Positions 1-42,015 of a stretch of DNA of 42,015 bases are shown one piece after another. Source of the stretch: Bacteroidales bacterium. Lineage in GTDB: Bacteria; Bacteroidota; Bacteroidia; Bacteroidales; WCHB1-69. Every line of letters starts with the position of its first letter. Within the stretch, counting starts at the first letter, position 1. Position numbers and translations under genes: made by a program. Location of the stretch: positions 1-42,015 of the forward strand of contig JAGCVQ010000059.1 in NCBI GenBank assembly GCA_017962275.1. The letters run 5' to 3'. The notes under the pieces were generated by a model. The model saw only the letters and a list, made by a program, of their open reading frames with translations, was not told the DNA's origin and ran no database searches.

Positions 1-88
1 AGGAGTTCTCCGCCAGGTCCGCTTTCTTCACAATGTCATTATACCACTGCGAATAATTCTCTGCTCTTGAACAAAAATTTTTTGCCAT
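1..88 (-). CDS. proS: Prolyl-tRNA synthetase, N-terminal fragment (cut by window edge)
   Basis: Reading leftward from the ATG whose complement is at 86-88, the frame stays open to the window edge for 29 codons. It begins [15 protein letters not shown] and continues [14 protein letters not shown]. This matches the conserved N-terminus of the archaeal/eukaryotic-type (short) ProRS used by Bacteroidota, which charges tRNA-Pro with proline in the cytosol. The catalytic core lies outside the window. A -7-like element (147-154, minus strand) sits about 59 bp upstream, and the gene is divergent from the lipoprotein gene at 181. The call rests on the N-terminal signature only. Confidence 0.82.
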
Positions 89-115
89 AAAATCGTATAT
101 AAATTAACTTTTTAG

Positions 116-123
116 TACTTTTG
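116..123 (+). promoter_or_regulatory. Bacteroidota -7 element TACTTTTG for the lipoprotein gene at 181
   Basis: TACTTTTG fits the TAnnTTTG consensus and would start transcription near 130, about 50 nt before the ATG at 181. No clear -33 TTG box is seen. It overlaps the opposing proS promoter region (147-154), so the two transcripts would start facing each other and overlap by about 10 nt. Confidence 0.6.
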
Positions 124-146
124 CCGTCTATTTGAAAATTAAGGTG

Positions 147-154
147 CAAAAATA
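147..154 (-). promoter_or_regulatory. Bacteroidota -7 element TATTTTTG for proS
   Basis: The minus strand reads TATTTTTG, matching TAnnTTTG. Initiation near 140 would give a 5' leader of roughly 50 nt to the proS ATG at 88. Confidence 0.5.
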
Positions 155-168
155 AAAAAATAAGAGAT

Positions 169-175
169 AAGGAGG
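169..175 (+). promoter_or_regulatory. Strong Shine-Dalgarno AAGGAGG
   Basis: AAGGAGG ends 5 nt before the ATG at 181. Bacteroidota genes usually lack a Shine-Dalgarno sequence, and none this complete was noticed at the other starts I checked. It fixes the start of the lipoprotein gene and hints at high translation. Confidence 0.7.
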
Positions 176-180
176 ACACT

Positions 181-1875
181 ATGAAGAAACAATTTTTAAT
201 CGTTCTAAGCGTGCTAACCGGCTTATTAGCAGCCTGTTCCACAGCAAATTTCGCCTACTACGATGACATATACACGTCTTCGGGCGAAAAACCCGCCGTG
301 AAGTCGGTGCCCGCCACCGCGCAAGCCGCCACCGCGACCCCGACCGCGGAGCCCGATTCCATCATTTACGAGACGGACGAGAACGGCAATCTGCTGCGTA
401 CGCTGACCTACTATCCGGGCAGCACGGAGCCGGTCGTCACCACCTACATGGAGGTGGCGGATGATGCCACGGCTACTGCTGGTGCCTCCGGCAGCTACGC
501 TTACGATCCGGACGATTATTACGATTACAGCTACAGCTCCCGTATCCGCCGGTTTCACACTGACGTTTACGCCGGCTGGGGTTACTACGACCCCTACTTC
601 ACCAATATGTACTGGTACGATTACTGTCCGGCCAGCTGGGGATTGAGCATCTACCTTGGCTACAACTGGTGGTGGCCGGGCTATTACTACCGCCCCTACT
701 ACTACTCCCCCTACTGGTATGACTACGGTTTCCGTTATGGCTGGGGATGGTACGGTCCCTACTATGCTTGGGATCCCTACTGCCCGGGTTATCACCCTCA
801 CGGTCCGATGCCCATCGATTGGTATCACAACAACCACGACCAGAACCACAGCTACTACTATGGTCACCGCAACAACCTCGGACCCTCAGTGGGCAACGGC
901 GGAAGGGGTGACGACCGCGGCGAACGTCCTGACGGTGGAAACGGAACTAACGGTATGGCAGGCGGTTACGGCAACGGCGAGACCAACAACTACTACTCGG
1001 TGAATACCTCTTCGACCAGCTTCAACCAACGCTACGAGAGCCTCGCGGGAGGCACCACCGGCACGGGCAGCTCCTTCAGCGGCAGCGCCAACGGCGGAAA
1101 CAAAGTCACTGTCTCCGGTACTCGCACCATGGACAATGAAAACAAACCGACTCCTGTCACTGCTGGAGACAACAACGTGCGGCCCAGCAGCAACAACACG
1201 ATTACGCCGGTGGGTAGCAACTCCACGAGCAAGCCGGCCAACACTACGGTCACGACCCCCAGAACAGAGGTGGCCACTCCGAGCAGCAGTTCCACCACCC
1301 GTCAGGATGTCAACACGGTCACTCCGGCCTCCTCCAACAGCACGAGTGTTTCGAGACCCACGACCACCACTACGACGACCACGACTCGCCCGGCCGCCAC
1401 GACCACCCAAGCTCCGAAAACGGTGACACGCACGGTGGTGACTCCCTCCAGCGTCACTACCCGTCCGGCAACCACAGCTCCGAGGACCACGACAACCACC
1501 CGTCCGGCAACGACAACTCCTTCTTCCCCAAGATATTACAATAATCCGGCAGTTCCCTCAAACAACCGCTACAGTGCTCCCACCAACAGCAACCCGTCCT
1601 CCAGCAGCCGTCCTTCCACCAGTACTCCTTCCTCGAACAGCCGCTCGAGTTACAGTTCCCCGTCCAACAGCAGACCGTCGAGCTACAGTTCTCCCTCGAC
1701 GAGCAGACCTTCCTCCACCTCGTCCAGCAGCAGCAGCCGTTCGAGCTACAGCAGCCCGTCGAGCAGCAGCAGCCGTTCGAGCTACAGCGGAGGCTCTTCG
1801 CACAGCAGCAGTAGTTCCAGCTCCCGCAGCAGCGGCGGCGGCGGTGGCAGTCACGGCGGCGGCGGAAGACGATAG
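181..1875 (+). CDS. Low-complexity aromatic- and Ser/Thr-rich lipoprotein, function unknown
   Basis: 564 aa. The N-terminus is a lipoprotein signal with lipobox LAAC at Cys19. The mature protein has three compositional zones. Residues of about 105-230 are extremely rich in Tyr, Trp, Asp, Gly and Pro, with repeated YYxPYY/WYDY-type runs and two central Cys. Residues of about 300-540 are Ser/Thr/Pro/Asn-rich, including runs of Thr and SSSSRSSYSSPS-like repeats. The tail is GGGGGSHGGGGRR. No enzymatic motif is visible. The Ser/Thr zone would be a plausible O-glycosylation or surface-spacer region, and the Tyr/Trp zone recalls cohesive or structural proteins, but that is inference. The strong Shine-Dalgarno suggests abundant expression. 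The gene is followed after 59 bp, containing a heptad repeat, by a barrel gene on the same strand. The ORF is real: signal peptide, single long frame and codon usage like its neighbours. Confidence 0.85.
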   Translation: MKKQFLIVLSVLTGLLAACSTANFAYYDDIYTSSGEKPAVKSVPATAQAATATPTAEPDSIIYETDENGNLLRTLTYYPGSTEPVVTTYMEVADDATATAGASGSYAYDPDDYYDYSYSSRIRRFHTDVYAGWGYYDPYFTNMYWYDYCPASWGLSIYLGYNWWWPGYYYRPYYYSPYWYDYGFRYGWGWYGPYYAWDPYCPGYHPHGPMPIDWYHNNHDQNHSYYYGHRNNLGPSVGNGGRGDDRGERPDGGNGTNGMAGGYGNGETNNYYSVNTSSTSFNQRYESLAGGTTGTGSSFSGSANGGNKVTVSGTRTMDNENKPTPVTAGDNNVRPSSNNTITPVGSNSTSKPANTTVTTPRTEVATPSSSSTTRQDVNTVTPASSNSTSVSRPTTTTTTTTTRPAATTTQAPKTVTRTVVTPSSVTTRPATTAPRTTTTTRPATTTPSSPRYYNNPAVPSNNRYSAPTNSNPSSSSRPSTSTPSSNSRSSYSSPSNSRPSSYSSPSTSRPSSTSSSSSSRSSYSSPSSSSSRSSYSGGSSHSSSSSSSRSSGGGGGSHGGGGRR

Positions 1876-1880
1876 TTCAG

Positions 1881-1922
1881 TTAAGAGTTAAGAGTTAAGA
1901 GTTAATAGTTAAGAGTTAATAA
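1881..1922 (+). repeat. Heptad array, unit TTAAGAG, six copies
   Basis: Six consecutive 7-mers (TTAAGAG x3, TTAATAG, TTAAGAG, TTAATAA) start 5 nt after the stop codon of the lipoprotein gene and end 12 nt before the next ATG. They almost fill the intergenic gap. Confidence 0.9.
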
Positions 1923-1934
1923 TTTAGCATAGTA

Positions 1935-3377
1935 ATGAAAAAGATAGCAACCTTCATCATTGTCATCATGGGCATTTTCGGTCTGGCCAAGGCGCAGGGC
2001 GACTATGAGGCGTTCACCTTCTCGCAGGCGGACTATTTGGGCACGGCGCGTTTCATGGGTGCCGGCGGCGCATTCGGCGCGACGGGCGGCGATTTCTCCG
2101 CACTGGCCACCAACCCCGCATCCATCGGGCTGTTCAAACGCAGCGAAGCGACGTTCACCCCGATGATGCTCAACTTCAACTACACCGACAACTACTATTG
2201 CGGGAACAAGAGTTCCGCACAGAAATTCAGATACACTGTTCCGCAGGCCGGTATCGTCTCCGCGTTCAAGATCAACCGCGACAACGGATGGAAGAACTGG
2301 CAGTTCGGGTTCGGCTTCAACCGCATCAAGGATTTCAACGGCTCGCTCCGCGCGAACGCCACCGTCCATAGCACGCTGACGGACATGGTCATAAATCACG
2401 TCGATGGGATCAACTACAACAATCTCTCTGGCGACGGATACCTGTTCTGGAACAGCTGGCTGATTGACACCCTTCCGGGCACCACCGACCAGTACTACGG
2501 CTTCTTCAGCGACGAAGACATCGCCCAACGTGCCGTGGTGACCCGTTCCGGTGCCATTGACGAGATGATTTTCTCTGTGGGCGGCAATTACAGTGATCGA
2601 CTGTACATCGGCGCCACGTTAGGTTTCCCGTTCCTCAACTTCAAGGAGACCTGCTCCTACTATGAGGAACCGGCAACACAGGACAACATTGCCGGCATCA
2701 CCGGCTACAACCTCTACTCTGAACAACGGGACAACGGCACGGGTGTAAACTTGAAATTAGGCTTCATTTACCAACCCGTTGATTTTGTGCGCATTGGAGC
2801 AGCCTTCCACACGCCAACCTATTACTGGAAAATCAAAGACAACTTCTACCGCTCGATGGTCGCCGACTACACCTCCGGCAAACACAGCGACGACTCCTAC
2901 AGCAACTACAACACCTTCACGCTAACCACCCCATTGAAATTCAACGTCAACACTTCGTTCCTGATTGCCAAGCGCGCCTTCATCGCTGCCGAATATGAAT
3001 TCCAGGACTATGGGATGGCCAAGCTCTATGACGACCACTACGACTATGTCGCCGAGAACGAGGCCGTCCGCACGAAATATGGCGTTTCACACAGTGTCCG
3101 CGTGGGCGGCGAGATCAATGTTACGCAGAGCTTCCTCCTCCGCGCCGGCTATCGGCTGAAAACTTCCCCCTACAAGATGGCCGAAGCTCCCTACAACAAC
3201 ACCGCGCACTTCATCTCCGCCGGACTCGGGTTCAGAGGCAAAGTCATGTTCCTCGACCTCGCCTACGTGCTGCGCATGAGCAAGGACGCCTACTGGCTAT
3301 ACGACGCTTACGGCACCGCCTGCGAATACGGGACCAAGACCCACAGCGTGGTGGCCACCATCGGGTGCAAGTTTTGA
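1935..3377 (+). CDS. Outer-membrane beta-barrel protein, OmpP1/FadL-like
   Basis: 480 aa with a signal peptide ending near residue 20 (GLAKA before QGDY). The segment just after it, GTARFMGAGGAFGATGGDFS followed by ALATNPASIG, is the hallmark N-terminal hatch region of Bacteroidota proteins annotated as OmpP1/FadL/TodX transporters or hemin receptors. The rest has alternating aromatic/polar strands and ends in a C-terminal strand with terminal Phe (TIGCKF), as expected for a barrel inserted by BAM. The family moves hydrophobic compounds across the outer membrane. The substrate here is unknown, and the hemin receptor label should not be taken literally. The stop codon is the first triplet of a long heptad array. 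PorV, encoded at 28.3-29.6 kb, belongs to the same broad barrel superfamily. Confidence 0.85.
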   Translation: MKKIATFIIVIMGIFGLAKAQGDYEAFTFSQADYLGTARFMGAGGAFGATGGDFSALATNPASIGLFKRSEATFTPMMLNFNYTDNYYCGNKSSAQKFRYTVPQAGIVSAFKINRDNGWKNWQFGFGFNRIKDFNGSLRANATVHSTLTDMVINHVDGINYNNLSGDGYLFWNSWLIDTLPGTTDQYYGFFSDEDIAQRAVVTRSGAIDEMIFSVGGNYSDRLYIGATLGFPFLNFKETCSYYEEPATQDNIAGITGYNLYSEQRDNGTGVNLKLGFIYQPVDFVRIGAAFHTPTYYWKIKDNFYRSMVADYTSGKHSDDSYSNYNTFTLTTPLKFNVNTSFLIAKRAFIAAEYEFQDYGMAKLYDDHYDYVAENEAVRTKYGVSHSVRVGGEINVTQSFLLRAGYRLKTSPYKMAEAPYNNTAHFISAGLGFRGKVMFLDLAYVLRMSKDAYWLYDAYGTACEYGTKTHSVVATIGCKF

Positions 3378-3472
3378 GACGTGAGACGTGGGACGTGGGA
3401 CGTGAGACTTTGAACTTGGAACTTGGAACTTTGAACCTGGAACTTTGAACTTTGAACCTGGAACTTTGAACT
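3375..3472 (+). repeat. Stop-anchored heptad array, 14 units in continuous phase
   Basis: Starting exactly at the TGA stop of the barrel gene, the sequence divides into 14 uninterrupted heptads: TGAGACG x2, TGGGACG x2, TGAGACT, then mixed TTGAACT, TGGAACT and TTGAACC units. All fit TKRRACN. The array runs into the next gene, whose TTG start appears to lie in the last units. Confidence 0.95.
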
Positions 3473-4263
3473 TGAAGCCAATCATCATCATCATAACTTT
3501 TACGGTCGCCCTGGGCAGCGCATGCGCTCAGGAGCGGCTTTTTTTTGCGGAGAAGCCTTACGAATCCGTGACCACGGACATCCAGGGGGGACTCTATCTT
3601 TCGTTCGGATCCAACTTGGACTTCTTCACGCCCGACGGGAAACGGCATCTGAACTACAGCGACCAGACCTGGGGCAACATCACCCGGGTGGATGCCAACA
3701 TCGCTTCCAAAATCCTCGTGTTCTATCGTGAAAGCGGCGTAATCATGCTGTTAGACAACGAGATGTCCCCTATCGGGAGTCCGTTGAACCTGTTCGACAA
3801 ATCGATGACCACCGTCTCGTTGGCGGCCATGGGCAACCCGAACAAGATCGTGCTATACGACGATGCCAACCAAGACCTTCTCATCACCGACTTGAGTCTG
3901 AACGTGCTAAGCCAGTCGCACATCACCTTCCCGGGAGAGTTCCACCCCTCCGACATGCAGGTGGTTTCCGAACACCGCATCGCGCTATTGGACACGCTTC
4001 ACGGCATCTGTCTTTTCGACTTCTTCGGCACATACGAGCGGGAAATCCCGATCCCCGGCATCCAAGCCATGCAACTGATGAAAGATCGTATTCTATATCT
4101 TAAAGACAATACCTTATATAAATACGTTCTGCCTACCGCTTACACCCCGATGTCGGTCGATGCATTGGACCTCAACCTGCCCAAAATCAACCGGTTCTGT
4201 CTTTTCCAGAACACCTTGTACTATATTGACGAACAGAACATTCCTTGCAAAAGGGATCTTTAG
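3472..4263 (+). CDS. Secreted protein of unknown function, possible beta-propeller
   Basis: 263 aa if begun at the TTG at 3472. This start gives a clean signal peptide (MKPIIIIITFTVALGSACAQ). Upstream in-frame TTGs at 3466 and 3445 would add residues encoded purely by the heptad repeat, so I prefer the shortest form. No ATG is available near the signal peptide. The mature part has repeated short strands with polar turns (for example LYLSFGSNLDFF, KILVFYRESGVIMLL, RILYLKDNTLYKYV), which resemble the blades of a periplasmic beta-propeller. No catalytic motif is visible and I do not recognise the family. It follows the barrel gene directly, so the two may be co-transcribed through the array. Confidence 0.75.
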   Translation: MKPIIIIITFTVALGSACAQERLFFAEKPYESVTTDIQGGLYLSFGSNLDFFTPDGKRHLNYSDQTWGNITRVDANIASKILVFYRESGVIMLLDNEMSPIGSPLNLFDKSMTTVSLAAMGNPNKIVLYDDANQDLLITDLSLNVLSQSHITFPGEFHPSDMQVVSEHRIALLDTLHGICLFDFFGTYEREIPIPGIQAMQLMKDRILYLKDNTLYKYVLPTAYTPMSVDALDLNLPKINRFCLFQNTLYYIDEQNIPCKRDL

Positions 4264-4268
4264 CACAT

Positions 4269-4304
4269 AAAAAACGCAAGGACGCGCCAATGGCACGTCC
4301 CTAC
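4269..4304 (-). terminator. Intrinsic terminator-like hairpin downstream of the dehydrogenase gene
   Basis: On the minus strand, GGACGTGCCA and TGGCGCGTCC form a 10-bp stem (one G-U pair) with a 1-nt spacer, and a T6 run follows five bases later. It comes right after the heptad array and begins with GTAGGGACG, resembling the GTAGAGACG palindromes elsewhere in the window. Confidence 0.6.
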
Positions 4305-4345
4305 ATCATACATCACACGTCACACGTCACACGTCTCACGTCCTA
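4304..4345 (-). repeat. Stop-anchored heptad array, six units
   Basis: In the sense of the dehydrogenase gene, the TAG stop opens the series TAGGACG, TGAGACG, TGTGACG, TGTGACG, TGTGATG, TATGATG, exactly in phase with the stop codon. The series then runs into the terminator-like hairpin. Confidence 0.93.
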
Positions 4346-5548
4346 CTCGTGTTTATACACGGGCAGCGGTTGGTCGATTTGTTCGTTCCAGGGCAGACCG
4401 TAGCCGCCGATCTCCTTCATGAAGGGATCCGGATCGAACTGCTCGACGTTGAAGACGCCTTGGCCTTTCCACGTGCCGGTGAGGATCATCTTCGCGCCTA
4501 ACATCGCAGGCACGCCGGTCGTGTAGGAAACGGCCTGTGCGCCGACTTCCTTGAAACATTCGGCGTGGTCGCAGTTGTTCCAAACATAATAAGTGCGCTC
4601 CTTGCCATCCTTGACACCCTTGATCTGGCAGCCGATGGAGGTCTGGCCATGGTAGCCCTCGCCAAGAGAGGAGGGTTCGGGCAGGACAGCCTTCAGGAAC
4701 TGCAACGGCACAATCTCCATGCCTTTGTAGTTGATGGGCTTGATGCTGGTCATGCCGACTTCCTGCAGGACGTTCAGCACGGTGAGGTATTTCTGACCGA
4801 AGGTCATCCAGAAACGGGCGCGCTTGATGGTCGGGTAGCTCTTCACGAGCGACTCAAGCTCCTCATGATAAAGCAGATAGGATTCGCGGTCGCCGATATT
4901 GGGATACTCCACAGGACGGTGGATCGACATCGGGTCGATCTCTATCCATTGACCGTTCTCCCAGTATTTGCCACGCTGGGTAATCTCACGGATGTTGATT
5001 TCGGGGTTGAAGTTGGTGGCGAACGCCTTGCCGTGGTCGCCGGCATTGCAATCCACGATGTCGAGATAGTGTATCTCGTCGAAGTAGTGCTTGGCGGCGT
5101 AGGCGGTGTAGATGCTGGTCATGCCGGGGTCGAAACCGCAGCCGAGCAGGGCCATGATGCCGGCTTCTTTGAAGCGATCGTGGTAAGCCCACTGCCAGCT
5201 GTACTCGAACTTCGCTTTGTCGCGGGGCTCGTAGTTGGCCGTGTCCATGTAGTTGGTCTTGGTGGCGAGACAGGCGTCCATCAGGGGGAGGTCCTGATAC
5301 GGGAGGGCCACATTGATGAGCAGATCAGGTTTGTAGCTTTCGAGAAGGCGGATGGTCTCCTGCACGTTGTCGGCATCGACCTGGGCGGTCTGGATGCGGT
5401 TGCCGCCGATCTGCGCGGCGATGGCGTCGCATTTCGCCTTGGTGCGCGAGGCCAGCATGATTTCGGTGAAAACTTCCGGTACGGAAGCGCATTTGTGAGC
5501 CACGACGGAACCAACGCCGCCCGCTCCGATGATGAGTACTCTTGCCAT
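4343..5548 (-). CDS. Saccharopine dehydrogenase-family protein, probably carboxynorspermidine dehydrogenase
   Basis: 401 aa, the usual length for the carboxynorspermidine synthase/dehydrogenase branch of the LYS1-like family. An N-terminal Rossmann fold has GAGGVGS at residues 8-14. Downstream, ALLGCGFDPGMTSIYTAYA and DIVDCNAGDHGKAFATNFNP match the family's substrate-binding region, and the C-terminal half is the conserved alpha/beta domain. The expected reaction is NADPH-dependent condensation of aspartate semialdehyde with a diamine, giving carboxyspermidine or carboxynorspermidine for spermidine synthesis in the cytosol. The partner decarboxylase gene is not in this window. The gene is monocistronic: it has its own -7 element at 5594-5601 and a heptad array plus terminator at its end. 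The assignment within the family is by resemblance; saccharopine dehydrogenase proper is less likely. Confidence 0.82.
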   Translation of the reverse strand: MARVLIIGAGGVGSVVAHKCASVPEVFTEIMLASRTKAKCDAIAAQIGGNRIQTAQVDADNVQETIRLLESYKPDLLINVALPYQDLPLMDACLATKTNYMDTANYEPRDKAKFEYSWQWAYHDRFKEAGIMALLGCGFDPGMTSIYTAYAAKHYFDEIHYLDIVDCNAGDHGKAFATNFNPEINIREITQRGKYWENGQWIEIDPMSIHRPVEYPNIGDRESYLLYHEELESLVKSYPTIKRARFWMTFGQKYLTVLNVLQEVGMTSIKPINYKGMEIVPLQFLKAVLPEPSSLGEGYHGQTSIGCQIKGVKDGKERTYYVWNNCDHAECFKEVGAQAVSYTTGVPAMLGAKMILTGTWKGQGVFNVEQFDPDPFMKEIGGYGLPWNEQIDQPLPVYKHE

Positions 5549-5593
5549 TTGTCTATGTTTTTTTGTGATACTTACGGATTAAGTTTGAAAGTG

Positions 5594-5601
5594 CAAAGGT
5601 A
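5594..5601 (-). promoter_or_regulatory. -7 element TACCTTTG for the carboxynorspermidine dehydrogenase gene
   Basis: The minus strand reads TACCTTTG, 46 bp upstream of the ATG at 5548. No -33 box is obvious. Confidence 0.6.
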
Positions 5602-5618
5602 CAATTTTTTTGGTTTAA

Positions 5619-5706
5619 GGTTTAGGGTTTATAGTTTATGGGGTAAAGGGTTAGATGGTTAAGAGGTTTGGCTCAACTCTAAACCATAAACTCTAAACCC
5701 TAAACC
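5619..5706. repeat. Inverted repeat with telomere-like heptads between divergent genes
   Basis: A 23-nt arm at 5619-5641 (heptads of TTTAGGG/TTTATAG type) is repeated in inverted orientation at 5684-5706 with a single mismatch, around a 42-nt centre that also contains GGTTA-type 7-mers. It lies between the two divergent promoters at 5594 and 5725. The left arm occurs again, identical over 24 nt, at 28200-28223. Confidence 0.9.
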
Positions 5707-5724
5707 ACTAACCATTAAAAATCG

Positions 5725-5732
5725 TATTTTTG
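5725..5732 (+). promoter_or_regulatory. -7 element TATTTTTG for gldB
   Basis: TATTTTTG lies 25 bp before the ATG at 5758. An in-frame TTG at 5737 would lie essentially at the transcription start, which favours 5758 as the true start. Confidence 0.65.
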
Positions 5733-5757
5733 CCCGTTGATAAAAAAGACGACTTGT

Positions 5758-6798
5758 ATGAGAAAGAGTACCCTATCCATCATCTGTATCTTATTGATAC
5801 TTTGCATATTCGCAACCAGTTGCAAAAAAAAGAACAAGCCGGTGGATGTGGCCAAGCCCGCGCTGACCGAGGAGCAGGCGAAGAGTGCCGAGAACATCGA
5901 AATCAACCTGCTGCGCTACGAGCAGGACCTGTTCAACATCGACCAGTTCAACATGGCGGCGGCATTCGCGCAGATGTACGGCAAATATCCCGACAACATC
6001 GTCGCCAAGGGCGCGTGGGACAACCCTGAGATGCTGCAATCCATCAGGGGGTTCATCAACGACCCTGTCATCCAGGATATCTACAAGGAAACGGAAGCGC
6101 AATACGGTGACATGTCGGATTTCAAGAAGCAAATCACACCGGCGTTAAAGCTTTATCTGACGCATTTTCCGGATGAGACGATCCCCGATTTCTGCACGCT
6201 GGTGTCGGGCATCGACTTCAACATGCCACAGGTTTTCGGATACAAGAACACCATTTTCATCTGTCTCGACATGTACCTCGGCAAGGATTGCAAGTTCTAC
6301 GGGCAGGCCGGGATGCCCAAGTACATCGCCGCCCGTTGCGACAAGAAGTACATGGCCACCGACTGTTTCTCCAAAGCGTTGGTTTACAAGCATCTGCCTG
6401 ACAAGACGCTGGTCACGCTGTTGGACAACATGGTGGATGCGGGCAAGAAGATGCTGTTCACGCAGACGATGTTCCCGAACATTGAACCGCAAGACATCTT
6501 GGGCTACAGCAAAGAGCAGTACAAGTGGGCGCTCTCGCACGAATCGGCGGTCTGGCACCGGATGATCGAGAAGAACTTGGTGTATGACAACAGCGACGAC
6601 GTGGTGCGCCGGATGATGGACGAGGCGCCGTTCACCCGCGATTTCGGCAACGACTCCCCCGGCCGCATGGGTGTGTTCATCGGCTTCCAAATCGTGCAGA
6701 GCTATATGGAAACGCACCCCGGCACCACCCTGCAGGATCTCATGAAGATGACCGACAGTCAGAAGTTCCTGAAAGAATCGGGGTATAAGCCGAATTGA
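5758..6798 (+). CDS. gldB: Gliding motility/T9SS-associated lipoprotein GldB
   Basis: 346 aa. The lipoprotein signal has lipobox ATSC with Cys22, followed by a Lys-rich stretch. The body matches GldB along its length: LLRYEQDLFNID near the N-terminus, a central YKNTIFICLDMYLGKDCKFY, then GYSKEQYKWALSHESAVWHRM and the C-terminal NDSPGRMGVFIGFQIVQSYM. GldB is a lipoprotein needed for gliding in Flavobacterium and is conserved in non-gliding Bacteroidota. Its biochemical role is unknown. The family resembles metallopeptidases of DUF2268 type, but I see no convincing HExxH here. It has its own promoter at 5725. The TGA stop begins a heptad array. Confidence 0.85.
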   Translation: MRKSTLSIICILLILCIFATSCKKKNKPVDVAKPALTEEQAKSAENIEINLLRYEQDLFNIDQFNMAAAFAQMYGKYPDNIVAKGAWDNPEMLQSIRGFINDPVIQDIYKETEAQYGDMSDFKKQITPALKLYLTHFPDETIPDFCTLVSGIDFNMPQVFGYKNTIFICLDMYLGKDCKFYGQAGMPKYIAARCDKKYMATDCFSKALVYKHLPDKTLVTLLDNMVDAGKKMLFTQTMFPNIEPQDILGYSKEQYKWALSHESAVWHRMIEKNLVYDNSDDVVRRMMDEAPFTRDFGNDSPGRMGVFIGFQIVQSYMETHPGTTLQDLMKMTDSQKFLKESGYKPN

Positions 6799-6830
6799 GA
6801 CGTGAGACGTATGACGTGAGACGTGGGACG
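6796..6830 (+). repeat. Stop-anchored heptad array, five units, after gldB
   Basis: The TGA stop of gldB opens TGAGACG, TGAGACG, TATGACG, TGAGACG, TGGGACG. After about 25 nt of unrelated sequence an inverted array follows (6856-6932). Confidence 0.93.
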
Positions 6831-6855
6831 GTGGGAAAGTTTCCTCTTTGGTTTC

Positions 6856-6932
6856 AAATCACAAATCACAAGTCACAAATCACAAATCATACGTCATACG
6901 TCACAAGTCATACGTCATACGTCACACGTCAA
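6856..6932 (-). repeat. Inverted heptad array, 11 units, upstream of ssb
   Basis: On the plus strand there are eleven consecutive 7-mers: AAATCAC x2, AAGTCAC, AAATCAC, AAATCAT, then ACGTCAT/ACGTCAC/AAGTCAT units ending ACGTCAA. Read on the minus strand these are GTGATTT and GTGACGT units, the same family as the gldB array in opposite orientation. A transcript leaving gldB could therefore fold the two arrays on each other. Confidence 0.93.
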
Positions 6933-6988
6933 TTAATTAACAGACAATAGGATAACGATTTATCAACAATTAACACTTGATAACTTTT

Positions 6989-7019
6989 CCGCAAAAGGTG
7001 TTTAAAACGCTTTTTGCGG
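6989..7019. promoter_or_regulatory. Imperfect palindrome overlapping the ssb promoter (candidate operator)
   Basis: The arms CCGCAAAA and TTTTGCGG flank a centre GTTTAAAAC, giving a near-palindrome of 31 bp with two mismatched pairs. It ends 3 bp before the -7 element at 7023-7030, so it covers the -33 region. An operator for a dimeric repressor is possible; no regulator can be named. Confidence 0.45.
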
Positions 7020-7022
7020 TTG

Positions 7023-7030
7023 TATCTTTG
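7023..7030 (+). promoter_or_regulatory. -7 element TATCTTTG for ssb
   Basis: TATCTTTG followed by CCGTG. Initiation would be near 7037, which rules out the in-frame GTG at 7033 and supports the ATG at 7054 as the ssb start. Confidence 0.7.
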
Positions 7031-7053
7031 CCGTGAACTTAAAACTTAATATT

Positions 7054-7515
7054 ATGTCAGGTATTAACAAAGTAATCCTCGTGGGTCATTTAGGAAAAGA
7101 CCCGGAAATCAGAACATTTGAGAACGGCAGCAAGGTGGCGCATTTCACGTTGGCCACGACCGAGTACCGTAAGGACAAGGACGGCAACCGTGTGGAGATG
7201 ACCGAATGGCACAACATCGTGATGTGGCGCAACTTGGCGGAACTGGCGGAGAAGTATCTCCGAAAGGGCCGGCAGATCTATGTGGAGGGCCGCTTGCGCA
7301 CCCGCACCTGGGACGACGCAAACGGCGTGAGGCACTACTTCACGGAGGTGGATGCCAACACCTTCCTCTTCCTGTCGCCGAAGGAGAGCTACGGTCCGAC
7401 CGTGACGCAGGTGCCGAACCAAACGGTTGCGATGCCGCAGCCGCCGCAGCCGCAACCCGTCCCGCCGGAAGGCCCTGTGCCAGACGAGAGTTTCTCGGAC
7501 GACCTGCCATTCTGA
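7054..7515 (+). CDS. ssb: Single-stranded DNA-binding protein
   Basis: 153 aa. The OB fold spans residues 1 to about 110 and opens MSGINKVILVGHLGKDPEIR. TEWHNIVMWRNLAELAEKYLRKG and QIYVEGRLRTRTW are the classic SSB strand and helix signatures, with the conserved Trp residues that stack on ssDNA. A Pro/Gln-rich linker leads to the acidic tip DDLPF, the docking peptide for SSB-interacting proteins in replication, recombination and repair. RecG, encoded at 15.8-17.9 kb, is one known partner in other bacteria. The start at 7054 is chosen because the -7 element at 7023 places the transcription start downstream of the alternative GTG. A bidirectional hairpin terminator separates it from convergent alaS. 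Confidence 0.97.
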   Translation: MSGINKVILVGHLGKDPEIRTFENGSKVAHFTLATTEYRKDKDGNRVEMTEWHNIVMWRNLAELAEKYLRKGRQIYVEGRLRTRTWDDANGVRHYFTEVDANTFLFLSPKESYGPTVTQVPNQTVAMPQPPQPQPVPPEGPVPDESFSDDLPF

Positions 7516-7525
7516 TGAAAAAGAC

Positions 7526-7550
7526 AACGGCGGCCTTGCGGGCCGCCGTT
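7526..7550. terminator. Bidirectional intrinsic terminator between ssb and alaS
   Basis: AACGGCGGCC and GGCCGCCGTT form a perfect 10-bp GC-rich stem with a 5-nt loop. It is flanked by an A5 run on the left (7518-7522) and by GTCTTTA on the right, so it can serve both convergent genes. Confidence 0.85.
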
Positions 7551-7557
7551 GATGTCT

Positions 7558-10170
7558 TTACGACAATTTCTCCTTCGCCTGTTGGACGGCCTCGCTGACC
7601 GCGGCTGCCACCCCGTCGGGGTTCTTGCCGCCGGCCATGGCGAGTGTCGGATGACCGCCGCCACCGCCCTGGATCAGCTTGCCTGCCGCACGCACTAAGG
7701 TCGGGGCGTCCACCTTGTCGGTCAGGTTGGTGCTGATGGCAACCGCCAAGTTCGGTTTGCCGTCGTGCACGCTGCCCAAGACCACCACATGGTTGTCGCC
7801 CTCGCGCAGCTGCAAGGCGACCTGACGCAGGAGGTCGGCAGAATAGTCGGTGACCTTCGTCATGAAGAGCACTCCGTTGACCTCTTCGGCATTCTCCATC
7901 AGGGATTTGCCGAACTCCAAGGCCATCTGCCGGTCGATATCCTCCATCTTCTTGCGCAACATCTGGCAGTCGTCCTGCAACTTCTGCACCGATTGCAGCA
8001 GATTGGAGGCGTTCAGCATGGTCTTCAGCTGTGTCAGGGTGTCTTGGTCGGCATAGACCAACTGCTCAGCGGCCTCGCCGGTCACGGCTTCGATACGACG
8101 CACACCAGCGGCCACTGCGCCCTCGGAGACGATCTTGAAGAATCCGATGTTGCCCGTCGCGGAGGTGTGGGTACCACCGCAAAGCTCCACCGCGTCTCCG
8201 AACTGGATCACGCGGACGGTCTTGCCGTACTTCTCCCCGAACAGGGCGATGGCACCACGTTCGCGAGCCTCCTCGATCGGCACATCGACAAATTCCTGCA
8301 AGGGCAGGTTCTGTCGGATCATGGTATTGACCATCTGCTCGGCCTTGCGCAGCTCCTCGTCCGTCACCTTGGCGAAATGCGAGAAGTCGAAACGCAGGCG
8401 GTCGGAGGCCACCATGGAGCCCTTTTGCTCCACGTGGGTACCCAGAACCGCACGCAAAGCATGGTCAAGCAAGTGCGTGGCGGAGTGGTTGTTGGCCGTT
8501 TTCTGGCGTTTCACCTCATCGATGTGCGCCGTGAAATCCGCCGTCACATCGTTCGGAATCTTGTTGGCGTGATGAATCACCAGGTTGTTCTCCTTGGTGG
8601 TGTTGTAGATATCCACCGTCTCCGTGCCGTTGGTCAGCACACCGGTATCGCCTACCTGTCCGCCCGACTCCGCATAGAACGGGGTTCTGTCGAGCACAAT
8701 CTGGAAGTAGGTCTTGTTCTTGGCGGTCACTTGTCTGTATTTCACGATCTTGCAGGCGCAAGACGGTTCCTTGTAGCCCACAAACTCGGTGGGATTCTCC
8801 TGCGGGAGGAGCTCCACCCAGTCGCCGGCGGAAATGGACGTGGCGGCGCGGGAACGCTCCTTCTGCTGACGGAGACCCTCGGCGAAACCGTCCATATCGA
8901 CAGTCAGGTTCTTTTCCGAGGCCATGAGGCAGGTCAGGTCGATCGGGAAGCCGTAAGTATCGAACAGCTCGAAGGCGAAATCACCGTCGATGACGGTTTT
9001 GCCCGCCATCTTCTTGACGTAGTTCTCGAATTTCAGGATTCCGGAATCGAGGGTCTTGAGGAAAGAGTTCTCCTCCTCGCGGATGACGTTCTCGATGAGT
9101 TGCTGCTGGGCCTTGATTTCCGGGAACTGATGACCCATCTGCGCCACGAGGTCAGTGACCAGCGTGTTCATGAAAGGTTCCTTGAAGTTGAGGAAGGTGA
9201 AACCGTAGCGGATGGCGCGACGCAAAATACGACGGATCACATAGCCGGCACCTGTGTTGGAGGGCAGCTGTCCGTCGGCGATGGCGAACGTGACGGCACG
9301 CAAGTGGTCGGCGACCACGCGCAGGGCCACATCGACATCGTGTTTGTCACCGTAGCGAACGCCCGATTTCTGAGCGATCTTTTGGATAATCGGCTGGAAA
9401 ACGTCCGTGTCGTAGTTGGATTTCTTGCCCTGCACGGCCATGCAGAGGCGTTCGAAACCCATACCCGTATCGACGTGTTTGGCCGCCAGCGGGTGCAACT
9501 CGCCGGAAGCCACGCGGTTGAACTGCATGAACACCAAGTTCCAAATCTCGATGACGAGCGGGTTGTCCTTGTTCACCAATTCGGCACCGGGAACCTTGGC
9601 GCGTTCGGCATCGTCGCGCAGGTCGATGTGGATTTCCGAGCAGGGGCCACACGGACCGGTGTCGCCCATCTCCCAGAAGTTATCCTTCTTGTTGCCCTTG
9701 AGGATGCGGTCTTCCGGCAGGTATGCTTTCCAAAAGTCGTACGCTTCCTGGTCGAAAGCGGTGCCGTCCTTCTCGTCGCCGGCGAAAACGGTGGCGTAGA
9801 GGCGGGACTTGTCGAGCTTCATCACCTCGGTGAGGAACTCCCAACCGAAGGCGATGGCCTCCTTCTTGAAGTAATCGCCGAACGACCAGGTGCCGAGCAT
9901 CTCGAACATGGTGTGGTGGTAGGTGTCGCGACCGACCTCCTCCAGGTCGTTGTGCTTGCCGGAGACGCGGAGACACTTTTGGGAATCGGCCACACGGGGG
10001 TACTCGCGGGGCACGTTGCCGAGGAAGATGTCTTTAAACTGGTTCATGCCGGCATTGGTGAACATCAATGTCGGGTCATTCTTCACCACCATCGGCGCGG
10101 AGGGCACGATATGGTGGCCTTTGGACTTGAAGAAGTCCAGAAAAGCGGTTCTTATTTCGTTAGATGTCAT
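7558..10170 (-). CDS. alaS: Alanyl-tRNA synthetase
   Basis: 870 aa, full family length, starting MTSNEIRTAFLDFF. The class II aminoacylation core is at residues 1 to about 245 (KSKGHHIVPSAPMV, TNAGMNQFKD, WEMGDTGPCGPCSEIHID). A helical tRNA-binding region follows, then the editing domain with zinc ligands HSATH (562-566) and CGGTH (664-668), which removes mischarged Ser and Gly. The C-terminal DHHA1/C-Ala domain ends in the GGGGGHPTLAMAGGK signature. It attaches alanine to tRNA-Ala in the cytosol. The frame is open a further 106 codons upstream, but that extension crosses the promoter at 10190-10197 and the divergent gene, so 10170 is the start. The stop lies 7 bp from the terminator stem. 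Confidence 0.98.
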   Translation of the reverse strand: MTSNEIRTAFLDFFKSKGHHIVPSAPMVVKNDPTLMFTNAGMNQFKDIFLGNVPREYPRVADSQKCLRVSGKHNDLEEVGRDTYHHTMFEMLGTWSFGDYFKKEAIAFGWEFLTEVMKLDKSRLYATVFAGDEKDGTAFDQEAYDFWKAYLPEDRILKGNKKDNFWEMGDTGPCGPCSEIHIDLRDDAERAKVPGAELVNKDNPLVIEIWNLVFMQFNRVASGELHPLAAKHVDTGMGFERLCMAVQGKKSNYDTDVFQPIIQKIAQKSGVRYGDKHDVDVALRVVADHLRAVTFAIADGQLPSNTGAGYVIRRILRRAIRYGFTFLNFKEPFMNTLVTDLVAQMGHQFPEIKAQQQLIENVIREEENSFLKTLDSGILKFENYVKKMAGKTVIDGDFAFELFDTYGFPIDLTCLMASEKNLTVDMDGFAEGLRQQKERSRAATSISAGDWVELLPQENPTEFVGYKEPSCACKIVKYRQVTAKNKTYFQIVLDRTPFYAESGGQVGDTGVLTNGTETVDIYNTTKENNLVIHHANKIPNDVTADFTAHIDEVKRQKTANNHSATHLLDHALRAVLGTHVEQKGSMVASDRLRFDFSHFAKVTDEELRKAEQMVNTMIRQNLPLQEFVDVPIEEARERGAIALFGEKYGKTVRVIQFGDAVELCGGTHTSATGNIGFFKIVSEGAVAAGVRRIEAVTGEAAEQLVYADQDTLTQLKTMLNASNLLQSVQKLQDDCQMLRKKMEDIDRQMALEFGKSLMENAEEVNGVLFMTKVTDYSADLLRQVALQLREGDNHVVVLGSVHDGKPNLAVAISTNLTDKVDAPTLVRAAGKLIQGGGGGHPTLAMAGGKNPDGVAAAVSEAVQQAKEKLS

Positions 10171-10189
10171 ACTCGTGAAAATTAAGCGG

Positions 10190-10197
10190 CAAAAGTA
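10190..10197 (-). promoter_or_regulatory. -7 element TACTTTTG for alaS
   Basis: The minus strand reads TACTTTTG, 19 bp upstream of the alaS ATG. Only 13 bp separate it from the divergent -7 element at 10211, so each promoter's -33 region overlaps the other promoter and polymerase binding may be mutually exclusive. Confidence 0.65.
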
Positions 10198-10210
10198 CGT
10201 TTTTTTTGTG

Positions 10211-10218
10211 TATCTTTG
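10211..10218 (+). promoter_or_regulatory. -7 element TATCTTTG for the flippase-rfaE2-M23 operon
   Basis: TATCTTTG followed by CCG. Initiation is expected near 10225, upstream of the ATG candidates at 10232 and 10247. Confidence 0.65.
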
Positions 10219-10246
10219 CCGTTTGTTTTGAATGCTTCTGGCGAAT

Positions 10247-11323
10247 ATGAAAAAGCTAAAGAGATTATTGCCCGACATCCTCAAACTAATCCTGTTCTTG
10301 GGATTAGGGATATTGTTTATTTGGCTATCTGTCAAAGATTTAAGCAAGGAAGACATCCAAATGATCTTTTCATCGATGTCGTTGGTCAACAATCCCCACG
10401 GCTGGCTCTTCATTTCGCTTTCGGTGGCGGCCATTGTGGCGGCGGACCTCATTCGTGCCGCCCGTGCCGAGCTCCTGCTGAAATCCATCCACTACAAACC
10501 ACGCTTCTCGATGATGTTCTATTCCGTGATGGTCTGCTATCTGGCCAACCTCGCCCTGCCCCGCCTCGGCGAGATTCTCCGCTGCACTTTCCTCCAACGC
10601 TACGAGAACATCCCCTTCCAGAAAACCCTCGGCACGGTCATCCTCGAACGCGCCGTCGATGTGGTCTGCTGGCTCTTCCTGCTCGTCATCGCGATGCTGC
10701 TGAACAACGGTCTGCTGTCGCAACTCGTTGTGGATCAGAGCACTGGTACCACCCTTCAGGATTGGTTCGCGCAGAAGGGTCTCAGCTACGTAGGCAACTA
10801 TCTGATATATGCGATCATTCTGCTTGTCATCCTGCTGATTGTCCTCATTCGCGTCACGCGCAACTGGTGGCAGAAGAAGCCCGCTCTCGTGAAAATCGCC
10901 AACTTCTTCAAAGGCATTTGGCATGGCTTCGTCTCCATCAAGGACATCCCCAACCCGTGGCATTTCGTCTTCTGGACCGTCGCGATGTGGGTCAGTTACT
11001 TCCTCGGGGTCTATTTCTTCTTCCACGCCCTGCCCTACCTGCAGCATGTCGGGCCCGGCGCGGCCTTCACCGTGCTGGTTTTCGGCACTATCGCCTTCAT
11101 CATCTCCCAAGGCGGATTGGGCGCATACCCGCTCATCACCGCCGGCATCGTCATGCTTTACGGTGTCTCCTACACGCAAGGCCTCGCCGCCGGTTGGATT
11201 GGCTGGATCCTGCAAACCGCTGTATCCCTGGTCCTCGGACTCTTCTCCCTCGTCGTCACGTCTTTCTACAAACGCCACGATGCATCCGTAATTCCCGAAG
11301 AAAATGGTCCGTCCGCTTCTTAA
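10247..11323 (+). CDS. Integral membrane protein of the AglD/MprF flippase-like family (UPF0104)
   Basis: 358 aa from the ATG at 10247 ([21 protein letters not shown]). An in-frame ATG at 10232 is also possible. About eight hydrophobic segments are visible. The central [33 protein letters not shown] and [14 protein letters not shown] are the conserved signatures of the lysylphosphatidylglycerol synthase transmembrane-domain family (PF03706). This is the flippase half of MprF; the soluble aminoacyl-transferase half is absent. Standalone members may translocate lipids or lipid-linked sugars, and no substrate can be assigned here. The gene overlaps rfaE2 by 20 nt, which suggests translational coupling. 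A DUF2156 protein (the other MprF half) is encoded separately at 36.6 kb. Confidence 0.85.
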
Positions 11324-11798
11324 TAATAATATTGAACAGAAAATCGTCTCCCGCGACTTCTTTGTGGAGAACGCCGTTAAACTGCACCGACAGAAAATCG
11401 TCTTTACGAACGGCTGTTTCGACGTGCTGCACTTCGGACATGTGCATTATCTGCTGCAAGCCAAAGCGTTGGGGGACATTCTCGTGGTCGGGTTGAACAG
11501 CGACGATTCCGTGCGGCGGCTGAAAGGTCCCTCACGACCGATCAACGGCGAGAAAGAACGGGCTTTCGTGTTGGCGGCACTCTCCTGCATCGACTATGTG
11601 ATTGTCTTCGAAGAAGACACGCCCAAGAAACTCATCGAAACGGTACGGCCGGACGTGTTGGTCAAAGGGGGTGATTACGCCCTTGACCAGATTGTCGGTG
11701 CGGATTTCGTGACGCGGAACGGCGGCACCGTCACCACCTTACCTTTCGTGGAGGGATTCTCCTCCACCCGGATCATTGAACAATTAAAAACCGAATAA
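11304..11798 (+). CDS. rfaE2: D-glycero-beta-D-manno-heptose 1-phosphate adenylyltransferase
   Basis: 164 aa, a single nucleotidyltransferase domain. [17 protein letters not shown] carries the HxGH motif (residues 43-46). [20 protein letters not shown] matches the RfaE2/HldE C-terminal domain, and [10 protein letters not shown] is the SSTR-type nucleotide-binding end. It transfers AMP from ATP to heptose 1-phosphate, giving ADP-heptose for lipopolysaccharide core or S-layer/glycoprotein glycans. The kinase domain is a separate gene not seen here. The start overlaps the flippase gene by 20 nt, and the stop TAA shares its last base with the ATG of the next gene, so the three genes form a tight operon. 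Confidence 0.93.
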
Positions 11799-12877
11799 TG
11801 AGAAAGTTACACCTTCTGATACTGCTGTTTTTCGCCGCCACCGTGACGGCGCAGAATCTGGATATCACCCCCTATTCCCAGAATATCGCGCTGGCAGATT
11901 CACTATCCGCCCCGAAAGAGGTGGTACGGCAGTTAGCCTCCTATCCTTCTGTATCAGAACCGTATGAAATCCCGGCCTACAGCCTTTATCAACGGTACTG
12001 GGACACGAACCATCTGCGGAGCCGGATGCTGGAGATTCCCTTCTCCAACGACCGGCTGATGCTGATGCTGGTGCAGGACGCCAACAACCCGTTTGTGATG
12101 CCGTGCCAGTTCGACAAGGTGCGGCTGACTTACGGCGAGACCAAAAGCGGCGGTTTCCATCCCGGCATCGACCTGAAAACCGAGCCGCAAACGTTAGTCA
12201 AGAGCTGCTTCGACGGTGTGGTACGCATGGCCAAGTACTATGGCGACTACGGTCTCATGGTGGTGGTGCGCCACTACAACGGCCTCGAAACCGTCTATGC
12301 CCACCTCGACAAGCTGTGCGTCAAGCCCAACCAAATCGTCAAGGCAGGACAGGTAATCGGGCAGACCGGCACTTCCGGCAACGCCAAAGAGTGCATTCTG
12401 CACTTCGAAACGCGCTTCATGAACGAGTATTTCGATCCGGAGTTGGTCATCGACTTCGACGAAGAGGATATACTACAGAATAACATGGCGCTGATGTCCC
12501 GCGACTTCAACATCCTTCCAATCAACGAAGTAGGCAGTTGGAAACCCTCGGCTCCGAACCCGAAAGCCGCCTCCCCCGACATCAAACCCGAGCCGGTCAA
12601 AGAGGAGAAAGCCGAGAAGGAACCGCAGCCCAAAAAGTTGAGTGTGGATCCGGACACACAATCGCCGGAAGTCTCAGGACAACCTGCGGAGCAGCCGCAG
12701 CCGAAACCTCAACCTCAGGCCGAGAATGGGGAGGCCGTTTACCACACGGTCGCGGCGGGCGAGAATCTCTACCGCATTTCGGTGAAATACAACACCACCG
12801 TGGATAAGATCATGAAACTCAACAATCTGAAGAATGCCGACCGGATTGTTGAAGGACAAAAGTTGCGAGTGAAATAA
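11798..12877 (+). CDS. Periplasmic M23-family protein with C-terminal LysM domain
   Basis: 359 aa with a signal peptide (cleavage near residue 18, TVTA before QN). A LytM/M23 domain spans about 95-230, and a Pro/Glu/Lys-rich linker leads to one LysM domain (about 315-359, opening YHTVAAGENLYRIS) for peptidoglycan or chitin-type glycan binding. Zinc ligands of the M23 fold are visible at His121 and Asp125 (HPGID) and His202 (LHFE), and the accessory His169 (YAHLDKL) is present. The first His of the canonical HxH pair is Ile200 (ILHFE), so catalytic competence is doubtful. It could be a weak endopeptidase or an amidase activator. It ends the flippase-rfaE2 operon and is followed 3 bp later by a 28-bp palindrome. 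Confidence 0.88.
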   Translation: MRKLHLLILLFFAATVTAQNLDITPYSQNIALADSLSAPKEVVRQLASYPSVSEPYEIPAYSLYQRYWDTNHLRSRMLEIPFSNDRLMLMLVQDANNPFVMPCQFDKVRLTYGETKSGGFHPGIDLKTEPQTLVKSCFDGVVRMAKYYGDYGLMVVVRHYNGLETVYAHLDKLCVKPNQIVKAGQVIGQTGTSGNAKECILHFETRFMNEYFDPELVIDFDEEDILQNNMALMSRDFNILPINEVGSWKPSAPNPKAASPDIKPEPVKEEKAEKEPQPKKLSVDPDTQSPEVSGQPAEQPQPKPQPQAENGEAVYHTVAAGENLYRISVKYNTTVDKIMKLNNLKNADRIVEGQKLRVK

Positions 12878-12879
12878 CA

Positions 12880-12907
12880 GTAGAGACGCAAAATATTGCG
12901 TCTCTAC
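12880..12907. repeat. 28-bp palindrome (family copy 1)
   Basis: Arms GTAGAGACGCAA and TTGCGTCTCTAC pair perfectly (12 bp) around AATA. It sits between the M23 gene and the convergent transporter gene. The same length and arms recur at 21950, 28234 and 29817. There is no T-tract, so it is not a classical intrinsic terminator. Confidence 0.92.
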
Positions 12908-12935
12908 AATGGTATTATCAAGAAAAAATACACAA

Positions 12936-14219
12936 TTACGCTTCAGTAGGAGTCGTTCCCTCTTCTTCTTTGAAGGCGAAGATAAATGTCACCGCGACCA
13001 CCAAGGCGTAAGCGGCGAAGACGAACCATGCGTTAGACCAACCTTGCATAATCGCCGTCGGTTCCGCACCGTGCCGCAACGGGTTGAAGACAAAATGATT
13101 AAGAACCGCTTGTGCGCCGAACGTTCCGATGGTGGCACCGATTCCGTTCGTCATCAGCATGAACAGCCCTTGCGCGGAAGAGCGGATGGAGGCATCCGTC
13201 TGCTGATCGACAAAGAGCGAACCGCTGATGTTGAAAAAGTCGAAAGCGACACCATAGACGATGCAGGAAAGGATGAAGAGCCACACGCCGGGTCCTGGGT
13301 TGCCCAAACCAAAGAAAGCAAAGCGCAACACCCACGCAAACATGGCGATCAGCATCACTTTCTTGATGCCGAACCGCTTCAAGCAGAAGGGAATCAGCAA
13401 GATACACAACGTCTCGGAAATCTGCGAAAGCGAAATCAGCATGTTCGCGTGCTTCACGCCGAAGGTGTCCGCATATTCCGGAAGGTGGCCAAAACTGTGC
13501 AGGAACGGGTTGGCGAAACCGTTCGTGATTTGCAACGAAACGCCCAAGAGCATCGAAAAGACGAAGAAAACCGCCATCTTTCTCTGTTTGAAGAGCGTGA
13601 AGGCCCGTAAACCGAACATATCCACCACCGAGGTGACCTTGCCGTCCGAATTGCTTTTGCACGCCGGCAGGGTGAACGCATAGAGTCCCAACGCGAGGCC
13701 GATGCATCCGCTCATCACGAACTGAGAGGCTTTCGCCTGGAAGCCCAGCAGGTCAACACACCACATCGCCACGATGAAGCCGATGGTGCCGAAGACGCGA
13801 ATCGGGGGGAAATGCTTCACGCGGTCAAGGCCGGCCTCTTCCAACGCGTAGTACGCTACCGAATTGGATAGCGCGATGGTGGGCATATAAAACGCCACGC
13901 CGATGGTGTATAACGTGAACAGCGGACCGAATTGCACCGCATCGCCCGCACCCAATCCGTACAGACCGGCACAAATCATCGCCGCGCCCGAAATCAGATG
14001 GCTGATGCCCAACATCTTCTGCGCCTGAATCCATCGATCCGCCAAAATGCCGATGATGGCGGGCATGAAGATGGAGACGATGCCCTGTATCGAATAGAAG
14101 ACACCGATCTGTCGGCCCAATCCGTGCGTGTGCAGGTAGGTGCCCATGCAGGTCAAATACGCCCCCCAGACGGCAAACTGGAGGAAATTCATCAGAACAA
14201 GTCTGGATTTTACGTTCAT
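12936..14219 (-). CDS. MFS transporter, NupG-like nucleoside:proton symporter family
   Basis: 427 aa from the ATG at 14219 (MNVKSRLVLMNFLQFAVWGA). Twelve hydrophobic segments are discernible. The opening LMNFLQFAVWGAYLTCMGTYL, the loop IIGILADRWIQAQK and the C-terminal half (NGIGATIGTFGAQAVLNHF) match the nucleoside:H+ symporter branch of the major facilitator superfamily (NupG/XapB). It would import nucleosides across the inner membrane. Exact substrate is not determinable. It lies downstream of the FAH-family gene on the same strand with a 118-bp gap that contains a heptad array. The frame is open 29 codons further upstream, but that stretch is intergenic in composition. Confidence 0.85.
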   Translation of the reverse strand: MNVKSRLVLMNFLQFAVWGAYLTCMGTYLHTHGLGRQIGVFYSIQGIVSIFMPAIIGILADRWIQAQKMLGISHLISGAAMICAGLYGLGAGDAVQFGPLFTLYTIGVAFYMPTIALSNSVAYYALEEAGLDRVKHFPPIRVFGTIGFIVAMWCVDLLGFQAKASQFVMSGCIGLALGLYAFTLPACKSNSDGKVTSVVDMFGLRAFTLFKQRKMAVFFVFSMLLGVSLQITNGFANPFLHSFGHLPEYADTFGVKHANMLISLSQISETLCILLIPFCLKRFGIKKVMLIAMFAWVLRFAFFGLGNPGPGVWLFILSCIVYGVAFDFFNISGSLFVDQQTDASIRSSAQGLFMLMTNGIGATIGTFGAQAVLNHFVFNPLRHGAEPTAIMQGWSNAWFVFAAYALVVAVTFIFAFKEEEGTTPTEA

Positions 14220-14312
14220 AATCTCACTGTTTTTAAGTATATGTATAAGATTAACCTGTTTGTTGTTTATGTTACTTTGACTGTTGACTTTGACGAGGAA
14301 CACCAATTCCAG

Positions 14313-14340
14313 AATCTCACATCTTACGTCTCACGTCTCA
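14313..14340 (-). repeat. Stop-anchored heptad array, four units, after the FAH-family gene
   Basis: On the minus strand the TGA stop opens TGAGACG, TGAGACG, TAAGATG, TGAGATT. The first two units are identical to those after gldB and the OmpP1-like gene, although the genes are unrelated. Confidence 0.92.
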
Positions 14341-14949
14341 CTTCACTTTGAAATCGAAAAGGCATTCGTCCTCCAGGAAACCCTGCAGATGGTCGTTGAT
14401 GTGCACCGGGCCCACTCCGACGGGCGTTCCGGTAAACAGGATGTCTCCCATCTTCAGCGTCATGAAGCGGGAAACGTAGGAAATCAGCGTGTCGATGGAG
14501 AAGAGCATCTCCTTGGTATGCCCCGCCTGCACCTTCTCGCCGTTCAGCAGAAGGTGGAAGTGGAGGTCCTGCACATCCGCGAATTTCGTTTTGGGAAGGA
14601 ACTTGCCCACCACAGCGGACCCGTCGAAAGCTTTGGCAATTTCCCAAGGCTCGCCCTCGGCCATGCATCTCCGCTGGATGTCGCGGGCCGTGAAATCCAC
14701 CCCGAGACCGATCTCGTCATAGTACTTATGAGCGAATTTCTCGTCGATGCACTTCCCCAGCCGATTGATTTTCACGATAATCTCGGTTTCGTAGTGAATC
14801 TCGTCGGAAAAGTCGGGCAGGAAGAAGGGACGGTTGCAGCGCGTGATGGCGGATTCGGGTTTCAGGAAAAACACCGGCTGTGTCGGCACCGCGTTATGCA
14901 GCTCCGCCGCGTGCGCCGCATAGTTCCGACCAATGCAAATGAACTTCAT
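14338..14949 (-). CDS. Fumarylacetoacetate hydrolase-family protein (FAHD1-like)
   Basis: 203 aa, the short form of the family. It starts MKFICIGRNYAAHAAEL. The metal-binding core is seen in EIHYETEIIVKI (acidic ligand pair) and DFTARDIQRRCMAEGEPWEIAKAFDGSA. LFTGTPVGVGPV is the conserved C-terminal loop. Relatives act as acylpyruvases or oxaloacetate decarboxylases with Mg2+ or Mn2+ in the cytosol. The substrate cannot be fixed from sequence. It starts 5 bp from the stop of the small barrel gene (14955), so the two are probably co-transcribed from the promoter at 15755. Confidence 0.9.
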   Translation of the reverse strand: MKFICIGRNYAAHAAELHNAVPTQPVFFLKPESAITRCNRPFFLPDFSDEIHYETEIIVKINRLGKCIDEKFAHKYYDEIGLGVDFTARDIQRRCMAEGEPWEIAKAFDGSAVVGKFLPKTKFADVQDLHFHLLLNGEKVQAGHTKEMLFSIDTLISYVSRFMTLKMGDILFTGTPVGVGPVHINDHLQGFLEDECLFDFKVK

Positions 14950-14954
14950 ACCGG

Positions 14955-15728
14955 TTAGAAGAAGTTGATGTTCAGGGCAATTTCTACACTGCCTATATTA
15001 GCGCGCTGGTCAAGTTTGCTGAAGCTGTTCTGCGCCTTGCCTTTCCCCTTGAAATAGTTGGAAAACGACTGCACATAGTTGATCATCACCCCCGCACGCA
15101 TGGCCGGGGTCACCGAATATTCAAAGCCGACACCCAAAATGAAGGATTCCTTGAACAGGGCGACTTCATCGGAAGCAAGCTTCTCACGCGACCAAAGTTC
15201 GGTGCCGAACATATAACTATCAGTGTTCGAGGCATACAGGTTAAAGCTGTGGAGCAAACCCGCATTACCGCAAATGTAGAAGTTGTCGATGGAGTTGGTC
15301 TTCATGGTGATCATCGTCGGGACAGTGAGATAGATGGAGCGATAGGTGCGCTGCGTGGGAGTGCTGTCGGCGGAGATGCCGAGCGACCATATCGGGATGA
15401 TGTCCAGGAACTTCATCTTGCCACCGGTATGCTCCGCAAAGACACCCGTCGAGAAATAGTAATTCTTCCCCTGGGTCAGGTTGATATTGAGGTTGATACC
15501 GTAGCGCATGCCCATAATGGCCCCGTTCTTTTCGTAGCCTTCCGTATGCGGATACATCCACGAAATGGTCGGGGCGAACGTCACGCCGAAGTTGACGCGG
15601 GAACCGACACCGGGATCCTTGATGAACGTGGAGGACATCCTCCCGCTCTTGTCATAATCGGCCCCCTGTGCACAGGCACCCCAAACGAAGGCCACCATTA
15701 TCACGGATAACAGAATGATTTTTTTCAT
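14955..15728 (-). CDS. Outer-membrane beta-barrel protein (porin/OmpW-PorT-like size class)
   Basis: 257 aa from the ATG at 15728. The signal peptide MKKIILLSVIMVAFVWGACA precedes QGADYDKSG. The mature chain alternates hydrophobic and polar residues in about eight strands (for example GVTFAPTISWMYP, MGMRYGINLNINLTQGKNYYFSTGVF, FILGVGFEYSVTPAMRAGVMINYV) and ends ALNINFF with a terminal Phe. This fits the Bacteroidota OMP_b-brl family, which includes PorT of the T9SS. PorT identity is possible but I see no decisive signature. It has its own promoter at 15755. The frame's upstream extension lies in heptad repeat and is not coding. Confidence 0.8.
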   Translation of the reverse strand: MKKIILLSVIMVAFVWGACAQGADYDKSGRMSSTFIKDPGVGSRVNFGVTFAPTISWMYPHTEGYEKNGAIMGMRYGINLNINLTQGKNYYFSTGVFAEHTGGKMKFLDIIPIWSLGISADSTPTQRTYRSIYLTVPTMITMKTNSIDNFYICGNAGLLHSFNLYASNTDSYMFGTELWSREKLASDEVALFKESFILGVGFEYSVTPAMRAGVMINYVQSFSNYFKGKGKAQNSFSKLDQRANIGSVEIALNINFF

Positions 15729-15754
15729 AATAGGTTTGGTTTTTAATTCAGCCG

Positions 15755-15762
15755 CAAAAGTA
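15755..15762 (-). promoter_or_regulatory. -7 element TACTTTTG for the small barrel gene
   Basis: The minus strand reads TACTTTTG, 26 bp upstream of the ATG at 15728. It lies just downstream of the inverted heptad array in the direction of transcription. Confidence 0.65.
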
Positions 15763-15770
15763 CATTTTTT

Positions 15771-15833
15771 TGTGACGTGTGACTTGTGATTTGTGATTTG
15801 TGACATTATCTCCCTATAACCATGTAACCCTTA
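15771..15833 (-). repeat. Nine heptads between recG and the barrel gene, forward then inverted
   Basis: On the minus strand the TAA stop of recG opens four loose 7-mers (TAAGGGT, TACATGG, TTATAGG, GAGATAA). Five clear inverted units follow: TGTCACA, AATCACA, AATCACA, AGTCACA, CGTCACA. The inverted half matches the 6856-6932 array unit for unit. Confidence 0.8.
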
Positions 15834-17948
15834 ACTAATAATACTCCAATTCGTGTCCCGCTGCATCATCTTCTCCAGTGTTTCGGCAAGGCGAGCGTGC
15901 TCGGGCAGCGAGAGGTCGGGATCCTTTTCGAGAATCTGCTGCGCGTAGTTGCGGGTATAAGCCACCAATTTCTCATCTTTGGTAAGGTCGGCGATCTTGA
16001 AATCCAGCATGCCGCTCTGTCGCGTCCCTTGGATGTCGCCGGGACCGCGCAGTTGCAGGTCGAAGTTGGCGATTTCGAAACCGTCGTTGGTCTCCACCAT
16101 GGCCTGCAGACGTTTGCGACCCTCGTTGGAGAGTTCGTACTTGGACATGAGGATGCAGTAGGACTGGTTGCCGCCCCTGCCCACGCGCCCGCGCAGCTGG
16201 TGCAACTGCGACAGTCCGAACCGTTCGGCGTTCTCAATCACCATCACCGTGGCATTCGGCACGTCAATGCCCACCTCGATGACCGTGGTGGAGAGCAGAA
16301 TCTGTATCTCGTTCTTCTTGAAATGGTTCATGATGTAGTCCTTCTCCTCGGCCTTCATCCGCCCGTGTACCACCCCGATACTGTATTCCGGCGGCGGGAA
16401 ACTGCGTTCGATGGCCTCGTAACCGGCCTGCAGGTCAAGCAAATCCAGCGCTTCCGACTCTTGAATCAGCGGATAAACGACATAGACCTGCCGTCCTTCC
16501 GCAATCTGTTGCTTCAGGAAACCGAACATTTTGAGCCGGTCCTTCTCGTAATAATGCTGCGTGATGATGGGTTTCCGGCCCGCGGGCAGCTCGTCAATCA
16601 CAGAGACATCAAGGTCGCCGTAGAGGGTCATGGCGAGGGTGCGCGGAATCGGGGTGGCCGTCATCACGAGGATGTGCGGCGGGATGGCCCCGCTTTTGCG
16701 CCACAGCTTTGCCCGTTGCTCTACCCCGAAACGATGCTGCTCGTCAATCACCACCAGTCCCAACTTACTGAAAACCACGTTGTCTTCAATAAGTGCGTGG
16801 GTGCCGATGAGAATATCGACCTGCCCGTTTCGCAAATCCGTCAGAATCTGCTTGCGTTTGGCCATTTTGGTCGAGCCCGACAAAAACTCAACCCGTAAGT
16901 TCAAGGGTTCCAGCTGTTTGCTGATTTTCTCGTAATGCTGGGTGGCCAAGATTTCGGTCGGGGCCATGAGGCAGGCCTGGTAACCGTTGTCGATGGCCAA
17001 CAGCATGCTGAAGAGCGCGATGATGGTCTTGCCGCTGCCCACATCGCCCTGCAACAGCCGGTTCATCTGGTGTCCGCTGCCCACGTCGCCGCGAATCTCC
17101 CTGAGCACCCGCTTTTGCGCGTTGGTCAAATCGAACGGCAGACATTCCTTATAGAAAGTATTGAAATTGTGCCCCACTTGACTGAAGACAAACCCCTCGA
17201 ACCGGTTAGTGTTGATCAGCTTGAGCTTCAGCATTTTGAGTTGGGTGAAGAAGAGCTCGTCGAATTTCAGGCGGAGGGTGGCCTGCGAGAGTTTCTGGTT
17301 GTCCTCGGGGTAATGGATGTTGACGAGCGCGTCGCGGAGCGTCATCAAATGCAGTTCCTCCACCATCTCGCGGGGCATCGTCTCGGGAATGACATCCTTG
17401 ACCTGCGTCAGGAGGTTGGCGGTCAACTTGGCAACCGCCTTGGAATCCAGCGACTTCTTCTTGGCGGTCTCGGAGGTGTTGTACATCGGCTGGAACCGCA
17501 GCGAAATGGGCGAACTCTCCTGCTGATTTGGGTCGATCAACTCCGGATGGGTGATGTTCCACCGCCCGTTGAAGAGAGTGGGTTTCCCGAAAATCACGAA
17601 CACGTTACGGGATTTCAGCACATCCTGCACCCACCGTATGCCGTTGAACCACACTAATTCGATGGAACCTGTCTCGTCGGTGAAGGTCGCCGTGAGCCGC
17701 ATCGACCGCATTTGCCCGACCAACCGCACATTGCTGATGGTGCCGCGCAGGAGTATATACCCGCCATCGTTCACAATGTCGCTCACGTGATACACGTGCG
17801 ACTTGTCAATATGGCGGTAGGGGAAATAGTATAGCAAGTCGTTGAACGTCTGGATGTTGAACTCCTTTCGGAGCACAGCACCCCGCTTTTCGCCCACCCC
17901 TTTCAGGAATTCGATGGGGGTCTGCAATATGTCGGTCTGCGTCATCAT
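15831..17948 (-). CDS. recG: ATP-dependent DNA helicase RecG
   Basis: 705 aa, standard length. The N-terminal wedge/OB domain covers about 1-230 (IEFLKGVGEKRGAVLRKEF, LLYYFPYRHID). Helicase motif I is GDVGSGKT (301-308) and motif II is DEQH (402-405), followed by FGVEQRAKLW. MTATPIPRTLAMTLYGDLDVSVIDELP is motif III plus the RecG-specific segment. HQLRGRVGRG is motif VI, and a TRIP/arginine region lies before the C-terminus. RecG regresses stalled replication forks and branch-migrates Holliday junctions, and docks on SSB in other bacteria. The start is 10 bp from the stop of the upstream aminotransferase gene, implying co-transcription from the promoter at 19177. Confidence 0.97.
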   Translation of the reverse strand: MMTQTDILQTPIEFLKGVGEKRGAVLRKEFNIQTFNDLLYYFPYRHIDKSHVYHVSDIVNDGGYILLRGTISNVRLVGQMRSMRLTATFTDETGSIELVWFNGIRWVQDVLKSRNVFVIFGKPTLFNGRWNITHPELIDPNQQESSPISLRFQPMYNTSETAKKKSLDSKAVAKLTANLLTQVKDVIPETMPREMVEELHLMTLRDALVNIHYPEDNQKLSQATLRLKFDELFFTQLKMLKLKLINTNRFEGFVFSQVGHNFNTFYKECLPFDLTNAQKRVLREIRGDVGSGHQMNRLLQGDVGSGKTIIALFSMLLAIDNGYQACLMAPTEILATQHYEKISKQLEPLNLRVEFLSGSTKMAKRKQILTDLRNGQVDILIGTHALIEDNVVFSKLGLVVIDEQHRFGVEQRAKLWRKSGAIPPHILVMTATPIPRTLAMTLYGDLDVSVIDELPAGRKPIITQHYYEKDRLKMFGFLKQQIAEGRQVYVVYPLIQESEALDLLDLQAGYEAIERSFPPPEYSIGVVHGRMKAEEKDYIMNHFKKNEIQILLSTTVIEVGIDVPNATVMVIENAERFGLSQLHQLRGRVGRGGNQSYCILMSKYELSNEGRKRLQAMVETNDGFEIANFDLQLRGPGDIQGTRQSGMLDFKIADLTKDEKLVAYTRNYAQQILEKDPDLSLPEHARLAETLEKMMQRDTNWSIIS

Positions 17949-17958
17949 CGGTTCATCA

Positions 17959-19155
17959 TCAAATGCAATTCAAACAATCCAGAATAATCCGACACGAGTC
18001 GTCAATCTCGTCATTCGAGATCGTCAGCGGAGGGGAGATGCGGAAGGCGGTGTCGCAGAAGAGGAACCAGTCGCTCATGATGCCGTGTTCCTTGAAGAGG
18101 ACCATCATTTGGAAGAGTTTGTCGGAGGAGCCGAGTTCGACGGCCATCAGGAGACCGCTTCGGCGGATTTCCTGCACGTGCGGGGCGTTTTCGAGTGCCT
18201 CCTCATACCGTCTGCCTTTCCGCTCGACATCTTCCACGAGGCGGTTATCCAAAATATAGTTCAGGGCGGCGAGGCCGGCGGCACAGCAGACCGGGTGTCC
18301 GCCGAAAGTGGTGATATGGCCTAACACGGGATTGCTTTGCAGGGAATCCATGATTACCTTCGAGGAGACGAACGCGCCGAGGGGCATCCCGCCGCCGAAG
18401 GCCTTGGCGAGGCAGACAATGTCGGGCGTGACCCCGTATTTCTGCATGGCGAAGAGGCTGCCGGTGCGCCCCATTCCCGTCTGTATCTCGTCGAATATCA
18501 GCATTGTGCCGGTTTCATCGCAGCGTTTGCGGAGAGCCTGCAGGTATCCCTCTTTCGGGGGAATGACCCCCGCCTCGCCCTGCACCGGTTCCACTAACAC
18601 ACAGGCGGTTTGGTCGTCAATGCGGTTGAGGTCGTCGAAGTGATTGAACCAGAGGTACTCCACGTCGGGGAGCAGCGGCTGGAAGGGAGCCTTCCAGGTG
18701 TCGCCCTCGGGGGAGGCCATCATGCTGAGCGAGCCGTGGTTGGAGCCGTGGTAGGCGCAGTGCATCGACATCATCTTGTGCCGGCCGGTGTAGCGTTTCG
18801 CCAACTTCAGCGCCCCCTCCACCGCCTCGCTGCCCGAGTTGACGAAATAGACGCTGTCCAACGGGTCGGGCAGCAGGCTGGCGATTTGGGTGGCATACTG
18901 CACCTGCGGCCGTTCCACCATCTCGCCATAGACCATAATATGCATATAGTCAGCCGCTTGCCGCTGTACAGCGGCGACCACCTGCGGGTTGGCGTGCCCC
19001 GCGTTGTTCACGGAAACGCCCGACACGAGGTCGTAGTAGCGTTTGCCCTCCGGGGTATAGAAATAGACGCCTTCCGCCCGGGCCACCTCGATGAGCAGCG
19101 GTTCCGGCGAAGTCTGTCCGATATGGGCCAAGAATTCTTGTCGCAGTGTTTTCAT
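17959..19155 (-). CDS. Class III PLP-dependent aminotransferase (acetylornithine/ornithine-type)
   Basis: 398 aa from the ATG at 19155 (MKTLRQEFLAHIG). PLP-fold landmarks: VNSGSEAVEGALKLAKRYTGR (phosphate and cofactor region), FDEIQTGMGRTG with Asp222, and LAKAFGGGMPLGAF with the Schiff-base Lys251. TTFGGHPVCCAAGLAAL completes the active site. Class III enzymes move omega-amino groups of ornithine, acetylornithine, GABA or similar donors to 2-oxoglutarate or pyruvate. The donor here is undetermined, since no pathway neighbours are present. The -7 element at 19177-19184 lies over the longer potential start, which is therefore excluded. Probably the first gene of a two-gene unit with recG. Confidence 0.88.
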   Translation of the reverse strand: MKTLRQEFLAHIGQTSPEPLLIEVARAEGVYFYTPEGKRYYDLVSGVSVNNAGHANPQVVAAVQRQAADYMHIMVYGEMVERPQVQYATQIASLLPDPLDSVYFVNSGSEAVEGALKLAKRYTGRHKMMSMHCAYHGSNHGSLSMMASPEGDTWKAPFQPLLPDVEYLWFNHFDDLNRIDDQTACVLVEPVQGEAGVIPPKEGYLQALRKRCDETGTMLIFDEIQTGMGRTGSLFAMQKYGVTPDIVCLAKAFGGGMPLGAFVSSKVIMDSLQSNPVLGHITTFGGHPVCCAAGLAALNYILDNRLVEDVERKGRRYEEALENAPHVQEIRRSGLLMAVELGSSDKLFQMMVLFKEHGIMSDWFLFCDTAFRISPPLTISNDEIDDSCRIILDCLNCI

Positions 19156-19176
19156 TCCGTTCGTCAAATTTTGGCG

Positions 19177-19184
19177 CAAAGATA
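19177..19184 (-). promoter_or_regulatory. -7 element TATCTTTG for the aminotransferase-recG unit
   Basis: The minus strand reads TATCTTTG, 21 bp upstream of the ATG at 19155. Confidence 0.65.
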
Positions 19185-19193
19185 GTATTTTTT

Positions 19194-19221
19194 AGGCAAG
19201 AGGCAAAAGGCAAGAGGCAAC
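19194..19221. repeat. Heptad array, unit AGGCAAG, four copies
   Basis: AGGCAAG, AGGCAAA, AGGCAAG, AGGCAAC lie between the divergent promoters at 19177 and 19233. This array is not next to a stop codon. Confidence 0.85.
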
Positions 19222-19232
19222 AGAAAAAAATG

Positions 19233-19240
19233 TACTTTTG
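19233..19240 (+). promoter_or_regulatory. -7 element TACTTTTG for the DPP IV-type peptidase gene
   Basis: TACTTTTG followed by CACC, 35 bp upstream of the ATG at 19276. Confidence 0.65.
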
Positions 19241-19275
19241 CACCATCCTTTGTACGAATTTATAAAACACTGAAT

Positions 19276-21396
19276 ATGAAAAGAATCACCCTGTTGATGA
19301 GCATCCTTTTCGCGATGCTTTTGGTCCCCGTTTTCGGACAGACCATCGATTTTTCCAAACGCTACGTCATCGACAACATCCGAGGCATCGCGTGGCAACC
19401 TGGTGCAGACCAGTATTCTTACATCGACGATGACCAGAACATCATACTGGTGAACGCCAAGAACGGCAAGGAGACCGTCTTCCTCGCCGCCCCCTCTCAG
19501 AAGGCGCACGAAATCTCCAGTCCCATCGGCTACGAATGGATCGATGCCAACACCCTTTACTTCCCCAGAGACAACAAAACCGTCACCGTGCTGAAAGACA
19601 AAATCACCACGCAGTCGTTCGACCAAGTGAATGCGGATGACGTGATTGACCAAGACATCAAGCATCAGGTGTTCGTCATCAAGAACGACAAAGGCGTGTT
19701 CGTGCAGAGTGCGCTGAACGGCTTCAAGCCGGTGCTGCTCTGTCCCGACACGGGCGAGCACATCGTCTTCGGCGAAACGGTTCACCGCAGCGAATGGGGC
19801 ATCGACGAGGGACAGTACATCTCCCCGAACGGCAACTACATCGCCTTCTACCGCATGGACGAGAGCATGGTGGAGGACTACCCGCTTGTGAACACCGGCA
19901 CGCCCATCGCGACCGTCGAGAACATCAAATACCCGATGGCCGGTCGCACCTCGCACGTGGTGAAAGTCGGCATCTTCGATGTGGCGAAATCCGCTGAAAA
20001 GGGCAGCCCCGTGTATCACTACATCCTCACCGACAAAGCCGACGGCGAGTTCCTGACCAACGTCACCTTCTCCCCCGACGAGCAATACCTCTACATTTCG
20101 CACCTCAACCGCGAGCAGAACCACTCCAAATTGATCCGCTACGACCTGCAAACCGGCAAGAAACTGGCCACTCTCATCGAGGAGCGCGACAACCGCTATG
20201 TGGAGCCTACAGAACGTATGATCTTCATGAAAAACGGCAACTTCCTCTGGTTCAGCGACCGCGACGGCTGGAAACATCTCTACATGTACACCTCCGACGG
20301 CAAATTGGTGAAGAAGGTGGTGGATGGCCGTTTCGACATTTGCCAATACTACGGCATGGACAAGGATGAAAAGAACATCTACTTCACCGCCCCATTAGAA
20401 AAGCCCGTGAACAAATACGTTTGCAAGGTCAACATCGACAAGGGCGCGCTCACCTGCCTCGCCCACGCGGATGGCGTACATCGTCCCGTTTTCAGCAAAT
20501 CAAAGGCCTATTTCATTGACTATTACAGCAATCCGACCATCCCGAGAATCATCTCGTTGGTGGATAACAACGGCAAGACACTCAGGACGTTGCTCACCGC
20601 GAAGAGCCCCTTCGGCGTGATGCAACTCGGCGACACCAAAATCTTCCCCATCGTGAACAAGGAAGGCGACTCGCTGTGGTGCCGCATGATCACCCCGCCG
20701 AATATGGACAAGAGCAAGAAATACCCGGTTTTCCTGTATGTCTATGGCGGCCCGCATTCCCAATTGGTGACCAACCAGTACCTCTCCGGCGGCATCTTCC
20801 TGGAATTCATGGCGCAACAGGGCTACATCGTCTTCACGCTGGATAACCGCGGCACGCAGAACCGTGGCGCGGAGTTTGAAAAGTGCATCCACCGCAACTT
20901 GGGCGTGCGTGAGGTCGAAGACCAGATGTGCGGCGTAGAGTACTTGAAATCACTGCCTTACGTGGATGCTGACCGCATCGGATTGGATGGCTGGAGTTAC
21001 GGCGGCTTCATGGTGTTGTCACTGATCACCGCGCATCCCGAAGCCTTCAAGGCGGCTTCCTGCGGCGGTCCCGTGGTCAACTGGGAATGGTACGAGGTGA
21101 TGTACGGTGAACGTTACATGGACACCCCGCAAGAGAACCCTTCCGGCTATGCCAACGCCAACATCATCCCGAAAATCAAGAACGTGAAGTGCCCGTTGTT
21201 AGTGATGCACGGTGCCCAGGACCACACTGTCGTTCAACAACATACGTTGGAGCTGCTCCGCCAAGCCGTCAGCGATGACGTCGAGTTGGAGTACTTCGTC
21301 TATACCGTTCACGACCACAACGTGATCGGACCCGAGCGCAGACACCTCTACAACAAGCTGTGGCGCTTCCACAACCAGAACACCAAGGGCGAATGA
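19276..21396 (+). CDS. Secreted dipeptidyl peptidase IV-type serine peptidase (S9B)
   Basis: 706 aa with a signal peptide (MKRITLLMSILFAMLLVPVFG). An N-terminal eight-bladed propeller region covers about 25-460 (PF00930-like), with the S9B signature FYRMDESMVEDYPLV near 191-205. The C-terminal alpha/beta hydrolase domain (PF00326) has the nucleophile Ser574 in GWSYGGF, Asp649 in HGAQDHTV and His679 or His681 in YTVHDHNV. DPP IV enzymes remove X-Pro or X-Ala dipeptides from peptide N-termini and serve periplasmic peptide use in asaccharolytic and gut Bacteroidales. It is about 15-30 residues shorter than typical relatives, but all catalytic parts are present. Its TGA stop overlaps the thpR ATG (ATGA). 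Confidence 0.93.
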   Translation: MKRITLLMSILFAMLLVPVFGQTIDFSKRYVIDNIRGIAWQPGADQYSYIDDDQNIILVNAKNGKETVFLAAPSQKAHEISSPIGYEWIDANTLYFPRDNKTVTVLKDKITTQSFDQVNADDVIDQDIKHQVFVIKNDKGVFVQSALNGFKPVLLCPDTGEHIVFGETVHRSEWGIDEGQYISPNGNYIAFYRMDESMVEDYPLVNTGTPIATVENIKYPMAGRTSHVVKVGIFDVAKSAEKGSPVYHYILTDKADGEFLTNVTFSPDEQYLYISHLNREQNHSKLIRYDLQTGKKLATLIEERDNRYVEPTERMIFMKNGNFLWFSDRDGWKHLYMYTSDGKLVKKVVDGRFDICQYYGMDKDEKNIYFTAPLEKPVNKYVCKVNIDKGALTCLAHADGVHRPVFSKSKAYFIDYYSNPTIPRIISLVDNNGKTLRTLLTAKSPFGVMQLGDTKIFPIVNKEGDSLWCRMITPPNMDKSKKYPVFLYVYGGPHSQLVTNQYLSGGIFLEFMAQQGYIVFTLDNRGTQNRGAEFEKCIHRNLGVREVEDQMCGVEYLKSLPYVDADRIGLDGWSYGGFMVLSLITAHPEAFKAASCGGPVVNWEWYEVMYGERYMDTPQENPSGYANANIIPKIKNVKCPLLVMHGAQDHTVVQQHTLELLRQAVSDDVELEYFVYTVHDHNVIGPERRHLYNKLWRFHNQNTKGE

Positions 21397-21953
21397 AACG
21401 GCTGTTCATCGCCACTCCGGTAATCACGCTGTCGGCGGAGATCCAAAAGATCTCTGCCGATTTGCGTTTCCGCCTGCGCCACGACGACATCGTGTGGGTG
21501 AAGGATGATGTACGGCATCTGACCTTGCGGTTCTTGGGCGCGACCCCGCCGCAACGGGTGCCCGACATCCGCAAAGCATTAACGGAAGTGTGCGCCGAGA
21601 GCCATCCTTTCAACCTCACCGTCAACAAAATAGGGATATTCGGGAGTCACTACCACCCGGAGGTAATCTGGTTGGGGTTCGACCATTTCGAGCCCTTCCG
21701 ACAGCTGTTCGAAGAGTTGGAACCGAAATTGCAGACACTCGGTTTCGAGTCCAACTACGGCAATTTCGTGCCGCACATCACCTTGGGTCGCATCAAAAAC
21801 CTGCACGACAAACACAAATTTTGGGATTATATAGAAAATGCGCAAAAGTCTCCTTTCGCGCAGGATCTGATGATTGACAAATTGAATCTCTATCAGAGTT
21901 TCCTACATAAAGACGGTCCGGAATACAAGACATTGTTAACGGTTCCTCTGTAG
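21393..21953 (+). CDS. thpR: RNA 2',3'-cyclic phosphodiesterase (LigT/ThpR family)
   Basis: 186 aa from the ATG in the ATGA overlap with the peptidase gene. The two HxTx motifs of the 2H phosphoesterase superfamily are present: HLTLRFLG (His42, Thr44) and HITLGRI (His128, Thr130). The protein hydrolyses 2',3'-cyclic phosphate to 2'-phosphate and can join tRNA halves in vitro; the cellular role is unsettled. The stop codon TAG is the second to fourth base of a 28-bp palindrome at 21950-21977. The overlap with the upstream gene implies co-transcription with the peptidase. Confidence 0.93.
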   Translation: MKRLFIATPVITLSAEIQKISADLRFRLRHDDIVWVKDDVRHLTLRFLGATPPQRVPDIRKALTEVCAESHPFNLTVNKIGIFGSHYHPEVIWLGFDHFEPFRQLFEELEPKLQTLGFESNYGNFVPHITLGRIKNLHDKHKFWDYIENAQKSPFAQDLMIDKLNLYQSFLHKDGPEYKTLLTVPL

Positions 21954-21977
21954 AGGCGAATAATTATTCGCCCCTAC
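21950..21977. repeat. 28-bp palindrome (family copy 2) containing both convergent stop codons
   Basis: Arms GTAGAGGCGAATAA and TTATTCGCCCCTAC pair over 14 bp with one mismatch. The thpR stop TAG (21951-21953) and the coaE stop TAA (21964-21966, minus strand) both lie inside, so the last three coaE residues (Arg-Gly-Glu) are encoded by the repeat. Confidence 0.93.
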
Positions 21978-22518
21978 CTTCCGCATACGTCTCTCCCGTG
22001 CACACCACCAAATCCGCCTTGCAACATTTCTCCTCCTGCGGTATCTGGCGGGAGATGCGTTGCTGGATCTCCTCTTCGGTGAGATGCGGATTGCGCAATT
22101 TTATCCTTTTGATTCTCAAGGTTTCCGGCGCATCGGCCACGATGATTTTATCAAAATAGGAAACTAAATCATATTCGTAGATGATAGCCGATTCCATCAT
22201 GACCGCGGGGGCATTCTGTTCCGCCGCCCAACGCTCGAAATCGCGCATCACATAGGGGTGCACAAAATGGCTCAACCGTTTCAGGAAACCCTCATCGGCA
22301 AACGATTGCGAGAGTTCGGACATATTCAGCGAACCATCCGCCAGCCATAACCGCTCATCGGGAAATCTCGCACGCATATCGGCCAAAAACGACGGCTGAC
22401 GATAAAGCTTTTTTGCCTCATCGTCCGCGTAATAGACGGGAATCCCCATGTCGCGGAAATGCTTGGACAGATAGGTCTTCCCCGTCCCGATGCCGCCTGT
22501 GAGCCCGATCTTAAACAT
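21964..22518 (-). CDS. coaE: Dephospho-CoA kinase
   Basis: 184 aa. The P-loop GGIGTGKT is at residues 8-15, followed by LSKHFRDMGIPVYYADDEAKKL with the conserved Asp pair. VMMESAIIYEYDLVSYFDKIIVADAP is the CoaE lid and base-binding region. It phosphorylates the ribose 3'-OH of dephospho-CoA, the last step of CoA synthesis. It is the last gene of the leftward nusB-DUF1573-yajC-YbbR-coaE group; its ATG is 1 bp from the YbbR-like stop. The C-terminal tail GRGE is formed by the palindrome at 21950-21977 and is slightly shorter than in some relatives. Confidence 0.95.
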   Translation of the reverse strand: MFKIGLTGGIGTGKTYLSKHFRDMGIPVYYADDEAKKLYRQPSFLADMRARFPDERLWLADGSLNMSELSQSFADEGFLKRLSHFVHPYVMRDFERWAAEQNAPAVMMESAIIYEYDLVSYFDKIIVADAPETLRIKRIKLRNPHLTEEEIQQRISRQIPQEEKCCKADLVVCTGETYAEGRGE

Positions 22519-22519
22519 G

Positions 22520-22936
22520 TTAGCGCAGATAGAAAGTGATTACCTCGGGCGCTGACACCGCCTGCAAATCCGGTCCGAAATTGTTGGCAATCAGAAAATC
22601 GCACAGTTCCTTGTTGGTGAACGAATAAACGGTCACCTTGTTTTTCGGCTTGATCAGGTCACTGACCGAAATGGTCACCGTTTTCTCTTTCTCCCGAAAA
22701 GGCTTGGTCAGATAGAGTACCCCCTTCTGGTTGAAAGTCAACGATATAACCGTATCGGAAGCCGTCACGGACTTGCGGCCTTCGGGCAGATTCTCGCACA
22801 CCAGCTTGTAGTCGTAGGTCATCTTGTAGTCCTTCGACAGCGTCACCAACAGCCAGCAGGCGATGGAAATCAGCAGGCACACAATAAAGGCCAGTGAAGG
22901 GAGCTTCACCGGTATGCGGTTCTTACTCTCCGTCAT
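22520..22936 (-). CDS. YbbR-like protein, single domain
   Basis: 138 aa. One membrane anchor is at about 13-32 (PSLAFIVCLLISIACWLLV), followed directly by LSKDYKMTYDYKLVCENLPEGR, which matches the first repeat of Bacteroidota YbbR-like proteins (PF07949). The protein stops after one domain, whereas relatives I know of in this position usually continue with further YbbR repeats, so it looks shortened. YbbR/CdaR proteins regulate cyclic di-AMP synthase in Firmicutes; the function in Bacteroidota is not established. Its place between yajC and coaE is conserved. The gaps are 3 bp to yajC and 1 bp to coaE. Confidence 0.8.
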   Translation of the reverse strand: MTESKNRIPVKLPSLAFIVCLLISIACWLLVTLSKDYKMTYDYKLVCENLPEGRKSVTASDTVISLTFNQKGVLYLTKPFREKEKTVTISVSDLIKPKNKVTVYSFTNKELCDFLIANNFGPDLQAVSAPEVITFYLR

Positions 22937-22939
22937 GGC

Positions 22940-23320
22940 TTAGGCGTTCTCTTCGGTTTTTTCCTCTTTCGCAGCCTCGGGTTTCTTGCCCAGTTCGGCC
23001 TCGTTGAAAGAGATGGCGGCCTTATCGACCTCGATGCGCACGTCATGGGCGATTTCAATGGTGAAGGTGCGATCCTTCACATCCACGATCTTGCCATGAA
23101 TGCCGCCGATGGTGACCACCTTGTCGCCTCTTTGCAGGCTGTTGCGGGCCTCTTCGATCTTTTTCTGCTTCTTCTGTTGCGGACGAATCATGAAGAAGTA
23201 GAAAATCAGGATCATCAGCAGAAGGAAAATGAGCATGGAGGAACCACCGCCCATACCGCCGGCCGGCGCAGCACCGGAACCTGCCTGTAACAAAGGTAAA
23301 ATTGTGTTCAGCATAATCAT
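22940..23320 (-). CDS. yajC: Preprotein translocase accessory subunit YajC
   Basis: 126 aa starting MIMLNTILPLL; an internal ATG two codons later is also possible. A Gly/Ala-rich stretch precedes one transmembrane helix (MLIFLLLMILIFYFFMI) and the diagnostic RPQQKKQKK. A small cytosolic domain follows (LQRGDKVVTIGGIHGKIVDV) with an acidic/Lys tail. YajC joins SecDF in the inner membrane and supports protein export and membrane insertion. It is separated from the DUF1573 gene by 113 bp filled with opposed heptad arrays, so its transcription may be modulated there. Confidence 0.96.
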   Translation of the reverse strand: MIMLNTILPLLQAGSGAAPAGGMGGGSSMLIFLLLMILIFYFFMIRPQQKKQKKIEEARNSLQRGDKVVTIGGIHGKIVDVKDRTFTIEIAHDVRIEVDKAAISFNEAELGKKPEAAKEEKTEENA

Positions 23321-23345
23321 AAAATTTGGTTCTTAATTTGTTTTT

Positions 23346-23387
23346 ATTCTTTGTGATTTATTCTTTGTGATTTGTGATTTGTGATTT
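23346..23387 (+). repeat. Inverted heptad array, TTGTGAT units, upstream of yajC
   Basis: GTGA recurs with spacing 7 (or 14 across an interrupted unit) at 23353, 23367, 23374 and 23381. On the minus strand, the direction of transcription, these are AAATCAC units. It faces the stop-anchored array 23395-23436. Confidence 0.85.
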
Positions 23388-23394
23388 GATCATT

Positions 23395-23436
23395 ACACTC
23401 ACAATTCACTATTCACCATTCACTATTCACTATTCA
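23395..23436 (-). repeat. Stop-anchored heptad array, six units, after the DUF1573 gene
   Basis: On the minus strand the TGA stop opens TGAATAG, TGAATAG, TGAATGG, TGAATAG, TGAATTG, TGAGTGT, exactly in phase. The unit differs from the TGAGACG type, but the arrangement is the same. Confidence 0.93.
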
Positions 23437-23898
23437 CGTACTTGATGAAACATTGGCTGTGATGGTGAGGATGGTCTCCGCCGGATAGGTGTTGGCCCCC
23501 ACCAGAATGCGCTTCTGCACCTTGCCCTTCTGCCCTTTGGAATCGAACGTCACCGTAATCTCGCCGCTCTCCCCGGGACGCACAGGCGCCTTCGGGGGCT
23601 GGGAGGTGGTACATCCGCACGTGGCTTCCGACGAGTAGATAATCAGGTTCGACTTACCCGTGTTCTTAAACTTAAAGTTGTAGGTAAGCCGCTCACCCTC
23701 AACCACATCGCCGAAATCATACGTGGTGGTCTCAAACGAAATGACGGGCATCTTCTCCGCCTCTTTCGCTGACAAACCTTCCGCCGTCTGCGGAATGTGG
23801 ACATCCTCCACTGTGAAATCACCCTCCTTCGCGGGCTTCTGATGGCAACCACACACTACCATTGCCACAATCGCCAATAATATCGTAAGTTTCTTCAT
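23434..23898 (-). CDS. DUF1573-domain lipoprotein
   Basis: 154 aa from the ATG at 23898 (MKKLTILLAIVAMVVCGC). Lipid attachment is probably at Cys18. The DUF1573 Ig-like beta-sandwich follows: ISFETTTYDFGDVVEGERLTYNFKFKNTG, the conserved cysteine loop SSEATCGCTTSQPPKAPVRPGESGEI and VTFDSKGQKGKVQKRILV. Proteins of this type are periplasmic or surface beta-sandwiches without known enzymatic role. Its position between nusB and yajC is typical for Bacteroidota. The codons upstream of 23898 in the same frame are heptad repeat and not part of the protein. Confidence 0.9.
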   Translation of the reverse strand: MKKLTILLAIVAMVVCGCHQKPAKEGDFTVEDVHIPQTAEGLSAKEAEKMPVISFETTTYDFGDVVEGERLTYNFKFKNTGKSNLIIYSSEATCGCTTSQPPKAPVRPGESGEITVTFDSKGQKGKVQKRILVGANTYPAETILTITANVSSST

Positions 23899-23934
23899 AA
23901 TCTCGTTGGTTTTGTTTTTAGACTTTGTCTCTCT

Positions 23935-23983
23935 ATTCTCACGTCCCACGTCCCACATCTCACGTTCCACGTCCCACGTCTCA
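23935..23983 (-). repeat. Heptad array, seven units, after nusB
   Basis: On the minus strand the TGA stop of nusB (23986-23988) is followed by CG and then TGAGACG, TGGGACG, TGGAACG, TGAGATG, TGGGACG, TGGGACG, TGAGAAT. The stop plus CG looks like a shortened first unit (TGACG). Confidence 0.92.
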
Positions 23984-23985
23984 CG

Positions 23986-24933
23986 TCAATTCTGATACAG
24001 CCCCCGTCCCGTTTTCACCAACTTGCCGCTGTCGTGCAAATCCACGATCAGGCGGTCGAGGATGCCGTTGATGAAGACCTTGCTCTTGTCGGAGCTGTAC
24101 CATTTGGCAATCTCGATGTATTCGTTCAGTGTGACCTTGATGGGGACGGAGGGGAACTCCAACAGTTCGCAGAGGGCCATTTGCATGAGCAGCATGTCCA
24201 TGCTGATGACGCGCTCCAACTCCCAGTTCTGCAGCTTCCCTTCGATCATCTCGGTGTATTCCGACGCATGTTCCACCGTCTTGCGGAAAAGCTCGCGGCA
24301 GAACTGCTCGTCCTCGTCGCTCTTGAACAGCGAATCGATCCGGCATTCATCGCCCTTGCTCTCCTTGAAATCCTTCACATTCTGATAGAACATCAGCATC
24401 GCCTCTTCGTAATCATCGATCCAGTGGGTGTTCTTCTCGCCTAAAAACCAATGCAACAGATTGTTAGGCGCGAAGACCTTCTCAATGACGGCGAGCACCA
24501 CTTTCTTGTCCTCCGCATAGTCGCTCTCCCGTGTGGACATATACTCCTGATACTCAGGAAGCTGTTCAATTTCACGAAACAGATTGGCGATCAGGTCGGT
24601 GTCGTCCTCCCACAGGATATGGTGTTTCGGCCAAAGCACCTGGAGAGTTTTGTTGGTCTCCATCTGACGGATCACGCGGTTTTCCACAAACTTCATGTTC
24701 GGGTTCAAATCCTCGTCCGTCGGGTTGTACTTCTCCTTCATGCTCTCCAGCTTCTTCATGCGGTAGAAAGCGATTTCCGGCAGCAGGGCGAACAACCACA
24801 GGAAGAGTTCGTAGCACCCGCGCACCGTCTTCACCAGGTCCGTCTCATACCCGCGCACCGTCGCCTTCGGATTGGCGTTGTACGCGTAGAGCGCCTGCAT
24901 CGTCTTGATTCGCAAATAATGCCTACTAACCAT
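23986..24933 (-). CDS. nusB: Transcription antitermination factor NusB, long Bacteroidota form
   Basis: 315 aa. It begins MVSRHYLRIKTMQALYAY, the NusB RNA-binding start. The C-terminal NusB helices are seen in LQNWELERVISMDMLLMQMALCELLEFPSVPIKVTLNEYIEIAKWYSSDKSKVFINGILDRL. The extra 150 or so central residues are the normal insertion in this phylum compared with the about 140-aa E. coli protein. NusB binds boxA RNA with NusE and suppresses termination in rRNA operons. The gap to the upstream coiled-coil gene is 32 bp with no -7 element, so it is probably in that operon. Confidence 0.93.
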   Translation of the reverse strand: MVSRHYLRIKTMQALYAYNANPKATVRGYETDLVKTVRGCYELFLWLFALLPEIAFYRMKKLESMKEKYNPTDEDLNPNMKFVENRVIRQMETNKTLQVLWPKHHILWEDDTDLIANLFREIEQLPEYQEYMSTRESDYAEDKKVVLAVIEKVFAPNNLLHWFLGEKNTHWIDDYEEAMLMFYQNVKDFKESKGDECRIDSLFKSDEDEQFCRELFRKTVEHASEYTEMIEGKLQNWELERVISMDMLLMQMALCELLEFPSVPIKVTLNEYIEIAKWYSSDKSKVFINGILDRLIVDLHDSGKLVKTGRGLYQN

Positions 24934-24965
24934 GATAATTCGTTGATATTAAAGTTCTTGAAAAA

Positions 24966-25913
24966 CTATCGCAGCGTGAAAGAGGTCTCACCGAGGAACT
25001 GGTCGTCGGTGTAGAGCTGCACGTTGTACTGCCCCTTGATGGCTTTGTCGTCGGACATCAAATCCCAGTTCAGGGTGACGTTCTCCGCCTTGTTCTTGTA
25101 ATTGATCACCGTCTTGCAGGAATACTGCAGACGCTGGCCGTTGTGCACGAACGAATAGGTGTCGCCGGAACCCATCGTGAGGACCTTGCCCGTCTCAGGG
25201 ATGGCGATACGGCAATAGACATTCACCGGACCGGGCTCGATCAGGGAGTTCTCACCCAACATCAGCGTCGTCTTGATGCGTTTCACCTTGTTGGCCTTGT
25301 CGGTCGGTTCCTCGGTGCCCTTATTGCGCACCAGATAGCCGGCACTCTTGATGTTGTAGGCTTTGTAAACGGCCGCGTTGCTGATCTTCTGCGACAGGTC
25401 GTCGTTGGACTTTTGCATGTTCCGGGTCACCTCGCGCTCCTGCTCAAGGTCGGCACGAACCTGTTGGTTCTCTTCCTTCAGCGCCTTGTTCTCTTGATAG
25501 AGCTGATCCATCTCCTTGACGTACTCTTGGGAGATGTTCTGCAGACGCGCCAGCTGTTTCTTGATGCGGTTGTAGTCGGCCTGCGAATTGATCAGCTTCT
25601 CAATCTCGGCGGCACTGGCCATGATGATGCTGTCCTTCTCGCTGAGTTGGTCGGAAAGCTCGCCGTACTGCTCCTTGATGCGGTTATGCTCCGCCAGAAG
25701 CGAATCCAGCTCGCTCTGCAGCTCCATGTTCTGGCTCTCCACCTGCTGGTACACCTTGTTCGTCGTCGGTTTGGCGAAAAAGGCCAGATAAAGCGTGCTG
25801 CACAGGAACAATCCCGCTAAAGCACCCAAAATAATCACCCATTTCTTCAAGGGATTCTCCTGATTGGCATTCTGATTCTGCCCTGCATAATTCATCGAAC
25901 TCGTGGTTTCCAT
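24966..25913 (-). CDS. Membrane-anchored coiled-coil protein of unknown function
   Basis: 315 aa. A short polar N-terminus precedes one transmembrane helix at about 25-47 (WVIILGALAGLFLCSTLYLAF). A long coiled coil covers about 52-180, with leucine/glutamate heptads (VESQNMELQSELDSLLAEHNRIKEQ and similar). A C-terminal beta-rich domain spans about 185-315 and includes VYCRIAIPETGKVLTMGSGDTY and ends FLGETSFTLR. No enzymatic motif is visible. Similar Bacteroidota proteins are sometimes labelled chromosome-segregation or ParA-like, which the sequence does not justify. It heads the nusB-to-coaE gene string. No TAnnTTTG element was found in the 68 bp to the next gene. A periplasmic tether or envelope scaffold is an inference from topology only. 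Confidence 0.82.
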   Translation of the reverse strand: METTSSMNYAGQNQNANQENPLKKWVIILGALAGLFLCSTLYLAFFAKPTTNKVYQQVESQNMELQSELDSLLAEHNRIKEQYGELSDQLSEKDSIIMASAAEIEKLINSQADYNRIKKQLARLQNISQEYVKEMDQLYQENKALKEENQQVRADLEQEREVTRNMQKSNDDLSQKISNAAVYKAYNIKSAGYLVRNKGTEEPTDKANKVKRIKTTLMLGENSLIEPGPVNVYCRIAIPETGKVLTMGSGDTYSFVHNGQRLQYSCKTVINYKNKAENVTLNWDLMSDDKAIKGQYNVQLYTDDQFLGETSFTLR

Positions 25914-25981
25914 ATTGATTTGTTTTAATTTTTCTTGAACGGGATTAACGTTAAGTGCGTGAAAAAATTATATATCCGACA

Positions 25982-27628
25982 TTATTTTAAAAACATCAGT
26001 TCCCGCAACTCCTTCGGGAGATAGAACGTGTTGTTCTTATCGACATAAACGACCACGGAATTCAGGTCCACGCGCTTGTTGTTCATGGTGACGTAGTTGG
26101 CGTAACTGTCCGCAATCAGCACGTTCCGCTTGTTTTTGACGACCAGACGGCGGTTGTACTTGTCCACACTGTCAATCCGGATGTCGAAACCTTCAAAAAC
26201 CTGATGATGGTCGGCGTAAATCTCCTCCGTCAGGGGTTCCAACGCACCGGTAAGGTTCATCTGGCGACAAAGATATTTGTTGACCTCAATATTGGTAGGA
26301 ACACCCACAAGTCTGTCATTCTGAGGATGATAGACGGCCAAGAAGACATTCTCGCCCGTGTGTCCGAAGGTGGTGTAACCGAAGTAGGTACGGTTGTAGA
26401 GAATCTGGCTGAGCATCTTGCACACCGAGAGGTTGTTCTTGCGCTGCTCGTAGGGAATCGGGGAGTTGCTGTAGTCGCTGCCGGTGGTCAGATAGGTGAT
26501 TTCAGCCGGTTGCGGGGTGAACCCGAAGTAGGTCTCGAAAAGCTGCGGCCATTCCGTGGTGTCGGCCTTTTTCAGTTTCTCGCCCATCGACCAATTCGAG
26601 AGTTTGTAGTTGTCGATGGGGCTCATCAGCTGCTGCAGCGACAGCTTGTCGTAGCCGTCACGGCTGGCTTTGGGGTTGCCGAGGGTCACCGCGCCGGTAC
26701 CGTGATCGGGCACGATGAGAACCACGGTTTGACCGTCCTTCTCGGCGAAACGGAGCGCCTCGCCACAGGCCTTGTCAAATTCGAGGAACTCGATGATGGC
26801 GTTCTTGGCGTCATTGTCGTGCGCGGCCCAATCGACCTTGCTGCCCTCCACCATCAGGAAGAAGCCGTTCTCGTTCTTCGACAACAGGTCAATCGCCTTG
26901 CGGGTCATCTCCGCCAAAGAGGGGGTCTGCTGTTTGTCGGCCTCCAACCAATACGGCATGGAAGTTTCCGCAAACAAAGCCCAGACCGGAGCTTTGGTAC
27001 AATTCCGGAACCCTTGGATATCATCGAGATAGACATTGTAGCCAGCGCTCTTCAAATCGTTCTGATAGGTCTCGTTGAGATACTTGACACCGCCGCCCAT
27101 CACGACATCGATATGGTTGTGCACCATCTGCGGGGCAATCACGCTGTATCTGCCGCGCTTGTAGGAATGGGCAGAGCAGTCAGCGGGAGTGGCGTGCGGG
27201 AACTCGCAAGTGAAGACCAGACCGGTCGATTTGTGTTGCTGGATCTTGGCAGCCTCCAAAATCGTGGCCAACGGCTGGTAGGCGCGGGCGGCGTCAACCG
27301 GCACCAAGTCATGGTCGGTGGCGACGGGATACGTGGAGACAAAGCCCGTCTGCGAAGGCATACCCGACACGTAACAGGAGGTCGTGGGAGCAGAATCCCC
27401 AATCGGCGCATCCGAAGAATGAGTGCGCACCAGACCGCAGATGTACGGGTCGATATTCAATGTGGTTTGGGTGGAATCCAGATAGGTCTGGTACCAGCGG
27501 GCGGCCGAGAGAAGGCTCGTGGAGGTGCCGTCCGGAATCATCAATATCACGTTTTTGATGGGCTTGGGCTGCGCCATCGTGAATAACACCGTGATAATCA
27601 ATAAGGTAGAAAGAACGAAACGTCTCAT
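25982..27628 (-). CDS. Alkaline phosphatase (PhoA family)
   Basis: 548 aa with signal peptide MRRFVLSTLLIITVLFTMA before QPKPIKN. Catalytic landmarks: ILMIPDGTS (metal ligand Asp33), GDSAPTTSCYVSG (Asp78 and nucleophile Ser79), MVEGSKVDWAAHDND (metal ligands), VPDHGTGAV and FGHTGENV, the last being the conserved HTGE/DV of PhoA. It would hydrolyse phosphate monoesters in the periplasm with Zn2+/Mg2+. The C-terminal about 110 residues after HTGENV form an additional domain containing a strand-rich segment (FDIRIDSVDKYNRRLVVKNK). It is monocistronic, with its own -7 element at 27652. No Pho-box-like repeats were noticed. Its stop is followed by AT-rich sequence before the coiled-coil gene. Confidence 0.92.
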   Translation of the reverse strand: MRRFVLSTLLIITVLFTMAQPKPIKNVILMIPDGTSTSLLSAARWYQTYLDSTQTTLNIDPYICGLVRTHSSDAPIGDSAPTTSCYVSGMPSQTGFVSTYPVATDHDLVPVDAARAYQPLATILEAAKIQQHKSTGLVFTCEFPHATPADCSAHSYKRGRYSVIAPQMVHNHIDVVMGGGVKYLNETYQNDLKSAGYNVYLDDIQGFRNCTKAPVWALFAETSMPYWLEADKQQTPSLAEMTRKAIDLLSKNENGFFLMVEGSKVDWAAHDNDAKNAIIEFLEFDKACGEALRFAEKDGQTVVLIVPDHGTGAVTLGNPKASRDGYDKLSLQQLMSPIDNYKLSNWSMGEKLKKADTTEWPQLFETYFGFTPQPAEITYLTTGSDYSNSPIPYEQRKNNLSVCKMLSQILYNRTYFGYTTFGHTGENVFLAVYHPQNDRLVGVPTNIEVNKYLCRQMNLTGALEPLTEEIYADHHQVFEGFDIRIDSVDKYNRRLVVKNKRNVLIADSYANYVTMNNKRVDLNSVVVYVDKNNTFYLPKELRELMFLK

Positions 27629-27651
27629 TTTTTTACTCGTTTTAAAACGGG

Positions 27652-27659
27652 CAAAGATA
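27652..27659 (-). promoter_or_regulatory. -7 element TATCTTTG for the alkaline phosphatase gene
   Basis: The minus strand reads TATCTTTG followed by CCCG, 23 bp upstream of the ATG at 27628. It sits at the edge of a heptad array. Confidence 0.65.
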
Positions 27660-27665
27660 CATTTT

Positions 27666-27700
27666 TTTTGCTTTTGGCTGTTGGCTTTTTGCTATTGGCC
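27666..27700. repeat. Heptad array, TTTTGCT/GTTGGCT type, five units
   Basis: TTTTGCT, TTTGGCT, GTTGGCT, TTTTGCT, ATTGGCC on the plus strand fill most of the gap between the ispF stop and the phosphatase promoter. In the direction of ispF they begin 16 nt after the stop. Confidence 0.8.
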
Positions 27701-27716
27701 TACGGTTTTTCCAACA

Positions 27717-28196
27717 CTATTTCCGTAAGGTCACGGCGGCGACGGCGGCGATGCCTTCGCCCGCGCCGGTGAAGCCCATCTTCTCGTTGGTCTTGGCCTT
27801 CACGGCGATGTTCTCTGTCGGGGTTTCCAACAGCTGCGACAACTTCGCGATGATGTCGTCAATGTGCGGTTTCATCTTCGGCCGTTCCAACACGAGCGTG
27901 CAGTCGAGGTTGTTGACCTGCCACCCTTTTCCGTGGACCAGCTCCACCACCTTGGCGAGCAGGAGCGTACTGTCCGCGTTTTTGTAAGCGGCATCCGTGT
28001 CGGGAAACCACGTGCCGATGTCCTTGAGACCGGCGGCACCAAGCAGCGCGTCGCACACGGCGTGAATCAGCACATCGCCGTCGGAATGCGCTGCCAATCC
28101 CAGCTCGTATGGGATGACAATGCCCCCGATGACCAGCGGCCTGCCGGGGGCAAATCTATGGGAATCATACCCGAATCCAACTCGGAAATCCATCAT
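27717..28196 (-). CDS. ispF: 2-C-methyl-D-erythritol 2,4-cyclodiphosphate synthase
   Basis: 159 aa, full length. The N-terminus has FRVGFGYDSHRF with the metal-binding Asp11 and His13. GLAAHSDGDVLIHAVCDALLGA, DIGTWFPDTDAAYKNADS and the C-terminal KAKTNEKMGFTGAGEGIAAVAAVTL are all IspF signatures. It cyclises CDP-methylerythritol 2-phosphate in the MEP isoprenoid pathway, as a cytosolic trimer. The neighbourhood ispF-porV-porU is conserved with Porphyromonas. Two consecutive ATGs make the start ambiguous by one codon. The 92 bp to porV contain a heptad array, a palindrome and an inverted array, with no visible promoter. Confidence 0.97.
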   Translation of the reverse strand: MMDFRVGFGYDSHRFAPGRPLVIGGIVIPYELGLAAHSDGDVLIHAVCDALLGAAGLKDIGTWFPDTDAAYKNADSTLLLAKVVELVHGKGWQVNNLDCTLVLERPKMKPHIDDIIAKLSQLLETPTENIAVKAKTNEKMGFTGAGEGIAAVAAVTLRK

Positions 28197-28199
28197 TTA

Positions 28200-28223
28200 G
28201 GTTTAGGGTTTATAGTTTATGGG
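28200..28223. repeat. Dispersed repeat of TTTAGGG-type heptads, identical to 5619-5642
   Basis: The 24 nt (GGTTTAGGG, TTTATAG, TTTATGGG in order) match the left arm of the inverted repeat at 5619 base for base. On the minus strand it lies directly upstream of the ispF start, as the inverted partner of the array after porV. Confidence 0.92.
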
Positions 28224-28233
28224 AGGTGGGTAT

Positions 28234-28261
28234 GTAGAGACGCAAAATTTTGCGTCTCTAC
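28234..28261. repeat. 28-bp palindrome (family copy 3), perfect
   Basis: Arms GTAGAGACGCAAAA and TTTTGCGTCTCTAC are perfect 14-bp complements with no loop base left over. It lies between porV and ispF, flanked on both sides by heptad arrays. Confidence 0.95.
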
Positions 28262-28263
28262 TA

Positions 28264-28291
28264 TTGCCTATTACCTTTTGCCAATTGCCTA
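28264..28291 (-). repeat. Stop-anchored heptad array, four units, after porV
   Basis: On the minus strand the TAG stop of porV opens TAGGCAA, TTGGCAA, AAGGTAA, TAGGCAA. TAG and the 28-bp palindrome follow directly. Confidence 0.9.
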
Positions 28292-29566
28292 TTTCAACCG
28301 ACCTTGTTGCTTGATTTCGTTCTTGTTGGCGGAGACGAAGTCGAAGTTGAGGGTGAAGCGCAGGGTGTTGGCCAGCGGGTGGTACTGCTTGGTGGCGATC
28401 AAATAGGAGACATCGATACCGAAGATGCTGTACTTGATGCCGGCACCGACGGAGAGGAACTGGCGGTTACCCTTGTACTGGCTCTCGTGGAAGTAACCGA
28501 GGCGCACGAAGAAGAGGTTGCGGTAGCTGTACTCAGCGCCCAACGCCCACATGATCTCGCGCATCTCCTCCTTGAAACCGCCCGGAGCATCATAGAACGA
28601 CTGGATCATGCCCTGCGGGACAGAGACTTCAGGATCCATACCCGCTGCAATGACCGGATTGCCAGCCGCATCGTAAATGATTTGTCCCGTGGCACTGTCG
28701 TGTGCATATACCGGAGGAGTGGGAACCAACAGTTTGTTGATTTCACCGTTGATAGCCAGTTTGTTATAGCCGTCGAAATCCATCTCATAGCCGATACCCA
28801 ACTTCAGGTTGGTGGGCAGGAAGTCGCGGCGCAACGTTCCGGCGGAATAGGACATCTTGTTGCCCATATTCGAGATGCAGAGACCGGCACGCAAGGTGCT
28901 GTTCTCCAATCCCTTTGCGGAGAAATCCTGCTGATAGAAAAGGGAGATGTCGGCAGCACCGGCCAGACCCGCTTTCGTCTCCTCGCCGTCCACAAACTGA
29001 CCAGCCGTCAGGTTGGAGTAGATGAAACGCGGGGTGATGGCGATGGAGAGCTGATCGATCAGCTTACGGGAGTAGGTGAAGTCGATGGCGAACTCATTGG
29101 GGTTCTGGGTGCTGATGGGGTTACCGTTCTCGTCCATGAACTCGATGTCGCCCAAAGAGAAATAACGCAACGACATACCGATGGCGTCCATATCGGTGAT
29201 TCTCCAGTAACCGGCGAGATAAGCCAGGTTGATGTCGTTCACCAACTGACGCAACCACGGACTGTAGGAGACGCTGAAACCGAACTGGTTCTCGCTGAAG
29301 ACGTACTTGGCAGGGTTGTAGCTCTGGGAATTGGCGTCGGCAGAAGTGGCGCAACCGATATCACCCATAGCTCCGGCACGGGAGTCAGGAGCGATGGAAA
29401 GGAACGGCACCGCCGTGGTAATCGAGTTCAAATAGTCTTGACCAATAAGGTTATGATCACCGTTAGAGTTTCCTCCTTTACCGCTTTGCGCATAGCCTTG
29501 TACAAAAGTGAGAAGGATAATACAGGTTAAGACAGTCGCTGCTTTTTTCATAACTTGCTTATTCAT
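28289..29566 (-). CDS. porV: T9SS outer-membrane protein PorV (LptO)
   Basis: 425 aa. The signal peptide ends near residue 27 (VQGYA before QSGK), counted from the ATG at 29566; a second ATG at 29551 (MKKAATVL) is also possible. The mature N-terminus AVPFLSIAPDSRAGAMGDIG and the following ATSADANSQSYNPAKY are the PorV/FadL-like hatch signature, and the barrel ends with strands such as FVRLGYFHESQYKGNRQFLSVGAGIKY. PorV binds the C-terminal domains of T9SS cargo after passage through SprA and shuttles them to the PorU attachment complex. It lies directly downstream of porU, as in other Bacteroidota. The 250-bp gap to porU has no recognisable -7 element. Confidence 0.93.
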   Translation of the reverse strand: MNKQVMKKAATVLTCIILLTFVQGYAQSGKGGNSNGDHNLIGQDYLNSITTAVPFLSIAPDSRAGAMGDIGCATSADANSQSYNPAKYVFSENQFGFSVSYSPWLRQLVNDINLAYLAGYWRITDMDAIGMSLRYFSLGDIEFMDENGNPISTQNPNEFAIDFTYSRKLIDQLSIAITPRFIYSNLTAGQFVDGEETKAGLAGAADISLFYQQDFSAKGLENSTLRAGLCISNMGNKMSYSAGTLRRDFLPTNLKLGIGYEMDFDGYNKLAINGEINKLLVPTPPVYAHDSATGQIIYDAAGNPVIAAGMDPEVSVPQGMIQSFYDAPGGFKEEMREIMWALGAEYSYRNLFFVRLGYFHESQYKGNRQFLSVGAGIKYSIFGIDVSYLIATKQYHPLANTLRFTLNFDFVSANKNEIKQQGRLK

Positions 29567-29764
29567 TGATAGTTTCTCGTTGTTTTTTATTATTACTACT
29601 TTATTTATTTCAAAAAAAATCTACCCGTTAACGGCGATTTCCCGCTTTTATTATATATCGTCAAAAAAAAAAATTTTCTTCTTTTCATCTTCGACAACAA
29701 CATACTGGGATACAGTATTTTATAGGTTAGAGGGTTAATGACACAGTATCGGTTGACCGGACCC

Positions 29765-29815
29765 ACACAGGACCTACACAGGACTTACACAGGACTTACA
29801 CAGGACTTACACAGG
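29765..29815. repeat. 11-bp tandem repeat, five copies, between porV and porU
   Basis: ACACAGGAC recurs with a strict 11-bp period starting at 29765, 29776, 29787, 29798 and 29809 (the last truncated to ACACAGG). It abuts the palindrome at 29817. The rest of the 29567-29764 gap is AT-rich, with a run of A residues near 29670, and shows nothing else I can identify. Confidence 0.93.
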
Positions 29816-29816
29816 T

Positions 29817-29844
29817 GTAGAGACGCAAAATTTTGTGTCTCTAC
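29817..29844. repeat. 28-bp palindrome (family copy 4) containing the porU stop codon
   Basis: Arms GTAGAGACGCAAAA and TTTTGTGTCTCTAC pair with one mismatch. The porU stop TAG (29841-29843, minus strand) is bases 2-4 of the element, the same relation as thpR has to copy 2. Confidence 0.93.
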
Positions 29845-32800
29845 AGAATGACGAGTTTCTCCACCGCCTCGGCCGTCTGACCGTCCTGGGTCTTCACGCG
29901 GACACGGTAGAGGTAGGTGCCCTTCGCCAGCTTGTCGCCATAGTCGTCCAAGCCGTCCCAGGAGATGGCGCGGCAACGATTGCCCTCCATGTACTGGCTG
30001 TCATACAGCGTTTTAACCAACTTGCCAGAGATCGTGTAGATGTTTACCTGAATGTCGAAGGTGCCGCCGGGCTGGTTGTGCTCGAAGTAGAATTCGGTGT
30101 GCGTGGTGAACGGGTTCGGGTAGTTCAGCACATGCCGCAACTCGAACTTGTCCTCGCTCACCACCCGGAACGTCAGCTCCCGCTCCGCACTGTTGTTGTT
30201 GACATCCCACGCCCGCACGGAAATCGTGTGGTCGCCGGGAGCCAGATTCTGCAGCTGATACCGCACCGTACCGCAGTTGAAACTGTCCTTGTCGGTCTGG
30301 TAGTAGTCGTTCAGAACAATCTTGCTGCCCGAATTGCGATCCAGCACGCCGGTCATGTCGTGACCGATACCGTTGCCCGTGGTGTTGATGCCGAAATTGT
30401 CGGAAATCTTGGCAATCAGCGTGGGACTGGTGCCCGTGATGCCGCCGTTGACGAAGTTCTCGTCGTTCATGTAGAGTTCTATGACGGGGTCTTCGTCGTC
30501 CTGAATCCCGTTCGTGTCCATGCCACCGATGATGAAGTCCGTAAATGCGCCCGCCGCATCCTCATGTTCGGAACGGGCATAATAGCTGATTTTGCCGTTC
30601 CCGAAAGTGTAGTCGATGTCCTTGGGGACGTAGAACGTGAAGCGGAAACGACCGTCCTTCACCGTCACGTTGCCCTTGAAGAGCAGACTTTTCTGCACCT
30701 CGAACTCAAAAGGGTAATAATTTGCGGCAGGGTCGTTCACCAAGGTGGTGGCAATCACCTTTTTGTCGTACACCGATGGAAAAACGGTGCCGTTGAAGCC
30801 GGTCAGCGTCTGCAAGTCGTCGTCCGTGACCCGCCCGCAGACCGTCACTTTCGAAAGGGCGCGGATAGTATCGACATCGGTGCCCACGGCCTCGGAATTG
30901 ATGGAATCCGTTACAATATTATACTTGGGTACCGCCAACTTGATGGAGGGATCCCCGAAGGTGACGAACATACAGAGATCGTTGCCCCTGCCACCGGAAA
31001 CCGGACCGTACTGGTTCTTGGCTCTCCGTTGCAAGTCGCTTATTGACGGATAGTTACCTTCGTCATCTTTTTCAAACATCCGGTTGAAGAAAATCCGGCC
31101 GAACTGGTTGTTGGGCAGCGACCAAGCCTCTCGCGCAGCGGCAATCACCGCGACGGCACCCCCGTCGTTGTTGAAGAAGATGAGATCCGCCGGCGAGGAG
31201 ATCATCCGGTCGTAATAGGCGAACGTACACGACAGCGAAATCATGGCCGTGAGGTTGTACTTGTTGTTCCATTTGCTGATGTCGGAATTTTCCAGCACAC
31301 GCTCCGCCGCCCAGCCGTCCTTGCCGCTGTGCCCGATGTAGGTGAAAAACAACGCGCCGCGGTTCATCCGGTTGTTGATGTCGGTCACCGCGTCCGGATA
31401 ACGCTGCCCGCCGGCATTGGAAACCTGCTGGTAAGCGTCAAGGTAAATCTTGTCGAAGTTGATGTTCGGATTGTCAGTCTCTACATATTTGGAGAAGAGG
31501 TCGGCATTATAGACAAAGTCGTTGCCCTCCTCATCGTCCGCCACGAACGCCATCATGTTGCGCCAGTCACCGAAATTGGAGACCTGCGTGGAGTTCTCCC
31601 CCACCAAATTCCGCTTCTCCGTGTAACGGATACTCTTGTCAACCGCCACCGCCGCCTGCGAAGCGGTTGTACACGGGAAACGACCGATGGCCAGGTCATA
31701 AAGCCCGTTGCCGTTATACCCCTCGCCGTCATCCAACAATCCCAACGCATCGTCGCCGGTGTACTGGAACTTGATGTCCGAAATGTAATTGTATTGCGGC
31801 GCGGAATTATCCGTATATTCGATGTTGTACTCGAAATTGGGCACATAGAGGGCGGTTCCCTGGGCGCGGCCGCGGAAGTCGTAGCTGGGACGGCCGAACA
31901 GCAGCAAATACTTGGGATACTGCTTGTTGGTGCGGTCGTAAATCATCTTCATGTAGTCGCGGATGGCGATGGGATCCTGCGAGCCGCTCGAAAACTCGTT
32001 ATAGACCTGCTGCGGCGTCACCACCTTTACGCTAAGTCCGTCATTCTCAGCACGGAACTGCGCCAGCCGGTTGGCCTGCGACAAGAAATCGGGATGCGCC
32101 ACGATCACCATATCGACATTGCCCGTGGCGTGCAGATTCTGGTTGGCAACGGCTGTCAACGGCCTGACTGTAAAGTAGTTGGAACCGTCAAAAACGACAA
32201 ACTCCCGCAGGTCGGAGGTGGCCGTCTTGAAGTGGGTTCCCTGGTTGTCGGCACTCAGCGCGATGCGCACAGTCTGCCCCGGGTCGGTGACATCCCAAAC
32301 CGAGGCGGAAGTCTGCACCCCCTGCAGGTTGAACCGCGTGACATTGCCATCCCCCACGGTGGAAGGATTGCGGAAGGCGGTCTGGCCGTTGCGGATCGTC
32401 AGCGCACAGGGCACCTCAACCTCAATCCAATCCAGATAGCCGACAGCGGAAGTGTTTGGCTTGTTGTACGTTATGGTCACATTCAAACTGGAAGAAGAGG
32501 TGTTGAAGGTGAAATCGCCGGTCGAGAGACAGACGAGCTGGGAACCGGTCGCCGCCTTCAAATTGAAACTGCCGACCTGGCTCTGGTTGACGGAAACCTG
32601 GAAGTTGGAGAGCGTGGAGGCCGTAGCCGCACCGCGCACGGAAATCCGGCCGGCACCCGAAGGATAACCCGGAGTCTGGAACGAGTAGCTGTGCGTCTGC
32701 GTGATGTCGTAACGGTCGCCCAACCAGGTCTTTCCCGATTCGCAAAGGTTCGTCACGTCCTCCTCGTAAAAGTCGAAGAACGTGAAATCCTGAACCGTCA

Positions 32801-33725
32801 CATTTTCGGTAAGAGACTCGTTGTTAACAGTTTGCACACGTTTCTTCTCCCCTACCCCCGAGGTCTGGGTCACGAAATAGAAGGAGAAGTCGGAATAGAT
32901 GTTGTAGGCATGGGTAAAGTGCTCACTGACAGAATCGTAAGCGACACGGTGAGGCGACTGTCCATAGAATAGGAAATAGTCGCCGTTGTCGAATGTGCCG
33001 TCGCCACCGTCGTGCATTTCCAAGGGAAGTTCCAGCAGGTCATCGATGCGCGGGTCGGAATTATCTTCCGGCAACATCATGCCGCCGTTGCCGAAAACCG
33101 CTATCTGCGAGGAGGTTATCGGCGTGGACATCCCCATCGCCGTCAAATCCTGATAGGTGACTTTGTAGATGCCGGTCTGCGTGAGCGAGAACTGGTACCA
33201 CTGCCCGCTGGCCAGCACGGAGCGGGCGGCGCTGCCACGGGAAGTCTTGCGGGTGACCGCGTCACGACCCTCGATCTCCAGCGTCACGGAAACGAGCTTC
33301 CGGTAGCGGCCAGGCGAGGTTTCCACAATGGGGACGAAGGTCAGCTGCGCGTAAGCGTTTCTGCGGTCATACGCCGATTTCACTTGATAATCGACCGTTT
33401 TCTGATGGAAGTCGGCAGGAATCAGCCGGACTTCCGCCTCGGTCATGTCGGCGAACTGTTCGTCGGTGACCCTGACCTCGTAACGGGAGTAGAAAATATC
33501 AACAGGGAGGATTTGATAAAAAGCGGGCAGGTCGGGAAATTCGGACCCATAGTAGGCGTCGTCGAAGGTCAAAAACGTCTGCTGGAACCCGTTGGTAAAG
33601 GTCTGCTCCACCGGTTCCCGCCACTGTATAGTGTATTTATTTTGATATCTTTGCGCTTGAATATCAGCGACTTGTGAAATAATCAGAATAAAAAGTAAAA
33701 ATTGTACCCAAGATTTATTACCCAT
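29841..33725 (-). CDS. porU: T9SS signal peptidase/sortase PorU (C25 gingipain-like)
   Basis: 1294 aa, the normal size. The signal peptide is MGNKSWVQFLLFILIISQVA, with cleavage near DIQAQ. Beta-rich N-terminal domains run to about residue 530. The C25 caspase-like domain covers about 535-930. It opens MVIVAHPDFLSQANRLAQF, has catalytic His799 in YIGHSGKDGW and Cys833 in ISLSCTFAYYDR, then FNNDGGAVAVIAAAREAW. Ig-like domains follow, and the C-terminal about 85 residues are FlgD/CTD-like (LNYPNPFTTHTEFYFEH to the end). PorU sits on the cell surface, cleaves the CTD of secreted proteins and attaches them to A-LPS. The stop codon lies in a 28-bp palindrome. No -7 consensus is clear in the 137 bp shared with the divergent PorP gene; TACTTTTT near 33740 is a near match only. 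Confidence 0.95.
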   Translation of the reverse strand: MGNKSWVQFLLFILIISQVADIQAQRYQNKYTIQWREPVEQTFTNGFQQTFLTFDDAYYGSEFPDLPAFYQILPVDIFYSRYEVRVTDEQFADMTEAEVRLIPADFHQKTVDYQVKSAYDRRNAYAQLTFVPIVETSPGRYRKLVSVTLEIEGRDAVTRKTSRGSAARSVLASGQWYQFSLTQTGIYKVTYQDLTAMGMSTPITSSQIAVFGNGGMMLPEDNSDPRIDDLLELPLEMHDGGDGTFDNGDYFLFYGQSPHRVAYDSVSEHFTHAYNIYSDFSFYFVTQTSGVGEKKRVQTVNNESLTENVTVQDFTFFDFYEEDVTNLCESGKTWLGDRYDITQTHSYSFQTPGYPSGAGRISVRGAATASTLSNFQVSVNQSQVGSFNLKAATGSQLVCLSTGDFTFNTSSSSLNVTITYNKPNTSAVGYLDWIEVEVPCALTIRNGQTAFRNPSTVGDGNVTRFNLQGVQTSASVWDVTDPGQTVRIALSADNQGTHFKTATSDLREFVVFDGSNYFTVRPLTAVANQNLHATGNVDMVIVAHPDFLSQANRLAQFRAENDGLSVKVVTPQQVYNEFSSGSQDPIAIRDYMKMIYDRTNKQYPKYLLLFGRPSYDFRGRAQGTALYVPNFEYNIEYTDNSAPQYNYISDIKFQYTGDDALGLLDDGEGYNGNGLYDLAIGRFPCTTASQAAVAVDKSIRYTEKRNLVGENSTQVSNFGDWRNMMAFVADDEEGNDFVYNADLFSKYVETDNPNINFDKIYLDAYQQVSNAGGQRYPDAVTDINNRMNRGALFFTYIGHSGKDGWAAERVLENSDISKWNNKYNLTAMISLSCTFAYYDRMISSPADLIFFNNDGGAVAVIAAAREAWSLPNNQFGRIFFNRMFEKDDEGNYPSISDLQRRAKNQYGPVSGGRGNDLCMFVTFGDPSIKLAVPKYNIVTDSINSEAVGTDVDTIRALSKVTVCGRVTDDDLQTLTGFNGTVFPSVYDKKVIATTLVNDPAANYYPFEFEVQKSLLFKGNVTVKDGRFRFTFYVPKDIDYTFGNGKISYYARSEHEDAAGAFTDFIIGGMDTNGIQDDEDPVIELYMNDENFVNGGITGTSPTLIAKISDNFGINTTGNGIGHDMTGVLDRNSGSKIVLNDYYQTDKDSFNCGTVRYQLQNLAPGDHTISVRAWDVNNNSAERELTFRVVSEDKFELRHVLNYPNPFTTHTEFYFEHNQPGGTFDIQVNIYTISGKLVKTLYDSQYMEGNRCRAISWDGLDDYGDKLAKGTYLYRVRVKTQDGQTAEAVEKLVIL

Positions 33726-33832
33726 TGTACGTTTATTAAAAAGTAAAACACAATAATTCCAAACGAAATGTCGTTAGAATTATTGCAGAAAAAATGTAAC
33801 AAAAAAAGAGGTCAAAGCGTTTAATAATTTTG

Positions 33833-33840
33833 TATCTTTG
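33833..33840 (+). promoter_or_regulatory. -7 element TATCTTTG for the PorP/SprF-gldJ operon
   Basis: TATCTTTG followed by CCCGC, 22 bp upstream of the ATG at 33863. The preceding sequence back to the porU start is AT-rich, without repeats. Confidence 0.65.
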
Positions 33841-33862
33841 CCCGCTATAAATATAAACGAGT

Positions 33863-34942
33863 ATGAATAAACGAATTGTTGTCATAATCACTGTCATATT
33901 GGCCTTTGCAGGAATGCGCGCAACGGCGCAGGACGCTTTGTTTTCGCAGTATTACGCCAATCCGCTGTACCTGAATCCGGCCTTTGCGGGTACAAACGTC
34001 TGTCCGCGGCTGTCGTTCAACTTCCGCGACCAGTGGCCCTCGGCCCCGGGAACGTTCATGACCTACACGGCCTCTTACGACGAACATTTCGACAAGATCC
34101 AGGGTGGTGTGGGCGTGCTGTTGTTCGGCGACCGTGCCGGTGAGGGCGGCATCATCAACACCTACACGGCCAGCGCGATGTACTCCTTCAAATTGAAGGT
34201 GGCCAAGAACTTCAACATGCGCTTCGCCTTGCAGGCCACGTATGAGAACCGCGGCCTGAACTGGGACCAGCTCGTCTTCGGCGACATGATCGACCCCAAA
34301 TACGGTGTCGTCTATCAGACTGCCGAGATTCAGCCCAACCAATTGACTATCAATTCGTTTGACATGGCGGCGGGCTTCTTAGCCTACACCCCGCACGTTT
34401 ACTTCGGCATGGCTGCACACCACATTGTGCCCATCATCGGTGCCAGAGGCTTCATCTCCAACGGCTTGGGCGCCTACGACTACCGTCCGGTCAAATGGAC
34501 CGCCCACGTCGGTGCCTACTTCGATCTGAAACGTAAGAGTAAGAAAGAGACCTCCTTCGGCGACATTTCCATCAGTCCGAACTTCATCTACCAACACCAA
34601 CAGAACTTCAACTACTTCAGCGAGGGCTTCTACCTCAACTTCTACCCCTTCACCCTCGGCATGTGGATGCGTCACGGCCTGACCTACAAGGGCGAGGTGT
34701 TCCAGGGTATCGACACCCTCGGCAACCCCATTACCGTCCCCATCTCATACCATAATCTGGACGCTTTCATCGTGATGTTCGGCGTGGAGTACGAATGGTT
34801 CAAGGTAGCCTACTCGTATGACGCGACCATCAGCAAGTTAGCCAACTACTCCGGCGGCGCGCACGAGGTCTCCCTGCAGTTCCTCCTGCCCTGCCCCAAC
34901 AAGCGCAAAGCACTGAAGGACCTCAACTGTCCGTCTTTCTAA
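33863..34942 (+). CDS. T9SS membrane protein of the PorP/SprF family
   Basis: 359 aa with a signal peptide (cleavage near ATA before QDALFS). The start of the mature chain, DALFSQYYANPLYLNPAFAG, is the family signature, followed by LSFNFRDQWPSAPGTFMTYTASYD. The C-terminus CPNKRKALKDLNCPSF is also characteristic. Beta strands throughout indicate an outer-membrane barrel. PorP is essential for T9SS in Porphyromonas, while SprF paralogues serve individual cargo such as SprB; this one could be either. Its placement ahead of gldJ and divergent from porU favours a core role. It is co-transcribed with gldJ (48-bp gap). Confidence 0.92.
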   Translation: MNKRIVVIITVILAFAGMRATAQDALFSQYYANPLYLNPAFAGTNVCPRLSFNFRDQWPSAPGTFMTYTASYDEHFDKIQGGVGVLLFGDRAGEGGIINTYTASAMYSFKLKVAKNFNMRFALQATYENRGLNWDQLVFGDMIDPKYGVVYQTAEIQPNQLTINSFDMAAGFLAYTPHVYFGMAAHHIVPIIGARGFISNGLGAYDYRPVKWTAHVGAYFDLKRKSKKETSFGDISISPNFIYQHQQNFNYFSEGFYLNFYPFTLGMWMRHGLTYKGEVFQGIDTLGNPITVPISYHNLDAFIVMFGVEYEWFKVAYSYDATISKLANYSGGAHEVSLQFLLPCPNKRKALKDLNCPSF

Positions 34943-34990
34943 TACCCCGTTCAAAACAAAAGATTCAAATCGAAAAACAGTAAATAAGAA

Positions 34991-36496
34991 ATGAATACAG
35001 CAAAGAAATTATTCGGATTGTTCACCATCGCAGCACTGCTGCTGGGCATGTCCGCCTGTAAGAAACAGAAATCCGCCACCACCGGTTGGAACTACAACGA
35101 TGCCAAGAACGGCGGCTTTGAGGTGGCGCCGTTTGAGGAACAGGCCACCGGCCCCGGCCTCGTGTTCATCGAAGGCGGTTCCTTCGTGATGGGCCAAATG
35201 GAAGAGGACGTGATGAAGGATTGGAACAACACGCCCCGCCGTGTTTCCGTCGCTTCCTTCTATATGGATGAATGCGAAATCGCCAATGTTGACTACCTCG
35301 AATACCTCTACTGGCTCGAGCGCGTCTTCATCCCGCAAGACCTGAAAGTGGTCTATGACAACGCCGTGCCCGATGAGGCTGTGTGGCGCGACCGTCTGGG
35401 TTACAACGAACCCCAGGTGGAATACTACTTCCGTCACCCCGCCTTCCGCTACTATCCCGTCGTGGGTGTCAGCTGGCTGCAGGCCACCAACTATGCGGCT
35501 TGGCGTACCGACCGTGTCAACGAGCAGATTCTCGTGGATCGCGGCTATATCGAATTCGCCGAGACCCCGTCCGCAGAGGGCTACTTCAACACCGACGCTT
35601 ACCTGACCTACGAATCCTACGAAGCGGAAGGACAAAAACGTCTCCGCTACATCTCCAGCGGCGAATACCGCAACGTGAAGATGGAAGACGGCATCCTGCT
35701 TCCGAAATACAGACTCCCAACCGAGGCTGAATGGGAATACGCCGCCTACAGCACCGTTGGCAACACCCTCAACGAGCGCGTGCTCGAACGTAAAGTCTAT
35801 CCGTGGAACGGCTCCCAGCTGCGCACCGAGGACAAGAAATACTACGGCGACTTCATGGCTGACGTGCGTCGCGGCCGCGGTGACTACATGGGTGTCGCCA
35901 GCGCCCTCAACGACGGCGGCTTCTACACCAAGGAGGTCAAATCCGACTGGCCGAACGACTACGGCCTCTACCAAATGGGCGGTAACGTCTCCGAATGGGT
36001 GATGGATGTCTATAGACAAACCTCCCACGACGATGTGACCGAATACAACCCGTTCCGTGGTAACTACTTCGAAACCAAGAAGCTGTTGGAAGACGGTACC
36101 GTTGCCGAGCGTGACAGCGTGGGTAAGATCCCCATGGTTCCCGTCTCTGACTTCAAGAACGACAGACGCCGCAACTACCGCGCTGCCGACAACAAGAACT
36201 ATCTCGATGGTGACTGGCAGTCCCTCAAGAATATGGACGATTGGAAGAACGCCACTACCAACGAAGAGGCTACCGACTTGATGTATGCCAAGACCAACAA
36301 CAACTACGACTTCTCCCTCGTGAGCGACCACGCCCGCGTCTATAAGGGCGGTTCCTGGAAGGACATTCCTTACTGGTCTTCCCCCGGCGCAAGACGTTAC
36401 CTCGACGAGGATGAGGCCACCGACTACATCGGCTTCCGCTGCGCCATGGCCCGCGTGGGTACCCAGACACAAGGCAAGGCTGGCAAACGTAAATAA
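34991..36496 (+). CDS. gldJ: GldJ-like lipoprotein (SUMF1/formylglycine-generating-enzyme fold)
   Basis: 501 aa. The lipoprotein signal ends MSAC with Cys23. The sulfatase-modifying-factor (FGE) fold runs from GLVFIEGGSFVMGQMEEDVM to the C-terminal GSWKDIPYWSSPGARRYLDE and DYIGFRCAM. RLPTEAEWEYAAY and YGLYQMGGNVSEWVMDVYRQ are its core signatures. The redox Cys pair of true FGE is not evident, as expected for the structural paralogues GldJ and GldK. These form or stabilise the T9SS ring and gliding machinery at the outer membrane. Adjacency to porU and porV matches gldJ in Flavobacterium; PorK/GldK is the alternative, but porL, M and N do not follow. An insertion of about 100 residues lies between 355 and 450. 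It is followed by a strong terminator. Confidence 0.85.
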   Translation: MNTAKKLFGLFTIAALLLGMSACKKQKSATTGWNYNDAKNGGFEVAPFEEQATGPGLVFIEGGSFVMGQMEEDVMKDWNNTPRRVSVASFYMDECEIANVDYLEYLYWLERVFIPQDLKVVYDNAVPDEAVWRDRLGYNEPQVEYYFRHPAFRYYPVVGVSWLQATNYAAWRTDRVNEQILVDRGYIEFAETPSAEGYFNTDAYLTYESYEAEGQKRLRYISSGEYRNVKMEDGILLPKYRLPTEAEWEYAAYSTVGNTLNERVLERKVYPWNGSQLRTEDKKYYGDFMADVRRGRGDYMGVASALNDGGFYTKEVKSDWPNDYGLYQMGGNVSEWVMDVYRQTSHDDVTEYNPFRGNYFETKKLLEDGTVAERDSVGKIPMVPVSDFKNDRRRNYRAADNKNYLDGDWQSLKNMDDWKNATTNEEATDLMYAKTNNNYDFSLVSDHARVYKGGSWKDIPYWSSPGARRYLDEDEATDYIGFRCAMARVGTQTQGKAGKRK

Positions 36497-36517
36497 TTCA
36501 CGCTTCAATACCCTACT

Positions 36518-36555
36518 TCGGACCTCCTTCTCCAAAGAAAGAGGTCCGATTTTTT
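36518..36555 (+). terminator. Intrinsic terminator after gldJ
   Basis: TCGGACCTC (36518-36526) pairs perfectly with GAGGTCCGA (36541-36549) and is followed immediately by T6. The 14-nt loop is somewhat long. Confidence 0.88.
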
Positions 36556-36561
36556 CTGTAT

Positions 36562-37956
36562 ATGGTTCAGACATTATCTTTTCAACTCTTTGATATCCAA
36601 GACCGGGAACATCTGCTGCCCTACCTCACCAAAAGCTCCCGGACCTGCGACCGCACTTTCACCACCATGTTCTGCTGGCAGCAGTACTACCGCGCCGCAT
36701 GGGCGGAGTCTGACGGCTGGCTCATCATTCGCGCCTTCATCAACGGAGAGCGTCGCGCTGCATACATTCTTCTTTCCCAAGAAGATACTCCGGACTATAA
36801 GATGATTCTCCCAACGGTGGAAGCCGATGCCGCGCAACTGGGGCTGCCCCTCATGCTGATGGGGCTTACGGAGCCGGAGTGCGACGAACTGCGCCGGCAA
36901 TGCCCCGATATGTTCGTGTTCGACAACAACCGCGACTTTGCCGATTACATTTATCGGACCGAGGACCTTCGCACGCTCAAGGGACGCAAATTCGCCCAGA
37001 AACGGAACCATGCCAACAAGTTCAAGTCGCTGTACCCTCAATATCGCTACGAACCCATCACAAACGAGAATATCGAAGACTGTCTGCGTCTGGAGGAAGG
37101 ATGGATTGCCCAACACCCGGACGATGAATTCGCCCAAGGGGAACGCAAAGTCATCCAGATGGGACTTGAGCACTTTCACGAACTCGGACTTATTGGCGGC
37201 ACCTTATACGTTGACAATCAAATCATTGCCTTCACTTACGGCTCGCCTGTCAACAGCAACATGTTCTGTACCCACGTGGAGAAGGCCGACATTCGGTATG
37301 ATGGTGCCTATCAGATGATTAACCAACAATTTGCACTGCATCTACCCGATCAATATACCTTAATTAACAGAGAGGAAGATTTGGGAATGCCGGGGCTTCG
37401 GAAAGCGAAAATGTCTTACGAGCCTGTGGAGATGGCGTACAAGACCACCGCGTTGAAACTCACGGACGAGATGCGCGACTTCGTCCACATTTGGCAACAG
37501 TGTTTCGGGGAAACGGATTTGTCGGTCTATACTTTCCTGTCGCGCTACTATTTCAGCCATTGTGCTATGACGGAAAAGGTGGAGGGGCATGTCGTTTCCA
37601 TGGCCTTCATGATTCCCTGCCAGACAAATCTCGGGTTGGGTGCTTACCTGTACGGCATTGCCACGTTGCCGGAATATCAGCACAGAGGGATTTCCACCCG
37701 GCTGATAAACAACCTGTTGGAACGCTGTAAGGCAAACGGGGCGCTTTTCTCTTTCCTGATTCCGGCTGACGAGAATTTAGACGACTATTACGACCGGTTT
37801 GGTTACAAAGCCACAGGCACAAAAGCCGTTTTCACATGTGACATGGACTTGGGCACGGGCGATACAAAAAAAGACAGAATCTTGATTCTGCCTTTGAATG
37901 AAGCATTCCGTATGCAAACGATTCCGGAAACGCTCGAATGCACGCCGATACTTTAA
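36562..37956 (+). CDS. DUF2156 (aminoacyl-lipid-transferase fold) fused to a GNAT acetyltransferase
   Basis: 464 aa with no signal peptide or membrane segment. Residues 1 to about 300 match the DUF2156/MprF C-terminal fold: FCWQQYYRAAWAESDGWLIIR, the LKGRKFAQKRNHANKFKSLYP block, LIGGTLYVDNQIIAFTYGSPVNSN and LINREEDLGMPGLRKAKMSYEP. Residues of about 310-445 are a second GNAT domain with the acetyl-CoA loop in YGIATLPEYQHRGISTRLINNLLERC and the end DDYYDRFGYKATG. The first half suggests transfer of an aminoacyl group from tRNA or a related acyl transfer; the second suggests N-acetylation. The substrate is unknown. It starts 6 bp after the gldJ terminator T-run and no -7 motif is visible, so expression may depend on read-through or a weak promoter. 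It is convergent with the META gene, with only 2 bp between. Confidence 0.85.
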   Translation: MVQTLSFQLFDIQDREHLLPYLTKSSRTCDRTFTTMFCWQQYYRAAWAESDGWLIIRAFINGERRAAYILLSQEDTPDYKMILPTVEADAAQLGLPLMLMGLTEPECDELRRQCPDMFVFDNNRDFADYIYRTEDLRTLKGRKFAQKRNHANKFKSLYPQYRYEPITNENIEDCLRLEEGWIAQHPDDEFAQGERKVIQMGLEHFHELGLIGGTLYVDNQIIAFTYGSPVNSNMFCTHVEKADIRYDGAYQMINQQFALHLPDQYTLINREEDLGMPGLRKAKMSYEPVEMAYKTTALKLTDEMRDFVHIWQQCFGETDLSVYTFLSRYYFSHCAMTEKVEGHVVSMAFMIPCQTNLGLGAYLYGIATLPEYQHRGISTRLINNLLERCKANGALFSFLIPADENLDDYYDRFGYKATGTKAVFTCDMDLGTGDTKKDRILILPLNEAFRMQTIPETLECTPIL

Positions 37957-37958
37957 CA

Positions 37959-38405
37959 CTACTCCACCTTGCCCAAATCGACACCGATGAAGCGCATCAC
38001 CTCGTTATCGCCTGCGAAGATGAGAAGTTCATTGCCTTTGATTTCGTAGCGGGTGATGTCATATTTCAGGGCTTTCATGAACATTCTTTCCACCCCCATC
38101 TGCTGGCACAGGCGCTTGGTAGCCCCTTGAAATTCAATTGTCATCTTGTGCTTTTTGTTCACAGAATACTCCCCGAAAAAGGAGTTGCAGCCAAGACTTC
38201 CATGTATGGCGCCGGCCGTGTCAAAAGTGATGAAAGGACGCAACGCGAAATCATTACTGACTTCTGTACCCTCAATCGCCGCTAAATTCCACTGCGTTCC
38301 AACGAGGGGATACTGTTCGCCACCCGTGCTTTTCTTGGTGGTTTTGCAGCCGCAGCAAGAGAGGATCAGCATCATCGCAACAAGCGGGAAAAAGATTTTC
38401 TGCAT
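37959..38405 (-). CDS. META-domain lipoprotein (HslJ-like)
   Basis: 148 aa. The lipoprotein signal has several Cys (SCCGC); lipidation is most likely at Cys20 or Cys17. One META domain (PF03724) fills the rest: LVGTQWNLAAIEGTEV, PFITFDTAGAIHGSLGCNSFFGEY and MTIEFQGATKRLCQQMGVERMFMKAL, followed by a closing strand GNELLIFAG. META proteins such as E. coli HslJ are linked to heat shock and novobiocin resistance, but their biochemical role is unclear. It starts 6 bp after the engB stop, so it is the last gene of the envC-engB unit. Confidence 0.88.
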   Translation of the reverse strand: MQKIFFPLVAMMLILSCCGCKTTKKSTGGEQYPLVGTQWNLAAIEGTEVSNDFALRPFITFDTAGAIHGSLGCNSFFGEYSVNKKHKMTIEFQGATKRLCQQMGVERMFMKALKYDITRYEIKGNELLIFAGDNEVMRFIGVDLGKVE

Positions 38406-38411
38406 ATTGAA

Positions 38412-39020
38412 TCAGATTTTAGGGTGATATTGTTCGTTGATTTCTTCGATAAAATCGAGGATTTTGTCCTTGCCGAGACCCGACACCGCCGACGAAGTAA
38501 ACATTGGAGGCAGCTCCTCCCACGTTTCCGACAGCACATTCTTCATCTTCTGCACATTGCTCATCGTCTTGCTTGAGGAGTTTTTGTCCGTTTTGGTGAA
38601 GATAATGGCAAACGGGACGCCGTTTTCGCCCAGATTGTTGATGAAGTCGATGTCGATTTGTTGGGGCTCGAGGCGTGCGTCAGCGAGGACGAAGACGAGC
38701 TGGAGGTTTTCCCGGAAGAGCAGGTAATCGGAGATCATCTTGCCCCATTTCGCACGGTTGACCTTCGACGTTTTGGCGAATCCGTAGCCGGGCAGGTCCA
38801 CCAAATACCAGTTCTTGTTAATCAGGAAATGGTTGATCGTCTGGGTTTTGCCGGGCTTTGAAGAGGTTTTGGCCAGACTGTTGCGACCCGTCAGCATGTT
38901 GATGAGCGAGGATTTGCCCACGTTGGAGCGGCCGATGAAGGCGTACTCGGGCAGGTTGGGCGAGGGACATTTGCGCCAGTCGGCCTCGCTTTGCAGGTAT
39001 TCGGCGGTCTTGATAATCAT
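38412..39020 (-). CDS. engB: Ribosome biogenesis GTPase EngB (YsxC/YihA)
   Basis: 202 aa. G1 is GRSNVGKSSLINML, G3 is DLPGYGFAK, G4 is TKTDK and G5 is SSAVSGLG, with the TSSKPGKTQTINHF switch I region between G1 and G3. This order and length are typical of EngB, which assists late assembly of the 50S subunit in the cytosol. The start at 39020 (MIIKTAEYLQSE) is 6 bp from the envC stop. It is a translationally close partner in the envC-engB-META unit. Confidence 0.96.
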   Translation of the reverse strand: MIIKTAEYLQSEADWRKCPSPNLPEYAFIGRSNVGKSSLINMLTGRNSLAKTSSKPGKTQTINHFLINKNWYLVDLPGYGFAKTSKVNRAKWGKMISDYLLFRENLQLVFVLADARLEPQQIDIDFINNLGENGVPFAIIFTKTDKNSSSKTMSNVQKMKNVLSETWEELPPMFTSSAVSGLGKDKILDFIEEINEQYHPKI

Positions 39021-39026
39021 AGTCGG

Positions 39027-40337
39027 TTATTTTCGGGCCAACCATTCGTTGGGGTTCACGTAATGGTCGTTCTTCCAGATTTCAAAGTGCAGCTCGTAGG
39101 TGTTCGAGGTTGCGCTCTTCGCCACCGTGCCGATCGTCTGTTTGGTGGAGACCTTGTCGCCCTTCTTCACGCTCGTAGTGGCAAGATTCTGATATACCGT
39201 GAGATATTCGCCGTGCCGGACCATCACCACCGTCGTGCCCATGATGTTCATCACGCCGGTGACCACCCCTTCGAACACCGCCCGGACGGGGGTTCCAGAT
39301 TCCACCATGATGTCAATGCCGTGGTTGTCAATCATCACGGAGGGTACATCGGGATGCGGGTAATTGCCGAAATCGCTCACTTTCGCGCCCTTGGCCACGG
39401 GCCACGGCAGTTTGCCCTTGTTGTTGACAAAGGAGGTGTTCAGGGTCTTCTCCTCGGGGGTGAGGGAGATGGAAGCGGAGGATTTCGGAGAAGTGGTGGT
39501 GGAGGCCGTGGAGGAAGAACCTGACGAAGACTTGCCCGACGAGGACTTGCTGCTCTTGCTCCGTTCGGCGTTGGCCTTGGCGATTTCCGCCTTGACCGCC
39601 CGCTGGATAGCCGCGTCGATCTCCTTGCGTTGCTTCTGCTTCTTATTCAGGTCGGCCTGCAGCTTCTGCGACTCCTTTTTCAGCTTCTCGGCATTCTGCG
39701 TCTTTTTCTTGCGGTCGCTCTCCAGGCTCTTGATTTCCTGTTCCTTGGACGACAACGTATTCAGTTTGTCGTTTTTCAGCACCACGATTTGCTCGTTCTT
39801 CTTGGTCAGTTCCTCCGTCGTTTTCTGAATCTGCTCCGACTGTTGGCGCACGTTGCGGGAGAAGATGGCGTAGTAGCGCATGCGGCGGAACATCTGGGAG
39901 AAGTCGTCGGCGGCGAGGATGAAGGTCACTTTGTCGAGAAGGCGTCGGTTGCGGTAGGCGTTATAGACCACCTGGGCGTAATCCGATTTCATGTAGACCA
40001 GTCGCTTTTCCAGCTGGTTGATTTCCTGCTGGTTCTGTTCCTGTTCATCCTCCATTTGGATAATCTGCGAGTTGAGGTTGGTGATCATCTTCTCATGGTT
40101 GCGGATCTGCTGGCGGAGGAGGGCGGCCTGTTGTACCGCCGCTTTCTGGTTGGATTCGTTCTTCTTCAGCAGTTTCTGGGTGTTGGCAATCTCGTTTTCG
40201 AGCTTCTGTTTGTCCTTTTTGAGCTGTGCGCTGCTTTTCCCGCTCTGCGCAAACGTCAGCATCGGGAACGCCAAAGCCAAAACCACAATCAGAATCCGGA
40301 ATCCCTTGCGGCCATATAACAATTGAGAATTATCCAT
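39027..40337 (-). CDS. envC: Murein hydrolase activator EnvC-like protein
   Basis: 436 aa from the ATG at 40337 (MDNSQLLYGRKGFRIL). The export signal is followed by a long Lys/Glu/Gln-rich coiled coil (about 33-270), then a Ser/Thr/Lys-rich linker with SKSSSGKSSSGSSS-type repeats. The C-terminal LytM domain covers about 310-436. That domain is degenerate: NHGID keeps His and Asp, but the usual His in the next motif is Asn (YQNL) and the HxH motif is ELHFE. Loss of zinc ligands is the hallmark of EnvC, which activates amidases at the septum rather than cutting peptidoglycan. The -7 element at 40356 excludes a start at 40358. Confidence 0.93.
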   Translation of the reverse strand: MDNSQLLYGRKGFRILIVVLALAFPMLTFAQSGKSSAQLKKDKQKLENEIANTQKLLKKNESNQKAAVQQAALLRQQIRNHEKMITNLNSQIIQMEDEQEQNQQEINQLEKRLVYMKSDYAQVVYNAYRNRRLLDKVTFILAADDFSQMFRRMRYYAIFSRNVRQQSEQIQKTTEELTKKNEQIVVLKNDKLNTLSSKEQEIKSLESDRKKKTQNAEKLKKESQKLQADLNKKQKQRKEIDAAIQRAVKAEIAKANAERSKSSKSSSGKSSSGSSSTASTTTSPKSSASISLTPEEKTLNTSFVNNKGKLPWPVAKGAKVSDFGNYPHPDVPSVMIDNHGIDIMVESGTPVRAVFEGVVTGVMNIMGTTVVMVRHGEYLTVYQNLATTSVKKGDKVSTKQTIGTVAKSATSNTYELHFEIWKNDHYVNPNEWLARK

Positions 40338-40355
40338 AGTACGAAATATAACCCG

Positions 40356-40363
40356 CAAAAATA
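40356..40363 (-). promoter_or_regulatory. -7 element TATTTTTG for envC-engB-META
   Basis: The minus strand reads TATTTTTG followed by CGGG, 18 bp upstream of the ATG at 40337. Confidence 0.62.
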
Positions 40364-40447
40364 ACAGATATTCCTGCCGGATTATTGCACCTATCCATAT
40401 TTTATGAACAAATAATCGTTAATCTTTGGACAGGGGTTGGATAATTC

Positions 40448-41055
40448 TTTCAAAAACCGTATTCGGGAGTGTTTCGAATCCATCCCCAAACAACTGAGCA
40501 AGGGAAACAAGAAATTTCAATATTCTGTGATAAAGAAGGGGGGGTCGGGCAGCCCAATACTATGATAGTTTGCAATGGATTGAGGATGCCGGAATTGCAA
40601 AACGTTGCTATAATCTGTCTGTTACAGAACTTCCCTTGGACGGAAACGCCAAGGAGGATGTCTTTAAAGTGTATATGCAGGACACCGGTCTTTTCATGTC
40701 CATGCTGGAATATGGAACCCAAGCAGATGTGCTGAAGGGGAACTTGTTAGGTTACAAAGGTGCCATCTTTGAGAATCTTATGGCAGACATGCTGTCCAAA
40801 ATGGGCAAAAAACTCTACTATTTTCATAAAGATTCGGGGTTGGAAGTGGATTTTGTCATCCGGTATAAAGGAAAATGCACATTGCTGGAAGTGAAAGCGT
40901 CGTCGGGCAATGTGAAAAGCACCAAAACCATATTGAAGCATCCGGAAGTCTATCACGTCACGGATGCTATCAAGTTAGGCGATTATAACATTGGACGTGA
41001 TGGGCAGATGATCACTCTTCCCTTCTATATGGGATTTCTGCTCATAGAAGTATAA
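40448..41055 (+). pseudogene. 3' remnant of an AAA/DUF4143 ATPase, frameshifted at a G7 tract
   Basis: Two consecutive frames encode one homologous stretch. From about 40448 the frame reads KNRIRECFESIPKQLSKGNK and then KFQYSVIKKG, a segment typical of DUF4143 ATPases. It ends at a stop near 40562. After the G7 run at 40538-40544 the next frame continues RAAQYYDSLQWIEDAGIAKR, CYNLSVTELPLDGNA and on to the stop at 41053-41055, including VYMQDTGLF and the nuclease-like EVDFVIRYKGKCTLLEVKAS. Removing one G restores a single frame. The N-terminal AAA domain with Walker motifs is absent, since a stop lies just upstream of the homology. The 3' part alone could yield a 161-residue product from a TTG at 40570, but with no visible promoter this is doubtful. 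Confidence 0.8.
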
Positions 41056-41077
41056 AGTTTTTTAACTGAAAATAGAT

Positions 41078-41197
41078 ATGGATTTCAACAACAAGATTGC
41101 CGTCGTCACCAGCGGGAACATCTGCATCGACAGCGGCATGACCCGCTAGATGGTCTGCCACGGGGACAATGGGTGGAGGTTGTCGCCAATGGAATGA
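41078..41197 (+). pseudogene. Collapsed short-chain dehydrogenase relic (start and end only)
   Basis: An ATG at 41078 opens MDFNNKIAVVTSGN, the first residues of a classical SDR up to the start of the TGxxxGxG cofactor motif. It then reads CIDSGMTR, an in-frame stop (TAG at 41147) and MVCHGDNGWRL before TGA at 41195. The second part resembles the C-terminal end of Bacteroidota SDRs (ICIDGGMTRxMIYHxDxGW). The gene therefore looks like an SDR whose whole centre, over 200 codons, was deleted, leaving the two ends joined, with a later nonsense change. The family call rests on these two short matches. Confidence 0.55.
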
Positions 41198-41307
41198 TGA
41201 TGGCTGAAAAGCGACAATGCCGGATTATGTGTGGCACCGAAACGAAGTGCTCAAACCTGACGTGAAAATATTTTTTCGGGCAACTATTGCATAATCAAAA
41301 TTTATTG
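41198..41307. other. Unassigned stretch with a possible coding relic
   Basis: Part of the 320-bp gap between the two ATPase genes. A frame from an ATG at 41217 gives MPDYVWHRNEVLKPDVK and ends at 41294. Its composition looks protein-like, but I recognise no family and see no initiation signals. No other structure was found before the promoter at 41308. Confidence 0.3.
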
Positions 41308-41315
41308 TATTTTTG
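41308..41315 (+). promoter_or_regulatory. -7 element TATTTTTG for the terminal ATPase gene
   Basis: TATTTTTG followed by CAGCG, 60 bp upstream of the ATG at 41376. The resulting leader of about 50 nt contains the hairpin at 41324-41350. Confidence 0.62.
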
Positions 41316-41323
41316 CAGCGCCG

Positions 41324-41350
41324 TTGCGGATATTCTTGAAAAATCCGCAA
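41324..41350 (+). repeat. Leader inverted repeat TTGCGGAT/ATCCGCAA
   Basis: TTGCGGAT (41324-41331) pairs with ATCCGCAA (41343-41350) around an 11-nt loop, and a third GTTGCGGA follows at 41355. In RNA this would place a stem within the 5' leader of the ATPase gene. There is no T-tract, so attenuation by termination is not obvious. Confidence 0.6.
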
Positions 41351-41375
41351 TGACGTTGCGGAAATTTTGTTTGTT

Positions 41376-42015
41376 ATGTACCATAGAATATTTGATATTG
41401 AGAACCGTTTGGACGAGGCCATGTTCTTGTTCGGAGGCCGTCAGGTGGGCAAATCGACGCTGTTGAAAGAGCGATTCCCGAAGGCTGTTTACTTCGACCT
41501 CCTGAACTCTGAGTTGAGAAATCGCTTCCGTCAGCACCCTGAAGTTTTTCGTGAATCGTTGCTGCGTTATCCGCCGGAGACGTTAGTCATCGTGGATGAA
41601 ATCCAAAAAGTACCCGATTTGTTGGATGAAGTCCATTGGCTGATGGTGAACAGGGGTCTTTTCTTTATTCTTAGCGGCTCCAGTGCCCGAAAGTTGAAAA
41701 AGAGCGGTGCCAACAATCTCGGCGGGCGAGCTATTCCTGAAACGCTATTCCCTTTGGTCAGTGCGGAGATTCCGGATTACGATCTCGAAAGAGCTGTACA
41801 AAACGGTATGATTCCACGGCACTATATGGTCGCGAATGCCCGCAACCGCCTTAAATCCTATATTGAACTCTACCTGAAGGAGGAAATCATCGAAGAAGCC
41901 GTTGTTCAAAACGTGGATGACTTTGTCCGTTTTCTGGATGTGGCTGCCATTTCGGACGGTGAGATGCTCAATTATGAGAATGTGGCAGCGGATTGTGGCG
42001 TTTCAGCCAATACGG
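41376..42015 (+). CDS. AAA/DUF4143 ATP-binding protein, N-terminal part (cut by window edge)
   Basis: The frame is open from the ATG at 41376 to the window end (213 codons). Walker A is GGRQVGKST at residues 20-28. The Walker B region is LVIVDEIQKVPDLLDEVHWL, followed by the sensor-like ILSGSSARKLKKSGANNLGGRA. PRHYMVANARNRLKSYIELY then LKEEIIEEA leads into the DUF4143 part. Proteins of this family pair an AAA_14 ATPase with a C-terminal nuclease-like domain. They are abundant and often duplicated in Bacteroidota, and their function is not settled. The relic at 40448-41055 is the 3' end of a close relative, so this locus probably carried two copies. Confidence 0.9.
   Translation, partial: MYHRIFDIENRLDEAMFLFGGRQVGKSTLLKERFPKAVYFDLLNSELRNRFRQHPEVFRESLLRYPPETLVIVDEIQKVPDLLDEVHWLMVNRGLFFILSGSSARKLKKSGANNLGGRAIPETLFPLVSAEIPDYDLERAVQNGMIPRHYMVANARNRLKSYIELYLKEEIIEEAVVQNVDDFVRFLDVAAISDGEMLNYENVAADCGVSANT

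What the first reader, a model, noticed from the sequence alone, without database searches (positions are those of the whole stretch)
3375..28291. Heptad (7-bp period) arrays anchored on stop codons across unrelated genes
Seen directly: in six genes the stop codon is exactly the first triplet of a tandem 7-mer array on the sense strand. These are the OmpP1-like gene (3375, 14 units), the carboxynorspermidine dehydrogenase gene (4345, minus, 6 units), gldB (6796, 5 units), the FAH gene (14340, minus, 4 units), the DUF1573 gene (23436, minus, 6 units) and porV (28291, minus, 4 units). nusB (2-nt offset), the first lipoprotein gene and recG are looser cases. The period is always 7 while the unit differs (TGAGACG, TGAATAG, TAGGCAA, TTAAGAG), so this is not one dispersed sequence but one rule. 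Heptanucleotide repeats (STRR) are known from cyanobacteria; I know of no description tied to stop codons in Bacteroidota. Because 7 is 1 modulo 3, units containing TGA or TAG place stops in all three frames within 21 nt. Fail-safe termination, an mRNA 3'-end element or slipped-strand growth seeded at the stop are all possible.
Basis: partly seen in the sequence, partly recalled or inferred. Interest (0 to 1): 0.85.

Follow-up and report, generated by a model that had tools for sequence, protein, structure and literature searches.

The report
Seven-base repeats edging gene gaps
In this bacterium many gaps between genes hold runs of seven-letter DNA repeats that begin at the very edge of the neighbouring gene, often inside its stop codon, and mostly face inward from both sides of the gap, which looks more like the scar of DNA inserted or repaired there than like a special stop signal.

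Summary
The arrays are real and genome-wide, but the stop codon is only half the rule. In a 31% sample, period-7 arrays make up 7% of intergenic DNA (183 intergenic, 16 coding; simulated DNA none). Edges pile up at stops (61 of 174 at -6..+3, 21 expected), though only 2 of the 6 listed arrays start exactly on the stop. Arrays also lie before START codons, and there the strand flips: the G-rich strand reads away from the gene at both ends (stop 105:14, start 43:6). Spacers with two arrays have them facing inward, mostly with different units. Orthologues with short array-free gaps suggest insertions; protein ends stay put while TAA becomes TAG/TGA (19 of 25 genes, controls 66 of 232). AGTTAGY follows the stop-side rule outside Bacteroidota (21:4), but its start-side rule is not seen there (3:3). 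The same polarity was published for one G-rich heptad in Xanthomonas and Nostoc (PMC4692102). Best reading: scars of insertion or end-joining, with repeats grown inward from each edge and kept at stops because compact gaps leave no other room. Evidence from mid-gap insertions is thin; the writing enzyme is unknown.

The parts
1879..1924 (+). TTAAGAG array, 6 nt from the first base of a TAG stop (1873-1875)
3375..3473 (+). stop-side array starting on TGA; GTGAGAC units then GAACTTG/GAACTTT/GAACCTG units
4302..4342 (-). stop-side GTGAGAC array immediately after TAG of a gene with saccharopine-dehydrogenase domains; a hairpin-like sequence follows (read by eye)
5607..5651 (+). left, G-rich arm (GGTTTAA/GGTTTAG) between two divergent genes, no stop codon on either side
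5672..5718 (-). right arm (C-rich on +, CTCTAAAC) of the same divergent gap
6796..6830 (+). stop-side GTGAGAC array starting on TGA of gldB
6855..6931 (-). right, inward-facing arm (CAAATCA / CATACGT on +) after gldB; its outer edge adjoins non-coding DNA about 120 nt before the next called start
14314..14344 (-). stop-side GTGAGAC array overlapping TGA of the FAA-hydrolase gene; in relative G013 the same stop is followed by a different unit (ACTGAGG, read by eye)
15771..15803 (+). TTGTGAT/TGTGACG array on the start side of the minus-strand gene ending at 14955 (called start 15698; its longest ORF starts at 15806 and would contain the array)
23343..23388 (+). left arm (TTTGTGA), 22 nt from the yajC start
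23399..23437 (-). right arm overlapping TGA of the DUF1573 gene; the gap is 113 nt here and 23 nt in relative G012
28261..28293 (-). stop-side GGCAATA array overlapping TAG of porV; part of a 96-nt insertion in the alignment (the gap is 95 nt) between porV and ispF

Best explanation
The arrays are the edges of insertions (or break-repair scars) in gene gaps. Each event leaves a segment whose ends carry heptad arrays that start at the junction and run inward, the G-rich strand being the one that extends 5'->3' away from each flank. They sit at stop codons because ancestral gaps are often only a few nucleotides long, so a tolerated junction must fall in or just after the stop on one side and before the next start on the other; where it falls inside the stop codon, the first array bases rebuild a stop (usually TAG or TGA) at the same position. 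SHOWN here: the arrays, the edge pile-up, the polarity at stops and starts in this genus, array-free short gaps in orthologues, the codon switch at unchanged protein ends, different units obeying one polarity, and the stop-side rule for one unit in other phyla. SUGGESTED by few cases: that the insertion edge rather than the gene edge sets the polarity. INFERRED: that the process is 3'-end extension with 7-nt re-priming at the two ends of a break, followed by joining, by an ordinary repair DNA polymerase, and that there is no dedicated function at the stop.
For: Polarity: G000+G013+G020, arrays <15 nt from a gene, G-rich strand reading away from the gene: 105:14 at stops (8 without skew), 43:6 at starts (6 without skew), p 2e-18 and 6e-8; 31 of 37 multi-array spacers read '+ then -', 5 same sign, 1 '- then +'. 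G013 alone 29:3 and 13:3. Arms mostly of different units (same family in 6 of 23; shuffle mean 2.0, maximum 6). Insertions: ispF starts within about 20 nt of the porV stop in 19 of 23 same-genus loci, against gaps of 95, 119 and 174 nt with arrays in G000, G012 and G016. Strict recount (other species array-free, one row per spacer): 12 spacers, edge arrays inward 9:1 with 1 neutral; only 2:0 with 1 neutral lie >=25 nt from a gene. Looser count: 16:1 with 3 neutral over 16 rows, which include two spacers listed twice and some length differences within shared arrays. Protein end kept within 3 residues in 148 of 162 links, controls 573 of 627; TAA replaced by TAG/TGA in 19 of 25 genes, controls 66 of 232, p 5e-6. 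Outside Bacteroidota AGTTAGY within 30 nt of a stop is sense 21:4, p 9e-4.
Against: No enzyme found: no RVT_1 match in G000, no Ku match in any of 40 genomes. Mid-gap insertions, the cases that separate insertion edge from gene edge, are very few. Outside Bacteroidota the start side shows no polarity for AGTTAGY (3:3 within 30 nt, 5:5 beyond), on rough gene calls. Divergent gaps follow the rule less clearly (left side 11:1, right side 6:3, the rest neutral). The fixed hypervariable position of some units (AGTTAG[C/T] 49% variant, GGCAA[N]A 59%) and the fact that neighbouring units share that base LESS often than chance (0.39 versus 0.51; 0.16 versus 0.30) are not predicted by one-unit slippage. 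Insertion versus loss was not polarised with a tree. Junctions fall inside the stop more often than a uniform junction in a gap would give, which a permissive model explains only in part.
Confidence: 0.48

Rival explanations
1. Functional stop element: sense-strand arrays are selected as fail-safe stops or as an mRNA 3'-end element.
For: Stops in all three frames within 24 nt in 46% of 71 stop-side arrays versus 6% of 317 array-free genes (reverse complement of the arrays 34%); sense strand 0.84 versus 0.42 stops per 7 nt at stops. Outside Bacteroidota only the stop side shows polarity (21:4 versus 3:3). Rehm et al. found transcripts starting or stopping more often in G4-forming repeats than in control repeats (PMC4692102 section 15).
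Against: Mirror polarity at starts in this genus without stop bias; stop-bearing arrays are not significantly commoner at stops than at starts (89 of 96 versus 30 of 36, p 0.19); part of the enrichment is built in, since an array that overlaps the stop must contain one; close relatives lack arrays at the same genes.
Confidence: 0.15
2. Ordinary replication slippage: heptads expand neutrally in non-coding DNA up to the coding edge (the LSSR view, 7 nt set by the polymerase).
For: Periods mostly 7, then 8 and 11, and nearly confined to non-coding DNA; LSSR work of Mrazek as summarised in PMC4679880 and PMC4692102.
Against: Predicts neither opposite strands at the two edges of one gap nor whole two-armed segments absent from relatives; neighbouring units are less alike than chance.
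Confidence: 0.18
3. Arrays ride on dispersed palindromic elements (GTAG/CGTC-type REPs or MITEs) moved by Y1 transposases.
For: A GTAGAGACGC...GCGTCTCTAC palindrome lies inside several spacers, including porV-ispF; REP ends are known to provide the TAG stop of flanking genes (PMC3733652, passages). Y1_Tnp matches are more numerous in the 12 array-rich species than in the 12 array-poor ones (mean 2.8 versus 1.7, p 0.02, not corrected for genome size or kinship).
Against: Many insertions have no such palindrome or other centres; Y1_Tnp is also present in 11 of the 12 array-poor species; units differ.
Confidence: 0.11
4. Telomerase-like reverse transcriptase writes the repeats from an RNA template (as DRT10 makes tandem-repeat cDNA).
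For: G-rich strand extended outward from both ends, as in fused telomeres (recalled analogy); one variable position in some units; DRT10 precedent (PMC12632851, abstract only). Among 16 genus members tested, RVT_1 matches occur in 4 of 9 array-rich and 0 of 7 array-poor species (p 0.09).
Against: No RVT_1 match in array-rich G000 (301 doublets), G003 (185), G007, G010 or G012, although these genomes are 63-97% complete.
Confidence: 0.06
5. G-quadruplex or two-armed RNA hairpin element.
For: G4 proposed for GGGAATC repeats (PMC4692102); 6 of 23 arm pairs share a unit.
Against: Only 13 of 226 arrays hold four or more GGG (or CCC) triplets, overlaps counted; 17 of 23 arm pairs do not share a unit at 6 of 7 positions.
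Confidence: 0.03

Closest known systems
GGGAATC / GGGGA(C/T)T heptad repeats of Xanthomonas and Nostoc (Rehm et al. 2015, PMC4692102; passages and sections 15-16 read)
   Same: Period 7, mostly intergenic, most within 0-50 nt of stops on the coding strand (including overlaps with the stop), before starts on the non-coding strand, many convergent pairs in Xanthomonas.
   Different: One G4-forming unit there; here at least eight different units, mostly without GGG, in one genome, with different units at the two ends, short array-free gaps in relatives, and stop-codon switching.
TAACTGA heptamers of Beggiatoaceae, cyanobacteria and five Bacteroidetes (MacGregor 2015, PMC4679880; abstract and passages read)
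   Same: Heptad direct repeats in gaps, mostly just upstream of starts; in 13 cases repeats overlap an upstream stop. TAACTGA before a start is AGTTATC read away from that gene, which fits the polarity (my reading).
   Different: Interpreted there as a possible translational regulator site; single unit; those 13 are 'forward' for the downstream gene, opposite to the stop-side rule here.
STRR / LSSR heptanucleotide repeats (Mrazek 2007; Calothrix STRR; known here only through the two papers above)
   Same: Overrepresentation of 7-nt units.
   Different: No edge polarity or insertion context in what I read.
GTAG-tagged REPs (PMC3733652, passages read)
   Same: Dispersed repeats whose end supplies the TAG stop of the flanking gene.
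   Different: Palindromes with a conserved tag, linked to RAYT transposases; not tandem heptads.
DRT10 tandem-repeat cDNA synthesis (PMC12632851, abstract)
   Same: Tandem-repeat DNA made by repeat addition.
   Different: Protein-primed, needs a reverse transcriptase and an ncRNA; no RVT_1 match in G000.

Membership tests
Heptanucleotide STRR/LSSR | tandem 7-nt units overrepresented against other periods | tested here: met
   183 intergenic arrays at period 7, 43 at 8, 12 at 11, 0-1 at 5, 6, 9, 10; Markov null 0
Heptanucleotide STRR/LSSR | copy-number change by slippage between strains | not tested
   no strain pairs; unit order shows less neighbour identity than chance
Xanthomonas/Nostoc GGGAATC class | G-rich strand on the coding side after stops, non-coding side before starts | tested here: met
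   105:14 and 43:6 in three species of this genus
Xanthomonas/Nostoc GGGAATC class | GGG tracts able to form G4 | tested here: not met
   13 of 226 arrays have >=4 GGG/CCC
Stop-codon fail-safe element | orientation bound to stops only | tested here: not met
   start-side arrays with mirrored polarity in this genus; outside Bacteroidota start-side polarity not seen
Telomerase-like RT product | reverse transcriptase in the genome | tested here: not met
   no PF00078 match in G000, 3 of 14 control genomes ring; genome 94% complete
NHEJ scar | Ku present | tested here: not met
   0 of 40 genomes; control rings in B. subtilis
Insertion scar with inward arms | array-free short gap in orthologues | tested here: met
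   porV-ispF, yajC-DUF1573 and others; 12 distinct spacers in the strict count
Insertion scar with inward arms | polarity set by the insertion edge also far from genes | tested here: inconclusive
   2:0 with 1 neutral at >=25 nt from a gene

The most novel reading that the evidence does not exclude
Bacteria of several phyla heal or join broken DNA ends by a telomere-like 3' extension that lays down short repeats of fixed period (7, less often 8 or 11) on both ends before joining; a unit family has a constant core used for re-priming and, in some families, one position that is filled freely. Heptad arrays in gene gaps, including those that supply stop codons, are its fossil record.
Probability: 0.18. 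Interest if true: 0.85.

Novelty: new variant of a known kind. Interest (0 to 1): 0.58.

Why it matters
Heptad repeats have been noted in scattered bacteria without an agreed cause. If different units, in unrelated genes, at stops and starts alike, all face inward from the edges of inserted DNA, that puzzle becomes a testable question about how bacteria repair or fill breaks, and it warns against reading such repeats at stops as termination signals. It also shows how stop codons are swapped (TAA to TAG/TGA) without changing the protein.

Tried and rejected
Fail-safe stops as the cause of orientation: disfavoured by the start-side mirror in this genus, not excluded elsewhere. Hairpin arms: 6 of 23 pairs share a unit. 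G4: 13 of 226. Ku: no match in 40 genomes. Reverse transcriptase: no match in G000, yet within the genus matches only in array-rich species (4 of 9 versus 0 of 7, p 0.09). Y1 transposase: in array-rich and array-poor species, somewhat more copies in the rich. Exonuclease VII and Y-family polymerase: present in 23 and 22 of 25 genomes, misses in genomes 59-88% complete, so no link seen. One-unit slippage: neighbour units less alike than chance. Pfam gave no hit for the gene ending at 3377 and for ORF 19192-20346, so I do not use the OmpP1 name. The plasmid protein search was uninformative. Paper searches: (listings).

Full report
WHAT IS THERE. Tandem Repeats Finder and a period scan confirm arrays at all six stops. 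Edge offsets from the stop's first base are 0, +3, 0, -4, -1 and -2, so the claim of an exact first triplet is true for two and nearly true for four. I extended the check to 57 stretches of the same genome plus the window, 868,907 bases of 2,772,719, with genes called by my own dicodon script (655 genes, 85% coding). Period-7 arrays number 183 between genes and 16 in genes; period 8 gives 43 and 0, period 11 gives 12 and 0, periods 5, 6, 9 and 10 give 0 or 1 between genes; five order-2 Markov simulations of the intergenic DNA gave no period-7 array.

STOP ANCHORING IS REAL. Of 176 array edges facing a stop, offsets 0 and +1 hold 10 and 16; six lie at +9..+25 and 67 beyond +40. With a uniform-placement null, 61 of 174 edges fall at -6..+3 against 21.1 expected (G013: 23 of 81 against 12.0). 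Genes with an array at the stop use TAG or TGA more (TAG 45 of 159, TGA 29 of 139, TAA 24 of 299 carry arrays; odds ratio 3.8, p 2e-8). Array coverage is 0.23 in the first 10 nt after stops in tandem gaps and about 0.15 farther on, against 0.06 in the last 10 nt before starts.

IN THIS GENUS STARTS OBEY THE MIRROR RULE. Taking the G-rich strand as reference, arrays near a stop read away from the gene on the sense strand, and arrays near a start read away from the gene on the antisense strand. Counts within 15 nt for G000, G013 and G020 together: stops 105:14 (8 neutral), starts 43:6 (6 neutral); 31 of 37 multi-array spacers are '+ then -', 5 have one sign, one is '- then +'. In G000, with periods 7, 8 and 11, the first and last arrays of a spacer are (+,-) in 33 of 50 and (-,+) in 1 of 50. 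The rule is clear in tandem and convergent gaps and weaker in divergent ones (left 11:1, right 6:3, others neutral); the window's divergent gap with arrays 5607-5651 and 5672-5718 shows it with no stop on either side. The two arms share a unit in 6 of 23 pairs (shuffle mean 2.0, maximum 6), so most are independent.

UNITS. At least eight families recur (AGTTAGY, GTGAGAC, GGCAANA, GTTCAAR, AATKGAT, GAATGAA, GTTTAGG/ATGGTTT-like, GGTTATT). Some have one hypervariable position that is the same in all loci: AGTTAG[C/T] 49% variant over 152 units of 34 loci with the other positions at 1-5%; GGCAA[N]A 59% over 96 units of 20 loci, with one other position at 24% and the rest at 0-10%. Others vary at several positions. 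Neighbouring units share the variable base less often than chance (0.39 versus 0.51 in 27 arrays; 0.16 versus 0.30 in 17). One-unit slippage would give the opposite; loss of perfect repeats could contribute.

COMPARISON WITH RELATIVES. In 19 of 23 same-genus loci the ispF start follows the porV stop within about 20 nt. Of the other four, G016 and G012 have gaps of 174 and 119 nt with arrays, G009 a gap of 1 nt, and G019 was not read. G000 has a 95-nt gap with a GGCA-type array at the stop and, by eye, a GTTTAGG-type stretch at the start. Between G000 and G013 (40 syntenic pairs) some sites carry arrays in one species only, and some carry arrays in both with different units at the same stop (window 14338 gene; L044 pair). 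From 614 orthologous adjacent pairs, 88 alignments showed an insertion of 25 nt or more in an array-bearing spacer; 57 were dropped for poor flanks and 31 gave 16 rows, with edge arrays inward 16:1 and 3 neutral. Those rows include two spacers listed twice and some length differences within arrays that both species have. A strict recount, requiring the other species to be array-free and counting each spacer once, leaves 12 spacers with edge arrays inward 9:1 and 1 neutral; at 25 nt or more from a gene only 2:0 and 1 neutral. So the insertion context is shown, but whether the insertion edge rather than the gene edge sets the polarity rests on few cases. Protein ends do not move (148 of 162 links within 3 residues; controls 573 of 627), but where array-free orthologues mostly end in TAA, the array gene ends in TAG/TGA in 19 of 25 cases against 66 of 232 array-free genes (p 5e-6).

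DISTRIBUTION. AGTTAGYAGTTAGY occurs 301 times in G000 and 0 to 504 times in other species of the genus; none of the 16 genomes of other families in the order has one. The 10 relatives with >=96% identity in the protein have 13-504 matches (G010, where that gene was not found, has 61); the 12 with <=95% have 0-8. Within 30 nt of stops sense to antisense is 53:6 overall; within 30 nt of starts 12:3. In the 51 loci that are not Bacteroidota (cyanobacteria, Proteobacteria, Chlorobium, Chloroflexi, Patescibacteria and others) it is 21:4 at stops (p 9e-4) but 3:3 at starts, and beyond 30 nt 3:7 and 5:5. So outside Bacteroidota the stop side holds for this unit and the start side was not seen; gene starts there are rough.

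LITERATURE. Rehm et al. 2015 (PMC4692102; passages and two sections read) saw the same placement and strand rule, at stops and starts, for G4-forming GGGAATC-type repeats in two Xanthomonas and one Nostoc, with convergent pairs and overlap with stops, and left function open. MacGregor 2015 (PMC4679880; abstract and passages) describes TAACTGA heptamers, mostly just before starts, and summarises Mrazek's slippage idea. In the listings of searches I saw no paper that joins several units under one polarity rule or shows insertion edges.

MECHANISM. The G-rich strand extends 5'->3' from each flank into the insert. That is what would be left if both 3' ends of a break were lengthened by repeated re-priming with a 7-nt step and then joined, as in two healed ends fused head to head (analogy from general knowledge). 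Compact gaps plus selection for an in-frame stop then explain why edges sit at stops. No reverse transcriptase or Ku match was found in G000, so an ordinary repair polymerase is the likelier writer; this step is inference. Two weak links point elsewhere and are not settled: RVT_1 matches occur in 4 of 9 array-rich and 0 of 7 array-poor species tested (p 0.09), and Y1 transposase matches are more numerous in array-rich species (2.8 versus 1.7, p 0.02, uncorrected). Fail-safe termination may be a side benefit (stops in three frames in 46% versus 6%) but does not explain the start-side mirror.

Noticed in passing
L024:1831, L051:7346, L055:18627 and others in the genome sample: A dispersed 100-200 nt element (TTCCTTGAGCAGTCCCGAAGGGAC ... 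CCCCACA..GTGTGGGG) lies between stop and next start in most of 27 spacers found by one short motif; in 23 of 27 both flanking genes run in the element's direction. It may be an attC-like or RNA element; sometimes an AGTTAGY or GGCAA array is its head.
   Followed up: partly
window 28234-28261 and several other spacers: A palindrome GTAGAGACGC...GCGTCTCTAC, resembling GTAG-tagged REPs, lies between the porV stop-side array and the ispF start, and in several other array-bearing spacers.
   Followed up: partly
window 29765-29815: Period-11 array (ACACAGGACTT, 4.6 copies, 97%) upstream of porV; period 8 and 11 arrays recur in the sample (43 and 12).
   Followed up: no
same-genus genomes G001-G023: AGTTAGY doublets jump from 0-8 to 13-504 between species with <=95% and >=96% identity in one marker protein, suggesting an onset or burst on one branch of the genus.
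   Followed up: partly
G022 locus L157 against G015: In an array-poor species a 102-nt segment absent from G015 lies 123 and 53 nt from the divergent genes and, by eye, has two inward arms of one unit (GATAGCG / TGCTATC); the scan scored its one detected array as neutral in skew.
   Followed up: partly
genus members G000-G015: Within the genus, reverse transcriptase (RVT_1) matches occur only in array-rich species (G002, G006, G009, G013), though G000, with many arrays, has none.
   Followed up: partly
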